Of a stretch of DNA of 64,000 nt, positions 1 to 64,000 are shown piece after piece. The notes beneath the pieces were generated by a model. That model was not told the origin of the DNA. It saw nothing but the letters and a program-made list of their open reading frames with translations, and searched no databases. Position 1 is the stretch's first letter; every line of letters begins with the position of its first letter. Position numbers and translations under genes: made by a program. Source of the DNA: Aquila chrysaetos chrysaetos (taxonomy: Eukaryota > Chordata > Aves > Accipitriformes > Accipitridae); the NCBI RefSeq assembly GCF_900496995.4, contig NC_044012.1, positions 25,739,706 through 25,803,705 on the forward strand. The letters are read 5' to 3'.

Positions 1-1600
1 CATGGGGCAGTGGAGGGGTGTGTGGTACTGCCTGAGTATGGAAAAGGTGGCCAGGAGCTGCCCTAAGGGAGATGAGATCAACAGGCGAGGTTGGATACTG
101 GCTTCCAGTTGATGAGGCAAGCCATTGACCTGCTGGAAGACATTTCTGTGCAGGCTAACGCCCACCTGCCCAAGGCTGCGATCGCATGTTACCAGTTGCA
201 ACGTGTCCTTGCCCTTCTGTCCTCCAAGCACTTCTTCCAAACCCTGGAACTGGAGGGAGTCCCAAGGGAGTTGAAGGGACAGGTGGCAGCAAGGGCAACT
301 CTGTATAAGGGAGATGTGAGCCCTCTGCTAGATTTTGGCACAGCGGGGATGCGTCGATCATGGGTGAGTAAAATAGGTAGGGGAGGGGAACGGACACACA
401 GGGATCGTCCATCCTCAGTTGAAAGTGATGGGTAGCATTGCTGACACGTCCTGGAAAGTCTGCAAAGTTCAAGAACGGAGCAGGAAAAGCATCTTTGCCC
501 CCAGCAGAGCAGTCTTGTGGTCAGAAGCATTAGGTGCTGTGGAGTCCTTCTGTGTGTGTCACTGTGTCCTGAAGGGACGTGAGTCTGGAGCAGATGTGCT
601 GCAAATCCTCCAGAAACCCCACTCAGCTGCTGTGCAGGCTGTGCCTGGAGAGGTCCCGAGCAGTGATCCTTTTGTCCCTCCAACCGGGCCTCAAGCTGTG
701 GAGTGGTACCCCGCCAGCTGCTCTGTTCTCAGTCCCTCCTTCCCATGCCCTTCTCCTCCACAGGCAATGCTTTGGTCCTGCTGCTCTTGTCGTGCTTCTG
801 GAGAGTAGGAGGCACCTCTTGTGCCGTGCTCCTCCGACTGTCCTTGCCAAGACTCGTGGAGCCTGCTTGCTGCTGAGCAGGGTTGGGTGTCCTGTGGAAA
901 TCCTGCCACGTGTTTGGTCTTGCCTGGTGTGGCAGCAGTCTGGATGGCCAAAGTAGAAGTTGTGGCAAAGACACAGAAGTCGTGGCAGGAAGAAGGACGT
1001 GTGTCGATGGGCCAGCATGTGCCTCGGTCACTGCGGTGCCTCCAACTTTGCCAGCGGTCTCCAGCAAAGAGCGTTGGGAGGGGAACAGCCTTCATTCTTA
1101 ACCACTGGTAGTCTGCTGCTTAAGGCAGGTAGGGATGAAGGAGAGAAAGAAGATGGCAAAAGAGGCAGGCAAACTTCTGCCGAGATCAAAGCTCAATGTC
1201 AGAGAGAGAGCAGGGGTGCCCTGCCTAGAAAGGCGATGCCTAATACAGTGTGAGTGAGCACAGCATGAGAGAGCGAGCGACTGATGGTGCCGTCCGTCCC
1301 CTGCATGTGGGTGTCCAGGCTGAAAGCCTCAGGGTTAGGAGGAGACCTGCCCCATTCATCAGGAAACACTTTAAAGTGAGGCCCTGGAGGGCAAGGGACT
1401 AGCATCACCTGGCGGGGTGGGACACTCCTCATCACTGCCTGGATCATCTGCCTGTGCTGGCGTGTCATTTCCCCTGGAAACGTTTTGGCCTCTAATACTG
1501 TCACTTGAAAGGAGCCTGTGTGGCTGAATGGGCATGTCACGAAGAGGGAAATGAAAAGGCAGCGTTGCAGGGAACACAAGCAGTGTCCCCATTGCTGTAA
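1..1600. other. Left flank without a recognised gene
   Basis: This stretch is moderately GC-rich and shows no keratin motif or repeat that I recognise. An open frame at 91-435 (+) opens with TTG and reads through a plausible helical stretch (around LLEDISVQANAHLPK). It is followed by GTGAGT at 363, which could be a splice donor, so it might be a decayed exon of an unrelated gene. No family was recognised and no polypyrimidine acceptor is obvious upstream. I see nothing else between 440 and 1600. Confidence 0.3.
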
Positions 1601-1639
1601 TTGTGATGCTTTGCATGCAAGATGAGCTTGTTGGCAAAC

Positions 1640-1756
1640 ACATTACATGCGCAAAGAGTGCCTCTGGGCCCCGAGCAGTCATGACCAGTATAAAAGCCAG
1701 TCCAACAGCAGGCTTCCTCATCCACTTCTCTTGCCTTCTCCTCCTTGGTGAAGAAG
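1640..1756 (+). promoter_or_regulatory. Core promoter and non-coding exon 1 of feather keratin gene 1
   Basis: A CATGCGCAAAG element near 1646 is followed by TATAAAA at 1689-1695, the same arrangement as in the other feather-type copies (6.6, 18.6 and 27.6 kb). Exon 1 should begin about 25-30 bases after the TATA box and ends at 1756 before a GTGAGC donor. It contains no ATG, as is usual for avian beta-keratin genes. The exact start of transcription is inferred. Confidence 0.75.
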
Positions 1757-2102
1757 GTGAGCTGCAACCGCCTTTGCCTTTTTCTTCTCTTTCTCCTTTT
1801 CCTCTTTGTCTTCCGGCCTCAACCGAGTCTTTGCCTCAGCACAGCTGTTGCTGAGAGCCTTGCTACTCGATCTGCTCCTGGTGTCCCTGTTCTTCTTGTT
1901 CTCCAGTGGGGGGAGGTGGGAGAAGGTCTTGGGCTTTCTTTGCAGGGAGGGGAGCCTTGGGGACCAGGGCTCTTTAACCTCCCTTCCTCCCTGCTCCCCA
2001 GACTGTGCCTTTGCTCTTGCCGAGCAGGCTGTCAGGCTGCGCCTCACATGCTGCCTCTGCTTTCCCTGCCCTCTCTCCCAGGTGCACCTCCCCCCCGCAG
2101 CC

Positions 2103-2399
2103 ATGTCCTGCTACGACCTGTGCCGTCCCTGTGGCCCAACCCCGCTTGCCAACAGCTGCAACGAGCCCTGTGTCAGGCAGTGCCAGGACTCCCGGGTGGT
2201 GATCCAGCCCTCTCCCGTGGTGGTGACCCTGCCCGGACCCATCCTCAGCTCCTTCCCCCAGAACACCGCTGTGGGATCCACCACCTCCGCTGCTGTTGGC
2301 AGCATCCTGAGTGAGGAGGGAGTGCCCATCAACTCCGGGGGCTTTAACCTCTCTGGCCTTGGTGGCCGCTACTGTGGCAGAAGGTGCCTGCCCTGCTAA
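2103..2399 (+). CDS. Feather beta-keratin, 98 residues (copy 1)
   Basis: This gene encodes a classical feather keratin, the short structural protein that polymerises into filaments in barb and barbule cells. The 98 residues match the usual feather length. The cysteine-rich N-terminus has Cys 3, 7, 10, 19, 23 and 27. The beta-sheet core spans roughly residues 32-66 and includes [16 protein letters not shown]. The C-terminus ends RRCLPC with Cys 91, 95 and 98 for disulfide crosslinks. The start is the ATG of MSCYDLC, 21 bases into exon 2, whose acceptor is the CAG ending at 2081. The intron (1757-2081, 325 bp) is short and GC-rich, unlike the 1.1-1.7 kb introns of the copies downstream. A polyadenylation signal follows at 2800. 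Nothing is broken, so it is probably functional. Confidence 0.95.
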
Positions 2400-2799
2400 A
2401 GCCGGGCTGGGCGTCCAGTGAGTGCATCGACCAGGAAGCCCAAAGCCGGGTGCCGGACCGAGGATGGAGCTGCTGGCCAGGGTTTCCAGGGGGCTTGAGC
2501 ACCCTCGTGCCCTCCCGCAAAGGAGGGAGGGAAGTCACTGCTGTCTGGGCACGTTGCCAACATAAGTCTTGTTCTTGAAATTCCTGCTTTTGTTGAGTTG
2601 CGTTTTTGATTTTGAGTTTTCTATTGACTTGGTATAATGGTGTACTTTTAAGTGATCAGTGGATGGGTTTTATTCACGAATTAAGGAAAAGCAGAATCTT
2701 GCTTGCTGTATTTCAGTTGGAAAGGTTTAAATGGCTTCATTCCATTATATAAATATATATATTCCTTTTGTTTTGCAGAATAGTACTTGACTTTTTATC

Positions 2800-2805
2800 A
2801 TTAAA
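2800..2805 (+). terminator. Polyadenylation signal of feather copy 1
   Basis: ATTAAA lies 400 bases after the stop codon. The same ATTAAA variant ends the other feather-type genes. A second candidate, AATAAA, is at 2953-2958. Confidence 0.6.
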
Positions 2806-2959
2806 CTGAGCTTGCATCTGAATTTGAGTTTCACTGTGGTTTTCTTCTACCTTTTTTGTCCCTTTTGTGAGGATGTGTTAGGATATGGGAAAATCTATGC
2901 ATAGTACCTTTTCAGTGGAAGGTACGAATTGAATAGTCGCCTCAAGTAACCTAATAAAA

Positions 2960-5900
2960 ATAATTTTCATGTTATTTACACTCTTGTGATGCATTGAACA
3001 GATTTACTTATATATTTCTCTTGTTAGTTTTTTTCCAAAACTTTTTCCACATCTGTGTGTTAAAGTATAATTGTGATATTTCAGGTTGGGAGCTTTTTGA
3101 TATTATCACTTATTTTGCTTCTTTGAAACTCTGAGAATTTGAAAATGCAGAATAAGATTTTCAGAAGCAGTATTTGGGTCTCTATTTTTCATTAGGCTGA
3201 ATAATACCAGACTCTGAATCTTTAACCATGACACACTTTGAGTGTTCTTGACTCAAGACTTCAAATGTGAAGCAAGTGTTCAAATCTCATCAGAGTAATA
3301 AGAGTCTTTATATGATGGTATCATTATTAAATTTTCTGATGGGCTTTGATGTCCTTTTTCAAACCTTGAACAAAATCCATTAAATCTTATTCCTTACCTA
3401 ATCCACACAAGAACTCTCATAATATAGATGAAAAATTACATGATTGAGGAAGTAGACAAATTACCATAGGTATTTCCCTTAAGAACAGTTTGGGTTTAAT
3501 CCTGTTTACTCACCATCTAGGAATTTTCTCAAAGATGTTAAAACTCAGCACATGTTGCAACTAAGACATCGAAGAATAATAAAGAATACACTTGTCTGTA
3601 GGTACATAAACTTTTAGAAATTTATGCAAGTTTTTAATTGTATTGACTCCTTTGCTTTCTGGCTGGAGCTATGTGGGGTCTGGCAGGACATAGCACAGGA
3701 AAGCAATAAGAATGAGAGCTGTGTAATTTCTGATGACTCTATACCTTGTGCAGGGTTTTCTTCTCTAGAGCCCACTAAAATCTATTTGAAAATTGAAGTA
3801 TCATAGTGCTGAGATAGAAATAGTGGAGGAGCCAGAGGGAAGATACCTAGCATTCAGGTTCAGTGCTGGAACCAGTCCAAAAGTCCACACAGTAGGGGAA
3901 AAAAGGTAGGTTTATTTTTTCCAAATATTTTACACTTAGAATATAAGTTTTCTTTACTTAAGAATTACTTACTTGCAAAGTTACCAAGTTAGGGGGGGGG
4001 GGAAATAGTTTAGAGATAAGATGGGATATATTGCCTTTTAGATTGTGGCTTGAGGCAGCAAAAGCAGTGTATGAAAGATGGTAAATCAATAGGTAGTAAA
4101 CTGAGTGGAATCTCTAATTAAAAATTGGTTTCCATGAGTTTATTTTCCAAACAAGTAATTGAAGGGACTGGAATGCATTCACAAGCATATGGTACCCTGT
4201 TGACAGAACTGGTATGACTGAAGTAATTAGTTATTCACTCAGATATGTGAGGAATCACTGATTGCACTCTGATATACACCAAAGAATGGCTTCATTCTTG
4301 GTGGCAGTAAGGCGTCTTTCATGACGCAAATGGACATGTAGCATAAAGAGTACAGAAATTAATTTCAGGGGAATGAAATGTCTGGTTAAGTGGCCTGTGT
4401 CCAACATGAGCATGTCCCAAAAGGTACCTTTGTGGTGCTTCTGAATGAAAAAGCTTGGAAAACTATCCTCTGCCGTAAGACTGTGAGTCTATGCTTGCTG
4501 ATTGAAAAGAAAAAAGAAAGCCGTGTCCTGGAACTAGCCATCTTCAGACAGCATGGCATCCTGGAGTGTTTGTGCAGGGTGTTGAAGCCTTTATTAAATG
4601 CGTCATTAGAGACAGTTCCTGAAGAATGTGAACATCAGTTTGAAAGCCATGTCCTCTTTGTATGTTAAGACTGGAGAAATGGGTACAATAACTATGCATA
4701 TGGATGTTTACAAATTTGAGACTATTGAGGTATCCTTTTTTGCATTAATTAGTTCCCATGTATATTTTTGCAGGTTGAAATTTTTCTTGATAATGAAATT
4801 GTTTTGCTTTTGTTTTGCAGTCTAAGTTCAGCCTGGCATTGCATGAGAAGCATATTCTACCCATTAAAAATTCTTTCATCTTCACAATTTATGGGTACTT
4901 TTAATTTCTGGTACTTTTATACTGACTCTATTAGTGTCAATGTGAAATTACTCCAAGTGCAGTCTAATAAAGACTTTTTTTTCAGCTCCTCAGCAATTTA
5001 TTAGCTTGCAGGTGTCTTGGGAGCACAAACTAGGAAGACATTCAAGATATTTACTAAAACTCTCTGTGTGCAATTCCCTGTCCGACCCACTTAAGAACAA
5101 TTTTCAGTTAACTTGTTCACCATCTTTGAAAAAATCTCTGAGGCCATCTCCAAGGAGGGCTTCAAGCCTCTTGGATGAGTTCTCTGAGCCAATCAGACCA
5201 ATCTGGAGTTGAGTCATGGTAAGGAGACAGTTCAGGAGTCTTTTTGAAAATACTGCAGTGATCTCCGATGAGTTAATTTTTTAAAATATGAGGTAGTATA
5301 CCAAATAGAAGCTCTTGTATTAATAGAAGGAAGCAAAAGTGTTGAAAAATTCTGTGGATGTTCTTACAATTTTTGCAGGAAAATTAATTCTCCAGGTTGC
5401 CAGTAAGTACCTGATGCTACAGAAGAATTTGTATTTCAAAAATGTACATGTTTTACATGCTTATGGGTTGGTAGGATTGTTTAGGTCTGGAAAGGAATGA
5501 AGGAGGAAGGGAAATATTTAAGAGCATAGGTGGGTCACTTTAGATAATGTTATTGAAATATGAAAAGCAGTTTAAAAATTTGTAAAAGGTTGATCTTTTT
5601 CTTTAAAGAATTGTTCAGGGTTGGTTTCCATAGAGTCTGTTAAAATACAAATGGCTTCACTTTGAGAAGGTATGAATCTATGTCTGGGCTTATACAGGAG
5701 AGATTGCAAAGTAAAGTTAAAAAATATATTAAAATTTTGTTATATATTCCACTTATGCAATGAACTTCCATCAGTCTCTGGTGTAATCACTGTTGTACTG
5801 CAGTCTGCACCAAGGAAAAAAATACAATGGCAAACAGGCCCTTGTGTGGGTTTTTTTCCCCCAATGACTCCACAGTTAATCTTGTGCAAGGATAATATCT

Positions 5901-6585
5901 CAAAATAGTTTAAAATTCATATGTGTCCTCAAGATGACTTGTGAAGTGCTCTTCATATCTGTGGTCTGAGATGGTGCAGAAGGGAGTTATAGCTTCCCTT
6001 CATAAAAGAACTGATAAATCAGGTTTAAATATCTCTGTGTGCTAGCAGCTGTGTTACCAAAGTGTAATAGGGTAATACTATCCAAATTTGATATGACATA
6101 ATAGTATTTTTCTCTGAATTTTACACAGGGCTCTGATTCTTTCTCGTTGGATTCTGTGGGATTTCAGGTGTGTATATGCTTGTGCTTTTCTGCAGGGCCT
6201 TCACAAAACACGTAAGTTCAGTTTAGATTGTTCTTATGCTTGGCTGGAGTCAGAACTTTGTAAACATTGGTGGAGACCAGAATTTATTAAGGATTTACAC
6301 TGACATTTTAATAAAAGAATACCTTTGAATGATGAATTATGTATTCTATAAATTCTTCTTAATATTTTTCCTTATGACTAAAGTGAAACATACACTGGAG
6401 GATAAATTTTGTTGTGACTGAAAGGTGGCACTGGAATAAATTTGGTCCGTAATACCAGAAGATGAGAGAAGCTTGTATGATGGAATGTGTATGTCAGAAG
6501 ATAAGGAAAGGAAAACAAAGTAATAAACAGTAAGAAAAAGACATTTAATCAGTTGGAAGCGTTTTGCATTTAGAACATACTTGCT
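2960..6585. other. AT-rich intergenic DNA, no gene seen
   Basis: There is no keratin exon, RNA gene or recognisable transposon. Short blocks around 4855 and 5375-5410 resemble blocks near 10140, 10620 and 16917, so this spacer belongs to an old tandem duplication. A run of ten or so G lies near 3992. Confidence 0.5.
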
Positions 6586-6589
6586 GGTA

Positions 6590-6711
6590 AATAATTTCAT
6601 GCACAAAGGATGTCTGTGGTCCTCAGGCCATTCAAGATGCAGTATAAAAGCTAACTCAACTGAAGGTCCTTCCTACCACTTCTCTTACCTTTTTCCTCTT
6701 TTCTGAACAAG
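6590..6711 (+). promoter_or_regulatory. Promoter and exon 1 of feather copy 2
   Basis: CATGCACAAAG at 6598 is followed by TATAAAA at 6643-6649 and an exon 1 ending GAACAAG at 6711. The donor reads GTTAAT where the sister genes read GTAAGT, so the +5 G is lost and splicing is probably weakened. This fits the disabled reading frame downstream. Confidence 0.7.
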
Positions 6712-7015
6712 GTTAATTCAAATCTACTTCTCTTTTCCTATTTGCTGAATTCTTGCCTTCATAACAATTTGATTGCTGGTTTGTTTTTTTTTTCTCCACA
6801 GTATTCTGGTAGTTGCTGGATGGTTGGGGGAAAAACTTTTTCTCTTTAAAATTTTTATTTTGCTGTTAGAATTGCAGATATTTCTGGAGTCCCGACTTGT
6901 CCATATGGATCCTCGAAATGGTGATATAAATTTATTCAAATGTGGGCTTTCAGACATGCTAAGTGACTTGGAAAAGCCTAATAATAATAAAGATTAATAA
7001 ACTGAATTGGTAGAA

Positions 7016-7089
7016 TACCTGTGCAAGGGGGTTGGAACTAGGTGATCTTTAAAGGTCCCTTCCAACTCAAACTATTCTCTGATTCTATG
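7016..7089 (+). mobile_element. CR1 LINE, 3'-terminal fragment
   Basis: The sequence matches the well-known CR1 3' end: a GGGGGTTGGAACTAGGTGATC stretch, then the AAAGGTCCCTTCCAACTC block and terminal ATTCT(C)TGATTCTATG repeats. It lies in the intron of feather copy 2. Only the last ~75 bases are recognisable. Confidence 0.85.
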
Positions 7090-8430
7090 CTTAAAGAGAT
7101 CTATGTGCACAGTCATCTTTCAAGTAGCAATGTGCATTTTATATCTTTAAGGGTCTTATCCATCACCCGTAACGCCTGAAATTTCAGTTGGGTTGATATG
7201 AAAACAACAGTGTTTGTAGAGGATGTGGATGCATTTATCTTCAGAAATGTCATCCAGAAAAATCCTTTTGTTTGCTGTTTATTCCATGGGAGGCTTCTTC
7301 AGTGTTCCCATTTTTGTTATGATGAATCTACTACTGGACACAGTGAGAAACAAGAGGGTAAAATGAACCAGATACTAAAAGAAATAGCAGAGAGTGAGAA
7401 AGCTAGGAAGGATTAAAGCAGAGGTTTGTGGGTGTTAAAAATCAATTATGTCAGACCACAAGCTTTTGAGCTCTAAATACCACTGTCTAAATGAAGACAA
7501 AATGAAGCTGCATACTGAGATTAGAAGGATTAGTCATACTGAGTTCAGCAAGGATATTGGCTCTAATCATATATCCTCAACCTTCTGCTATAGTAATCAA
7601 CATGGACTTCAATATGATAGCATCAAAAAGTTCTACTTGGTGTCTTACAGTTGCCAAGTTTTGAAATTATGTTATAGGGTGCAATGACATCTCCTGCAAG
7701 TTTAGAGAAATGGTTTCAGGAACTGTGAGGGCAAGGGGAAAGAATAGAAAAATAGAGGAGAGCTGAGCACCCAACAGAGTGAGGTGGGCATAGGAAACAG
7801 TGAATTTTGTGTTTATTGGTGTGTTGGAACCAGACACAGGGAGTATGCAAGGAACCCCTAGCTTTCTCATAGATGGCACATCTGTGGACAAGTTGTCCAG
7901 GAAAGATTTCCAAAGACCTCAGCTTCAGGTATGCTTGATGATACTGAAATTTGTACTTCTTCATAGGCAAAGCTGGAACCTGGAAAATAATTCTTCATTT
8001 CATTTTCCAGATGTCTATTGAACTCTATACATAAGTACATTGTGGCTAGGTATTACTCATAATTACTACTTCTACAATGCTCTGAATACCTGGGGCTGGA
8101 TCTCTGTAGTGTCTTTCCAGACATACAGCCAATCAAATTACTAAAATTAAAGTAATGATACATGTATGTGTCCTTTTGTTCTGCTGCCAGCTATTCCACT
8201 GGATCACCAACAAGTGAGAGAGAATTATTTCAGCCTCCACCTTCTTGTAGCACATTTAAGAGTTAAAGTTAAGTTTCCTTCTCAACTCACTCCCCACTCA
8301 ACTCCTGAAAGGATCCCTAGAAAGGTCCTGTTGTCCTGATACCTGATCTGTGTAAATGTAAGTGCAGTATGACTCCTACACTGCATTCACTTCTGGTCCT
8401 GTATTTCAGACTTACCTCCATCCCACAGAC

Positions 8431-8779
8431 ATGTCCTGCTATGAGCAGTGTCCTTCCATCTCCTGCAGCCCAACCCTCCGGGCAAATAGCTACAGTGAGC
8501 CGTGTCAGGCAGTGCCAGGACTCAACAGTGGTGATCCAGCCCTCTCCCGTGGTGGTGACCCTGCCCGGACCCATCCTCAGCTCCTTCCCCCAGAACACCG
8601 CTGTAGGATCCTCAGCATCTGCAGCCATTGGGAGCATTCTCAGTGCTGAGGGAGTGCCCATCTCCTCTGGCAGCTCCTTGGGATTTGGGAGCTTTGGCTA
8701 TCCAGTCCTGGGCAGTGGCTATAGCTGGCCCTACTATTGCTACAACACCTACTGCCGTGGTTTCTATGGGCCGTGCTAA
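8431..8779 (+). pseudogene. Feather-type beta-keratin pseudogene (copy 2, 2-bp deletion)
   Basis: The ATG and MSCYEQC start are intact and follow a normal TTTCAG acceptor at 8409. At about 8500-8503 two bases are missing from the conserved Glu-Pro-Cys-Val-Arg stretch (GAGCCGTGTCAGG against GAGCCCTGTGTCAGG in sister genes). The frame shifts after residue ~25 and stops at 8649, giving a 72-residue product without the beta core. The lost frame continues intact to 8779 and would complete a protein of about 116 residues ending GFYGPC. The N-terminal linker ([14 protein letters not shown]) has also drifted from the family. The weak exon-1 donor points the same way. The core is nevertheless base-for-base like its neighbours, suggesting conversion from an intact copy. 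Confidence 0.88.
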
Positions 8780-9180
8780 AGCATGAGGAGCAAGCAGGAA
8801 GAAATGACCAGAAATGCTGAAGCACGACTGATGCAGGACTTGGCTCATGGCCATGGTTTTCAGAAGCGATGTTAGATACCCACAACTCCACCTGAAGTTA
8901 ATGGAGCTGTGGGAGTTGGTCATTCTTTAAAAGGAAGCCCCTACTGTTCTTATACTACTTTGTATTTCTAATCAAGTATGTAGTTCTGCTGTGCATCACT
9001 GTATTTGATACTACCTGGTGTAAAATTTATAATTTAGACAGTAGATGGGACCTGATTGTTGGGGTGCAATGCTGCACTGAAAGAAGGGCTCTGTCTGTGG
9101 AATACATCACCATGAGATATGCCATTCTTCCCATATTGAAACCTGTTGCTTTGCAGCATTTTAATCCACTCTTTGGTATT

Positions 9181-9186
9181 ATTAAA
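9181..9186 (+). terminator. Polyadenylation signal of feather copy 2
   Basis: ATTAAAGTTATGC matches the end of copy 3 at 14223, so the 3' end of the pseudogene is still recognisable. Confidence 0.55.
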
Positions 9187-9199
9187 GTTATGCTTTTAT

Positions 9200-12100
9200 C
9201 ATATCTCCAGTCTTATGTTATTTCTTTCTTCCCCTCCTATCTTATTTTGAAACTTTTTCTGGGTGAAATTCAGCACTGCGTAGATATTGCTACCAGGCAG
9301 AGACATGATATGAATACTTGTTGGGCCGCTAATAAGTGGAGAAGAATGGGTGTTTAGAGCTCAAGATCAAGAAAATATTTAATTTTGCAGCTGAAATGCT
9401 TATTGATTCCACACTGACTTATCATAATACTTGGCTTTCTGCATCTCTGCCAAGAAATTATTCTCAAGGCTGGAAGTGTTTTATGATCGAACAGAATGGC
9501 AGGGTATCTAATCTTGCATATAATGATATTTGTTGTAAGGAATCCTGTTGTGATTCACACTCTCAATAACTCTGACTTGGAGCTGCAGGGTGCAAAGAAA
9601 GGTTTACACTCTTTTACCATCAAATCTCTTCTTGAATGCTTGGATTTGTGAAGTAAAAGATGAATGGCAGCAGAAGTCTCAAAGGAGGTATACACATAGA
9701 TTTTGTGACAGAGAGCAAACCCGTTTGATCTACTTACTTGCTATCTGTTACATAAGTACTGTGTATTTTAGGGCTCCTTATAAAAGCCTAGCTGTCTTTA
9801 CTGTCCCAGCTGCAGCCCTACAGAATTCTAACAAAAAGCTCATGTCAAGGAATGAAGCATGTTAACATAAAATAAATATAGGACACTTGTAGGCAATAAA
9901 ACCTTTAGAAACCCTTGCAAGTAAATTGTTTTTGCTAAAAGTAAGGACCTGAGATTTAAACCAGATTTGCTACTAAAACAATAGATTTGGGGGAAAAATT
10001 GAAGAGATTCTCGTGTTTGGGAAGGTTTGAGGCATTCAAATAATTCCAGTTGTATAAACTCTGTTGCAGCTGGTTAAATCGTTCCCAGTAGTTAAATTGC
10101 TTATGGTTTATGTACCAATCTAATCTCACCCTGGCATCAGATGAAAAGCATTCCTCAAAGCTTCTTTCATCTCAAAGATCTGTGGATCATTTGAATGCCT
10201 TGCACTAGTATACTCAAGCCTCTGAAGTCAACATAAAGATGATACAAATTTCAATTCATGTAAGTAATTTGTCAGCTCTTTGGCAATTTGGTAGTTCACC
10301 AGCCTGTCATGGGAGCATTCTTGTTACACAAAGGGTTTTAACTGAGTGTGTGGAATGTGAAACTCCATTACTGATCCATAAGTGAGAGCTGTTATGTCCT
10401 GGATCACCAGCCTTAACAATCCCAAAAAGCAAGATCCAAAGGCTCTCAACCTTTTGGGTGAACTCTAGGTGCTAATTAGACTAAACTGGCAGAATATTAA
10501 TGAAAACATTTCCACGCTGTTAATAAGTCTGTTTCTAAAATATTATATGCCCTCCAAGGAAAACTGTTTATGTCCCTAGAGGGAAGAATGAGGAAAAGTT
10601 AGCATTCCTTGACTGTCTCATTTTACAGATGAAAGGGAAATGAATTCTCCAGGTGAGTGACTGCTTTCAGCTAGTATAAGGAAATAATTTTTTAAAAATA
10701 TATAAAAAGACAACAGGTAGTACATTGGATAGTAGAGATTTTGAGGAAAGGGAAGAAAAAGACCCTCTCCTTCTTTTGTAGAAAAGGAGAGGAGAATTTT
10801 CTTGTGGAGAATCATTAAAGTATATGGAGTTATAGGATTTTACAGAAGATGAAGATTTGGCTTTATTTTTTTAAATCAATTATGAAAAATTTTAATAAAA
10901 TAATTAAAGTTTCCGAAGGTGTTTACCTTGAATTAGTTTGTGAAGTCCTTTGAGTGATCTTGACTCACATACTTTGAAATTAGGTTATTAGCCAGGTGAT
11001 GTGAGCGTTGAGATCTTGTCACATACCTTGAACATGAGGTAGCATGAAACTTTGCATGTTTGAGCCATTAGTGAAAAGCTGTTCTGAACTTTGATGTCCT
11101 TTGTTCTTCTGAAGGACAAGACCAACCTATGTATAAAGACACTCTTCATTTAGAGTTAATTCATATCTCTTGCTGAGGGACAGTGGTGCTAAGAGGAGAG
11201 ACCTGATCCCTGCTTTTTGCATACTTCCATCTGTGCAAGTATTTCCAGCAGGTTGGAGTACAGCCAGGGCAGGCCACTGCAGGCTGCAGAGACAAAAAAA
11301 TCATGTAAAGATAAATGTAATGGAGAACTGCTGGGTGTAACTTCTATTGATGTCATAGTTTGGCTCCAGCAGAACACTACCTCTAAGAATCAGTACTTGA
11401 AAGCAATCTTTAAAATGCACATTTGTACTTAATTTGATGTGAAAATTGCTGCACATCCTAGTGCCTTACTGGGATTTCAGGTAGGAATAATGGTGATTCC
11501 TCAGATGAGAGACTGCAAAGAAATCATATTGAGAATTAGAGGCAGTTAATAAATGTCATGAAATATAAGATCAAGTAATCAAGCTCTTTCATTAAAAGTG
11601 TGATTGTTTAACTTTGCCGTGGAAAATGAAGTAAACATTTATGATTGGGTAAAGAAATGCAGTCTTGTATGTGTTTGTATTAGCTGAATTCATACAAACT
11701 GGGAAAACTGTGGGTTAGCCCAAGCAGTTTTAGAATGTGTTTTATTGTCTCTGGCCAGCAATTCTCACTGGTCTTAACTTTCTTTAACCTTTGCAATACT
11801 CATGGAACTTCAGTCCTCTTCTCAGCTGTATGTTTGTGTGGGATTGAAATAGTGCGGAAGTGCAAACTTTGGGAATACCTATTACACACCTTGTCTTGTG
11901 GTAAAGCTGAGTCCTTGAAATGAAAATGGTTGTGATTTGAGCCCAGGCCCCCACCTCAGAGCTAAATGATTATTCACCTAAAGGAGTGAAGTCTTGAATA
12001 AGGACTATGCATCACATACACTCCCCTTAAGCAGTGTCTTGATGACTAAAATGAAACATAAAATGTACATTGGCCTTAGGAGGCAATGTAATTACTGTTG

Positions 12101-12290
12101 TAATTCAAACGAGTCACCACAGCCTTCCAAGCAATTAAGCAGGTGCACATTGATGAACATGAAAGCTTTGTCTATACTGGAATGTGAACGTAATAAGGGG
12201 AGGGGAAAAAATAGAGCAATACTAAATGAGATTTTGAAAGAAAAAAAAGGAGTTGATCAGTTTGGTGGATTTTACATGCAAAAGTATGGA
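9200..12290. other. AT-rich intergenic DNA, no gene seen
   Basis: I see no exon or transposon. Blocks at about 10140-10330, 10620-10680 and 11080-11180 are diverged copies of blocks at 4855, 5375, 17290 and 26310, which supports duplication of a whole gene-plus-spacer unit. Confidence 0.5.
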
Positions 12291-12296
12291 TCATTA

Positions 12297-12416
12297 AGTA
12301 ATTTCATGCATAATATATGTCTCTGGTCTGCAGACAGTCTGGAACATACTATAAAAACCTATACAACACAAGACTTTTCCATCCACTTCTCTTGGTTTAT
12401 TCGCCCAGGTGAACAG
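12297..12416 (+). promoter_or_regulatory. Promoter and exon 1 of feather copy 3
   Basis: TTTCATGCATAATATATGTC at 12302 is a drifted form of the conserved CATGCACAAAG element. TATAAAA is at 12350-12356, and exon 1 ends GTGAACAG at 12416 before a strong GTAAGT donor. There is no ATG in exon 1, and a TGA lies in frame with the exon 2 reading frame just before the splice. Confidence 0.7.
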
Positions 12417-12482
12417 GTAAGTCTGAATCTGCCCAGTGTCTTTTTAAATGCTAAACTGTTACTTTGATGACTGCTTGCCTTT

Positions 12483-12543
12483 TTTGTTGTTTGTTTGGTT
12501 TTTTGTTTGTTTGTTGGGGTTGGTTTTTTTTTGGGGGGGGGGG
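12483..12543. repeat. Low-complexity T/G tract
   Basis: A run of TTTG-type repeats passes into poly-T and then poly-G. It lies in the intron of feather copy 3. Confidence 0.7.
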
Positions 12544-13507
12544 TATTCTTAATTCTTTATAAATATTGCTAGCTCTTTTCCTTTTGGGAAAGAAAATCAG
12601 AAAGGCTTACTTCTATCAAAATGAAAGACTTTATTTACTTGTGAAGCAGGGTGTAATGAGACAGGACTTAGAGGATACTGGCAATATTGTTTCTCAAAAC
12701 AAGCAGCTTCATGCTCCATTTTAGAGATCAATTGTAAGGGAGTAGCTAGCCAATGAACCTGGTTGGAAATACATTCTCATCTTGAGGAACTGGGACTAGC
12801 GAAAAAAAAATTAATTGTGCTGAGTTCCAGGGTTTATCCCCAAGTCCTCTTTTCCACAGGCAGAGGAGCAGGAATGCCAGCAGACTCAAATACATTGAAT
12901 TCGAATCAAGGCAGAAACTTCTGATCAGGAAAATAATCCTTCTTCACACTCCAGGTTTGCCTGTTCTAGTCATACAACATCTGGGAGCAAAGGAAGCTTC
13001 TCAAACACTTTCTATACTTCTGCAAATGCTGCTGGCTGGGCTATTAGTGACTAAGTTCTAGTGTTAAGGCACTAAATCCAGTTATGTGTCGATGTTCAGG
13101 TCGGGGTCACTTTCCATGCCTGATGAGAGCTCCAACTGCTGTTCTCCATGTCCTAGTACAGTCACAATTGCACCTTCTCCAGAGAGACAGTGCAGGGGGA
13201 AACTACCAATGAATGGGAAATGCTTTTGCTGGCAAGGGTTAGGGCAAACTTTACCATGACTGGCACCACAGTTCAGAGGCCAGCCACGGAGCTGAGACAT
13301 CCTCCAGCAGGCTTATAAAAATAAGAGAAACCTCTATGCTATTTTCAGACTGCCTACTATTTCAATCTAATAAGTGATTACCTCTCTGACCACCTTCTCT
13401 AGGTACTTTCACATATGTTATCCTCTTACCTGACTTTTATAAACTTAATACAGATTTTATATTGCAATTACTTTGTTCCCTGTATTTCAGTCTTCCCTTC
13501 CCTATAC

Positions 13508-13858
13508 ACGTCTTCCTATGACCTGTGTCCTCCCACCCCCTGTGGCCCAACCCCACTGGCAAACAGCTGCAATGAGCCCTGTGTCAGGCAGTGCCAGGAC
13601 TCAACAGTGGTGATCCAGCCCTCTCCCGTGGTGGTGACCCTGCCCGGACCCATCCTCAGCTCCTTCCCCCAGAACACCGCTGTGGGATCCTCAGCATCCG
13701 CGGCTGTTGGGAGTGCGCTTAGTGCTGGGGGAGTGCCCATCTCCTCTGGCAGCTCCTTAGGATTTGGAAGCTCTGGCTATCCAGGCCTGGGCAGTGGGTA
13801 CAGCCGGCCCTACCGTCGCTACAACACCTACCGCAGTGGCTTCTATGGGCCGTGCTAA
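13508..13858 (+). pseudogene. Feather-type beta-keratin with lost start codon (copy 3)
   Basis: At the position of ATG-TCT-TGC in the sister gene at 20061, this copy reads ACG-TCT-TCC, so both the start Met and Cys 3 are gone. The remaining 116 codons are open to the stop at 13858 and encode exactly the same protein as copy 4 from residue 4 on, with the core [16 protein letters not shown] and the GFYGPC end. There is no other Met codon in the frame. After normal splicing (acceptor ending at 13490) a TGA lies in frame upstream, in exon 1. The open frame that starts at 13415 uses intron sequence. It is therefore probably a pseudogene, unless ACG is used as a rare start or the base is a sequencing error. 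Confidence 0.8.
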
Positions 13859-14222
13859 AGCACGAGGAGCAAGCAGGAAGAAATGACCAGGAATGCTGAA
13901 GCAAAACCCGATGCAAGACTGAGCTCATGGCCATGGTTTTCAGATGCGATGTTAGACACCCACAACTCCACCTGAAGTTAATGGAGCTGTGAGTGGTTGG
14001 CAACTCCTAAAATCAGGCCTTTGCTTGTCTTATTCTTTGAATACTTCATACTTATGATGAATCATATTTTTTTCTATTGCTGTAGATGGGACTTTATTGT
14101 CTCAGTTCACAGCAGCACTGAGAAAAGAAACCCAGGATGAAAAGACATATTAGCTGTTGTCTTACTGAATCCTAGAAATATGTACTTATACTTTGTGCTT
14201 TTTTATTCCACTTTTTGGTCTC

Positions 14223-14228
14223 ATTAAA
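14223..14228 (+). terminator. Polyadenylation signal of feather copy 3
   Basis: ATTAAAGTTATGC lies 365 bases after the stop codon and is shared with copy 2. Confidence 0.6.
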
Positions 14229-14239
14229 GTTATGCTGCA

Positions 14240-17200
14240 TCACAGTCCAAGTCTCCTGGTGTTTGTTTGAAAAACTTTTACCAGCTCACTTTTTGTAAAA
14301 TTTCTTACTGTTCCTCCATTTTATTAATTGAAAACTACTTTTTCATGTTGACTAGAAGTAAGGGTTTAGCTGACGACCTCTATGCCAAGAAATCATTTTA
14401 CAGCCAGGAAACGTTGGGAACAATGTATATATAAGGTAGAGGCTTTTGTAACAAGTAGAGGCCTTTTGTGGAAATAAACTAGATACATTGTAGCAAAGTG
14501 GATACTATATACAGAGTAGATACTTTGTCTACAAGTACTATAGATTTGCTACATTTCCTTCCCTAAGTCTGGCTTTCATCAGAGGTAAGGCCATCCACTT
14601 AAACTACTTGTTATCAAGTTCCTCTTGTTCATCAGAAAGTGTTTCTGATGGCCATTGTCTGAGCAAAGTGGGACCCCAAAGACAAAAGACCATAGGGAGT
14701 TTGGGGGGAATGCTCTAAGAGGAGACCTGCTCCCACTGCAAATTATATTGTGTATTTTTTGTAATTAATGCCAACCTATCTAAGGCTACTTAAATGTAGA
14801 TTTGTAACTCATGTTGTAAATAGAGCTCCTGGTGCTTCTGTGTGGATCTTCATGGGCTGGTGCTGAAATAGTTGGGTTTAGCAGAGGTACTTGTGTACGC
14901 TCAGTGATCACAGGCATCTGTGGAGTTAAATGTCAGGCTGAATTTTCACCCCACGCAAAAGTCTGTAATTTCAAAGTTTATTTTGAGTATGAAAACCCTT
15001 CTCTTCTTACCAGGATGGAAAGGCTTTAAATGAATGTGTGTTAGTCCTGGGTCTCCAGCTCCAAACAAGTAGGCTGTGATCTTTTCCTTCCTAAATGGCT
15101 AAAGGAAATAAATGTAAAATCAGGGACCTGGCATGTAATTGCAGCAAAATGCGGGTGAGTGATATCTCATGTGACCCTTGGCAGAAAGAAATCATGCCTT
15201 GTGAAACAGGTTTATACCAATGATTACAGGCAACCCCTTGCTCTGAGGTGATTGACTACAAGGACACATTCATCAGTCTTAGTGGCACCAAGACACCGGT
15301 CTGCAAGGACGGTGGATCTGAAACATAGGGCCATAGGTAAAAAAATACTAATTGTACCCTTACAATCTGAAATACAATTAAAATCTGCATTTGAAAAATG
15401 ATTCAAACATATCTGAAAAATAACTAAAGCCCACCCATTTTGGGTGTGGTGTTTTGCAGAGGTTCTGGTGAGTAAATAATTTCTTCCCTCCAGCGTAAAT
15501 TAGTTTTTGTTGTTATTTTCTTCTACTGTTCCCCATTGAATTCCAGCATAACAACCACACTACACCTGGCTCTTTGCAGAAATACTCCACAGATCTGTAT
15601 GCAGTAGTCAGTTACATTTATTTTTTTACAGAAAGGGAAATTGTAACATAAATTGTTTGAGCTTATTAGACCACAGTAAGATGCAAACCCAAACCTCAAA
15701 CTTTAGCCGTTTTAAAGTTCTTCATAACAGTTTTTGAATAACATTAACAATGAAAATAGCTATGTTAAAGTATGAACTTTGAGGACTACATATCTACCTA
15801 TAATTGAATACCTTTGCCTTCAGGGGAGCTATTTGAGCAGCAGAACCTGATGTTGTGAAGCTCAAGTCAGACGCTCTACCTACACCAAACTCAGATTACA
15901 CATACAGCATGTACTATTCAGCTGCCTGGGCTAAACAACAAATCCCAGCAAATAATGAGTGGTGGGTTGCAATAGAAACAGGAATGCCATGCAGAGGCAT
16001 CCTGTCTGACTGAACTAAACAACCTTAAGCTATAGGTACATCTTCTGTTTTAAGCAATAAGCCAGAAATTGCTAATACTGTGAGGGCATTAGCAGAGTTC
16101 ACTCTCAGTGGCCTGGAACCAGGTGTGCTAGATTATTGTTCAAACTTCAAATGGCTGTGTAGGATATGAAGGCTGTTGCTAATGCTGTCAATAAGCACCT
16201 ATTTTAGTACAATTAACTAAGAATGAGGTCTGAGATAAAAGCAAGGGCTATCAGAGCTGTTGTGAATGATGAGAAAAGGGAATGGCATAGGAGGGCTCTG
16301 AGTTACAAGAATTTTTACAGATTTGTTCAACTGCTCAAAGTCTTTGAGGCATCCATTTCTTTATGATGAGCTAATTAATTACAATTCAAAATTTCTTGTA
16401 GAGGGCACTCTTCTTACCAGGAAAACTTCCATTTTCTGTGTGTCTGTTTCTCCATGCACAGATTTTGGGGTCACCTTTGTGTCTGGAGCCATTACATAGA
16501 AATTGTTGTGAGTAAGCTTCCAGCTCCATTTTGATTAACAATTTTTTTTTCAGACATTTAGTCACTCACAGGTGTCTCAGGAGGATGTTCTTACACTAGG
16601 CAAGAAGTTTTAATTATAATCTGAGTATATAGGTCTGTCCATGATTATACAAAAAAAGCTGTGACCTTCTATTTCACTCACTTTAATTCATTTCAAAGAT
16701 CAGGCCATAAAGTCATTCTGGCTGTACAATAAAGTGGCTGGAGTTAGAACAATAATTATTGTAATTATTTTCAAAGAAGGCTGTAGACATCTCTGAATAT
16801 GTTGCCAGATATTTTTTTTTTTAACTCATAGTCTGATTTTAGAAGTATTTTGTGTTTTCCAAGATAAGCTTGGATGAAAGAAGAATTTAAAAAAATGATG
16901 AAAATAATCTATGGATACTGCTATGCAAATTAATTCCTCAAATAGCTGCTAGGTACCAGCTGCTATAGAGGAAACTATTTTTGAAAAAGCCTGCTAATCC
17001 CTTGGAATATGGAGAAGTACTGAGGAATGGACAGGGAAGGGAAGCTAAATAAGGCTGGGGCAATTTCTTTGAGAATCTCCTTGAAATACAAGATAGCTTA
17101 AACCAAACCTTGAGCTATTTTTTAATTAAAAATAAAATAGTTGTAATTCCTGCAGCCAGGAACAATGACATAAATTTTAGAACCCAATGACTGACCTGCA

Positions 17201-18590
17201 CTCCCAAATCTTAATAATATGTTATTACAGAAGTGATATGAGAATTCAAATAATGTGATACTTTGCATGCCTAGCACTTTAATAAAAGCTTCTGATAAAC
17301 TTTGAAGTTCTCAGGAACCTGTGACCAAGCCAAACAAGTTTCTGTTCCCAGGGGATCTTCACAAAGACACTCATAATTTAGAGATGATTTACATGCCTCA
17401 GTAGTTAAAGTGCTAGGAGAACAAAACCCTCAGTACTAATCTCTGTGTCTAGGATTACTTATGTATTTTACCCCTTGACTATTTATCCTGTAAGCCCCAC
17501 CTATAGATGAAGTTCAATTTCATTGGACAATCCAAAGACTGCTGTAAAGTGACAGAAAAATGGACTGCAAGTGAAGAAATTATTGACACTTGATATACTT
17601 TTGACTCTTCTCCAACTGGCTACCATTAGTCTATAACACATCTGTACCAGACACTGCAGGGACAGGAAAGGAAGTCTTGTTGTATGTGACTTCTTCTGCC
17701 TCCACAGCCGAGTTTTGCAAAACCTTATCTTTGCAGAACTCTTCCTTGAGAACAAAAGTCACCAAGCAATGCAACATATTTATACATGTGGAGGTTAACC
17801 TAAAAAACAGTTGCTGATGTTTTGAGGTCCAAGATAAGAATAAAAGTGGATTTGTGGTTTCTTTAGATAAAGAGGTCCTAAGAGATCAGGCCCAGAATTA
17901 GAGACAGCCAGGAAAGATCCTGTATTAATAAGATTTGTCCTTCAGACTTCCACAGAAGTGCTATCATTTGATATTATCTTTTTAGACTGGACTTCTAATA
18001 TTCTTTTTTTTTTGTTTCTTCTTCCATGTCAAAGAAGCAGTATCTTAAGTGTTTTTCTAGTTATATCTTGGCCTTTGTACACAGCCATAACACTTTTCAG
18101 TTCCTCCCAACTCTCACAGGGTTCTTCAGTGTCCTTCCCTTTTAACAGTATTTGTGCTTTTTCTCTCATTTTGGGGCTGGAGTTAGGTGAAAATTGTGTG
18201 TGCATTCCTGGCCATTTTCTGAAAAAATCAGTCTCTCTTCTCTTTTCCTTAAAAGCAGCTTGAATGCCCAAACTACAAGTGCTCATGGATTGCCTACAAA
18301 AATCTGAAATTCTTCATGATTTCCAACAGCATTTACCTTGCAGAAGAGGGTGCAAGGGACTGCATTATGTAAATTATGCTTAATCTCCTTTAATGACACC
18401 AGGCAGATCCAAAAGGGTTTTGAAGGCAGAATAAATTCTTCTGAATTAATCACTCCAGTGTTCCCAGAAATTAAGTTGGCCCAGAATATTTTAAGATGAA
18501 AGAAACTTGTGGTCAGATATACATGCCACAAGATAAGGAAGTGAAGCAGTAATAAACACAAATACTGAGGCAAAAACCCATGTAATCAGT
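14240..18590. other. AT-rich intergenic DNA, no gene seen
   Basis: No keratin exon or transposon is recognisable. Blocks near 16917 and 17288-17420 resemble those at 5375, 11082 and 26310. The spacer therefore belongs to the same old tandem duplication. Confidence 0.5.
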
Positions 18591-18599
18591 AGTGGCTCA

Positions 18600-18722
18600 T
18601 AAATAATTTCATGCACAAAGAATGTCCCAAGTTGCTGGGCAACTTGGGACTCAGTATAAAAACCTGCACAACTCAAGGCTCTTCCATCCATTTCTCTTGC
18701 CGCCTTTGCCTTGGTGAATAAG
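18600..18722 (+). promoter_or_regulatory. Promoter and exon 1 of feather copy 4
   Basis: ATGCACAAAG at 18611 is followed by a perfect hairpin sequence (18624-18650) and TATAAAA at 18655-18661. Exon 1 ends GTGAATAAG at 18722, followed by GTAAGT. The ~120 bases upstream also align with the promoters at 6.5 and 27.5 kb. Confidence 0.8.
18624..18650. repeat. Perfect 12-bp inverted repeat, 3-base loop, beside the TATA box
   Basis: The left arm GTCCCAAGTTGC and right arm GCAACTTGGGAC are exact reverse complements around TGG. It ends four bases before the TATA box of feather copy 4. The sister promoters have only vague symmetry in this place. Confidence 0.9.
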
Positions 18723-20060
18723 GTAAGTATGAACCCACCTATTCTCTCTTTATATGTTGAACTGTTGCCTTGATGACTTTGTAGCTTTTCCTCACTAATG
18801 TTGTAGTACATTCAGCTTTTTTCTCTGAGGGACAAAGGGGTTTTCATATGGAAGGGGAAGTTTTCTGTTGGTGGTCAGTTATAAAAAATCATTGAATGGG
18901 GCAATTAGCCACAAGTTAGCCAGTTAGGTCTATTTATTCAACTTTGGGATCCAAACAAGTTTTCAGGTCCTGCAGCTGAACATAAAATACCTGTAGTGAA
19001 TTCTTGGGTCTGTTCAGAGTAGTGTGCTGGCCTGTGGAATATTCAGCTAAGGCCAGAAGATTGGAAGAACACAAGGATACTGGCCAATACTGGCAGTCCT
19101 GGGTCACTAGCTCTCCACATAGAATGCAATCATCAGTCCATGCCTGCCTGCCTTTGAAACTCAATTTGTAGTTCTTCTGCAGGCAAGGACTGACTTTCAG
19201 CCAGTTGCTTCTCCATCCTCCAAGCAACTGTGGACAGATTTGCATTGTAGCTTCTGAGATCTGATGATGATGATTTTAATATTAATAGCAATACACAAAA
19301 ATAGAAGTGTTCCTGAATTCAGCTACCTGTCCTTCCATTTCTTATTAAACAGATTTTAAGTGCTTAAGCTTCTATTTTCCACTTACTAAAACTGGGAGAC
19401 GGGACCTCCGAGATGGAACATGCGTGAGAGGAAGCAATAGGAATGAAATCAGAAAGGTTATTTGCTGTATTAGCATTAGGTAGGACATTTGTCATCATTG
19501 ACTGTTTAGCAAAGAGGCAAGCCTTGTTTCAGGAATAACAACCTAAGTCTTACCTGTTCCAGCAGAGCACCTTCATCTGAAGGCTACAGAGTCAACCTCC
19601 ATTTCTCTAGGACATACAAAGCCCTAATAGTTTTCATGTGTGCAGCCACAGCTGCAAAGCAAAGTGTTGAAACTGCCTTTTCCTAGGGTAGTGTTATGAC
19701 CATGTGGTTAGGGCACCCTCTGCAACATGAATGAAGAGGCTTTCAGCACCAGCATGTACCCTGGTTCCTGGGTGAGTTGAATAACCACAGAGGCTTCAAG
19801 GTAACTTACCAACTGAGATGCACCAGTGCTGCCTTCCCTAGCAATCTCCTTAAGGAAAATGCAAGATCAACCCTGTTTTCAAAGTACTTCCTCTGGATCT
19901 GGTGAAAAATGCCATCTTTCTCCCCATGGAACCTCTTGTTAGTTTGTTATACACTCCTCTTATCAGAGAATTTCAGGTGTACTAATAGAGTTTTATTTAA
20001 ATTCTTGTATTGCATTTATTTCTTTTTTTTGTGTTTCAGATTTACCTCCACCCCACAGAC

Positions 20061-20411
20061 ATGTCTTGCTACGACTTGTGTCCTCCCACCCCCTGTGGCC
20101 CAACCCCACTGGCAAACAGCTGCAATGAGCCCTGTGTCAGGCAGTGCCAGGACTCAACAGTGGTGATCCAGCCCTCTCCCGTGGTGGTGACCCTGCCCGG
20201 ACCCATCCTCAGCTCCTTCCCCCAGAACACCGCTGTGGGATCCTCAGCATCCGCGGCTGTTGGGAGTGCGCTTAGTGCTGGGGGAGTGCCCATCTCCTCT
20301 GGCAGCTCCTTAGGATTTGGAAGCTCTGGCTATCCAGGCCTGGGCAGTGGGTACAGCCGGCCCTACCGTCGCTACAACACCTACCGCAGTGGCTTCTATG
20401 GGCCGTGCTAA
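20061..20411 (+). CDS. Feather-type beta-keratin, 116 residues (copy 4)
   Basis: This is an intact feather-type keratin, 18 residues longer than copy 1. The N-terminus has Cys 3, 7, 12, 21, 25 and 29. The beta core lies near residues 34-68 and contains [21 protein letters not shown] Gly/Ser/Tyr-rich segment and a basic [10 protein letters not shown] stretch precede the C-terminal GPC, whose Cys 116 is the only cysteine of the tail. The start is the ATG 21 bases into exon 2 (acceptor CAG ending at 20039; intron 18723-20039). It is the best candidate for a working gene among the longer copies. From 20077 to 20510 it is identical to copy 3 except at one base. Confidence 0.93.
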
Positions 20412-20845
20412 AGCATGAGGAGCAAGCAGGAAGAAATGACCAGGAATGCTGAAGCAAAACCCGATGCAAGACTGAGCTCATGGCCATGGTTTTCAGATGC
20501 GATGTTAAACACCCTCAACTTGAAGTTAATGGAGCTGTGGGTGCTTGGCATCTCCTAAAAGCAGGTCTTTGCTTGTCTTACTTTTGTTATGCTTTGCTTT
20601 ATATTTCTGATCAAATGTCTTGTTTTCTTATGCTTTTTTTGTATTTGACAATGACTAGGTAAAATATGTAATTATTAGAAATCGTTCTGCATAACTGAAT
20701 TAGTACAGTCCACTTAAATAATGAAGAAGGAAGATCTCATTTGCTGAGTGTGTCATTGTGAGAGGGATGAGTGGGTACTGTCCTTAGTGGACCATGGAAA
20801 TGTATTCCTTACTCTTTACATTGCTTCCTTCCATTCCTCAGCCTC

Positions 20846-20851
20846 ATTAAA
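20846..20851 (+). terminator. Polyadenylation signal of feather copy 4
   Basis: ATTAAA occurs 435 bases after the stop codon, within a CTCATTAAA context also seen at the ends of copies 3 and 5. Confidence 0.6.
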
Positions 20852-20859
20852 TTTGTGCT

Positions 20860-22440
20860 GCATCATATTCCGAGTCTGCCTGTACTTCTTTCTTCTCCCA
20901 GCCCCTTTTCCAGCTTGTGTGTGGGGAAACAGGTCCCTCTGCAAGTCATTAGTTCCAGCAAACACTGTGCAAATAACTTCATGCTAATTGCCAAAGAAGA
21001 ATGAGTCAGATTTCAGTTGTGGAAAAGTTTTTCTTTTGTCTATGCATAGTAAATTCAGCCTGAGACAGTTTATCAAAGGCTAGGAAGAGATGATGTTCAC
21101 CTGCAATGGGTGTGTCTCCTGTTGTTCAATAAGCAAGAAATCTTAAAGTAAGGGAGCTGCTTCTGTTTACACTTTAAAGACCCTTTACCTACTGTACCAT
21201 GAAGATGGAAAAAGGCCCTTTAACTGTTTTAATATTCCACTTTTATGAGAAAATGATTGTTTTGAGATGGATGTCTTTGAAGAGGGATGAGAATGGGGCA
21301 ATAAGCTTATTTGAGAAGGGGCATTAACTCCCCTTCAATGAGAAGTGGAATAGCCTAATTTCAGGGAAAAGCTTACTGAGAGGAATACTGTTTCTCCTTA
21401 TCCTGTAGATATAATAGACAAGAGTTTCTTTGTAGAAAAGAGGACAGAGGGATGCAGCAGGAAAATCTACAGGGGCATGAGGAACACTAGAAATTATAGG
21501 GATAAACCTTTTTCTGAAGCGCTGCCTCCACTCATCTGTTCTCAGCTTGCTGCACAAATAGGATATATGTTCTATTACCTGGGCAACCTGGAAAAAGATT
21601 GTGGCTTTCTCTACCCTATCTGTGATACTTAGGAAGACTGCTTTAAAAGAAGGGAGAGATTATGCTTTTCCTGAGCACAGCTGAGCTTGCTCAGGGCAGA
21701 GGTTGTGGGAGAGAGGCAGCAAGCTGGTGAACCCCTTTGAGTGCAGCCCAGAGCTTTCTGATGGGTGCAGCATCTCTTGGCAGCTGAGATCAGGCCCTGG
21801 TAAGTCTCAGAAGGGAGGAAGAGAAGGCAATGTGGTGTTTTTACAAGGGAATTGGCCTTTGAAATTTGCTGGCCTGGGAAGCATGTCTGGAAGAAAGAGA
21901 TTAAAAGATTTTACTAAACCTTTCTTAGTGTGTCTTTATAAACTGACTCCTATCTGTTGCGTCTAGTAGATCTGAACTTCATTGGGCATTGCTTTGTTCT
22001 AGCTTGATCATCTGTGTTATAATAAGGGTGGTGTTTAGAGACTGGGAGCTTTGTCCCTGAAGGAAGAAGGTTTGAAAAGCTCTACCTAAAGGCTCTGGAT
22101 GATTCAATGTCCTGTCAGGCCATACAACTCACAGCCTGCTATCTGTGAAATTTCTTGCTTGGAGTCCTTGTCTGTGTCTGTACGGACTGATGTTGAACTG
22201 TATTTAAAGCCAGGGAAAGATGTTGACAAACTTATATTGACTACAGTCATTAGTGGAGCTAAATTAAAGGAGGTACATCAGTTCTGTGAAAGAATTAATA
22301 ATTTTAAGGAGTAGGTTTTCTTAATAAACAACAGAAAAGAATGGAAAGTTAGTAGTTTGATATTATAATACAGCAGAAGGTTGGTCTGAATTAAATGTGT
22401 AATATATTTTTTTGCCATCTCAGCTGAAGCTATTGCTTGA
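20860..22440. other. Intergenic DNA, no gene seen
   Basis: No exon, RNA gene or transposon was recognised between the end of feather copy 4 and the LTR that begins near 22443. Confidence 0.5.
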
Positions 22441-22442
22441 TC

Positions 22443-23587
22443 TGTATTAGCTTTGTGTGGTAAGGTTTTGGTAGCGGGGGGGGTTACAGGGGTGGTTTCT
22501 GTAAGAAGCTGCTGGAAGCTTCCCATGTGTCTGACAGAGCCAATACCAGCCAGCTCTGAGACGGACCCATCACCGGCCAAGGCCGAGCCAATCAGTGATA
22601 GTGGTAACGCCTCTGTGATAACATTTTTAAGAAGAAAAAAAAGTTGCGGGACAGACAGAAATGGCAGCCGGAGAGAGAGTGAGAACATGTAAGAGAAACA
22701 ACTATGCAGACACCAAGGTCAGTGAAGAAGGAGGGGGAGAAGGTGCTCCAGGTGCCAGAGCAGAGATTCCCCTGCAGCCCATGGTGAAGACCATGGTGAG
22801 TCAGGTTGGCCCCCTGCAGCCCATGGAGGTCCACAGTGGAGCAGATATTCACCTGCAGCCCGTGGAGGACCCCATGCCGGAGCAGGTGGGTGCCCAAAGG
22901 AGGCTGTGACCCCATGGGAAGCTCACACTGGAGCAGGCTCCTGGCAGGACCTGTGGATCTGTGGAGAGAGGAGCCCACAGAGCAGGTTTTCTGGCAGGAC
23001 TTGTGACCCGCTGGGGGACCCATGCTGGAGCAGTGTGCTCCTGAAGGACTGCATGCCGTGGAAGGGACCCATGCTGGAGCAGTTCGTGAAGAACTGCAGC
23101 CCATGGGAAGGACCCATGTTGGAGAAGTTCATGGAGGACTGTGTCCCGTGGGAGGGACCCCATGCTGGAGCAGGGGAAGAGTGTGATGAGTCCTGCCCCT
23201 GAGGAGGATGAAGCGACAGAAATAACGTGTGATGAACTGACTGTAAACCCCATTCCCCATCCCCCTGCGCTGCTGGGGCGGGGGGCTGGTAGAGAATCCA
23301 GGAGTGAAGTTGTGCCTGGGAAGAAGGGAGGAGTGGAGGGAAGGTGTTCTGAGAATTGGTTTTATTTCTCATTACCCTGCTCTGGTTGATTTGTAATAAA
23401 TTGAGTTAATTTTCCCCAACCTGAGTCTGTTTTGCCCCTGATAGTAATTGGTGAGTGATCTCTCCTGTCCTTATCTCAACCCACAAGCCCTTTGTAATAT
23501 TTTCTCTTCCCTGTCCAGCTGAGGAGGGGGGAGTGATAGAACAGCTTTGGTGGGCACCTGGCATCCAGCCAGGGTCAACCCACCACA
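22443..23587 (+). mobile_element. Solo LTR of an avian endogenous retrovirus (long, ~1.15 kb)
   Basis: The element begins TGTATTAGC and ends CCACCACA, the TG...CA rule for LTRs. It is flanked by GATC on both sides (22439-22442 and 23588-23591), a possible 4-bp target duplication as made by class I elements. AATAAA is at 23395-23400. A TTAAGAAG/GTTGCGGGACAG stretch near 22628 looks like the promoter side. The middle (about 22905-23175) holds diverged ~45-bp tandem repeats around ACCCATGCTGGAGCAG. No internal coding region is attached, so it is a solo LTR. The sequence resembles a family widespread in songbirds and allies; the name was not checked. Confidence 0.8.
22905..23175 (+). repeat. Tandem repeats inside the long LTR
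   Basis: Four or five diverged units of about 45 bases carry GGACCCATGCTGGAGCAG-like motifs (for example near 23020, 23064, 23112 and 23155). They are part of the LTR, not a separate gene. Confidence 0.7.
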
Positions 23588-24314
23588 GATCAAAGAGGAT
23601 GCATTCTAAAGGAGTCATCATTCATTTGCCATTGTTGCAAAATAGCTTTCTCTTATGGACATCAATCTGCATATCTAACACAGCAGAGAAGTTCCAATTC
23701 CACAGTATCAATATGGCTGGAAAGAGTTACGGCTGAGGCACTACAGTGAAGGTTTCTTTAACATATTCAGGTGGATGGATGATGACATTTCTCATGACAA
23801 AGTACATTTTCCTACTCTTGCAATCCCCTTCTGCAATTCTCTGTTAAGCTTTCTCCTAATCAACTGCACCAAACCTCTCCACAGAGGTAACCCCTGTTGT
23901 GGAGGTGATTCTTTAAGTGATCCAAACCCCTCTTCTCTCTCTCTCATGCCCCCCCGTGTATGCATGTACACTCTTTCCAAAGTTGGGATCTTTCCTTCAA
24001 GCATTCACAAATTGTAGCAGAAAAGTCTGGTATGGAGCTCACTTTTTCAAAACAAAAAGCAAAAACAGTCCTCAAGCATCATTTCCCCCCTTCATTCCTG
24101 TCCCAGACTGCCTTCTTTAGGTTAAAATTTATTATAGCAACAAGTATAGCACAGTCCCAAAGTAAAAGGTTTCTCTGTTTGGTTTTGTAGTTAATCAGAA
24201 AGTGTTTTATTCACTGCTGGAGAATATGAGCTAGATTACCATGTTACAGAGAAAATTTTCTAGGCAAGACAAGCTCAGGCACTGCCTCTCAAGTTGTTAC
24301 TGTGTTTGCTTTGG

Positions 24315-24900
24315 TGTCCTGGTTTTGGCTGGGATAGAGTTAATTTTCTTTCTAGTAGCTGTTATATTGCTATGTTTTGGGTTCAGTATGAGAAGAATAA
24401 CACACTGATGTTTTCAGTTGTTGCTAAGTAATGCTTAGACTAAGTCAAGGATTTTTCAGCTTCTCAGGCCCAGCCAGCAAGAAGGCTGGAGGGGCACAAG
24501 AAGTTGGGAGGGGACACAGCCGGGACAGCTGACCCAAACTGGCCAAAGGGATATTCCATACCACATGACATCATGCCCAGTATATAAACTGGGGGGAGTT
24601 GGCCTGGGGGGGGATCACTGCTTGGGAACTTACTGGGCATCAGTCAGTGGGTGGTGAGCAATTGCATTGTGCATCATTTGCTTTGTAAGTTCCAATTGTT
24701 TTATTATTCTTGTCATTTTATTATTGTTATTATTATCATCATTAGTTTCTTCCTTTCTGTTCTAATAAACTGTTCTTATCTCAACCCATGAGTTTTACCA
24801 TATTTTTTTCCCTGATTCTCTCCCCCATCCCACTGGGTGGGGGGGAACTGAGTGAGCGTCTGCGTGATGCTTGGTTGCTGGTTGGGGTTAAACCATGACA
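24315..24900 (+). mobile_element. Solo LTR with 5-bp target duplication
   Basis: This 586-bp element begins TGTCCTGGTTTTGG and ends TTAAACCATGACA. The flanks are TTTGG at 24310-24314 and TTTGG at 24901-24905, a perfect 5-bp duplication, as expected for ERVL-like or related elements. A TATATAAA box lies near 24580 and AATAAA near 24763. No gag, pol or env sequence is present. It is the same family as 36857-37423. Confidence 0.92.
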
Positions 24901-24905
24901 TTTGG

Positions 24906-27530
24906 AAATGTTATACAGCGTTAGACTGGGGTCTTCATAATCAGGCAGCATGTGTGCAATAACACATAGTATTAGACAATAAAACAGCAGCGTAAAAACC
25001 AGTGCATGGTAGAGTACACATGCTCTGAATGAACGAACTGTCTGTATCTTCTCTTTCTCAATTTATAAACTTTCTTCTGTTAAAGTCTATCACTGAATAG
25101 CTGGAACAAGTTGGTCCCATAGAAGAAAGAATAACATGGGCTGCTTTTGCAGGACACTAAGTATTTGCTACTGCTGTCAGTGAAAATATATTTCAATACC
25201 AAATTTTTTAAAGCTGAAACCAGAATTGTAACATCTGCTGTGCATACAGGGATAAAGGAAGAGGCAGGAAGGCTCTGAAGAGCAAGAGCTTTTTATAGCT
25301 TTCTCAGGCTGCCTGGAGGATCTGAGACATTCTTGCACATTTACTAACTAGTTCCTGCTTTTTTTTTATTTATTTTTTTTTCTTTGCATATGGCTGCGTT
25401 CCCACTAGTGAATTTGTTTTGTTTACTGTTTAAGTTTATTGCCTGGACTTATCTTGGCATTGGATGAAAACCACGATCCATGGTGTCTCTTTCATCTTTT
25501 TGGTTTGCATCCTTTAAATATGCCTGGCTCCATTATACGGACTACACCTTCCCAAAACGTGGATGAGTCTAAATTCAATTTGGTTAGGAAATTTGTCTGC
25601 TCTTTAGCATTTTGGTCACACTGGTCCATGGGAGTACCACCTGCTGTCACAGCAAGAGCTTTTAATTTAAGTCCTGAGTGTGCAATTTCATCCCTGATAA
25701 GTGACTGTGATGGGATTGCTACTCTTTGTAATATTCCAAAGAGCAGTATCCCAAAGCTTTCAACTCCTGGGATGAGGAGACTGAGCCAGGGAGGTTAACT
25801 TAACATATGATCACCTTCAGGAGAGGACTTGTGATTCTTTTTATCATCACTATACCTTTTAATGAGTTTGTTTTCAAAACCACATGCTTCTCTTATGGTC
25901 AATAGATAGTGATTGCTATGAAGGAATGTGTTTTTTAACATTTTGATACAGCAGTAGTGTGTCTGTGTGTGTGCCTCAGTAAGAACATTGGGGAAAGACT
26001 GGTAAATCTCAAGGGATAGGAGAGCTTCAGTCAGTAGTGTCACTGATGGGGGTCATCACACACCTAAGAACATCCAGTGACTGATGATTAGAATGGGGTT
26101 TTAAACATGTAATTTTGTGCAAATACTTATTTGTATTTTAAGTAAAAAATGGAAGGACTCCAGTTTGTGACACCATATAATGTGAGGAAGTTTGTGAAAT
26201 TCATTAGTAATCCTGGTCACAAACCTTAAATGCTGATCATGTTCAAATAGTGTTACATACCTTCACATTTTCTGATAACGTATTATTTGCATGTCTGAGC
26301 CATTGATGAAAATGTGTTGTGAACTTTGAAGACTTTTGTTCTTCAAAAGTGTACAATCAGCATTTATTTCCCAGGAGATCTTCATGAAGATACCCACAGT
26401 TCAGAGATAATTTGCATGTCTCTAGCTAAGTGATTTAAACATTAGGGGAGGAGAGGAGAGATTGGAATACTGATCCCTGCCCTAAAGTCTGCTTATGCAT
26501 TGTATGCAATTACTTTTTAATCTAGAAATTGTCTTTGAAAAAGAAATTGAATTGGTGCCCATCGCAATGTTCTTTAAGACCATGTAAAATGAAGACAACA
26601 TTATTTGCTTTCAAAAGAGGAAAAAAGAACAAGAATATTATAAACTTCTGTAAGTAGCTACCATTAATTTGGAGTATAATTTTGTATAATAGTGCAAGAC
26701 ACAGTAGGGTAAAATAATAATTTAATGGCAAATGTAAAACTGTTTGGCGTCTTTAATGACCCTATACGTAAGCTTGTGCAAGACTTTGAGTGCAAGTGCC
26801 TCTGACTAGCCTAAAATTCACATGCATCCTCAATCTGACCTAAATTGTTTTCCTGGATTTTGATGTAAGAAGAAAGCAAAAACTGCAGACTCCTTAGATT
26901 AAGGACTTTCACACTCGGTTCCCAAATTGACGAGCTGTGTCTCAAATTCCTTCATGGAATTGTAGTAGTTTAATATTAAATGAACAGATCAGACTGCTGA
27001 TACCCTTTCATCCTGTCTCCAATGTCAAGAAAATAAAACAATATGTTCCCTCAAATAATCTGTTTCCCAGTAAGTACCTTTGAGACTGGTAAAGTGTAAT
27101 CAGCTCTGCTAAGTGCTTTCTGTAACAGTTTTATTTTCTGAACTTGTGCAGCTGTCTGGCTGTTTGAGAGGAATTTGGCAAACCTACAGTCCAATTCAGA
27201 GTCAGAAATAGTAACTTCTGGCCTTTTCAGAGTGAGATGTGTCAAAAACTCATGCTCTCCACGAAAAGGGAAGGAGGATTTCACAGGATACTTCACATGC
27301 GTCTTTCCTAATGTATGTATTCATCTGTGTCAAATGACGTATATTGCATATATTGTGCTTAGGATGCAAAATAATTTCTTTAGTAACTCAGATGAATCAG
27401 TTGATCTGGCCAGGAATTAACTGGGCTCATAAGAATTTAAGATAAAAGAAACCTCTATAGTAGAATGCATATATTATGGTAAGGAAATGAAATCAAGGCA
27501 ATAAATACAAACAGTGAGGAAAAAGTAAAT
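24906..27530. other. AT-rich intergenic DNA, no gene seen
   Basis: Blocks at 25440-25700 and 26310-26460 are diverged copies of blocks near 10140-10330 and 11082/17288, the spacer of the duplicated feather units. I recognise no gene here. Confidence 0.5.
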
Positions 27531-27534
27531 CATC

Positions 27535-27702
27535 TGCTGGCAATATTTTGCATACAAGAAGTCTTTAGCAATTGCCTGGTAAATAGCTGCATGCACAAAG
27601 TATGTCTCAGGTCCTCAGGCACTCTAGGACACAGTATAAAAGCCAGCACAGTAAGAGTTGCTGCCATCCATTTCTTCTGTTTTATTCTCTTTGGTGAAAA
27701 CG
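27535..27702 (+). promoter_or_regulatory. Promoter and exon 1 of feather copy 5
   Basis: CATGCACAAAG at 27590-27600 is preceded by a second, weaker form of the same element (TTTTGCATACAAG near 27547). TATAAAA is at 27635-27641. Exon 1 ends GGTGAAAACG at 27702 before GTAAGT and has no ATG. Confidence 0.8.
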
Positions 27703-28905
27703 GTAAGTCTGAATCTGCTTACTATCTTTCAATGTCCTGAATTGTTGCCTTCATTGTATCTTACTTTTACACTGTCTTATCTATAGCAGTCTAAGGTTTA
27801 TGCTCTTTATCAGTGTGTGTGTGTGAGACCTGAAAGTAGCTCTTTCTCTAAAAGAAGGTAGCTGTTCTTTGAAGGGTGGCAGTTGCTGGATGCAGGACTT
27901 CAGACTCATTTTTCATTTGTGTCACTGGATCATTCAGTTCCAAGATGTTCAAATCTCTACATGTGAATTGCTCAGCAACTAGAACTAGATGTGGCGAATT
28001 GTACAGAGATTTTGGCTTTCTTGGAGCTTTTTCTGTACATAGAGAAGTAAGTGGGCTCAGATTTTCAAAAATGTGCTGAACATTATTGAAAGTATATTCC
28101 CTCTTCCACCAGGATACCATGAAAATAATCCTTCTCTGTTCCTACACGCTTTGGGACCAGAAATACTTTAATCATCTCTTTCTAAAATGCTCTAAATACT
28201 TTGGCACTAGATTTCCATTGCAGCACCTCAGTAACCTATGACTGAAATTTCCATAGTAAAGCTTCCACCTGTTCTATTTGCTTATCAAATGATTTTGGAC
28301 ACTGTCAACTTCCATTTGCCCCCCTTCAGAAACAGGCAGAAAGTTGCTTTCTCTGTAAGACTGATGTAAGGAGAAAAAAGCACAAAGGGGAAGATTAAAT
28401 AAGAATTAGGCAGAATATTTGTTATTTTGCTGTTTAAGAGGCAAGCTCATCTGTGGGGAGGATAACAGCACCCTTTCACAGGTGAGTGTCACATTATCAG
28501 GTTATACTCCTCACTTCTACCTGCTGAGGAATTTTTTTCTTCTTCTTCCCTCTGTTGTGGGGTAAAGTTTCTCCTAGCCGTATCATACAGGAGATCTTAA
28601 GTCTTGTCCCTCGCTTCCCACTTATTACAGGGCTGCACGCATCCTGGAGGAGTGTTGTGGGAAATGAGCTATCAAAGACTGCTCAGGAGCAGGTAGAGCT
28701 ACCCTCTGTAGTGTGGAGGAGTTTGGGTTTCATTGAAGTCTGCTTTCAACCCAAGACAACTCATTATTCCATTCTCCACATAGTTTCTAGTTAGTTTCTT
28801 GTACTCTCCATTATCTTAGCAGCTTAATTACATGACTATAATTATGACTTCTTTCATGTTTTTTCTTCCTTCCCTGTGTTTCAGACTTAGCTCCATCCCG
28901 CAGAC

Positions 28906-29238
28906 ATGTCCTGCTATGACCTGTGTTCTCCCACTCCCTGTGGCCCAACCCCACTGGCAAATAGCTGCAATGAGCCCTGTGTCAGGCAGTGCCAGGATTC
29001 GACATATGTGATCCAGCCCTCTCCCGTGGTGGTGACCCTGCCTGGCCCGATCCTCAGCTCCTTCCCGCAAAATACCACAGTGGGATCCTCAGCATCTGCA
29101 GCTGTAGGGGATGCTCTCAATGCTGGCGGGGTCCCTATCTCCTCTGGCAGCTCCTTGGGACTCGGGAGCCTTGGATATTCAGGTCTAGGTGGCCTTTATG
29201 GGAGGTCCTACCGTCGTTACAACCGGTGTGGGCCATGA
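28906..29238 (+). CDS. Feather-type beta-keratin, 110 residues, lacking the last Cys (copy 5)
   Basis: An ATG 21 bases into exon 2 (acceptor CAG ending at 28884) opens an intact frame beginning [20 protein letters not shown]. The N-terminal cysteines (3, 7, 12, 21, 25, 29) and the core [20 protein letters not shown] are present. The protein ends RYNRCGP at a TGA that replaces the TGC of the family ending Gly-Pro-Cys, followed at once by a second TGA. One cysteine remains in the tail, four residues before the stop position of the family. The middle of the core has drifted more than in copies 1-4. The intron is 27703-28884. It is probably translated, but crosslinking at the C-terminus may differ. 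Confidence 0.88.
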
Positions 29239-29564
29239 TGAAGTCTTGGGGAAAAACCACAAAGGAACAATGAGAAGCTTAAAAGCATGATCCGGATGCA
29301 GGACTGAGTTCATGACCATAGCCCTATGCTTGCTGACCACCCTCAGCTTTTCCCTAAGCTAATGGGACTGCAGGAGCTTGGCATTTCTGATTTAATGCCT
29401 TTTTCTGTTATTAATGAGGTGAAAAATGTAACTTTTATTGTTGCATGTAGGAGTTGGGTGTCCAGCTGTAAAGCATTACCTTGAAATGGATGATTAGTTT
29501 TATCCATATTCAACCCTACTGCTTTCTTATGCTGTACATTTTTTTTAAGTTCTAGTTCTCACTC

Positions 29565-29570
29565 ATTAAA
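29565..29570 (+). terminator. Polyadenylation signal of feather copy 5
   Basis: ATTAAA lies 327 bases after the stop codon in the same CTCATTAAA context as in copies 3 and 4. Confidence 0.6.
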
Positions 29571-29579
29571 TTTATGGTG

Positions 29580-30358
29580 CATTGTAATATGTGTCTTGCA
29601 ATGTTCTTCCTCTCTCTTCCTCTTTGGAGCCTTCTCTGGGAGAAATTTGCCTGTGCATAAATTCTCAGTACCAGGCAGATCTTCATTTAAATCATACCAT
29701 ACCAATTACTAAGGAGGTAATCATAGATAGATGTAGCAATGAGTAATACCCCTTTTTCCATAGATATATTTTCCCTTAGTCACACTTCTTTAAGTACAAT
29801 ATGAAACAATCATTCCTGGCTAACAAGCAATCAATGGGGAGAAATAGGTGGGAAAGGTAACACTGTCTTACAGGCATTATATCATTTCATCACTTGGTAT
29901 TCCAGTTCATTGGAGCTCAGAAAATCTCAGCAATCTCTGGTGTTTTTTTCATACTAACTTTTTATATTATGAAGAGGATTTTGCCATTAACAAATAATGG
30001 CAGTAAATATCAGGAAGAACATTTAAAAATCAACAAAATAAAAAAGAAATCTATGATTCTTCCTTTGTTGTCTTGCTAGTTTAGGAACGCTGCAATTACG
30101 TGGTAATTGGTTGCTAAATTATGTGGTGACTGGGGGGCTTTTGGGGTGTCACCAGAAATCCTCAGAGCAATAACAATTACCCTGCCTGTTCTGAGCCCTA
30201 GGGAAGATGATGACTGCTAAAATGCTAAACAAACATTCATTAACGCAATGCTGTTGATGCCTTAACAATCCAAATTAAACTTTCATTCCACATTTTAAAG
30301 AGAGATTGAGCAGGGCAGATTGTTTGATAAATTAACTCAGCACACCAGGGAGTTTTGC
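29580..30358. other. AT-rich spacer between feather and Gly/Tyr-rich genes
   Basis: I see no gene or repeat. It separates the last plus-strand feather gene from the convergent minus-strand Gly/Tyr-rich gene, and it ends exactly where the inverted repeat begins. Confidence 0.5.
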
Positions 30359-30418
30359 TCCAAGAGGAGGCTAAAGGACAAATGACAACCAGAGAGGCTC
30401 TTGTGCAACACCAGGGGG

Positions 30419-30424
30419 TTTAAT
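30419..30424 (-). terminator. Polyadenylation signal of the left Gly/Tyr-rich gene
   Basis: TTTAAT on the plus strand is ATTAAA on the minus strand. It lies about 336 bases after the stop codon and is mirrored at 36134. Confidence 0.6.
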
Positions 30425-30759
30425 GTGAAAGAGAAGTATAGCAGCCAAATACAGAAAATCAAGGCAATACAAGGGGAAATGCGTGATGCAGGTATCACGC
30501 TCTGGTACCAGTGCCCTGCTCAGGACCCAGGGGACAGCTGAGGTGATGGGGGGGATGCAGGGGATGCTGAGGCTCAGCCATGCAGCCGGGGCACACTATG
30601 GCAGAGGGTAGTGGGCTGCTGGGCACACACAGCCTCCTCCTGGCTCCATGCCAGGGCAGCTGATGCATGCTGATGGTCCCCATGGCTCTTGCTCCGTGTC
30701 CTCATGCCATGGTCCTTGCTTCAGGGCTGTTGCTGGTTCTGGGTGCCATCCTGGGGGCT

Positions 30760-31341
30760 TTAGAAAGCCCCGCAGCTCCTGCGGCGGGACCTGCCCCACC
30801 TCTGGGCACCAGGGAGGTAATATCCCATGCCACAGGAGGAGAAGCCAGAGCTGTAGGACCTCCCAAAATTGCCAAAGCCACTGGACCCATGTTGACCCCC
30901 ACAGCCCAGGGAGCCCCCATAGCCCATATCATCTCCATAACCTAGGGAACGGCCATACCCAAGTGAGCGCCCGTAGCCTCCATAGCCTCCCAAGCCAAAG
31001 GGGCTCCCATAACCCTGGGAGCCCCCATAGCCAGAGGAACCCCCCAAGCCCAGGGAGCTCCCGTAACCCCTGTAGCTCCCCAAGCCCAAGGAGCCCCCAT
31101 AGCCCCAGGAGCTTCGAGAACTAAAGGAACTCCCCAACCAGGCCAGGCCTGATGATCCCACAATGCTCTCCTGAGGAAAAGAGCTGAGTATGGGGCCTGG
31201 GACTGTCACCACAGCTGGCGGGGGGAAGATCACTACTCTGGAGTTAGGGCATTGCTGCACACATGGCTCATTGTAGCTCTCGGCAATTGGCTGAGGACAG
31301 GTCACCCCACAGGGTCTGCAGGACTCACTGTAGCAAGGTAT
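30760..31341 (-). pseudogene. Long Gly/Tyr-rich scale/claw-like beta-keratin without ATG (left copy)
   Basis: The frame aligns with the family from Pro-Cys-Tyr-Ser, but the codon where ATG is expected is ATA (31341-31339), followed by CCT for the usual TCC. The frame is otherwise open for 193 codons: a Cys-rich N-terminus (Cys 3, 8, 11, 15, 27, 31), a beta core around residues 36-62 with [19 protein letters not shown], a long [15 protein letters not shown]-type tail to about residue 165, and a basic RRRSCGAF end. After normal splicing (exon 2 starts at 31363) a TGA lies in frame in exon 1, so no upstream ATG can help. One residue (Arg for Gly in the tail) differs from the right copy. Tail length and composition resemble scale and claw keratins. 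It may be dead or may use a non-AUG start. Confidence 0.75.
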
Positions 31342-32049
31342 CCTTCTTGTGATGGCTGTGAGTCTGCAAGGCACAGCAGTAAGCAGGTTTCGGATGGGGA
31401 AATTTTCCCCTGAGTCTAGATGCCAGTGCTTGCTTAACATTAGTGGAAAGTGTGATAGCCCAGAGTTCATTACCTTGGAAAGTATACCTACATCTGGTCA
31501 TATATATCACATTCCAGACTCTGTTTACTGTCAAGATCCCCTAGATGTCATGCACAGATGCAGACATCTAGTGTCATGTATGGTGAATTCCACACTTGAT
31601 ACCGCTGCTCTTGCTTGTAGCATGATGAATCTAATTTATTAAGACCCGCTGAAACAGACTGAAGTTTGGCAATGCATTTACAGCAAGTTAAGAAAAGAAG
31701 TGTCACATATAGACAGCTATTTGTATAGTTTCGTATTTCTTCCCCAGTAGCACTCAACTTCCAAATAGGAATATTTACCCTTATAGGGCATATATTACCA
31801 CAAGGTGGTAGATACTATGATCACTCTGATATTTTTAAATTTTATAATGCAAGTAGATCCTAAATTGGAAATAAAATGCCTGGGCAATCGTTATTCAAAG
31901 CGACATAGTAAAAATTCCCATTTTTTTCTAAGGATAACACTTTCTGACACCAGCAGTTCTCTAACCTGCCAATCCATAGCATCATGTAGAATTTAGCATC
32001 AACAGAAAAAAGCTTGAGAAGGATAGAGGTTGAGCCAAATCAGACTTAC

Positions 32050-32165
32050 CCTGTTCACCAGAGGGAATAAGGCAGGAGTTGTAGATAGAGAGGCTCGAAG
32101 TAGACACAGCTTTTATATATTTCTGAAACTGCTTACAGATACGAAACACCCTTTGTGCCTCAGGT
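32050..32165 (-). promoter_or_regulatory. Minus-strand promoter and exon 1 of the left Gly/Tyr-rich gene
   Basis: Read on the minus strand, GAGGCACAAAGGGTG (near 32155) is followed by TATAAAA (32117-32111) and an exon 1 ending GGTGAACAGG at 32050, with a GTAAGT donor at 32049-32044. It is clearly related to, but different from, the promoter of the right copy at 34500. Together they form a divergent pair with TATA boxes 2.4 kb apart. Confidence 0.72.
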
Positions 32166-32169
32166 CCTA

Positions 32170-34490
32170 CATAGTAACAAAACAACCTTCACATTGAGGG
32201 ATTTAATTTTTCTTGCTTTGCACTGCCACTCCCCACCTTCAAAACCAGGTGTGATGCAATGTCAATACTAAATTGTGGGCATTGGTCTGGTGAATGACGA
32301 GATCTTTCAGACATCTAATACCCAGCACCAGCATTGGGGCATCTGCTATTTATTTCCACTTTAAGTTTTAAGAGAATACAGTTGATTTTTAGGGTAGATG
32401 AGTAAGGATCAATTAAAGTTATCTGTCTTTTAAGAATAGTGTCATTTAAGTAAATGCTATGAAACTACGTGCAAGCTGGATAAAAAGGGGAAGAGAGGTA
32501 ATAGAAAGAGGGAGAATTTCAGATATCTACATCTGGTTTAGAAACATGGAGGTTTTAGCATCTGTATTTGCAGATCAACTACCATTAATTACACATGAAT
32601 TATAAGGTGGATTCCATTGCTACCTTTACTACTGCCTTTGAAACTTCAGTGAGGCAGTGGCACTTCAGAGATGTTCCAGATCCTCCTAGGAATGATAAGA
32701 GGCTTTACAAACCCACTAAAAATCATATTTCATGTGTTGTACCATTGTTATACAGAAACATGCAACTATCACCACGCAAATCTTGTGCAAGAGCATCAAT
32801 TTAGAGATGTGTGAACAAAGTGCTCTGTTTCATTATGTACAGCTTCATGCATAAGAAAGGTGGTCTTTTAGAGGTGAAAGCAAGTGATTTGGGGAGCCTA
32901 AGAGTAGAGATTTTAGGACATCAGTTTGAGACCCCTTGTTTTTCAGAATATGGACAGCTAGCCAGTGAAGCCTGAAAATTCAGATAATTTTTAATGGGCC
33001 TTTTCCCCCTCCCCAACCCTAGAATTTAAGGCAATAGACATTTCAAGCTTATTAGCAAAATACTGGCTCATAAAGGGAGTTGAAGCTACTATCTATAGTC
33101 TGTAGCATGGACATGTCATAATCTCACCAAACATATTAACACTTAGTAAAATAAAGAACTTGATATCATGAATGAAAATCAAATAATTGCAAGAATTGAA
33201 GTTAGAAATCACAGTCTGGTTAGGGAGTCAAAAGGAGTGATATTGGTTGGCATATTTTTTAATTATGCTGTTTCATAACAAGGGAGCTTCTAAATCCTGC
33301 CCTTCTTCATTTAATATGATAATAAGAGAAATTGCAAGCACTAAGTATTAACGAGTATTTGTGAAGCAGCTTAAAGTCACTGTCTTCCAGGTGCCTCTCA
33401 TTATTATCAGCAAATCCTGATGACACTTCACAGGCACAGCTATCTTACAATTTAGAGGTAATTTATAGCCTGTCTTTTGCAATATTGTAAAATTAGAAAA
33501 CAACAGATTTGCAAATAACTCTATGATGCCACAAACTTATCCCATTAAAATCTACCCTTTCAAATACTGTTTTATTAATTTCCCACTTTTTCTTAAATGG
33601 TCAGTACTTCAGGGGTGGGGGAAAAGAAAATTAGGATTGTTTTTAAATGTGTTTCTAACCGAACTTCTAGAAGTAGAGATTTCAAAAGAAATTTTGAAAT
33701 GTTTGGTATCAGCTTTAGACAGAGACCTTGTCAACAGTTCTGGCTATATCAATAAAGCCTTTTCTGCCTCTTTGGAGGTGTCACTTAGCCCAACCATTCC
33801 TCTGTTAACCTAGTGTCATCTGAATTGTCTCTGAAGACTTGAGAGAAGGATGTTAGGAGAGGTTTCAATGGACCAATGCTAGCTCCACTTGGGTTGTAGT
33901 TAATATTTCTAGTGATGATGGGACTGTATCATTCCCCTATATCATTTGACAGGTGCAGTAAATCAGACACAGATCTCCCTGTCTGGATTATAGGTAAAAT
34001 GAAAAGCTTAGAGCACAAGCTAAAAACTTTGCTATGGCTTACTCCTTTCATGCTGTTATTAGCAATAGTGATATCCCATCAGGAGTGAGCCTGCATTGTG
34101 TCAGCTCTTTGCTCTGCTGTATAACAACATTTGTAGATCCTAAGCCAACTGCAAGGACAACTTGTGTCCTCTCAGAGCCAAACTTCTAGCTCATGTTGGA
34201 TGACCTTGACCTGGTTTGTGCACGTGGCACCAAAAAGGGCTCCTCACCATGTAAGTACTACCTTGAACATTAAAATGGGACTAACATGACACACAACTCT
34301 TGTTCTGCCTTTCAGTCAATGACTGTATGGCAACCCTTCAGCTGCAAGTTCCCCAAATCCCCTAAAATAACAATCACAGATGACTGATTGTCATCAGCAG
34401 TTGTATCCCACCCACAGTAACATTTGGGAGGGACAGTGCTGAGGTGGCAAAATTAAAACTCCCACTATCATGTTTGTTTTGTAACAAATT
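32170..34490. other. Spacer between the two divergent Gly/Tyr-rich promoters
   Basis: This AT-rich sequence shows no coding exon or transposon that I recognise. Control elements shared by the two divergent genes would lie here, but I can point to none. Confidence 0.4.
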
Positions 34491-34499
34491 AGGACCAGA

Positions 34500-34587
34500 G
34501 GCACAAAGGGTGGCTTAAAGAAGCATATAAAAGCTCATATCACCTGCAGCCCTTCTATCCACTTCTCTTGTCTCAGTAGTGAACAAG
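34500..34587 (+). promoter_or_regulatory. Promoter and exon 1 of the right Gly/Tyr-rich gene
   Basis: AGGCACAAAGGGTGG at 34499 is followed by TATAAAA at 34526-34532 and an exon 1 with CTATCCACTTCTCTTG, ending GTGAACAAG at 34587 before GTAAGT. Exon 1 has no ATG and carries TAG and TGA in the frame of exon 2. Confidence 0.75.
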
Positions 34588-35216
34588 GTAAGTGTGATTT
34601 CACTCATTCTTTCTACTACTATTAGCATTTACTTTAACAATGTTTTTGTCACAGACATGATTCCTGCAGGTGTTTTTACAGACTTATATCCTTTGTTTCC
34701 TTCCAAAAATGTGTCTTTGTCCAGATGCAGCATCAAGAATCACTGCATTAGGACAGGAAGTAGATGTCCAAGCTGTAGAGATACTTGGGGTGACTTATAA
34801 TTCATGAAGTCTGAATTAATACATATAGCCAATGAGCCTTTTCTCCAATTCCCGTTGGCTTCTTTTTCACTGGATCTCACAATTTATGAGTGTGTCCTTG
34901 CCAGTCCAAGTTGCTACAGACAGATCTGCCTGTCTAACTTATCCAGTACTGAATTTCTCTTTCACATCAAGTTAATTACAAAGGTGATCATGATGAGATG
35001 AAAGAAAGGATAAAGGTTGAGTTGATACAAGAATGATTTTTATTTGTTAGTGTGTACAAATTTATCTGTTTCCCTGTTACCTTCTGATATTTCAGACACA
35101 GGGTCATTGCTTAATAATCTTGGTTCATCACCTCCCAGCCCAGCTCTATTATTTGTTCATTTATCTTAAACCTGCTTACTGCTGTGCCTTGCAGACTCAC
35201 AGCCATCACAAGAAGG

Positions 35217-35798
35217 ATACCTTGCTACAGTGAGTCCTGCAGACCCTGTGGGGTGACCTGTCCTCAGCCAATTGCCGAGAGCTACAATGAGCCATGTGTG
35301 CAGCAATGCCCTAACTCCAGAGTAGTGATCTTCCCCCCGCCAGCTGTGGTGACAGTCCCAGGCCCCATACTCAGCTCTTTTCCTCAGGAGAGCATTGTGG
35401 GATCATCAGGCCTGGCCTGGTTGGGGAGTTCCTTTAGTTCTCGAAGCTCCTGGGGCTATGGGGGCTCCTTGGGCTTGGGGAGCTACGGGGGTTACGGGAG
35501 CTCCCTGGGCTTGGGGGGTTCCTCTGGCTATGGGGGCTCCCAGGGTTATGGGAGCCCCTTTGGCTTGGGAGGCTATGGAGGCTACGGGCGCTCACTTGGG
35601 TATGGCCGTTCCCTAGGTTATGGAGATGATATGGGCTATGGGGGCTCCCTGGGCTGTGGGGGTCAACATGGGTCCAGTGGCTTTGGCAATTTTGGGAGGT
35701 CCTACAGCTCTGGCTTCTCCTCCTGTGGCATGGGATATTACCTCCCTGGTGCCCAGAGGTGGGGCAGGTCCCGCCGCAGGAGCTGCGGGGCTTTCTAA
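35217..35798 (+). pseudogene. Long Gly/Tyr-rich scale/claw-like beta-keratin without ATG (right copy)
   Basis: This is the mirror copy of 30760-31341 and has the same ATA-CCT in place of ATG-TCC at 35217. The acceptor TTGCAG ends at 35194. The 193-codon frame is intact to TAA at 35796-35798, with the core [11 protein letters not shown] and the Gly/Tyr/Ser/Leu tail. A frame opening with GTG at 35184 lies across the splice site and cannot be the real start. Promoter, exon 1 and all but the last 27 bases of the intron differ from the left copy, so these were two separate genes before exon 2 became identical. Both would be silent at the protein level if only ATG is used. Confidence 0.75.
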
Positions 35799-36133
35799 AG
35801 CCCCCAGGATGGCACCCAGAACCAGCAACAGCCCTGAAGCAAGGACCATGGCATGAGGACACGGAGCAAGAGCCATGGGGACCATCAGCATGCATCAGCT
35901 GCCCTGGCATGGAGCCAGGAGGAGGCTGTGTGTGCCCAGCAGCCCACTACCCTCTGCCATAGTGTGCCCCGGCTGCATGGCTGAGCCTCAGCATCCCCTG
36001 CATCCCCCCCATCACCTCAGCTGTCCCCTGGGTCCTGAGCAGGGCACTGGTACCAGAGCGTGATACCTGCATCACGCATTTCCCCTTGTATTGCCTTGAT
36101 TTTCTGTATTTGGCTGCTATACTTCTCTTTCAC

Positions 36134-36139
36134 ATTAAA
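36134..36139 (+). terminator. Polyadenylation signal of the right Gly/Tyr-rich gene
   Basis: CACATTAAACC lies 336 bases after the stop, mirrored at 30419 in the left arm. Confidence 0.6.
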
Positions 36140-36199
36140 CCCCCTGGTGTTGCACAAGAGCCTCTCTGGTTGTCATTTGTCCTTTAGCCTCCTCTTGGA

Positions 36200-36856
36200 A
36201 CAATATTCACTCCTGTGCAGGGAATATGTGCCTGGAGTGCCTTAGCAGTCCAAGTGTCGTGACAAAAAATGAACTTTGTTTCAGTCCTTCCTGCAGTTCT
36301 TAAGTGTTTCTGTTTATTTTTTTTTCTTTTTGCAGGACTTTATTCAATGGGTAAGCCACAGAAGTTTTCTATCAGTACAAAGTGATCTAAAAATGGCTTG
36401 AAAATAGTTTTCTGTATTCATACTATTATGTTGAAACATGTTCCATGCACAGATTTGCTTTCAGTTTAATTCTACAACTAAATTAAAAAATTTAAATACC
36501 ATATTATGAGAAAATGAAAATTTTCCAGTGATGAGGAGGAGGTTCCTTTCTGAGCAGGAAATATTTCGAGGGATTTGAAATTGATTCCTGGTTCTCATTG
36601 ACCTGTTTTGTACATTTTCCTTTGAAGGGGTGGTTTCCTGAGCCATTGTTCATAGATGCCATGATGGGATGTAAAGGTTGAATTGAGCATTTTGCTCAGA
36701 TGAGTTCACGGACTCTACTCTCCTTGGCAGAAGAGCTCAATTAAATTATGAAGAAAATGTGGGTTTTTTTCTTAGCTCTAAATACTCTTCTTACCATAAA
36801 AGAACAGTAGCCAAGGGAACAAGGGGAAAGCCCCATGAAAGATAGGAGTAGAATTT
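36200..36856. other. Spacer, no gene seen
   Basis: AT-rich sequence between the end of the inverted repeat and a solo LTR; nothing recognised. Confidence 0.5.
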
Positions 36857-37423
36857 TGTCCTGGTTTCAGCTGGGATAGAGTTGATTGTCTTCCTAGTAG
36901 CTGGTGCAGTGCTATGTTTTGAGTTCAGTATGAGAAGAATGTTGATAACACTGATGTTTTCAGTTGTTGCTAAGTAATGTTTAGTCTAAAGTCAAGGATT
37001 TTTCAGCTTCTCATGCCCAACCAGTGAGAAGGCTGGAAGGGCACAAGAAGTTGGAACGGGACACAGACAGGGCGGCTGACTCAAACTGGCCAACGGGGTA
37101 TTCCATACCATGTGACGTCACATCTAGTATAGAAGCTGGGGGGGGGTGGGGGATCGCCGCTCGGGGATTAACCTGGCATCGATCGGCGGGTGGTGAGCAA
37201 TTGAACTGTGCATCATTTGTATATTCCAATACTTTTATTATTACTGGTGTCATTTTATTAGTGTTATCATTATTAGTTTCTTCTTTTCCGTTCTATTAAA
37301 CCATTCTTATCTCAACCCACGAGTTTTACTTCTTTTCCTGATTTTCTCCCCCATCCTACTTGGCGGGGGAGTGAGTGAGCGGCTGCGTGGTGCTTAGCTG
37401 CTGGCTGGGGTTAAACCATGACA
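36857..37423 (+). mobile_element. Solo LTR, same family as 24315-24900
   Basis: It begins TGTCCTGGTTTCAGC and ends TTAAACCATGACA. The flanks AATTT (36852-36856) and GATTT (37424-37428) differ at one base, consistent with a decayed 5-bp target duplication. It aligns along its length with 24315-24900 but has many substitutions and a G-run near 37139, so the two are independent insertions. No coding part remains. Confidence 0.88.
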
Positions 37424-37980
37424 GATTTCTGCAGTGTTTATGAACTGCTTTGTCTGCCAGTGATGGGGATAGAAACCTGATACCAAAAGCTGCACTTCAC
37501 AATCTGTAAGACTGTTAACAGTCACACTTAAAGTTAAGCCACACTTAAATGCAGTGGGGGGAAGCAGAAATCTGATTGTTTTATACAGCAGAACTTTAAT
37601 AAGAATGAAAGATAGAGGAAAACAACACAAACCTTTCCTTCATTGACAGAGATTAAAATCTCCACATTTCTTAAATTAGTCCATGACAAATATCTTCAAC
37701 CCGCATAAAGCGAGAATTAAGACAGGAAGAATGTAGATGATTAATCCAAAGAAACAGTAGATTAAAACTTTCAGGATATAAACGAGGGATGCTCCTGCTA
37801 AATTTAGCATGGCCCACAGCTGCTGTGGAGGAACTGGCTGTACTGGCGTGAGGAGTATGGGCTGCAGTACCTGCTGCTGAGCACGAAAAAGGCTGAAATC
37901 CCATAGCCAAGAGAGGCCCTGGAGTCATACAGGTAACTGAAGGGGTTACCCAATTCAAGGTATTTCCTAGAAGCAAAAGA
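37424..37980. other. Spacer, no gene seen
   Basis: Nothing recognisable lies between the LTR and the scale-like gene block, which begins abruptly at 37981. Confidence 0.45.
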
Positions 37981-38276
37981 GCAGCGGGACCTGGCGGAGC
38001 TGCTGCCGCTCCCGGGCTAAGAAGACCAGGCAAGGGAGCACTGCCAGCGCCTGTCCTGCCTTCTGCCCTTTCCCCAGCTCCTGCAAGGCCCACCAAAAGG
38101 CTCTCTCTCCCCTGCCTGCTGCCTGCATCCTCCCTCTCCCAACACCACCCACCCTCCCCTTGCCCAGGCATCCGAGGACCAGTATTTGCCCTCCCACAGC
38201 TGCCGGGAACCCACCCACAGGGTCTTCCCAGCATGGGACGTGGAGGGAGGGAGACATGACTCGAATGCAGGAAACC

Positions 38277-38282
38277 TTTATT
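38277..38282 (-). terminator. Polyadenylation signal of the scale-like gene outside the array
   Basis: TTTATT on plus is AATAAA on minus, in the same CACAATAAAGGTTTCC context as the plus-strand array genes (46188). Confidence 0.75.
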
Positions 38283-38699
38283 GTGCCCAGAGGAGCAGGA
38301 GAGACTGTCAGAGAGACGGTGGGCAAGACCCAGAGAGGCCGGTTGCCACGTGTTGGGGGAAGCAGAGGGATCTTCTCCAGGGCATCGCTTCTCGCTCCAG
38401 ATGCCCCCTTGGCGCGGCATCCCAGATCCCGAGGACTTGGCCCGTCAGCCTCGCAGGGCCTTTCGGGTCCACCTCCTGCCCCATGCGACAGCTGGGACGA
38501 GACGGGAGGGGAGGAGAGCAGAGGGCAGGAGGAGAGGGCAGGGAAGGACTGAGGGTGGGTGGCACTGCTGGCTGCCCAGGCGCTGGCTGGGGCTGGCGAT
38601 GCTCAGCTCTCCTCAGTGCCCTGTGCCCGCCAGCTCAGCCCTGCTTGGGTGGTGGTGTTGGCGTTTGGGCTGGGGGCAGCGCCTGGGGCTGAGCTGGGT

Positions 38700-39065
38700 C
38701 TAGCAGGGCCCACAGGTGTCCCACAGCTTCTTGCTGTAGCGGGGCAAGGCACAAGGGCTGCAGGCGGGAGAAGCGTAGGGTCTGCCAAAGGTGCAGAGGC
38801 CCCCCGAGCCCAGGGTGGCGCCGGCGCCGTAGAGGCCTCCCAGCCCCAGGTTGCCCCCAAAGGCGGGTGCTCCGGAGGAGCCCACCACGGCTTGCTGGGG
38901 GAAGGAGCTGAGGATGGGGCCGGGGAAGGTGACGACGACGGGGGGCGGCTGGATGAAGGCCGTCGAGTCGGGGCACTGCCGGGCGCACAGCTCGTTGCAG
39001 CTCTCAGCGACGGGCTGGGGGACGGCGACGCCGGTTTTCGGTGGGCACAGGTCATAGCAAGACAT
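38700..39065 (-). CDS. Scale-like beta-keratin, 121 residues (outside the array)
   Basis: The ATG at 39065 opens a 121-residue frame identical in protein to all nine array genes. Cys 3, 7, 23, 27 and 31 lie in the N-terminal part, where the family NEPC reads NELC. The core, residues ~38-62, contains [20 protein letters not shown], with Phe after Thr as in scale rather than feather keratins. A short Gly-rich segment (70-90) lacks the long Gly/Tyr repeats of typical scale keratins. The tail has Cys 91, 102, 105, 118 and 121 and ends DTCGPC. One silent change (TAT for TAC at Tyr 4) separates it from the array. Its own promoter (TATAAG at 39873) and a likely acceptor at 39112 are unlike those in the array, so its expression may differ. 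Confidence 0.9.
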
Positions 39066-39809
39066 CTTGTAGAGTTGGAGATGGGTTTGTTACAGACAGA
39101 GATGGAAAATACTAAAAACAAGGCAAAGGGCTTATGAGATATATTTCAAAATGCTGATATGAGAGAAAGTACTATGATGTGTTATCCTGCTCTATAGCTT
39201 ATGTTTCATGTGCAGCCTTGATCAACTTAACTAACACTAGCTGAGCACCTGGATCCAAAGTTTCTGACTGTATAAGACCACCCCACAAATCACCAGACCC
39301 TACAGATGGGTCTTTGTTTTGGACTCGCATGGATGTGTCTGACACTTCTTGCAAACACACACCCTGAAGAACAGCGTAGTAACCTCAGTGTCATTTACCA
39401 CAGAGTTCCCCCAAGTGGGTAAAGCGCTCCAAATTAGATGTGGCTTTGCTTGAAATAAGAGAATTTATTTATGTCTCTCAGAATGCAGCTGAACACAGTT
39501 GAAAAGGTGGCCATCTATTGCATTTATCTTAAATTTTATAAAATATGAAAATCATTATCTGAAGTAACAGTATTTTAATCTGTGATTTTTAAGTTTCTAA
39601 ATGGCTAAGAACACTCAAATTATTTTCTCATAGTTTCTGCAGTCACACCCAGCCTCCCAAATCCTGCATTTACTCGTGCTTTTGCTAAGAGTAGTTACAG
39701 ACAGAAAGTATCTAATGCTTCTCAAAATCTGAGCATACCTGTAGGAGTCTTCTACTCTGATTTAGGTTCTGATTAAGTAAATAGAAAGAAATCAAAAAAT
39801 CATACTCAC

Positions 39810-39880
39810 TAAGCTCAGCAAGGCGAATAAGCCGAAAGATGTGTCTGGATGAACTCAGGGCCTGGAGCTTATACAGAGTT
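39810..39880 (-). promoter_or_regulatory. Likely promoter and exon 1 of the 38700-39065 gene
   Basis: On the minus strand TATAAGC (39873-39867) is followed by a short exon ending CTTGCTGAGCTTA at 39810 and a GTGAGTATG donor. Spacing fits the family plan of a short non-coding exon 1. The TATA box is imperfect and the assignment is inferred from position only. Confidence 0.5.
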
Positions 39881-39899
39881 TCTCAGCATTCCTAAGGGG

Positions 39900-42800
39900 T
39901 TGGAATCTCGCTTGGTGCTGGGGGTTGCATTTGGCTGCCAAACAGGAATTGTTTAACAGCTTTGAGTGATGAAAGTTTTGTGTTTATGATTTTATTCAAA
40001 TTCTTGCACCGTGTGATGTCCATGTTACACCATCATGATTTCTTTAATCTTAGGTCTTAATTGGCTAGTGTAATTCCTGGTATCATTATAGTGACCTCAC
40101 TGGAATTACCACGTGCATTAAGCTGACTCAGCATGATACTTCTTCCTTTACAAAGTTGTCATAAGCTTGTCTGCTCAGAGATTTTGTAAGACTCATCTTT
40201 GGCTGATTTATTTTTCCTTAAAAGCCCTTTAACATTTTTCCTTAACAGCCCTTTAAATTTGCCTGGTAAGTTAATTGGAGACAGAGTGTAGCTTATCCCA
40301 GCACTACCCAGGAATTTGTCTTTTCCTTTCCTAACATAAATAGACCTCATTGATCTAAGATGGATTTCAAGTGGCCATGAATATCAGCTGAGATCATACA
40401 ATACACATGACAATTCCCCAACAGCTTTCCATTGAGAGGAAGTCTTTTCAGTTGCAACTCAATCCTACATAAAAATTATTTTGTTTCACTAGAAGAGTTC
40501 AAGTGGGAATTGAAATTCAGCTTTAAAGAGGCCCATGGTTCTGCTGACAGTGATTTGAGCTAGGAAGTCAAAGAAATCACCATCAAGAAATGTATGAAGT
40601 CCCACCCCTGCCCATGATCCAGCAAAACAAGTACAATTTTGAGGAAAAATCAAAGCAGCAGATAAAGGTATTTTTGTTAGATGTTGTGAGCGTTAACTCT
40701 TATCAGGTATGTTCTGGGGCTTCTTGAGAAAAAGGTACGTTATAATGATTTCACAAACATTCATTAGTTGGTGTTCAACCCAGCTAATGTTTGGTGTTGT
40801 GTTAATGTATGAAAATGTGTGAGTGATTTAGAAGCTTCAGTGTGACACAATCACATTTGCTTTAATGTACAGGAAACAAGGTGGTGCACACCATTACTTT
40901 AATTACATAATGATTTGTGCTATTGGAAGTCATGGGTCAATGTTAAGGTTGCTCTTATTTTCTTTCATTAAAAAAAAATCCTTTCAACATTCTTGATCAA
41001 AATCTCTGTTAGTATGTCACATTTGCTATATATCAGGTGAAAATATGTAGTTATTTCAAACTATACTTTCTAGAAAAAATGCTACATACATTTGTGATTA
41101 TTTTACCCCTTTTCTGTGCTTTTTCAGAGGACAGTCAGTATCTTTTATTCCAACTCTTAAGTTTTTACCCATGTCCAAGGCATTTTACAGACCCTTCTCT
41201 TTGTCATCCCTGAGAAGACCCCCAGAGCTGAAATATCTGGTCTTAATTCCTGCAACGCCTAAGCTGAATATTTCTTGTTGTGATACAGCTTTACCCTGAT
41301 CTTTTCCTTTTCTCTTCAGCTGATAAAGGAATTGTGTTTAGATTTCTGGTTTGGGTTTTTTTTCTGACGTATTGTTGCAGTTTGGGAGGAGTTGTGGCTG
41401 GGAAGGTAAGTGGAAATAACAGCTGGCTAAAGTGACTGTTTCCCCAACAAAAACTGCCCTGCATTTATTGCAGGGGAAGAAAAAAACCACTCTCTAGGCA
41501 TAGAAAGTGAATTACTGCAATCCACACCTCCCAGCTTGGGGGTGACTTCTTTACCTAGATTTATATTTTACCGCAAAGTCTGCAAGTCAAAGCAAGTTGT
41601 GCATCATTACTCGGTCTCAGGACAACAAACCCTCTCCACATCAAAGGCCTCTGTTTCCTCTCTCCACTTGGTAGCATTACTTTGTATTTAATAACATTGT
41701 GATTTAAATGCTCTCCAAATTACAAAATGTCTTTGGGGGGTTCCCGTGGGAAAAAAAGTGCTTATTGCAGATTTTCTCAAGCAGCTCAGGAGCAAAGGGT
41801 ATCAAAGCACCGTAGAAACACTGACTAATGATTTATGCATGCTGTTTTGTTGTTACAATGTGACTTACATGTCCCAATGGTGAATAATAACATCAGTCTA
41901 AACAGGGAGACACTGTCAGTCATATCACTACCCTAATCAGGTGGTTGTTCATAGCCGCTGGGGCTGGCCAGCTCTGTCCCTGCCCTACTTTCCCTTCTGT
42001 GTCATCCAGAGTAGTCTGCTCCTTTCACAGAGTGTCTACCACTGTCTTCAGCAGGAACCTGGTGGACTGTGATAAAAACCTCCTGTTCTTTCCAGTGTCT
42101 CTCTAGAAATTTAAGCAACCAGAAAGGGTGAAGTTGAAAAGCTGGATGTTAAAGACAGGAGATTAAGAGAGCTGAAAAGTGGTATTTTCCAAATTAATCA
42201 TAATTTCTGCATTTTAAATGAGAGACAGGAGTATGTCACTGATTTGAAGATATATTAGTGTCTCAAAGTACCTCTTAAAACTAAGGAAGTGTGACAAAAT
42301 TGACCATAGGACAGAATTTAGAATATATTTTCATGGAAGATAAAGAAAGTGAAAGTTTTATACCATAACAGTAACAGCATCAACCAGAGAAAATCTGTTA
42401 TGTATTTTAAAAATGTATTGATAATCATATGCTAATGAATATCAAATAAGCAGAAGAAACAAGAAAAAAACTTATGGGAGATAGGTGCAGGAGAAAATTT
42501 CTGAAGTTAAATAAAAAACTTAACAGAAAGGAAATATGTACAGGATGGAAAGAACCATTTTTAATCTTTCAATCTGTTGCTTTCTCTACTAATTGGCCAT
42601 GAATGAAAAATACAGCTCAAAATAATCAATAATAGAAAAAAGATAATAAGAAGAAATGTACTATATCATTGGAAGTAAACAGAGAAAATGGACCATGCCA
42701 GTGGAGTACAACACCATCTGTATTATGAATAGGAATAAAGTCAGGTGAACACTCAACAAAGTTTAGAACAAAAAAAGGTTTGAAAACCACTACAGGTTTC

Positions 42801-43181
42801 GTGCATAAAAGATTTATTGGGAAAAACAAGTTGAATAAATCAGACGATAAAAAAAAAAGGTAAGTGGAAGAAAAAGAAATGAAAAATGAAGCTAAATATT
42901 TCTGATCAGAGTAGTCAAGATAGATAAACCTTAAACAACAACTAAATGAATACAATACTTTACATGAGGATCACAAAATAAACACTAAAGATAATAAGAG
43001 TGAAAGAACCCTGACAATAAAAAGCATACAAAACAGCACGTAAGGGAAGAGGCCTGTGAAACTGGAGAGAAAATAGAAGATTAAGAACAGCAAAACAAAA
43101 AGAATTTGAGAAAATATTAAAGGCTGCAACATTTAGGATGACTAGATTCTTCTAAGCTTCTCCAATTCTGACAGATATGAA
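39900..43181. other. AT-rich spacer before the array, no gene seen
   Basis: No keratin exon, RNA gene or transposon was recognised. A 24-base direct duplication lies at 40211-40258. TTTATT at 42813-42818 could serve as a cryptic minus-strand polyadenylation signal for the first array gene. The spacer ends at a sharp junction at 43182. Confidence 0.5.
40211..40258. repeat. 24-base tandem duplication
   Basis: Two adjacent copies of TTTTTCCTTAAxAGCCCTTT with a four-base tail differ at two positions. Confidence 0.85.
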
Positions 43182-43197
43182 GGCTCTGGGGCTGGGT

Positions 43198-43563
43198 CTA
43201 GCAGGGCCCACAGGTGTCCCACAGCTTCTTGCTGTAGCGGGGCAAGGCACAAGGGCTGCAGGCGGGAGAAGCGTAGGGTCTGCCAAAGGTGCAGAGGCCC
43301 CCCGAGCCCAGGGTGGCGCCGGCGCCGTAGAGGCCTCCCAGCCCCAGGTTGCCCCCAAAGGCGGGTGCTCCGGAGGAGCCCACCACGGCTTGCTGGGGGA
43401 AGGAGCTGAGGATGGGGCCGGGGAAGGTGACGACGACGGGGGGCGGCTGGATGAAGGCCGTCGAGTCGGGGCACTGCCGGGCGCACAGCTCGTTGCAGCT
43501 CTCAGCGACGGGCTGGGGGACGGCGACGCCGGTTTTCGGTGGGCACAGGTCGTAGCAAGACAT
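43198..43563 (-). CDS. Scale-like beta-keratin, unit A minus gene
   Basis: The protein is identical to 38700-39065. The start is the ATG at 43563, 21 bases into exon 2 (exon 2 begins at 43584; acceptor GTTTCAG). The intron is 43585-44001 (417 bp) and exon 1 ends at 44002 with GGAACAGG and a GTAGGT donor. Longer open frames across the intron are accidental in this GC-rich DNA. The array border at 43182 falls 16 bases after the stop codon, so this copy has lost the 3'UTR and the AATAAA that the other minus genes carry about 280 bases downstream. The nearest substitute lies in foreign AT-rich DNA at 42813. Confidence 0.88.
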
Positions 43564-44061
43564 CTTTGCGCGAGAGAGCTGAGCCTGAAACACACGGGAC
43601 CCAAGGACAGGCGTCATGAGCGAGGAGGAGATCCCGTGGCCGAGCAGTGCCCTGTTCCCAGGGCTGCCCTGGAGCTGGAGGGGCCAGAGCCGCCACCTTG
43701 CCCGCACTGCCTGCCGCTTGCTCTTTGCCCAGCCAGCCCCCCTCAGCGCCCTGCTCTCCGCACCCCTTGCCTTGCCCTCTCTGCACACAGAGGGCACGCA
43801 AGCCCTCCCCGAGAGCCTGCGCAAGGCCTGGCTCTGCGCGTCTGGGCCACGGGGCTCCTTCCTCCTCCCTCCGCCACTCCGCCCGCCCTGGCCCTCCAAG
43901 CCTGCTGCCAGCACGCCCATGGCCAGCAGTGCTCTCCTGGCCACGGAGTCCCCCCGCCAGCCCCTGCCAGAGGAGGCAGAGAGCTGCAGGCACCCACCTA
44001 CCCTGTTCCTGAGCAGAGCGAGGCAGGAGCGGCGGATGCCAGCGCTTGCCGAGGGCAGCGC

Positions 44062-45214
44062 TTTTATGCCGGGCTGGCGAGTGCGGGGAGGAGCTGGCCG
44101 CGCTGGGGGCACGTGGCCCGCAGCGGCCGAGCCCCTGCCTCCTCCCTGCGTGGCATGGGGCTGTTTTGCTGATGCTGTTTCCTCTCCAGCCCCAACCTGC
44201 TCTATCAGCCCCTGCAATTACCCCGCTTGGATGCTGGCCAGCTGCCACCTAATGGGCCGAATGAGCCCAGCTGTCTTTTCATTATCTCGGTGTGTAAGAG
44301 GGCATGCAGCGTGACAAAGGCTGGCTGCGAGCGCCCTGCGTGCCGTAGCGCTTGCCCAAGGGCTTGGTCTCGGGGCGGCCCCTTGCTTGCTTTGCAGAGC
44401 CACAGGGAAGACCAGGGTCCAGGTGCTGGCCAGGAAGGCGGCCTTGCAAAGGCCTCCCGCATGCCAGGGACCGCATGACGTACGCCGTGTGGCTATTATC
44501 CGCAGAGGCGCGAGGTTACGAAATGCCAAATCAAAGGCACTCCTCTCGGGCACTGCCTGCTCAGCACGATGCATCACTCAGCAGCCCAAAGGAGCCGGTC
44601 TCCATCCACCTGAAGGTGTTAGCCATCGACCTCTGCAACTCTGGGGGAGAAAAACCCCTCGTGCTCTTCCCTGAGGTGCATGGTGCAAGGAGCACAGACC
44701 CCACCTGGGCCCACATGGCACAGGCTCGTGCCAGCCCTCCCCCAGCCCCTCGCAAGTGTCCCGGGAGCCCCATTGCTGGGGGACGGTGCTGGGCCGGGGC
44801 TGCCCTTGGGGTGCTGGGGAGATGGGAACTCTGCCTGGTGGCACGACCGCAGCAGCCCCCGGCTGGCTTGGCCCCGCTGGCGCTCGCGGTGTCTCTCCTC
44901 CCAGCAGAGCCTGGCTGCGGGCACAGGGCAGACATGTCTTCCCCGGGCAGAGCACAAGGCAGGCAGCGGGGAGCTGCAGAAGCACAGCCCTCTCCTGCTG
45001 TGCGCAGACCCCAGCAGGGAGATGCCTGCTATCATTTAGCCCTCGAACCAGAAAGGGGAGGAAAGCCTCGGAAGTGGCAGGTGCTGGCCTGGCGAGGGGA
45101 TGCTGACTCAGGGAGGGGCAGGAGCTGGACAGCCCCATCATCATTGGCAGGAGGGAGTGCCGCCTCTGCAGACTGGCCCAGGTGGTGCTGAGCAATGGCA
45201 GGGCTGCTATAAAA
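44062..45214. promoter_or_regulatory. Divergent promoter region, unit A
   Basis: The minus gene has CATAAAA (44068-44062, minus strand) and the plus gene TATAAAA (45208-45214), 1.15 kb apart and facing away from each other. Exon 1 of the minus gene ends at 44002 and exon 1 of the plus gene at 45275. The two halves do not resemble each other. Shared control of both genes is plausible from the layout but is not shown. Confidence 0.75.
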
Positions 45215-45404
45215 GCTCTGCCTCTGCCAGGCTCCCCCAAGCACTGCTCTGGCCGCCTTAGCCTCTGGGAACAGGGTAAGTCTGTGAGCGCTTCTCCTCC
45301 TGGCCCCCTGCTCCGGCCCCGGCCCCTCCGCCTCGGGCGCTCGCCTCTGCTGCTCTCTTGCAATCTCTGCCTTCTTGCAGAGCACCGTCCCATCCCGCGC
45401 AAAG

Positions 45405-45770
45405 ATGTCTTGCTACGACCTGTGCCCACCGAAAACCGGCGTCGCCGTCCCCCAGCCCGTCGCTGAGAGCTGCAACGAGCTGTGCGCCCGGCAGTGCCCC
45501 GACTCGACGGCCTTCATCCAGCCGCCCCCCGTCGTCGTCACCTTCCCCGGCCCCATCCTCAGCTCCTTCCCCCAGCAAGCCGTGGTGGGCTCCTCCGGAG
45601 CACCCGCCTTTGGGGGCAACCTGGGGCTGGGAGGCCTCTACGGCGCCGGCGCCACCCTGGGCTCGGGGGGCCTCTGCACCTTTGGCAGACCCTACGCTTC
45701 TCCCGCCTGCAGCCCTTGTGCCTTGCCCCGCTACAGCAAGAAGCTGTGGGACACCTGTGGGCCCTGCTAG
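45405..45770 (+). CDS. Scale-like beta-keratin, unit A plus gene
   Basis: It encodes the same 121-residue protein as its divergent partner. Exon 1 ends GGAACAGG at 45275 (GTAAGT donor), the intron is only 105 bp (45276-45380), and exon 2 adds 24 bases of leader before the ATG in GCAAAG-ATG. An in-frame upstream [10 protein letters not shown] arises from an alternative start inside the intron and is not expected in the spliced mRNA. The leader shares only about 11 bases with that of the minus gene and the 3'UTR shares about 10, although the coding parts are the same. Confidence 0.93.
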
Positions 45771-46187
45771 ACCCAGCTCAGCCCCAGGCGCTGCCCCCAG
45801 CCCAAATGCCAACACCACCACCCAAGCAGGGCTGAGCTGGCGGGCACGGGGCACTGAGGAGAGCTGAGCATCGCCAGCCCCAGCCAGCGCCTGGGCAGCC
45901 GGCAGTGCCACCCACCCTCAGTCCTTCCCTGCCCTCTCCTCCTGCCCTCTGCTCTCCTCCCCTCCCGTCTCGTCCCAGCTGTCGCACGGGGCAGGAGGTG
46001 GACCCGAAAGGCCCTGCGAGGCTGACGGGCCAAGTCCTCGGGATCTGGGATGCCGCGCCAAGGGGGCATCTGGAGCGAGAAGCGATGCCCTGGAGAAGAT
46101 CCCTCTGCTTCCCCCAACACGTGGCAACCGGCCTCTCTGGGTCTTGCCCACCGTCTCTCTGACAGTCTCTCCTGCTCCTCTGGGCAC

Positions 46188-46193
46188 AATAAA
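46188..46193 (+). terminator. Polyadenylation signal, unit A plus gene
   Basis: CACAATAAAGG lies 418 bases after the stop codon. Confidence 0.8.
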
Positions 46194-46582
46194 GGTTTCC
46201 TGCATTCGAGTCATGTCTCCCTCCCTCCACGTCCCATGCTGGGAAGACCCTGTGGGTGGGTTCCCGGCAGCTGTGGGAGGGCAAATACTGGTCCTCGGAT
46301 GCCTGGGCAAGGGGAGGGTGGGTGGTGTTGGGAGAGGGAGGATGCAGGCAGCAGGCAGGGGAGAGAGAGCCTTTTGGTGGGCCTTGCAGGAGCTGGGGAA
46401 AGGGCAGAAGGCAGGACAGGCGCTGGCAGTGCTCCCTTGCCTGGTCTTCTCAGCCCGGGAGCGGCAGCAGCTCCGCCAGGTCCCGCTGCCCCGCAGAAGC
46501 AGGGCAGCATCTCCGGGCGTCTGCACAGAGGAGGCTGGAGGAGAGCCAGTGTTAAACCCCGTGCCTGGGAAATGGCCGTCGA

Positions 46583-47290
46583 CTGCTGGAGAGCAGCTTG
46601 TCAGGAAAGGCCGTGGGGGTGCTGGTGGACGCCGAGCTGAGCATGAGCCGGCAACGTGCGCTGGGGCAAAGGCAGCCAGCGGTGTCCTGGGCTGCATGCG
46701 GAGGAGGTGGAGGGAGGGGATCCTTGGCCTCCACTCAGCACTGGCGAGGCCACCCCTGGGCTGCTGTGTCCAGTGCTGGGCTCCCCAGCACGGCAGAGAT
46801 GTGGGGCTACTGGAGAGAGTCCAGCAAAGTGCCGCACACAGCTGCCGGAGGGACAGGGAGCACGTGTCCTCCGGGGAGAGCCTCAGAGAGATGGGACTGT
46901 TCCTCTTGGTGCTGAGGAGGCTCGGGGTGGGGTGGGGGGAGTGTCTCACCAATGTGCACGCATGGCTGAAGGGAAGGCATCAAGAAGATGGAGCCAGGCT
47001 CTTTTCAGAGGTGTCCAGCGCCAGGACAAGAGACAATGGGCACCAGCTGAAAGACAGGAGGCTCCGCCTCAACATCCCAAAGCACTTTCTCCACTGTGAG
47101 GGTGGACGAGCCCTGGCACAAGTTGGCCCGGGAGGTTGTGGAGTCTGCGTCCTTGGAGACGTGCAAAAGCCGTGTGGCCACGGCGCTGGGCAGCCGGCTC
47201 GGGGTGAGCCTGCTTGAGGGGGCAGCATGACAAGATGCCCTGCAAAGGCTCCTGCCACAGCAGTCAGGCTGTGTTTTCTGTGATTTTGCG
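46583..47290 (+). mobile_element. CR1 LINE fragment, unit A
   Basis: The strand carries the 3' end of CR1: a reverse-transcriptase tail that would read GVLVDAELSMSRQ, the CTACTGGAGAGAGTCCAGC block, the GCCAGGCTCTTTTCAG block, and a worn 3' terminus ending TTCTGTGATTTTGCG. It lies between the convergent 3' ends of two keratin genes. The frame is broken. Confidence 0.9.
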
Positions 47291-47341
47291 TCTGCGGCAG
47301 AGAACCGAGGAGCACCGCGTGTGTTGGTCTGTGCTGGGGGT

Positions 47342-47594
47342 GAGAAGGGGATGGGGAAGCGGAAGGGGAAAGGGAAGGTGAAGGAGGAGAGGGAAGGGGA
47401 GAGGGGAGCGGAAGGGGAAGGGAAGTAGGATGAGGAAGGGGAAGGGGGAGTAGAAAAAGAAGGGAAGAGGAAGGGAAAGGAGGAGGAGAAGGGGCAAGGG
47501 AGGAGAAGCGGTAGGGAAAGAGGAAGGGGAAGGAGAAGAAGAAGGGGGAGAAGCGAAAAAAAAGTAGCAAAAGGGTACAAAGAAGAGGAAAGGG
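47342..47594 (+). repeat. Polypurine (GGGGAA-rich) tract, unit A
   Basis: About 250 bases are nearly pure purine on this strand, with irregular GGAAGGGGA repeats. Such tracts can form triplex DNA. It is 253 bases here and differs in length in the other units. Confidence 0.92.
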
Positions 47595-48016
47595 CACTGG
47601 ACGTTGTTAGGGAAGAGGAAGGGAATGGGAAGCCTCCCGTTTCCTTTTTCTCCCAGGGCCTCAAGCTGAGCCAAGGAGGCACAAAGGTCTGGAGCTGCGG
47701 CAGGAATTGCTCCTGGCTGGCTCCCATCCCCTGGGGCAGCCGTGCTCACGCGCAGGGAGGCTGGAGGCCTGCAAACACCCCAGGGCTGCATGTCGTGCAG
47801 GCAGGGGAGCCACCTGCCTTCAGGCAGGGCCCTTGGAGCTCAGCTGCAGGACCGTGTGTGGGGGGTCTCCCAAAAGGCAGCTCAGCCAGGGCTCTGCTGG
47901 GGCTGAGCCTGCCCTGGCCCGGCTGGAGGGGGACACGTGCAGGGCGAGGGAGCCCTGCAGCCCACGCTAGGCCTTGAAAGGAAAGGCAGAGAGGCAGGTG
48001 TTGGATGCAGGCTTGC

Positions 48017-48022
48017 TTTATT
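48017..48022 (-). terminator. Polyadenylation signal, unit B minus gene
   Basis: TTTATT on plus is AATAAA on minus, 283 bases after the stop codon. It is missing for the unit A copy. Confidence 0.75.
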
Positions 48023-48304
48023 GCAGTGCAGGAAAACACCCACTGCAGAAAGACACACAAGGCAGGGGCAGGCAGGTTGTCACCCCGGGCTTCAAGAGAG
48101 GTGTTCCTTCAGGCTTCTCCCAGGCGGCGGCTGTTGTAGAGACAAGCAAGCGCCCTGTGGGACGATGGTGGAGTTGCACCATGCACCTGGGCATGGGCAG
48201 GAGCAAGGAGGAGAGGCAAGATGGAGAGAGGGGACGGAGGGGAGAAAGGAGAGGAGGTGTGAGGCTGAGGAGGCCCAGGGGCTCTGGGGGCTCTGGGGCT
48301 GGGT

Positions 48305-48670
48305 CTAGCAGGGCCCACAGGTGTCCCACAGCTTCTTGCTGTAGCGGGGCAAGGCACAAGGGCTGCAGGCGGGAGAAGCGTAGGGTCTGCCAAAGGTGCA
48401 GAGGCCCCCCGAGCCCAGGGTGGCGCCGGCGCCGTAGAGGCCTCCCAGCCCCAGGTTGCCCCCAAAGGCGGGTGCTCCGGAGGAGCCCACCACGGCTTGC
48501 TGGGGGAAGGAGCTGAGGATGGGGCCGGGGAAGGTGACGACGACGGGGGGCGGCTGGATGAAGGCCGTCGAGTCGGGGCACTGCCGGGCGCACAGCTCGT
48601 TGCAGCTCTCAGCGACGGGCTGGGGGACGGCGACGCCGGTTTTCGGTGGGCACAGGTCGTAGCAAGACAT
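48305..48670 (-). CDS. Scale-like beta-keratin, unit B minus gene
   Basis: A complete copy of the minus-type gene: exon 1 ends at 49109, the intron is 48692-49108, and the start is the ATG at 48670. The coding sequence appears identical to the unit A minus gene. Unlike that copy it keeps its natural 3'UTR with a signal at 48017. It is convergent with the unit A plus gene, the two 3' ends being separated by the CR1 fragment and polypurine tract. Confidence 0.93.
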
Positions 48671-49168
48671 CTTTGCGCGAGAGAGCTGAGCCTGAAACAC
48701 ACGGGACCCAAGGACAGGCGTCATGAGCGAGGAGGAGATCCCGTGGCCGAGCAGTGCCCTGTTCCCAGGGCTGCCCTGGAGCTGGAGGGGCCAGAGCCGC
48801 CACCTTGCCCGCACTGCCTGCCGCTTGCTCTTTGCCCAGCCAGCCCCCCTCAGCGCCCTGCTCTCCGCACCCCTTGCCTTGCCCTCTCTGCACACAGAGG
48901 GCACGCAAGCCCTCCCCGAGAGCCTGCGCAAGGCCTGGCTCTGCGCGTCTGGGCCACGGGGCTCCTTCCTCCTCCCTCCGCCACTCCGCCCGCCCTGGCC
49001 CTCCAAGCCTGCTGCCAGCACGCCCATGGCCAGCAGTGCTCTCCTGGCCACGGAGTCCCCCCGCCAGCCCCTGCCAGAGGAGGCAGAGAGCTGCAGGCAC
49101 CCACCTACCCTGTTCCTGAGCAGAGCGAGGCAGGAGCGGCGGATGCCAGCGCTTGCCGAGGGCAGCGC

Positions 49169-50321
49169 TTTTATGCCGGGCTGGCGAGTGCGGGGAGGAG
49201 CTGGCCGCGCTGGGGGCACGTGGCCCGCAGCGGCCGAGCCCCTGCCTCCTCCCTGCGTGGCATGGGGCTGTTTTGCTGATGCTGTTTCCTCTCCAGCCCC
49301 AACCTGCTCTATCAGCCCCTGCAATTACCCCGCTTGGATGCTGGCCAGCTGCCACCTAATGGGCCGAATGAGCCCAGCTGTCTTTTCATTATCTCGGTGT
49401 GTAAGAGGGCATGCAGCGTGACAAAGGCTGGCTGCGAGCGCCCTGCGTGCCGTAGCGCTTGCCCAAGGGCTTGGTCTCGGGGCGGCCCCTTGCTTGCTTT
49501 GCAGAGCCACAGGGAAGACCAGGGTCCAGGTGCTGGCCAGGAAGGCGGCCTTGCAAAGGCCTCCCGCATGCCAGGGACCGCATGACGTACGCCGTGTGGC
49601 TATTATCCGCAGAGGCGCGAGGTTACGAAATGCCAAATCAAAGGCACTCCTCTCGGGCACTGCCTGCTCAGCACGATGCATCACTCAGCAGCCCAAAGGA
49701 GCCGGTCTCCATCCACCTGAAGGTGTTAGCCATCGACCTCTGCAACTCTGGGGGAGAAAAACCCCTCGTGCTCTTCCCTGAGGTGCATGGTGCAAGGAGC
49801 ACAGACCCCACCTGGGCCCACATGGCACAGGCTCGTGCCAGCCCTCCCCCAGCCCCTCGCAAGTGTCCCGGGAGCCCCATTGCTGGGGGACGGTGCTGGG
49901 CCGGGGCTGCCCTTGGGGTGCTGGGGAGATGGGAACTCTGCCTGGTGGCACGACCGCAGCAGCCCCCGGCTGGCTTGGCCCCGCTGGCGCTCGCGGTGTC
50001 TCTCCTCCCAGCAGAGCCTGGCTGCGGGCACAGGGCAGACATGTCTTCCCCGGGCAGAGCACAAGGCAGGCAGCGGGGAGCTGCAGAAGCACAGCCCTCT
50101 CCTGCTGTGCGCAGACCCCAGCAGGGAGATGCCTGCTATCATTTAGCCCTCGAACCAGAAAGGGGAGGAAAGCCTCGGAAGTGGCAGGTGCTGGCCTGGC
50201 GAGGGGATGCTGACTCAGGGAGGGGCAGGAGCTGGACAGCCCCATCATCATTGGCAGGAGGGAGTGCCGCCTCTGCAGACTGGCCCAGGTGGTGCTGAGC
50301 AATGGCAGGGCTGCTATAAAA
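49169..50321. promoter_or_regulatory. Divergent promoter region, unit B
   Basis: Minus-strand CATAAAA at 49175-49169 and plus-strand TATAAAA at 50315-50321. The length (1153 bp) is the same as in unit A. Confidence 0.75.
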
Positions 50322-50508
50322 GCTCTGCCTCTGCCAGGCTCCCCCAAGCACTGCTCTGGCCGCCTTAGCCTCTGGGAACAGGGTAAGTCTGTGAGCGCTT
50401 CTCCTCCTGGCCCCCTGCCCGGCCCCGCCCTCCGCCTCGGGCGCTCGCCTCTGCTGCTCTCTTGCAATCTCTGCCTTCTTGCAGAGCACCGTCCCATCCC
50501 GCGCAAAG

Positions 50509-50874
50509 ATGTCTTGCTACGACCTGTGCCCACCGAAAACCGGCGTCGCCGTCCCCCAGCCCGTCGCTGAGAGCTGCAACGAGCTGTGCGCCCGGCAGTG
50601 CCCCGACTCGACGGCCTTCATCCAGCCGCCCCCCGTCGTCGTCACCTTCCCCGGCCCCATCCTCAGCTCCTTCCCCCAGCAAGCCGTGGTGGGCTCCTCC
50701 GGAGCACCCGCCTTTGGGGGCAACCTGGGGCTGGGAGGCCTCTACGGCGCCGGCGCCACCCTGGGCTCGGGGGGCCTCTGCACCTTTGGCAGACCCTACG
50801 CTTCTCCCGCCTGCAGCCCTTGTGCCTTGCCCCGCTACAGCAAGAAGCTGTGGGACACCTGTGGGCCCTGCTAG
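50509..50874 (+). CDS. Scale-like beta-keratin, unit B plus gene
   Basis: Exon 1 ends at 50382, the intron is 50383-50484 (102 bp, three bases shorter than in unit A within a C/G-rich run), and the ATG is at 50509. The 121-residue product is unchanged. The open frame of 391 codons on the opposite strand further downstream is a shadow of GC-rich sequence. Confidence 0.93.
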
Positions 50875-51292
50875 ACCCAGCTCAGCCCCAGGCGCTGCCC
50901 CCAGCCCAAACGCCAACACCACCACCCAAGCAGGGCTGAGCTGGCGGGCACGGGGCACTGAGGAGAGCTGAGCATCGCCAGCCCCAGCCAGCGCCTGGGC
51001 AGCCGGCAGTGCCACCCACCCTCAGTCCCTTCCCTGCCCTCTCCTCCTGCCCTCTGCTCTCCTCCCCTCCCGTCTCGTCCCAGCTGTCGCATGGGGCAGG
51101 AGGTGGACCCGAAAGGCCCTGCGAGGCTGACGGGCCAAGTCCTCGGGATCTGGGATGCCGCGCCAAGGGGGCATCTGGAGCGAGAAGCGATGCCCTGGAG
51201 AAGATCCCTCTGCTTCCCCCAACACGTGGCAACCGGCCTCTCTGGGTCTTGCCCACCGTCTCTCTGACAGTCTCTCCTGCTCCTCTGGGCAC

Positions 51293-51298
51293 AATAAA
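51293..51298 (+). terminator. Polyadenylation signal, unit B plus gene
   Basis: AATAAA in the same CACAATAAAGG context as in unit A. Confidence 0.8.
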
Positions 51299-51687
51299 GG
51301 TTTCCTGCATTCGAGTCATGTCTCCCTCCCTCCACGTCCCATGCTGGGAAGACCCTGTGGGTGGGTTCCCGGCAGCTGTGGGAGGGCAAATACTGGTCCT
51401 CGGATGCCTGGGCAAGGGGAGGGTGGGTGGTGTTGGGAGAGGGAGGATGCAGGCAGCAGGCAGGGGAGAGAGAGCCTTTTGGTGGGCCTTGCAGGAGCTG
51501 GGGAAAGGGCAGAAGGCAGGGCAGGCGCTGGCAGTGCTCCCTTGCCTGGTCTTCTCAGCCCGGGAGCGGCAGCAGCTCCGCCAGGTCCCGCTGCCCCGCA
51601 GAAGCAGGGCAGCATCTCCGGGCGTCTGCACAGAGGAGGCTGGAGGAGAGCCAGTGTTAAACCCCGTGCCTGGGAAATGGCCGTCGA

Positions 51688-52395
51688 CTGCTGGAGAGCA
51701 GCTTGTCAGGAAAGGCCGTGGGGGTGCTGGTGGACGCCGAGCTGAGCATGAGCCGGCAACGTGCGCTGGGGCAAAGGCAGCCAGCGGTGTCCTGGGCTGC
51801 ATGCGGAGGAGGTGGAGGGAGGGGATCCTTGGCCTCCACTCAGCACTGGCGAGGCCACCCCTGGGCTGCTGTGTCCAGTGCTGGGCTCCCCAGCACGGCA
51901 GAGATGTGGGGCTACTGGAGAGAGTCCAGCAAAGTGCCGCACACAGCTGCCGGAGGGACAGGGAGCACGTGTCCTCCGGGGAGAGCCTCAGAGAGATGGG
52001 ACTGTTCCTCTTGGTGCTGAGGAGGCTCGGGGTGGGGTGGGGGGAGTGTCTCACCAATGTGCACGCATGGCTGAAGGGAAGGCATCAAGAAGATGGAGCC
52101 AGGCTCTTTTCAGAGGTGTCCAGCGCCAGGACAAGAGACAATGGGCACCAGCTGAAAGACAGGAGGCTCCGCCTCAACATCCCAAAGCACTTTCTCCACT
52201 GTGAGGGTGGACGAGCCCTGGCACAAGTTGGCCCGGGAGGTTGTGGAGTCTGCGTCCTTGGAGACGTGCAAAAGCCGTGTGGCCACGGCGCTGGGCAGCC
52301 GGCTCGGGGTGAGCCTGCTTGAGGGGGCAGCATGACAAGATGCCCTGCAAAGGCTCCTGCCACAGCAGTCAGGCTGTGTTTTCTGTGATTTTGCG
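51688..52395 (+). mobile_element. CR1 LINE fragment, unit B
   Basis: Same insertion with the same ends as at 46583-47290, so it was copied with the unit rather than inserted anew. Confidence 0.9.
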
Positions 52396-52446
52396 TCTGC
52401 GGCAGAGAACCGAGGAGCACCGCGTGTGTTGGTCTGTGCTGGGGGT

Positions 52447-52708
52447 GAGAAGGGGATGGGGAAGCGGAAGGGGAAAGGGAAGGTGAAGGAGGAGAGGGAA
52501 GGGGAGAGTGGAGCGGAAGGGGAAGGGAAGTAGGATGAGGAAGGGGAAGGGGGAGTAGAAAAAGAAGGGAAGAGGAAGGGAAAGGAGGAGGAGAAGGGGC
52601 AAGGGGAGGGGAGGGAGAAGCGGTAGGGAAAGAGGAAGGGGAAGGAGAAGAAGAAGGGGGAGAAGCGAAAAAAAAGTAGCAAAAGGGTACAAAGAAGAGG
52701 AAAGGGCA
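52447..52708 (+). repeat. Polypurine tract, unit B
   Basis: About 262 bases. It differs from unit A by added GGGAGG units near 52605 and by a GAGTGGAG interruption. Confidence 0.92.
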
Positions 52709-53127
52709 CTGGACGTTGTTAGGGAAGAGGAAGGGAATGGGAAGCCTCCCGTTTCCTTTTTCTCCCAGGGCCTCAAGCTGAGCCAAGGAGGCACAAAGGT
52801 CTGGAGCTGCGGCAGGAATTGCTCCTGGCTGGCTCCCATCCCCTGGGGCAGCCGTGCTCACGCGCAGGGAGGCTGGAGGCCTGCAAACACCCCAGGGCTG
52901 CATGTCGTGCAGGCAGGGGAGCCACCTGCCTTCAGGCAGGGCCCTTGGAGCTCAGCTGCAGGACCGTGTGTGGGGGGTCTCCCAAAAGGCAGCTCAGCCA
53001 GGCTCTGCTGGGGCTGAGCCTGCCCTGGCCCGGCTGGAGGGGGACACGTGCAGGGCGAGGGAGCCCTGCAGCCCACGCTAGGCCTTGAAAGGAAAGGCAG
53101 AGAGGCAGGTGTTGGATGCAGGCTTGC

Positions 53128-53133
53128 TTTATT
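53128..53133 (-). terminator. Polyadenylation signal, unit C minus gene
   Basis: AATAAA on the minus strand, matching 48017. Confidence 0.75.
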
Positions 53134-53415
53134 GCAGTGCAGGAAAACACCCACTGCAGAAAGACACACAAGGCAGGGGCAGGCAGGTTGTCACCCCGGG
53201 CTTCAAGAGAGGTGTTCCTTCAGGCTTCTCCCAGGCGGCGGCTGTTGTAGAGACAAGCAAGCGCCCTGTGGGACGATGGTGGAGTTGCACCATGCACCTG
53301 GGCATGGGCAGGAGCAAGGAGGAGAGGCAAGATGGAGAGAGGGGACGGAGGGGAGAAAGGAGAGGAGGTGTGAGGCTGAGGAGGCCCAGGGGCTCTGGGG
53401 GCTCTGGGGCTGGGT

Positions 53416-53781
53416 CTAGCAGGGCCCACAGGTGTCCCACAGCTTCTTGCTGTAGCGGGGCAAGGCACAAGGGCTGCAGGCGGGAGAAGCGTAGGGTCTG
53501 CCAAAGGTGCAGAGGCCCCCCGAGCCCAGGGTGGCGCCGGCGCCGTAGAGGCCTCCCAGCCCCAGGTTGCCCCCAAAGGCGGGTGCTCCGGAGGAGCCCA
53601 CCACGGCTTGCTGGGGGAAGGAGCTGAGGATGGGGCCGGGGAAGGTGACGACGACGGGGGGCGGCTGGATGAAGGCCGTCGAGTCGGGGCACTGCCGGGC
53701 GCACAGCTCGTTGCAGCTCTCAGCGACGGGCTGGGGGACGGCGACGCCGGTTTTCGGTGGGCACAGGTCGTAGCAAGACAT
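53416..53781 (-). CDS. Scale-like beta-keratin, unit C minus gene
   Basis: The start is the ATG at 53781, exon 2 begins at 53802, the intron is 53803-54219, and exon 1 ends at 54220. No coding difference from units A and B was seen. Confidence 0.93.
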
Positions 53782-54279
53782 CTTTGCGCGAGAGAGCTGA
53801 GCCTGAAACACACGGGACCCAAGGACAGGCGTCATGAGCGAGGAGGAGATCCCGTGGCCGAGCAGTGCCCTGTTCCCAGGGCTGCCCTGGAGCTGGAGGG
53901 GCCAGAGCCGCCACCTTGCCCGCACTGCCTGCCGCTTGCTCTTTGCCCAGCCAGCCCCCCTCAGCGCCCTGCTCTCCGCACCCCTTGCCTTGCCCTCTCT
54001 GCACACAGAGGGCACGCAAGCCCTCCCCGAGAGCCTGCGCAAGGCCTGGCTCTGCGCGTCTGGGCCACGGGGCTCCTTCCTCCTCCCTCCGCCACTCCGC
54101 CCGCCCTGGCCCTCCAAGCCTGCTGCCAGCACGCCCATGGCCAGCAGTGCTCTCCTGGCCACGGAGTCCCCCCGCCAGCCCCTGCCAGAGGAGGCAGAGA
54201 GCTGCAGGCACCCACCTACCCTGTTCCTGAGCAGAGCGAGGCAGGAGCGGCGGATGCCAGCGCTTGCCGAGGGCAGCGC

Positions 54280-55433
54280 TTTTATGCCGGGCTGGCGAGT
54301 GCGGGGAGGAGCTGGCCGCGCTGGGGGCACGTGGCCCGCAGCGGCCGAGCCCCTGCCTCCTCCCTGCGTGGCATGGGGCTGTTTTGCTGATGCTGTTTCC
54401 TCTCCAGCCCCAACCTGCTCTATCAGCCCCTGCAATTACCCCGCTTGGATGCTGGCCAGCTGCCACCTAATGGGCCGAATGAGCCCAGCTGTCTTTTCAT
54501 TATCTCGGTGTGTAAGAGGGCATGCAGCGTGACAAAGGCTGGCTGCGAGCGCCCTGCGTGCCGTAGCGCTTGCCCAAGGGCTTGGTCTCGGGGCGGCCCC
54601 TTGCTTGCTTTGCAGAGCCACAGGGAAGACCAGGGTCCAGGTGCTGGCCAGGAAGGCGGCCTTGCAAAGGCCTCCCGCATGCCAGGGACCGCATGACGTA
54701 CGCCGTGTGGCTATTATCCGCAGAGGCGCGAGGTTACGAAATGCCAAATCAAAGGCACTCCTCTCGGGCACTGCCTGCTCAGCACGATGCATCACTCAGC
54801 AGCCCAAAGGAGCCGGTCTCCATCCACCTGAAGGTGTTAGCCATCGACCTCTGCAACTCTGGGGGAGAAAAACCCCTCGTGCTCTTCCCTGAGGTGCATG
54901 GTGCAAGGAGCACAGACCCCACCTGGGCCCACATGGCACAGGCTCGTGCCAGCCCTCCCCCAGCCCCTCGCAAGTGTCCCGGGAGCCCCATTGCTGGGGG
55001 GACGGTGCTGGGCCGGGGCTGCCCTTGGGGTGCTGGGGAGATGGGAACTCTGCCTGGTGGCACGACCGCAGCAGCCCCCGGCTGGCTTGGCCCCACTGGC
55101 GCTCGCGGAGTCTCTCCTCCCAGCAGAGCCTGGCTGCGGGCACAGGGCAGACATGTCTTCCCCCGGCAGAGCACAAGGCAGGCAGCGGGGAGCTGCAGAA
55201 GCACAGCCCTCTCCTGCTGTGCGCAGACCCCAGCAGGGAGATGCCTGCTATCATTTAGCCCTCGAACCAGAAAGGGGAGGAAAGCCTCGGAAGTGGCAGG
55301 TGCTGGCCTGGCGAGGGGATGCTGACTCAGGGAGGGGCAGGAGCTGGACAGCCCCATCATCATTGGCAGGAGGGAGTGCCGCCTCTGCAGACTGGCCCAG
55401 GTGGTGCTGAGCAATGGCAGGGCTGCTATAAAA
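54280..55433. promoter_or_regulatory. Divergent promoter region, unit C
   Basis: Minus-strand CATAAAA at 54286-54280 and plus-strand TATAAAA at 55427-55433. This unit has an extra G near 54998 and substitutions near 55096 and 55110 that units A, B and D lack, which marks it as a truly separate copy. Confidence 0.75.
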
Positions 55434-55612
55434 GCTCTGCCTCTGCCAGGCTCCCCCAAGCACTGCTCTGGCCGCCTTAGCCTCTGGGAACAGGGTAAGT
55501 CTGTGAGCGCTTCTCCTCCTGGCCCCCCGGCCCCTCCGCCTCGGGCGCTCGCCTCTGCTGCTCTCTTGCAATCTCTGCCTTCTTGCAGAGCACCGTCCCA
55601 TCCCGCGCAAAG

Positions 55613-55978
55613 ATGTCTTGCTACGACCTGTGCCCACCGAAAACCGGCGTCGCCGTCCCCCAGCCCGTCGCTGAGAGCTGCAACGAGCTGTGCGCCCGGC
55701 AGTGCCCCGACTCGACGGCCTTCATCCAGCCGCCCCCCGTCGTCGTCACCTTCCCCGGCCCCATCCTCAGCTCCTTCCCCCAGCAAGCCGTGGTGGGCTC
55801 CTCCGGAGCACCCGCCTTTGGGGGCAACCTGGGGCTGGGAGGCCTCTACGGCGCCGGCGCCACCCTGGGCTCGGGGGGCCTCTGCACCTTTGGCAGACCC
55901 TACGCTTCTCCCGCCTGCAGCCCTTGTGCCTTGCCCCGCTACAGCAAGAAGCTGTGGGACACCTGTGGGCCCTGCTAG
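55613..55978 (+). CDS. Scale-like beta-keratin, unit C plus gene
   Basis: Exon 1 ends at 55494, the intron is 55495-55588 (94 bp), and the ATG is at 55613. The protein is identical to the other copies. The shortened C-rich run in the intron joins frames and produces long false open frames on both strands here. Confidence 0.93.
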
Positions 55979-56395
55979 ACCCAGCTCAGCCCCAGGCGCT
56001 GCCCCCAGCCCAAACGCCAACACCACCACCCAAGCAGGGCTGAGCTGGCGGGCACGGGGCACTGAGGAGAGCTGAGCATCGCCAGCCCCAGCCAGCGCCT
56101 GGGCAGCCGGCAGTGCCACCCACCCTCAGCCCTTCCCTGCCCTCTCCTCCTGCCCTCTGCTCTCCTCCCCTCCCGTCTCGTCCCAGCTGTCGCATGGGGC
56201 AGGAGGTGGACCCGAAAGGCCCTGCGAGGCTGACGGGCCAAGTCCTCGGGATCTGGGATGCCGCGCCAAGGGGGCATCTGGAGCGAGAAGCGATGCCCTG
56301 GAGAAGATCCCTCTGCTTCCCCCAACACGTGGCAACCGGCCTCTCTGGGTCTTGCCCACCGTCTCTCTGACAGTCTCTCCTGCTCCTCTGGGCAC

Positions 56396-56401
56396 AATAA
56401 A
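56396..56401 (+). terminator. Polyadenylation signal, unit C plus gene
   Basis: AATAAA, same context as 46188. Confidence 0.8.
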
Positions 56402-56790
56402 GGTTTCCTGCATTCGAGTCATGTCTCCCTCCCTCCACGTCCCATGCTGGGAAGACCCTGTGGGTGGGTTCCCGGCAGCTGTGGGAGGGCAAATACTGGT
56501 CCTCGGATGCCTGGGCAAGGGGAGGGTGGGTGGTGTTGGGAGAGGGAGGATGCAGGCAGCAGGCAGGGGAGAGAGAGCCTTTTGGTGGGCCTTGCAGGAG
56601 CTGGGGAAAGGGCAGAAGGCAGGGCAGGCGCTGGCAGTGCTCCCTTGCCTGGTCTTCTCAGCCCGGGAGCGGCAGCAGCTCCGCCAGGTCCCGCTGCCCC
56701 GCAGAAGCAGGGCAGCATCTCCGGGCGTCTGCACAGAGGAGGCTGGAGGAGAGCCAGTGTTAAACCCCGTGCCTGGGAAATGGCCGTCGA

Positions 56791-57498
56791 CTGCTGGAGA
56801 GCAGCTTGTCAGGAAAGGCCGTGGGGGTGCTGGTGGACGCCGAGCTGAGCATGAGCCGGCAACGTGCGCTGGGGCAAAGGCAGCCAGCGGTGTCCTGGGC
56901 TGCATGCGGAGGAGGTGGAGGGAGGGGATCCTTGGCCTCCACTCAGCACTGGCGAGGCCACCCCTGGGCTGCTGTGTCCAGTGCTGGGCTCCCCAGCACG
57001 GCAGAGATGTGGGGCTACTGGAGAGAGTCCAGCAAAGTGCCGCACACAGCTGCCGGAGGGACAGGGAGCACGTGTCCTCCGGGGAGAGCCTCAGAGAGAT
57101 GGGACTGTTCCTCTTGGTGCTGAGGAGGCTCGGGGTGGGGTGGGGGGAGTGTCTCACCAATGTGCACGCATGGCTGAAGGGAAGGCATCAAGAAGATGGA
57201 GCCAGGCTCTTTTCAGAGGTGTCCAGCGCCAGGACAAGAGACAATGGGCACCAGCTGAAAGACAGGAGGCTCCGCCTCAACATCCCAAAGCACTTTCTCC
57301 ACTGTGAGGGTGGACGAGCCCTGGCACAAGTTGGCCCGGGAGGTTGTGGAGTCTGCGTCCTTGGAGACGTGCAAAAGCCGTGTGGCCACGGCGCTGGGCA
57401 GCCGGCTCGGGGTGAGCCTGCTTGAGGGGGCAGCATGACAAGATGCCCTGCAAAGGCTCCTGCCACAGCAGTCAGGCTGTGTTTTCTGTGATTTTGCG
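56791..57498 (+). mobile_element. CR1 LINE fragment, unit C
   Basis: The same insertion as in units A and B, with identical ends. Confidence 0.9.
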
Positions 57499-57549
57499 TC
57501 TGCGGCAGAGAACCGAGGAGCACCGCGTGTGTTGGTCTGTGCTGGGGGT

Positions 57550-57809
57550 GAGAAGGGGATGGGGAAGCGGAAGGGGAAAGGGAAGGTGAAGGAGGAGAGG
57601 GAAGGGGAGAGGGGGAGCGGAAGGGGAAGGGAAGTAGGATGAGGAAGGGGAAGGGGGAGTAGAAAAAGAAGGGAAGAGGAAGGGAAAGGAGGAGGAGAAG
57701 GGGCAAGGGGAGGGGAGGGAGAAGCGGTAGGGAAAGAGGAAGGGAAGGAGAAGAAGAAGGGGGAGAAGCGAAAAAAAAGTAGCAAAAGGGTACAAAGAAG
57801 AGGAAAGGG
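57550..57809 (+). repeat. Polypurine tract, unit C
   Basis: About 260 bases. It carries GAGGGGGAG near 57609 and one base less near 57742 than unit B. Confidence 0.92.
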
Positions 57810-58230
57810 CACTGGACGTTGTTAGGGAAGAGGAAGGGAATGGGAAGCCTCCCGTTTCCTTTTTCTCCCAGGGCCTCAAGCTGAGCCAAGGAGGCACAAA
57901 GGTCTGGAGCTGCGGCAGGAATTGCTCCTGGCTGGCTCCCATCCCCTGGGGCAGCCGTGCTCACGCGCAGGGAGGCTGGAGGCCTGCAAACACCCCAGGG
58001 CTGCATGTCGTGCAGGCAGGGGAGCCACCTGCCTTCAGGCAGGGCCCTTGGAGCTCAGCTGCAGGACCGTGTGTGGGGGGTCTCCCAAAAGGCAGCTCAG
58101 CCAGGCTCTGCTGGGGCTGAGCCTGCCCTGGCCCGGCTGGAGGGGGACACGTGCAGGGCGAGGGAGCCCTGCAGCCCACGCTAGGCCTTGAAAGGAAAGG
58201 CAGAGAGGCAGGTGTTGGATGCAGGCTTGC

Positions 58231-58236
58231 TTTATT
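58231..58236 (-). terminator. Polyadenylation signal, unit D minus gene
   Basis: AATAAA on the minus strand, matching 48017. Confidence 0.75.
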
Positions 58237-58518
58237 GCAGTGCAGGAAAACACCCACTGCAGAAAGACACACAAGGCAGGGGCAGGCAGGTTGTCACCCC
58301 GGGCTTCAAGAGAGGTGTTCCTTCAGGCTTCTCCCAGGCGGCGGCTGTTGTAGAGACAAGCAAGCGCCCTGTGGGACGATGGTGGAGTTGCACCATGCAC
58401 CTGGGCATGGGCAGGAGCAAGGAGGAGAGGCAAGATGGAGAGAGGGGACGGAGGGGAGAAAGGAGAGGAGGTGTGAGGCTGAGGAGGCCCAGGGGCTCTG
58501 GGGGCTCTGGGGCTGGGT

Positions 58519-58884
58519 CTAGCAGGGCCCACAGGTGTCCCACAGCTTCTTGCTGTAGCGGGGCAAGGCACAAGGGCTGCAGGCGGGAGAAGCGTAGGGT
58601 CTGCCAAAGGTGCAGAGGCCCCCCGAGCCCAGGGTGGCGCCGGCGCCGTAGAGGCCTCCCAGCCCCAGGTTGCCCCCAAAGGCGGGTGCTCCGGAGGAGC
58701 CCACCACGGCTTGCTGGGGGAAGGAGCTGAGGATGGGGCCGGGGAAGGTGACGACGACGGGGGGCGGCTGGATGAAGGCCGTCGAGTCGGGGCACTGCCG
58801 GGCGCACAGCTCGTTGCAGCTCTCAGCGACGGGCTGGGGGACGGCGACGCCGGTTTTCGGTGGGCACAGGTCGTAGCAAGACAT
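58519..58884 (-). CDS. Scale-like beta-keratin, unit D minus gene
   Basis: The start is the ATG at 58884, exon 2 begins at 58905, the intron is 58906-59322, and exon 1 ends at 59323. The coding sequence is unchanged from the other minus copies. Confidence 0.93.
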
Positions 58885-59382
58885 CTTTGCGCGAGAGAGC
58901 TGAGCCTGAAACACACGGGACCCAAGGACAGGCGTCATGAGCGAGGAGGAGATCCCGTGGCCGAGCAGTGCCCTGTTCCCAGGGCTGCCCTGGAGCTGGA
59001 GGGGCCAGAGCCGCCACCTTGCCCGCACTGCCTGCCGCTTGCTCTTTGCCCAGCCAGCCCCCCTCAGCGCCCTGCTCTCCGCACCCCTTGCCTTGCCCTC
59101 TCTGCACACAGAGGGCACGCAAGCCCTCCCCGAGAGCCTGCGCAAGGCCTGGCTCTGCGCGTCTGGGCCACGGGGCTCCTTCCTCCTCCCTCCGCCACTC
59201 CGCCCGCCCTGGCCCTCCAAGCCTGCTGCCAGCACGCCCATGGCCAGCAGTGCTCTCCTGGCCACGGAGTCCCCCCGCCAGCCCCTGCCAGAGGAGGCAG
59301 AGAGCTGCAGGCACCCACCTACCCTGTTCCTGAGCAGAGCGAGGCAGGAGCGGCGGATGCCAGCGCTTGCCGAGGGCAGCGC

Positions 59383-60535
59383 TTTTATGCCGGGCTGGCG
59401 AGTGCGGGGAGGAGCTGGCCGCGCTGGGGGCACGTGGCCCGCAGCGGCCGAGCCCCTGCCTCCTCCCTGCGTGGCATGGGGCTGTTTTGCTGATGCTGTT
59501 TCCTCTCCAGCCCCAACCTGCTCTATCAGCCCCTGCAATTACCCCGCTTGGATGCTGGCCAGCTGCCACCTAATGGGCCGAATGAGCCCAGCTGTCTTTT
59601 CATTATCTCGGTGTGTAAGAGGGCATGCAGCGTGACAAAGGCTGGCTGCGAGCGCCCTGCGTGCCGTAGCGCTTGCCCAAGGGCTTGGTCTCGGGGCGGC
59701 CCCTTGCTTGCTTTGCAGAGCCACAGGGAAGACCAGGGTCCAGGTGCTGGCCAGGAAGGCGGCCTTGCAAAGGCCTCCCGCATGCCAGGGACCGCATGAC
59801 GTACGCCGTGTGGCTATTATCCGCAGAGGCGCGAGGTTACGAAATGCCAAATCAAAGGCACTCCTCTCGGGCACTGCCTGCTCAGCACGATGCATCACTC
59901 AGCAGCCCAAAGGAGCCGGTCTCCATCCACCTGAAGGTGTTAGCCATCGACCTCTGCAACTCTGGGGGAGAAAAACCCCTCGTGCTCTTCCCTGAGGTGC
60001 ATGGTGCAAGGAGCACAGACCCCACCTGGGCCCACATGGCACAGGCTCGTGCCAGCCCTCCCCCAGCCCCTCGCAAGTGTCCCGGGAGCCCCATTGCTGG
60101 GGGACGGTGCTGGGCCGGGGCTGCCCTTGGGGTGCTGGGGAGATGGGAACTCTGCCTGGTGGCACGACCGCAGCAGCCCCCGGCTGGCTTGGCCCCGCTG
60201 GCGCTCGCGGTGTCTCTCCTCCCAGCAGAGCCTGGCTGCGGGCACAGGGCAGACATGTCTTCCCCCGGCAGAGCACAAGGCAGGCAGCGGGGAGCTGCAG
60301 AAGCACAGCCCTCTCCTGCTGTGCGCAGACCCCAGCAGGGAGATGCCTGCTATCATTTAGCCCTCGAACCAGAAAGGGGAGGAAAGCCTCGGAAGTGGCA
60401 GGTGCTGGCCTGGCGAGGGGATGCTGACTCAGGGAGGGGCAGGAGCTGGACAGCCCCATCATCATTGGCAGGAGGGAGTGCCGCCTCTGCAGACTGGCCC
60501 AGGTGGTGCTGAGCAATGGCAGGGCTGCTATAAAA
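59383..60535. promoter_or_regulatory. Divergent promoter region, unit D
   Basis: Minus-strand CATAAAA at 59389-59383 and plus-strand TATAAAA at 60529-60535. It shares the CCCCCGG variant near 60262 with unit C but not the other unit C changes. Confidence 0.75.
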
Positions 60536-60713
60536 GCTCTGCCTCTGCCAGGCTCCCCCAAGCACTGCTCTGGCCGCCTTAGCCTCTGGGAACAGGGTAA
60601 GTCTGTGAGCGCTTCTCCTCCTGGCCCCCGGCCCCTCCGCCTCGGGCGCTCGCCTCTGCTGCTCTCTTGCAATCTCTGCCTTCTTGCAGAGCACCGTCCC
60701 ATCCCGCGCAAAG

Positions 60714-61079
60714 ATGTCTTGCTACGACCTGTGCCCACCGAAAACCGGCGTCGCCGTCCCCCAGCCCGTCGCTGAGAGCTGCAACGAGCTGTGCGCCCGG
60801 CAGTGCCCCGACTCGACGGCCTTCATCCAGCCGCCCCCCGTCGTCGTCACCTTCCCCGGCCCCATCCTCAGCTCCTTCCCCCAGCAAGCCGTGGTGGGCT
60901 CCTCCGGAGCACCCGCCTTTGGGGGCAACCTGGGGCTGGGAGGCCTCTACGGCGCCGGCGCCACCCTGGGCTCGGGGGGCCTCTGCACCTTTGGCAGACC
61001 CTACGCTTCTCCCGCCTGCAGCCCTTGTGCCTTGCCCCGCTACAGCAAGAAGCTGTGGGACACCTGTGGGCCCTGCTAG
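60714..61079 (+). CDS. Scale-like beta-keratin, unit D plus gene
   Basis: Exon 1 ends at 60596, the intron is 60597-60689 (93 bp, the shortest), and the ATG is at 60714. Its 3' flank carries the AAATGCC variant shared with unit A but not with B or C, which suggests a mosaic of variants along the array. Confidence 0.93.
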
Positions 61080-61496
61080 ACCCAGCTCAGCCCCAGGCGC
61101 TGCCCCCAGCCCAAATGCCAACACCACCACCCAAGCAGGGCTGAGCTGGCGGGCACGGGGCACTGAGGAGAGCTGAGCATCGCCAGCCCCAGCCAGCGCC
61201 TGGGCAGCCGGCAGTGCCACCCACCCTCAGTCCTTCCCTGCCCTCTCCTCCTGCCCTCTGCTCTCCTCCCCTCCCGTCTCGTCCCAGCTGTCGCATGGGG
61301 CAGGAGGTGGACCCGAAAGGCCCTGCGAGGCTGACGGGCCAAGTCCTCGGGATCTGGGATGCCGCGCCAAGGGGGCATCTGGAGCGAGAAGCGATGCCCT
61401 GGAGAAGATCCCTCTGCTTCCCCCAACACGTGGCAACCGGCCTCTCTGGGTCTTGCCCACCGTCTCTCTGACAGTCTCTCCTGCTCCTCTGGGCAC

Positions 61497-61502
61497 AATA
61501 AA
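61497..61502 (+). terminator. Polyadenylation signal, unit D plus gene
   Basis: AATAAA, same context as 46188. Confidence 0.8.
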
Positions 61503-61892
61503 GGTTTCCTGCATTCGAGTCATGTCTCCCTCCCTCCACGTCCCATGCTGGGAAGACCCTGTGGGTGGGTTCCCGGCAGCTGTGGGAGGGCAAATACTGG
61601 TCCTCGGATGCCTGGGCAAGGGGAGGGTGGGTGGTGTTGGGAGAGGGAGGATGCAGGCAGCAGGCAGGGGAGAGAGAGCCTTTTGGTGGGCCTTGCAGGA
61701 GCTGGGGAAAGGGCAGAAGGCAGGGACAGGCGCTGGCAGTGCTCCCTTGCCTGGTCTTCTCAGCCCGGGAGCGGCAGCAGCTCCGCCAGGTCCCGCTGCC
61801 CCGCAGAAGCAGGGCAGCATCTCCGGGCGTCTGCACAGAGGAGGCTGGAGGAGAGCCAGTGTTAAACCCCGTGCCTGGGAAATGGCCGTCGA

Positions 61893-62600
61893 CTGCTGGA
61901 GAGCAGCTTGTCAGGAAAGGCCGTGGGGGTGCTGGTGGACGCCGAGCTGAGCATGAGCCGGCAACGTGCGCTGGGGCAAAGGCAGCCAGCGGTGTCCTGG
62001 GCTGCATGCGGAGGAGGTGGAGGGAGGGGATCCTTGGCCTCCACTCAGCACTGGCGAGGCCACCCCTGGGCTGCTGTGTCCAGTGCTGGGCTCCCCAGCA
62101 CGGCAGAGATGTGGGGCTACTGGAGAGAGTCCAGCAAAGTGCCGCACACAGCTGCCGGAGGGACAGGGAGCACGTGTCCTCCGGGGAGAGCCTCAGAGAG
62201 ATGGGACTGTTCCTCTTGGTGCTGAGGAGGCTCGGGGTGGGGTGGGGGGAGTGTCTCACCAATGTGCACGCATGGCTGAAGGGAAGGCATCAAGAAGATG
62301 GAGCCAGGCTCTTTTCAGAGGTGTCCAGCGCCAGGACAAGAGACAATGGGCACCAGCTGAAAGACAGGAGGCTCCGCCTCAACATCCCAAAGCACTTTCT
62401 CCACTGTGAGGGTGGACGAGCCCTGGCACAAGTTGGCCCGGGAGGTTGTGGAGTCTGCGTCCTTGGAGACGTGCAAAAGCCGTGTGGCCACGGCGCTGGG
62501 CAGCCGGCTCGGGGTGAGCCTGCTTGAGGGGGCAGCATGACAAGATGCCCTGCAAAGGCTCCTGCCACAGCAGTCAGGCTGTGTTTTCTGTGATTTTGCG
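61893..62600 (+). mobile_element. CR1 LINE fragment, unit D
   Basis: The same insertion as in units A-C. A GGGACAGG variant lies in the flank just upstream. Confidence 0.9.
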
Positions 62601-62651
62601 TCTGCGGCAGAGAACCGAGGAGCACCGCGTGTGTTGGTCCGTGCTGGGGGT

Positions 62652-62918
62652 GAGAAGGGGATGGGGAAGCGGAAGGGGAAAGGGAAGGTGAAGGAGGAGA
62701 GGGAAGGGGAGAGGGGAGGGAGTGGAAGGGGAAGGGAAGTAGGATGAGGAAGGGGAAGGGGGTGTAGAAAAAGAAGGGAAGAGGAAGGGAAAGGAGGAGG
62801 AGAAGGGGCAAGGGGAGGGGAGGGAGAAGCGGTAGGGAAAGAGGAAGGGGAAGGAGAAGAAGAAGGGGGAGAAGCGAAAAAAAAGTAGCAAAAGGGTACA
62901 AAGAAGAGGAAAGGGCAC
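62652..62918 (+). repeat. Polypurine tract, unit D
   Basis: About 267 bases, the longest of the four. It differs from the others by a GGGAGGGAGTGG block near 62713 and a GGTGTAG interruption near 62761. Confidence 0.92.
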
Positions 62919-63336
62919 TGGACGTTGTTAGGGAAGAGGAAGGGAATGGGAAGCCTCCCGTTTCCTTTTTCTCCCAGGGCCTCAAGCTGAGCCAAGGAGG
63001 CACAAAGGTCTGGAGCTGCGGCAGGAATTGCTCCTGGCTGGCTCCCATCCCCTGGGGCAGCCGTGCTCACGCGCAGGGAGGCTGGAGGCCTGCAAACACC
63101 CCAGGGCTGCATGTCGTGCAGGCAGGGGAGCCACCTGCCTTCAGGCAGGGCCCTTGGAGCTCAGCTGCAGGACCGTGTGTGGGGGGTCTCCCAAAAGGCA
63201 GCTCAGCCGGGCTCTGCTGGGGCTGAGCCTGCCCTGGCCCGGCTGGAGGGGGACACGTGCAGGGCGAGGGAGCCCTGCAGCCCACGCTAGGCCTTGAAAG
63301 GAAAGGCAGAGAGGCAGGTGTTGGATGCAGGCTTGC

Positions 63337-63342
63337 TTTATT
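63337..63342 (-). terminator. Polyadenylation signal, unit E minus gene
   Basis: AATAAA on the minus strand, matching 48017. Confidence 0.75.
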
Positions 63343-63624
63343 GCAGTGCAGGAAAGCACCCACTGCAGAAAGACACACAAGGCAGGGGCAGGCAGGTTGT
63401 CACCCCGGGCTTCAAGAGAGGTGTTCCTTCAGGCTTCTCCCAGGCGGCGGCTGTTGTAGAGACAAGCAAGCGCCCTGTGGGACGATGGTGGAGTTGCACC
63501 ATGCACCTGGGCATGGGCAGGAGCAAGGAGGAGAGGCAAGATGGAGAGAGGGGACGGAGGGGAGAAAGGAGAGGAGGTGTGAGGCTGAGGAGGCCCAGGG
63601 GCTCTGGGGGCTCTGGGGCTGGGT

Positions 63625-63990
63625 CTAGCAGGGCCCACAGGTGTCCCACAGCTTCTTGCTGTAGCGGGGCAAGGCACAAGGGCTGCAGGCGGGAGAAGCG
63701 TAGGGTCTGCCAAAGGTGCAGAGGCCCCCCGAGCCCAGGGTGGCGCCGGCGCCGTAGAGGCCTCCCAGCCCCAGGTTGCCCCCAAAGGCGGGTGCTCCGG
63801 AGGAGCCCACCACGGCTTGCTGGGGGAAGGAGCTGAGGATGGGGCCGGGGAAGGTGACGACGACGGGGGGCGGCTGGATGAAGGCCGTCGAGTCGGGGCA
63901 CTGCCGGGCGCACAGCTCGTTGCAGCTCTCAGCGACGGGCTGGGGGACGGCGACGCCGGTTTTCGGTGGGCACAGGTCGTAGCAAGACAT
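63625..63990 (-). CDS. Scale-like beta-keratin, unit E minus gene (5' part outside window)
   Basis: The whole coding sequence is present, with the ATG at 63990, and encodes the same 121 residues; intron, exon 1 and promoter lie beyond the edge. Its 3' flank is of the minus-gene type. The last base of the window (64000) is G where the other minus genes have A, and G is what the plus-type leader has there. One base is too little to decide whether its leader is of the other type. Confidence 0.9.
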
Positions 63991-64000
63991 CTTTGCGCGG

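Follow-up and report, generated by a model that had tools for sequence, protein, structure and literature searches.

At a locus in Aquila chrysaetos chrysaetos that makes up the scale beta-keratin section of the bird keratin cluster, minus-strand genes (M) and plus-strand genes (P) lie in divergent pairs with different predicted control regions, and share their coding exon alone. This is the main new point of our analysis. As read from the DNA, the arrangement is probably the product of ectopic gene conversion that, as in Drosophila amylase, stays within the coding exon, together with recent tandem amplification, an explanation in which we have good confidence. The earlier note on this DNA had proposed very active homogenisation. 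With nine of nine coding sequences identical, 382 nt shared between M and P genes and flanks that differ, that idea survives, narrowed to exchange between coding exons plus amplification.

Layout, family and identity of the array

The window, by which we mean the whole 64-kb stretch analysed (N content 0), holds nine 121-codon keratin genes within 43198-63990 (Table 1). Spaced at 5103-5111 bp and arranged as divergent pairs, they bear out the earlier count of at least nine genes with a 121-residue product in 5.1-kb units, and a tenth copy, on the minus strand, was found outside the array at 38700-39065, where it had been placed. Start codons of the head-to-head pairs are 1829-1841 bp apart in the four units, and the CDS coordinates put the stop codons of the tail-to-tail joints 2534-2545 bp apart. 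A whole-genome DNA search, with 40 of 126 candidates scored, found at least 12 full-length copies, all on the chromosome of the window.

Table 1. Array units, coding sequences and associated features, in positions of the window.
Feature	Position	Strand	Remark
Array unit 1 (M gene to next M gene)	43198..48304		5107 bp
Array unit 2	48305..53415		5111 bp
Array unit 3	53416..58518		5103 bp
Array unit 4	58519..63624		5106 bp
Unit 5, start only, rest cut by window end	63625..64000		N run from next chromosome base
Outlier CDS, P-type 3' flank	38700..39065	-	one silent difference from array CDS
M-type scale keratin CDS copy 1, array edge	43198..43563	-	3' flank unlike other M genes beyond 16 nt
Predicted M gene 5'UTR intron (417 bp) and exon ends	43584..44002	-	consensus sites
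Predicted P gene 5'UTR intron (105 bp) and exon ends	45275..45381	+	consensus sites
M/P-identical block, 382 nt (inverted)	45396..45777	+	sole closely shared part
P-type scale keratin CDS copy 1	45405..45770	+	PF02422, 126 bits
Polypurine tract, tail-to-tail spacer	47361..47564	+	204-215 bp across 4 units
M-type CDS copy 2	48305..48670	-	CDS scan
P-type CDS copy 2	50509..50874	+	CDS scan
M-type CDS copy 3	53416..53781	-	CDS scan
P-type CDS copy 3	55613..55978	+	CDS scan
M-type CDS copy 4	58519..58884	-	CDS scan
P-type CDS copy 4	60714..61079	+	CDS scan
CDS copy 5, M-type 3' flank	63625..63990	-	5' flank in window: 10 nt only

The product scores 126 bits against the Keratin domain PF02422 (cut-off 25). 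Many named matches, including those of chicken (93% protein identity), cuckoo and condor (both 96%), are called scale keratin-like, while some relatives, the best match (Athene) among them, bear the names feather keratin-like, 3-like or 4-like. A PDB search gave no relevant match (best E 0.14). The order of PF02422 genes fits a scale place between feather and keratinocyte keratins, the neighbouring subfamilies being a sequence-based reading, and so read it agrees with the published order of claw, feather, feather-like, scale and keratinocyte genes (PMC2894828, PMC4202321).

With five genes of the array on the minus and four on the plus strand, the single-strand arrangement of the feather keratin tandem is not found. 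The layout had been described as unusual, which is true relative to feather keratins and does not hold relative to the PF02422 scale beta-keratins of chromosome 25, described as alternating strands in both chicken and zebra finch (PMC2894828); strand alternation also occurs in several other keratin arrays of the Aquila genome. Chicken, reported to have 18 scale genes (PMC4202321) with about 6.5 kb between those on the same strand (PMC2894828, PMC4202321), makes the same 121-residue product (93% identical). In Aquila, unlike in these two birds, the pair has been multiplied to form a regular array of 5.1-kb units whose coding exons are identical in nucleotides. Just upstream of it lies an array of 98-residue keratin genes, likewise tandemly amplified and with identical CDSs in six of the seven copies compared; unlike the scale array, it runs in one direction, duplicates whole units and lacks M/P pairing.

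Complete amino-acid identity, claimed before, was an understatement: the nine array CDSs are also identical as DNA (0/366 differences), synonymous sites included. The slight noncoding variation noted earlier is confirmed as 15 substitution columns and a few indels over the four complete units, which are 99.8% identical along their full length, differ pairwise by 6-9 substitutions per 5.1 kb, and are told apart within the window by private substitutions and indels. We considered protein-level selection as the source of this identity and set it aside: none of the 15 columns falls in the CDS, and this is not a significant excess of CDS conservation (P = 0.10). Since flanks and CDS are uniform to about the same degree, identity across the array is no proof of selection on the protein.

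This bears directly on selection for dose, under which many copies would be kept since toe scales, beak and claws need much protein, the identity then reflecting purifying selection. Such selection is compatible with conversion, and as the explanation of the array we regard it as possible though doubtful. The strong conservation of the protein in other birds favours it, as do the gains of scale-keratin genes described in the ancestor that hawks and owls share (PMC12455985) and the higher shares of claw and keratinocyte genes described in predatory birds, although the passage on the latter gives no such result for scale genes (PMC4264316). Nevertheless, noncoding sequence of the array is roughly as uniform as coding sequence, silent sites have not changed either, and the number of scale genes in chicken is already high.

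One coding exon between unlike flanks

Avian scale beta-keratin genes carry a noncoding exon and a 5'UTR intron ahead of a single coding exon. Consensus TATA, GT-AG and AATAAA sites found in the sequence predict the gene structures in Aquila: in the M gene, exon 1 ends at 44002 and exon 2 starts at 43584, with a TATA near 44068, and in the P gene a TATA near 45207 precedes a 5'UTR intron of 93-105 bp across the four units. The predicted promoters and introns differ between the two genes, and so do the 3' regions.

Unbroken M/P identity covers the CDS together with 9 nt ahead of the ATG and 7 nt behind the stop codon, and homology reaches no farther than 15 nt upstream and 9 nt downstream. Over the 30 nt that follow the stop codon gapless identity is 53%, over the 30 nt that precede the ATG it is 50%, and farther out the values are 33% and 27%. 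The stretch around TATA and exon 1 is the sole flank region that clearly scores above 200 shuffles, and the best upstream stretch reaches 69% identity. Assuming 69% identity, the absence of any difference at 77 fourfold sites has a probability of about 4e-13.

In the outlier, homology to the P gene ends 3 nt before the ATG, and this copy therefore lacks the promoter and exon 1 of either type. It also lacks the 5'UTR state common to M and P copies. A blastn search with 39066-43181 for the source of its 5' flank matched, among the sequences collected, only itself and a duplicate locus.

Flank types in other birds

Searched against proteins, the M flank matched two, and the P 5' read-through matched none at E <= 0.001. 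We also tried 28 of 120 deposited bird gene models (models rather than DNA), and in 17 the upstream part matched the array unit. Seven of these carry the M flank (condor, ptarmigan twice, razorbill, sandpiper, budgerigar and manakin) and six the P flank (chicken, woodpecker, kestrel, two sparrows and manakin); in the other four, sequence of the P flank or the CDS is read in antisense, as expected from a head-to-head neighbour. Since each flank is found ahead of the same keratin CDS in distantly related birds, both genes are old.

In an M-type model of Buteo buteo, 114 of 119 read-through flank residues are the same as in Aquila, a difference of 5/119 and so of at least 5/357 nt, well above the divergence between array units. 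Its CDS equals that of Aquila except for I19, and just before the methionine it reads SRTK, compared with SRAK in the Aquila M and P copies. Thus V19 and a 5'UTR change are common to both gene types in Aquila, and the Buteo M-type model has neither; at the level of protein models, the two Aquila types are 0/121 apart and 1/121 from Buteo. V19 (GTC) is present in the outlier, in all nine array copies (the ninth by identity) and in both copies past the N run described below, and residue 19 is V in 6 of 93 homologues. Other Buteo copies may carry V19.

The M- and P-flanked models of Manacus are one residue apart and at least 19 from the other 14 rows of a CDS-protein tree, which leaves out Buteo P0121; the manakin model matches the M flank weakly (E 4e-4), and both Manacus models are labelled isoforms on one contig. 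No bootstrap tree of 200 united the M rows, and a single M clade is not firmly rejected (p-AU 0.099; protein rows, 121 columns). Flank labels require six changes on the tree, and 462 of 500 shuffles require no more.

These comparisons weigh against an origin without conversion between old genes, in which one exon of the pair would have arisen recently as an inverted copy of the other (P from M or M from P), come under another promoter and then been amplified. Within a single array, one transfer before amplification would look alike. However, both genes are old, the manakin models show similar M-P sharing, and replacing an existing CDS would be gene conversion under another name; we judge this origin improbable.

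Proposed history and meaning

We favour conversion between coding exons followed by amplification. The starting point would be two old scale-keratin genes, M and P, set head to head, each with its own promoter, untranslated first exon, 5'UTR intron and 3' end. Their single coding exons would then have been copied onto each other by ectopic gene conversion between inverted copies, each tract stopping where homology stops, a few bases beyond the CDS, and unequal crossing over would probably have multiplied the 5.1-kb segment with the pair into a tandem series. The tandem array would be very young, or its homogenisation ongoing. Layout, CDS identity, differing flanks, both flank types ahead of this CDS in gene models of other birds and the two states missing from the Buteo M-type model can be read directly from sequence; the recombination mechanism and the splice sites are what we infer.

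The palindromic amylase pair of Drosophila offers a close parallel, being inverted, with concerted evolution confined to coding sequence and diverging flanks (PMC3924832). Aquila likewise has inverted paralogues with homogeneity restricted to coding sequence, and differs in encoding a structural protein, in its gene structure of a single coding exon and a predicted 5'UTR intron, and in its tandem expansion to at least nine genes. In Drosophila Hsp70Aa/Ab and in inverted pairs of C. elegans, homologues are described as closer within than between species; in the C. elegans pairs the intergenic arms are homogenised too, whereas close homology in Aquila ends within 15 nt of the CDS (PMC3924832, PMC1803023). 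Our literature search found papers on concerted evolution for feather keratin and none for corneous beta proteins.

Homogenisation of inverted pairs across the genome in general was considered and rejected, as five further array groups, each sampled in part, have opposite-strand pairs of other kinds. Pairs at C5 62 Mb, C2 50.7 Mb and C8 6.5 Mb share flanks of one hundred to several hundred bases on both sides. Those at C9 25.64 Mb (claw-like as read) share a 3' flank and a displaced upstream stretch at 84-88%, and the pair at C5 37 Mb has similar upstream flanks, with one CDS out of frame near its end. Among the groups sampled, coding-only sharing is particular to the scale array.

At the right edge, a 63.9-kb N run, which may hide about 25 further genes, starts at the end of the window, one base beyond the M/P-identical block, and the 2.1-kb stretch to its right is an inverted spacer at a contig edge, rich in indels (107 gap bases versus 16 mismatches). 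The assembly is thus weak here, and polishing could have made the units look more alike, yet we think it very improbable that an assembler or polishing multiplied the copies or created their likeness, given the private differences between units, a window free of N and outlier-to-array sequence that does not resemble the unit; assemblers are also more prone to merge repeats of this kind than to make new copies. Copy 5 has C at base -10, like the P genes, where other M genes have T. With this P-like base beside an M-type 3' flank, the division into two gene types may be less sharp than drawn here. The same base and the inverted spacer past the N run, if real, would suggest that crossing over between inverted exons may flip segments of the array.

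Because M and P genes share the CDS, read counts on it cannot tell which gene is active, and their transcripts are separable by the untranslated ends only. Both promoters may well be active, adding to the output of one protein. We tentatively suggest, as a less than even prospect, that two promoters serve one protein here: conversion would keep the protein identical, the promoters may serve different tissues, and amplification would scale both. If this is true and the N run is filled with units, the locus would hold about 37 genes and be among the most homogeneous protein-coding arrays to be expected in a bird.

A homogenised array of scale keratin pairs

The earlier note described a many-copy keratin array encoding one identical protein, and this array proves to be real. 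Up to the end of the window, the array comprises four complete units (5103-5111 bp each) and the beginning of a fifth. Each unit contains a minus-strand gene, M, and a plus-strand gene, P, which lie head to head and encode the same 121-residue product (Keratin domain PF02422, 126 bits). Over their 366 nt the nine CDSs of the array show no difference, and a tenth copy outside the array (the outlier) carries a single silent change. A genome-wide DNA search (1.23 Gb, 144 contigs; 40 of 126 candidates scored) found 12 full-length matches, all within one region of NC_044012.1 (C9), with the next best match among the scored candidates reaching 89% over 243 nt. The scale beta-keratin pair cluster known from birds is present here in an expanded, strongly homogenised form. 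Scale genes are reported to number 18 in chicken (PMC4202321); in day-17 scale compared with wing feather, genes 1, 2, 3 and 5 are reported as up and 7-10 as down (PMC4264316). Gains of feather and scale keratin genes are also reported for the hawk-owl common ancestor (PMC12455985).

Units differ by 6-9 substitutions per pair (99.82-99.88% identity). Across 5.1 kb there are 15 substitution columns, and none falls in the 732 coding bases (chance P = 0.10); uniformity along the array therefore reflects youth or homogenisation of entire units, and constraint on the protein is not proven. Among the few spots that vary between units is a polypurine tract of 204-215 bp, at the equivalent place in each spacer. 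G+C content is 65.6% in the unit, 36.6% directly before it and 41.9% over window positions 1-38000, and third-position GC in the array CDS is 86.7%. This composition is the outcome expected of GC-biased conversion, but it is no proof, because other keratin CDSs in the genome span 58 to 89% at third positions.

A run of 63,900 Ns (both ends and one inner stretch read) begins at the first base past the window, 10 nt beyond a keratin CDS and one base outside the block in which M and P are identical. An assembly gap is favoured, since the run starts where an assembler could no longer separate M from P. Past it lie one further M exon and one further P exon, each with 0 mismatches and one homopolymer base missing. 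The M-to-M distance spanning the run is 66,432 bp, or 13.009 mean units, a remainder so small that simple arithmetic gives it a chance of ~1.7%; should the run consist of array, it would contain ~12 M and 13 P genes. This estimate is weakened because the first ~2 kb to the right of the run form an inverted tail-to-tail spacer with 107 gap bases versus 16 mismatches. These indels are raw-read-like, and the inverted spacer is probably an assembly fault and possibly a real inversion.

Coordinates of the keratin features and associated sequence (plain numbers are window positions; L010 and L017 are stretches of C9 DNA)
Feature	Position	Strand
Whole window	C9:25739706-25803705	forward
Paired scale keratin array	43198 to window end	both
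Outlier CDS	38700-39065	-
Outlier 5' flank	39066-43181	
Polypurine tract, one unit	47361-47564	
Last copy in window	63625-63990	
All full-length genomic matches	C9:25778405-25872336	
N run	C9:25803706-25867605	
Inverted spacer right of N run	L010:4007-6042	
Keratin-domain genes	C9 25.61-25.97 Mb	
Alternating pairs	C9 25.64-25.70 Mb	
Alternating pairs	C5 62.19-62.23 Mb	
Alternating pairs	C2 50.74-50.82 Mb	
Alternating pairs	C5 37.4-37.6 Mb	
Alternating pairs	C8 6.55-6.59 Mb	
98-residue keratin array	C9 25720916-25741808	one direction
98-residue keratin, last copy	2103-2399	
98-residue keratin, altered C-terminus	L017 1568	
Glycine/tyrosine-rich keratin	30760-31470	-
Glycine/tyrosine-rich keratin	35184-35798	+

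One coding exon in two different genes

Consensus sites predict for both M and P a TATA box, a short exon 1 ending GGAACAGG and followed by GT, a 5'UTR intron and a coding exon 2. The predicted M intron measures 417 bp in all four units and the P intron 105, 102, 94 and 93 bp by unit; predicted AATAAA signals lie 283 nt past the M stop and 418 nt past the P stop (one copy of each), and the consensus TATA boxes are 1139-1140 bp apart. M and P have a single identical block of 382 nt, and sequence outside it is unrelated or of old divergence. In gapless 30-nt windows the two genes agree at 50-53% of positions directly next to the block on either side and at 7-50%, mostly 20-40%, further out. Compared with 200 shuffles, gapped M-P scores were clearly higher for the TATA/exon-1 stretch only and marginally higher for the intron; for the 300 bp upstream of the TATA box the score lay between the shuffled mean and the best shuffle, and for the 400 nt past the stop it was at the mean. 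None of 77 fourfold sites is changed, bounding M-P divergence there at <=3.8% (95% upper bound); in the best-aligning upstream stretch, of ~100 bp, divergence is 31%.

The outlier's 3' flank is of P type, with 99.3% identity across 719 nt. Upstream of the ATG only 3 nt match P, so the copy is without the known promoters, and its 5' flank matches nothing else in the DNA compared, making it a third 5' context; the outlier may be silent or driven by another promoter. In the window's last copy the 3' flank is of M type, and only 10 nt of the 5' side are included; base -10 there is C, as in the four P genes, whereas the other four M genes have T. The stretch 63625-64000 could be an M/P hybrid, or carry a single substitution or a contig-edge error.

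Other keratin genes in the genome

Gene order on C9 is consistent with that published for chicken (claw, feather, feather-like, scale, keratinocyte; PMC4202321), the neighbouring subfamily labels being our reading of their sequences. In other alternating arrays, the pairs examined have long flanks in common on one or both sides. Homogenised intergenic arms are reported for inverted pairs in C. elegans (PMC1803023). A 98-residue keratin forms an array in which all copies point one way; six of seven CDSs are identical, copy spacing is 3717-3721 bp and then 3010 bp, and the flanks of two neighbouring copies differ at a single base in 3000. One copy has an altered C-terminus. Longer glycine- and tyrosine-rich keratins form an inverted pair in the window, with adjoining sequence 98.6% identical over 419 bp in inverted order.

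Age of the two types and probable exchange between their coding exons

The homologue search returned 386 proteins at E <= 0.001, and our comparisons use the 120 listed. Named homologues among these are avian except for one short Klebsiella entry, surely a mislabelled bird sequence, and include chicken (93% identity), cuckoo and condor (both 96%) and Accipiter gentilis; in flank and CDS, Buteo buteo (P0121) comes nearest. Flanks could be compared with the unit in the 28 of 120 models with >=20 residues before Met (threshold E <= 0.01), 17 of which matched: seven the M flank, six the P flank, two the P flank antisense and two the CDS antisense. Crow, canary and a thrush (two models) supply the four antisense matches, which are consistent with a head-to-head neighbour. 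Both types occur in galliforms (ptarmigan M, chicken P) and in other birds, and thus predate the galliform split from the rest. Models from Athene (P0001), Amazona (P0064) and Haliaeetus (P0057) fuse part of the scale CDS to other keratin parts, perhaps through partial conversion between subfamilies, perhaps through misassembly.

Compared with the eagle, the Buteo M-type model has 114 of 119 read-through residues of the M flank and 120 of 121 CDS residues the same; it has I19 in the CDS, and T in one 5'UTR codon that reads A in the eagle's M and P copies. V19 (GTC) is found in the outlier, in all nine array copies, the ninth of them judged by its identical CDS, and in the two copies beyond the N run, while residue 19 among 93 homologues is I in 83, V in six and L in four. 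Just before the ATG, CGCGCAAAG is present in 9/9 array copies and both copies beyond the N run, and absent from the outlier. The simplest reading of these states is M-P exchange once the eagle and Buteo lineages had separated. In Manacus, M- and P-flanked models, annotated as isoforms on one contig, are one residue apart and have a common insertion and C-terminal part, unlike other typed rows. Flank labels require six changes on the protein tree, but a single M clade was not firmly rejected (p-AU 0.099), so the case for exchange owes more to shared states than to the tree. Our literature search, mostly at the level of listings and with few subscription papers, turned up no account of coding-exon conversion among scale keratins. 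The M and P types are old, and their coding exons are probably not independent; the instructive feature of this array is that two anciently different genes have only the coding exon in common.
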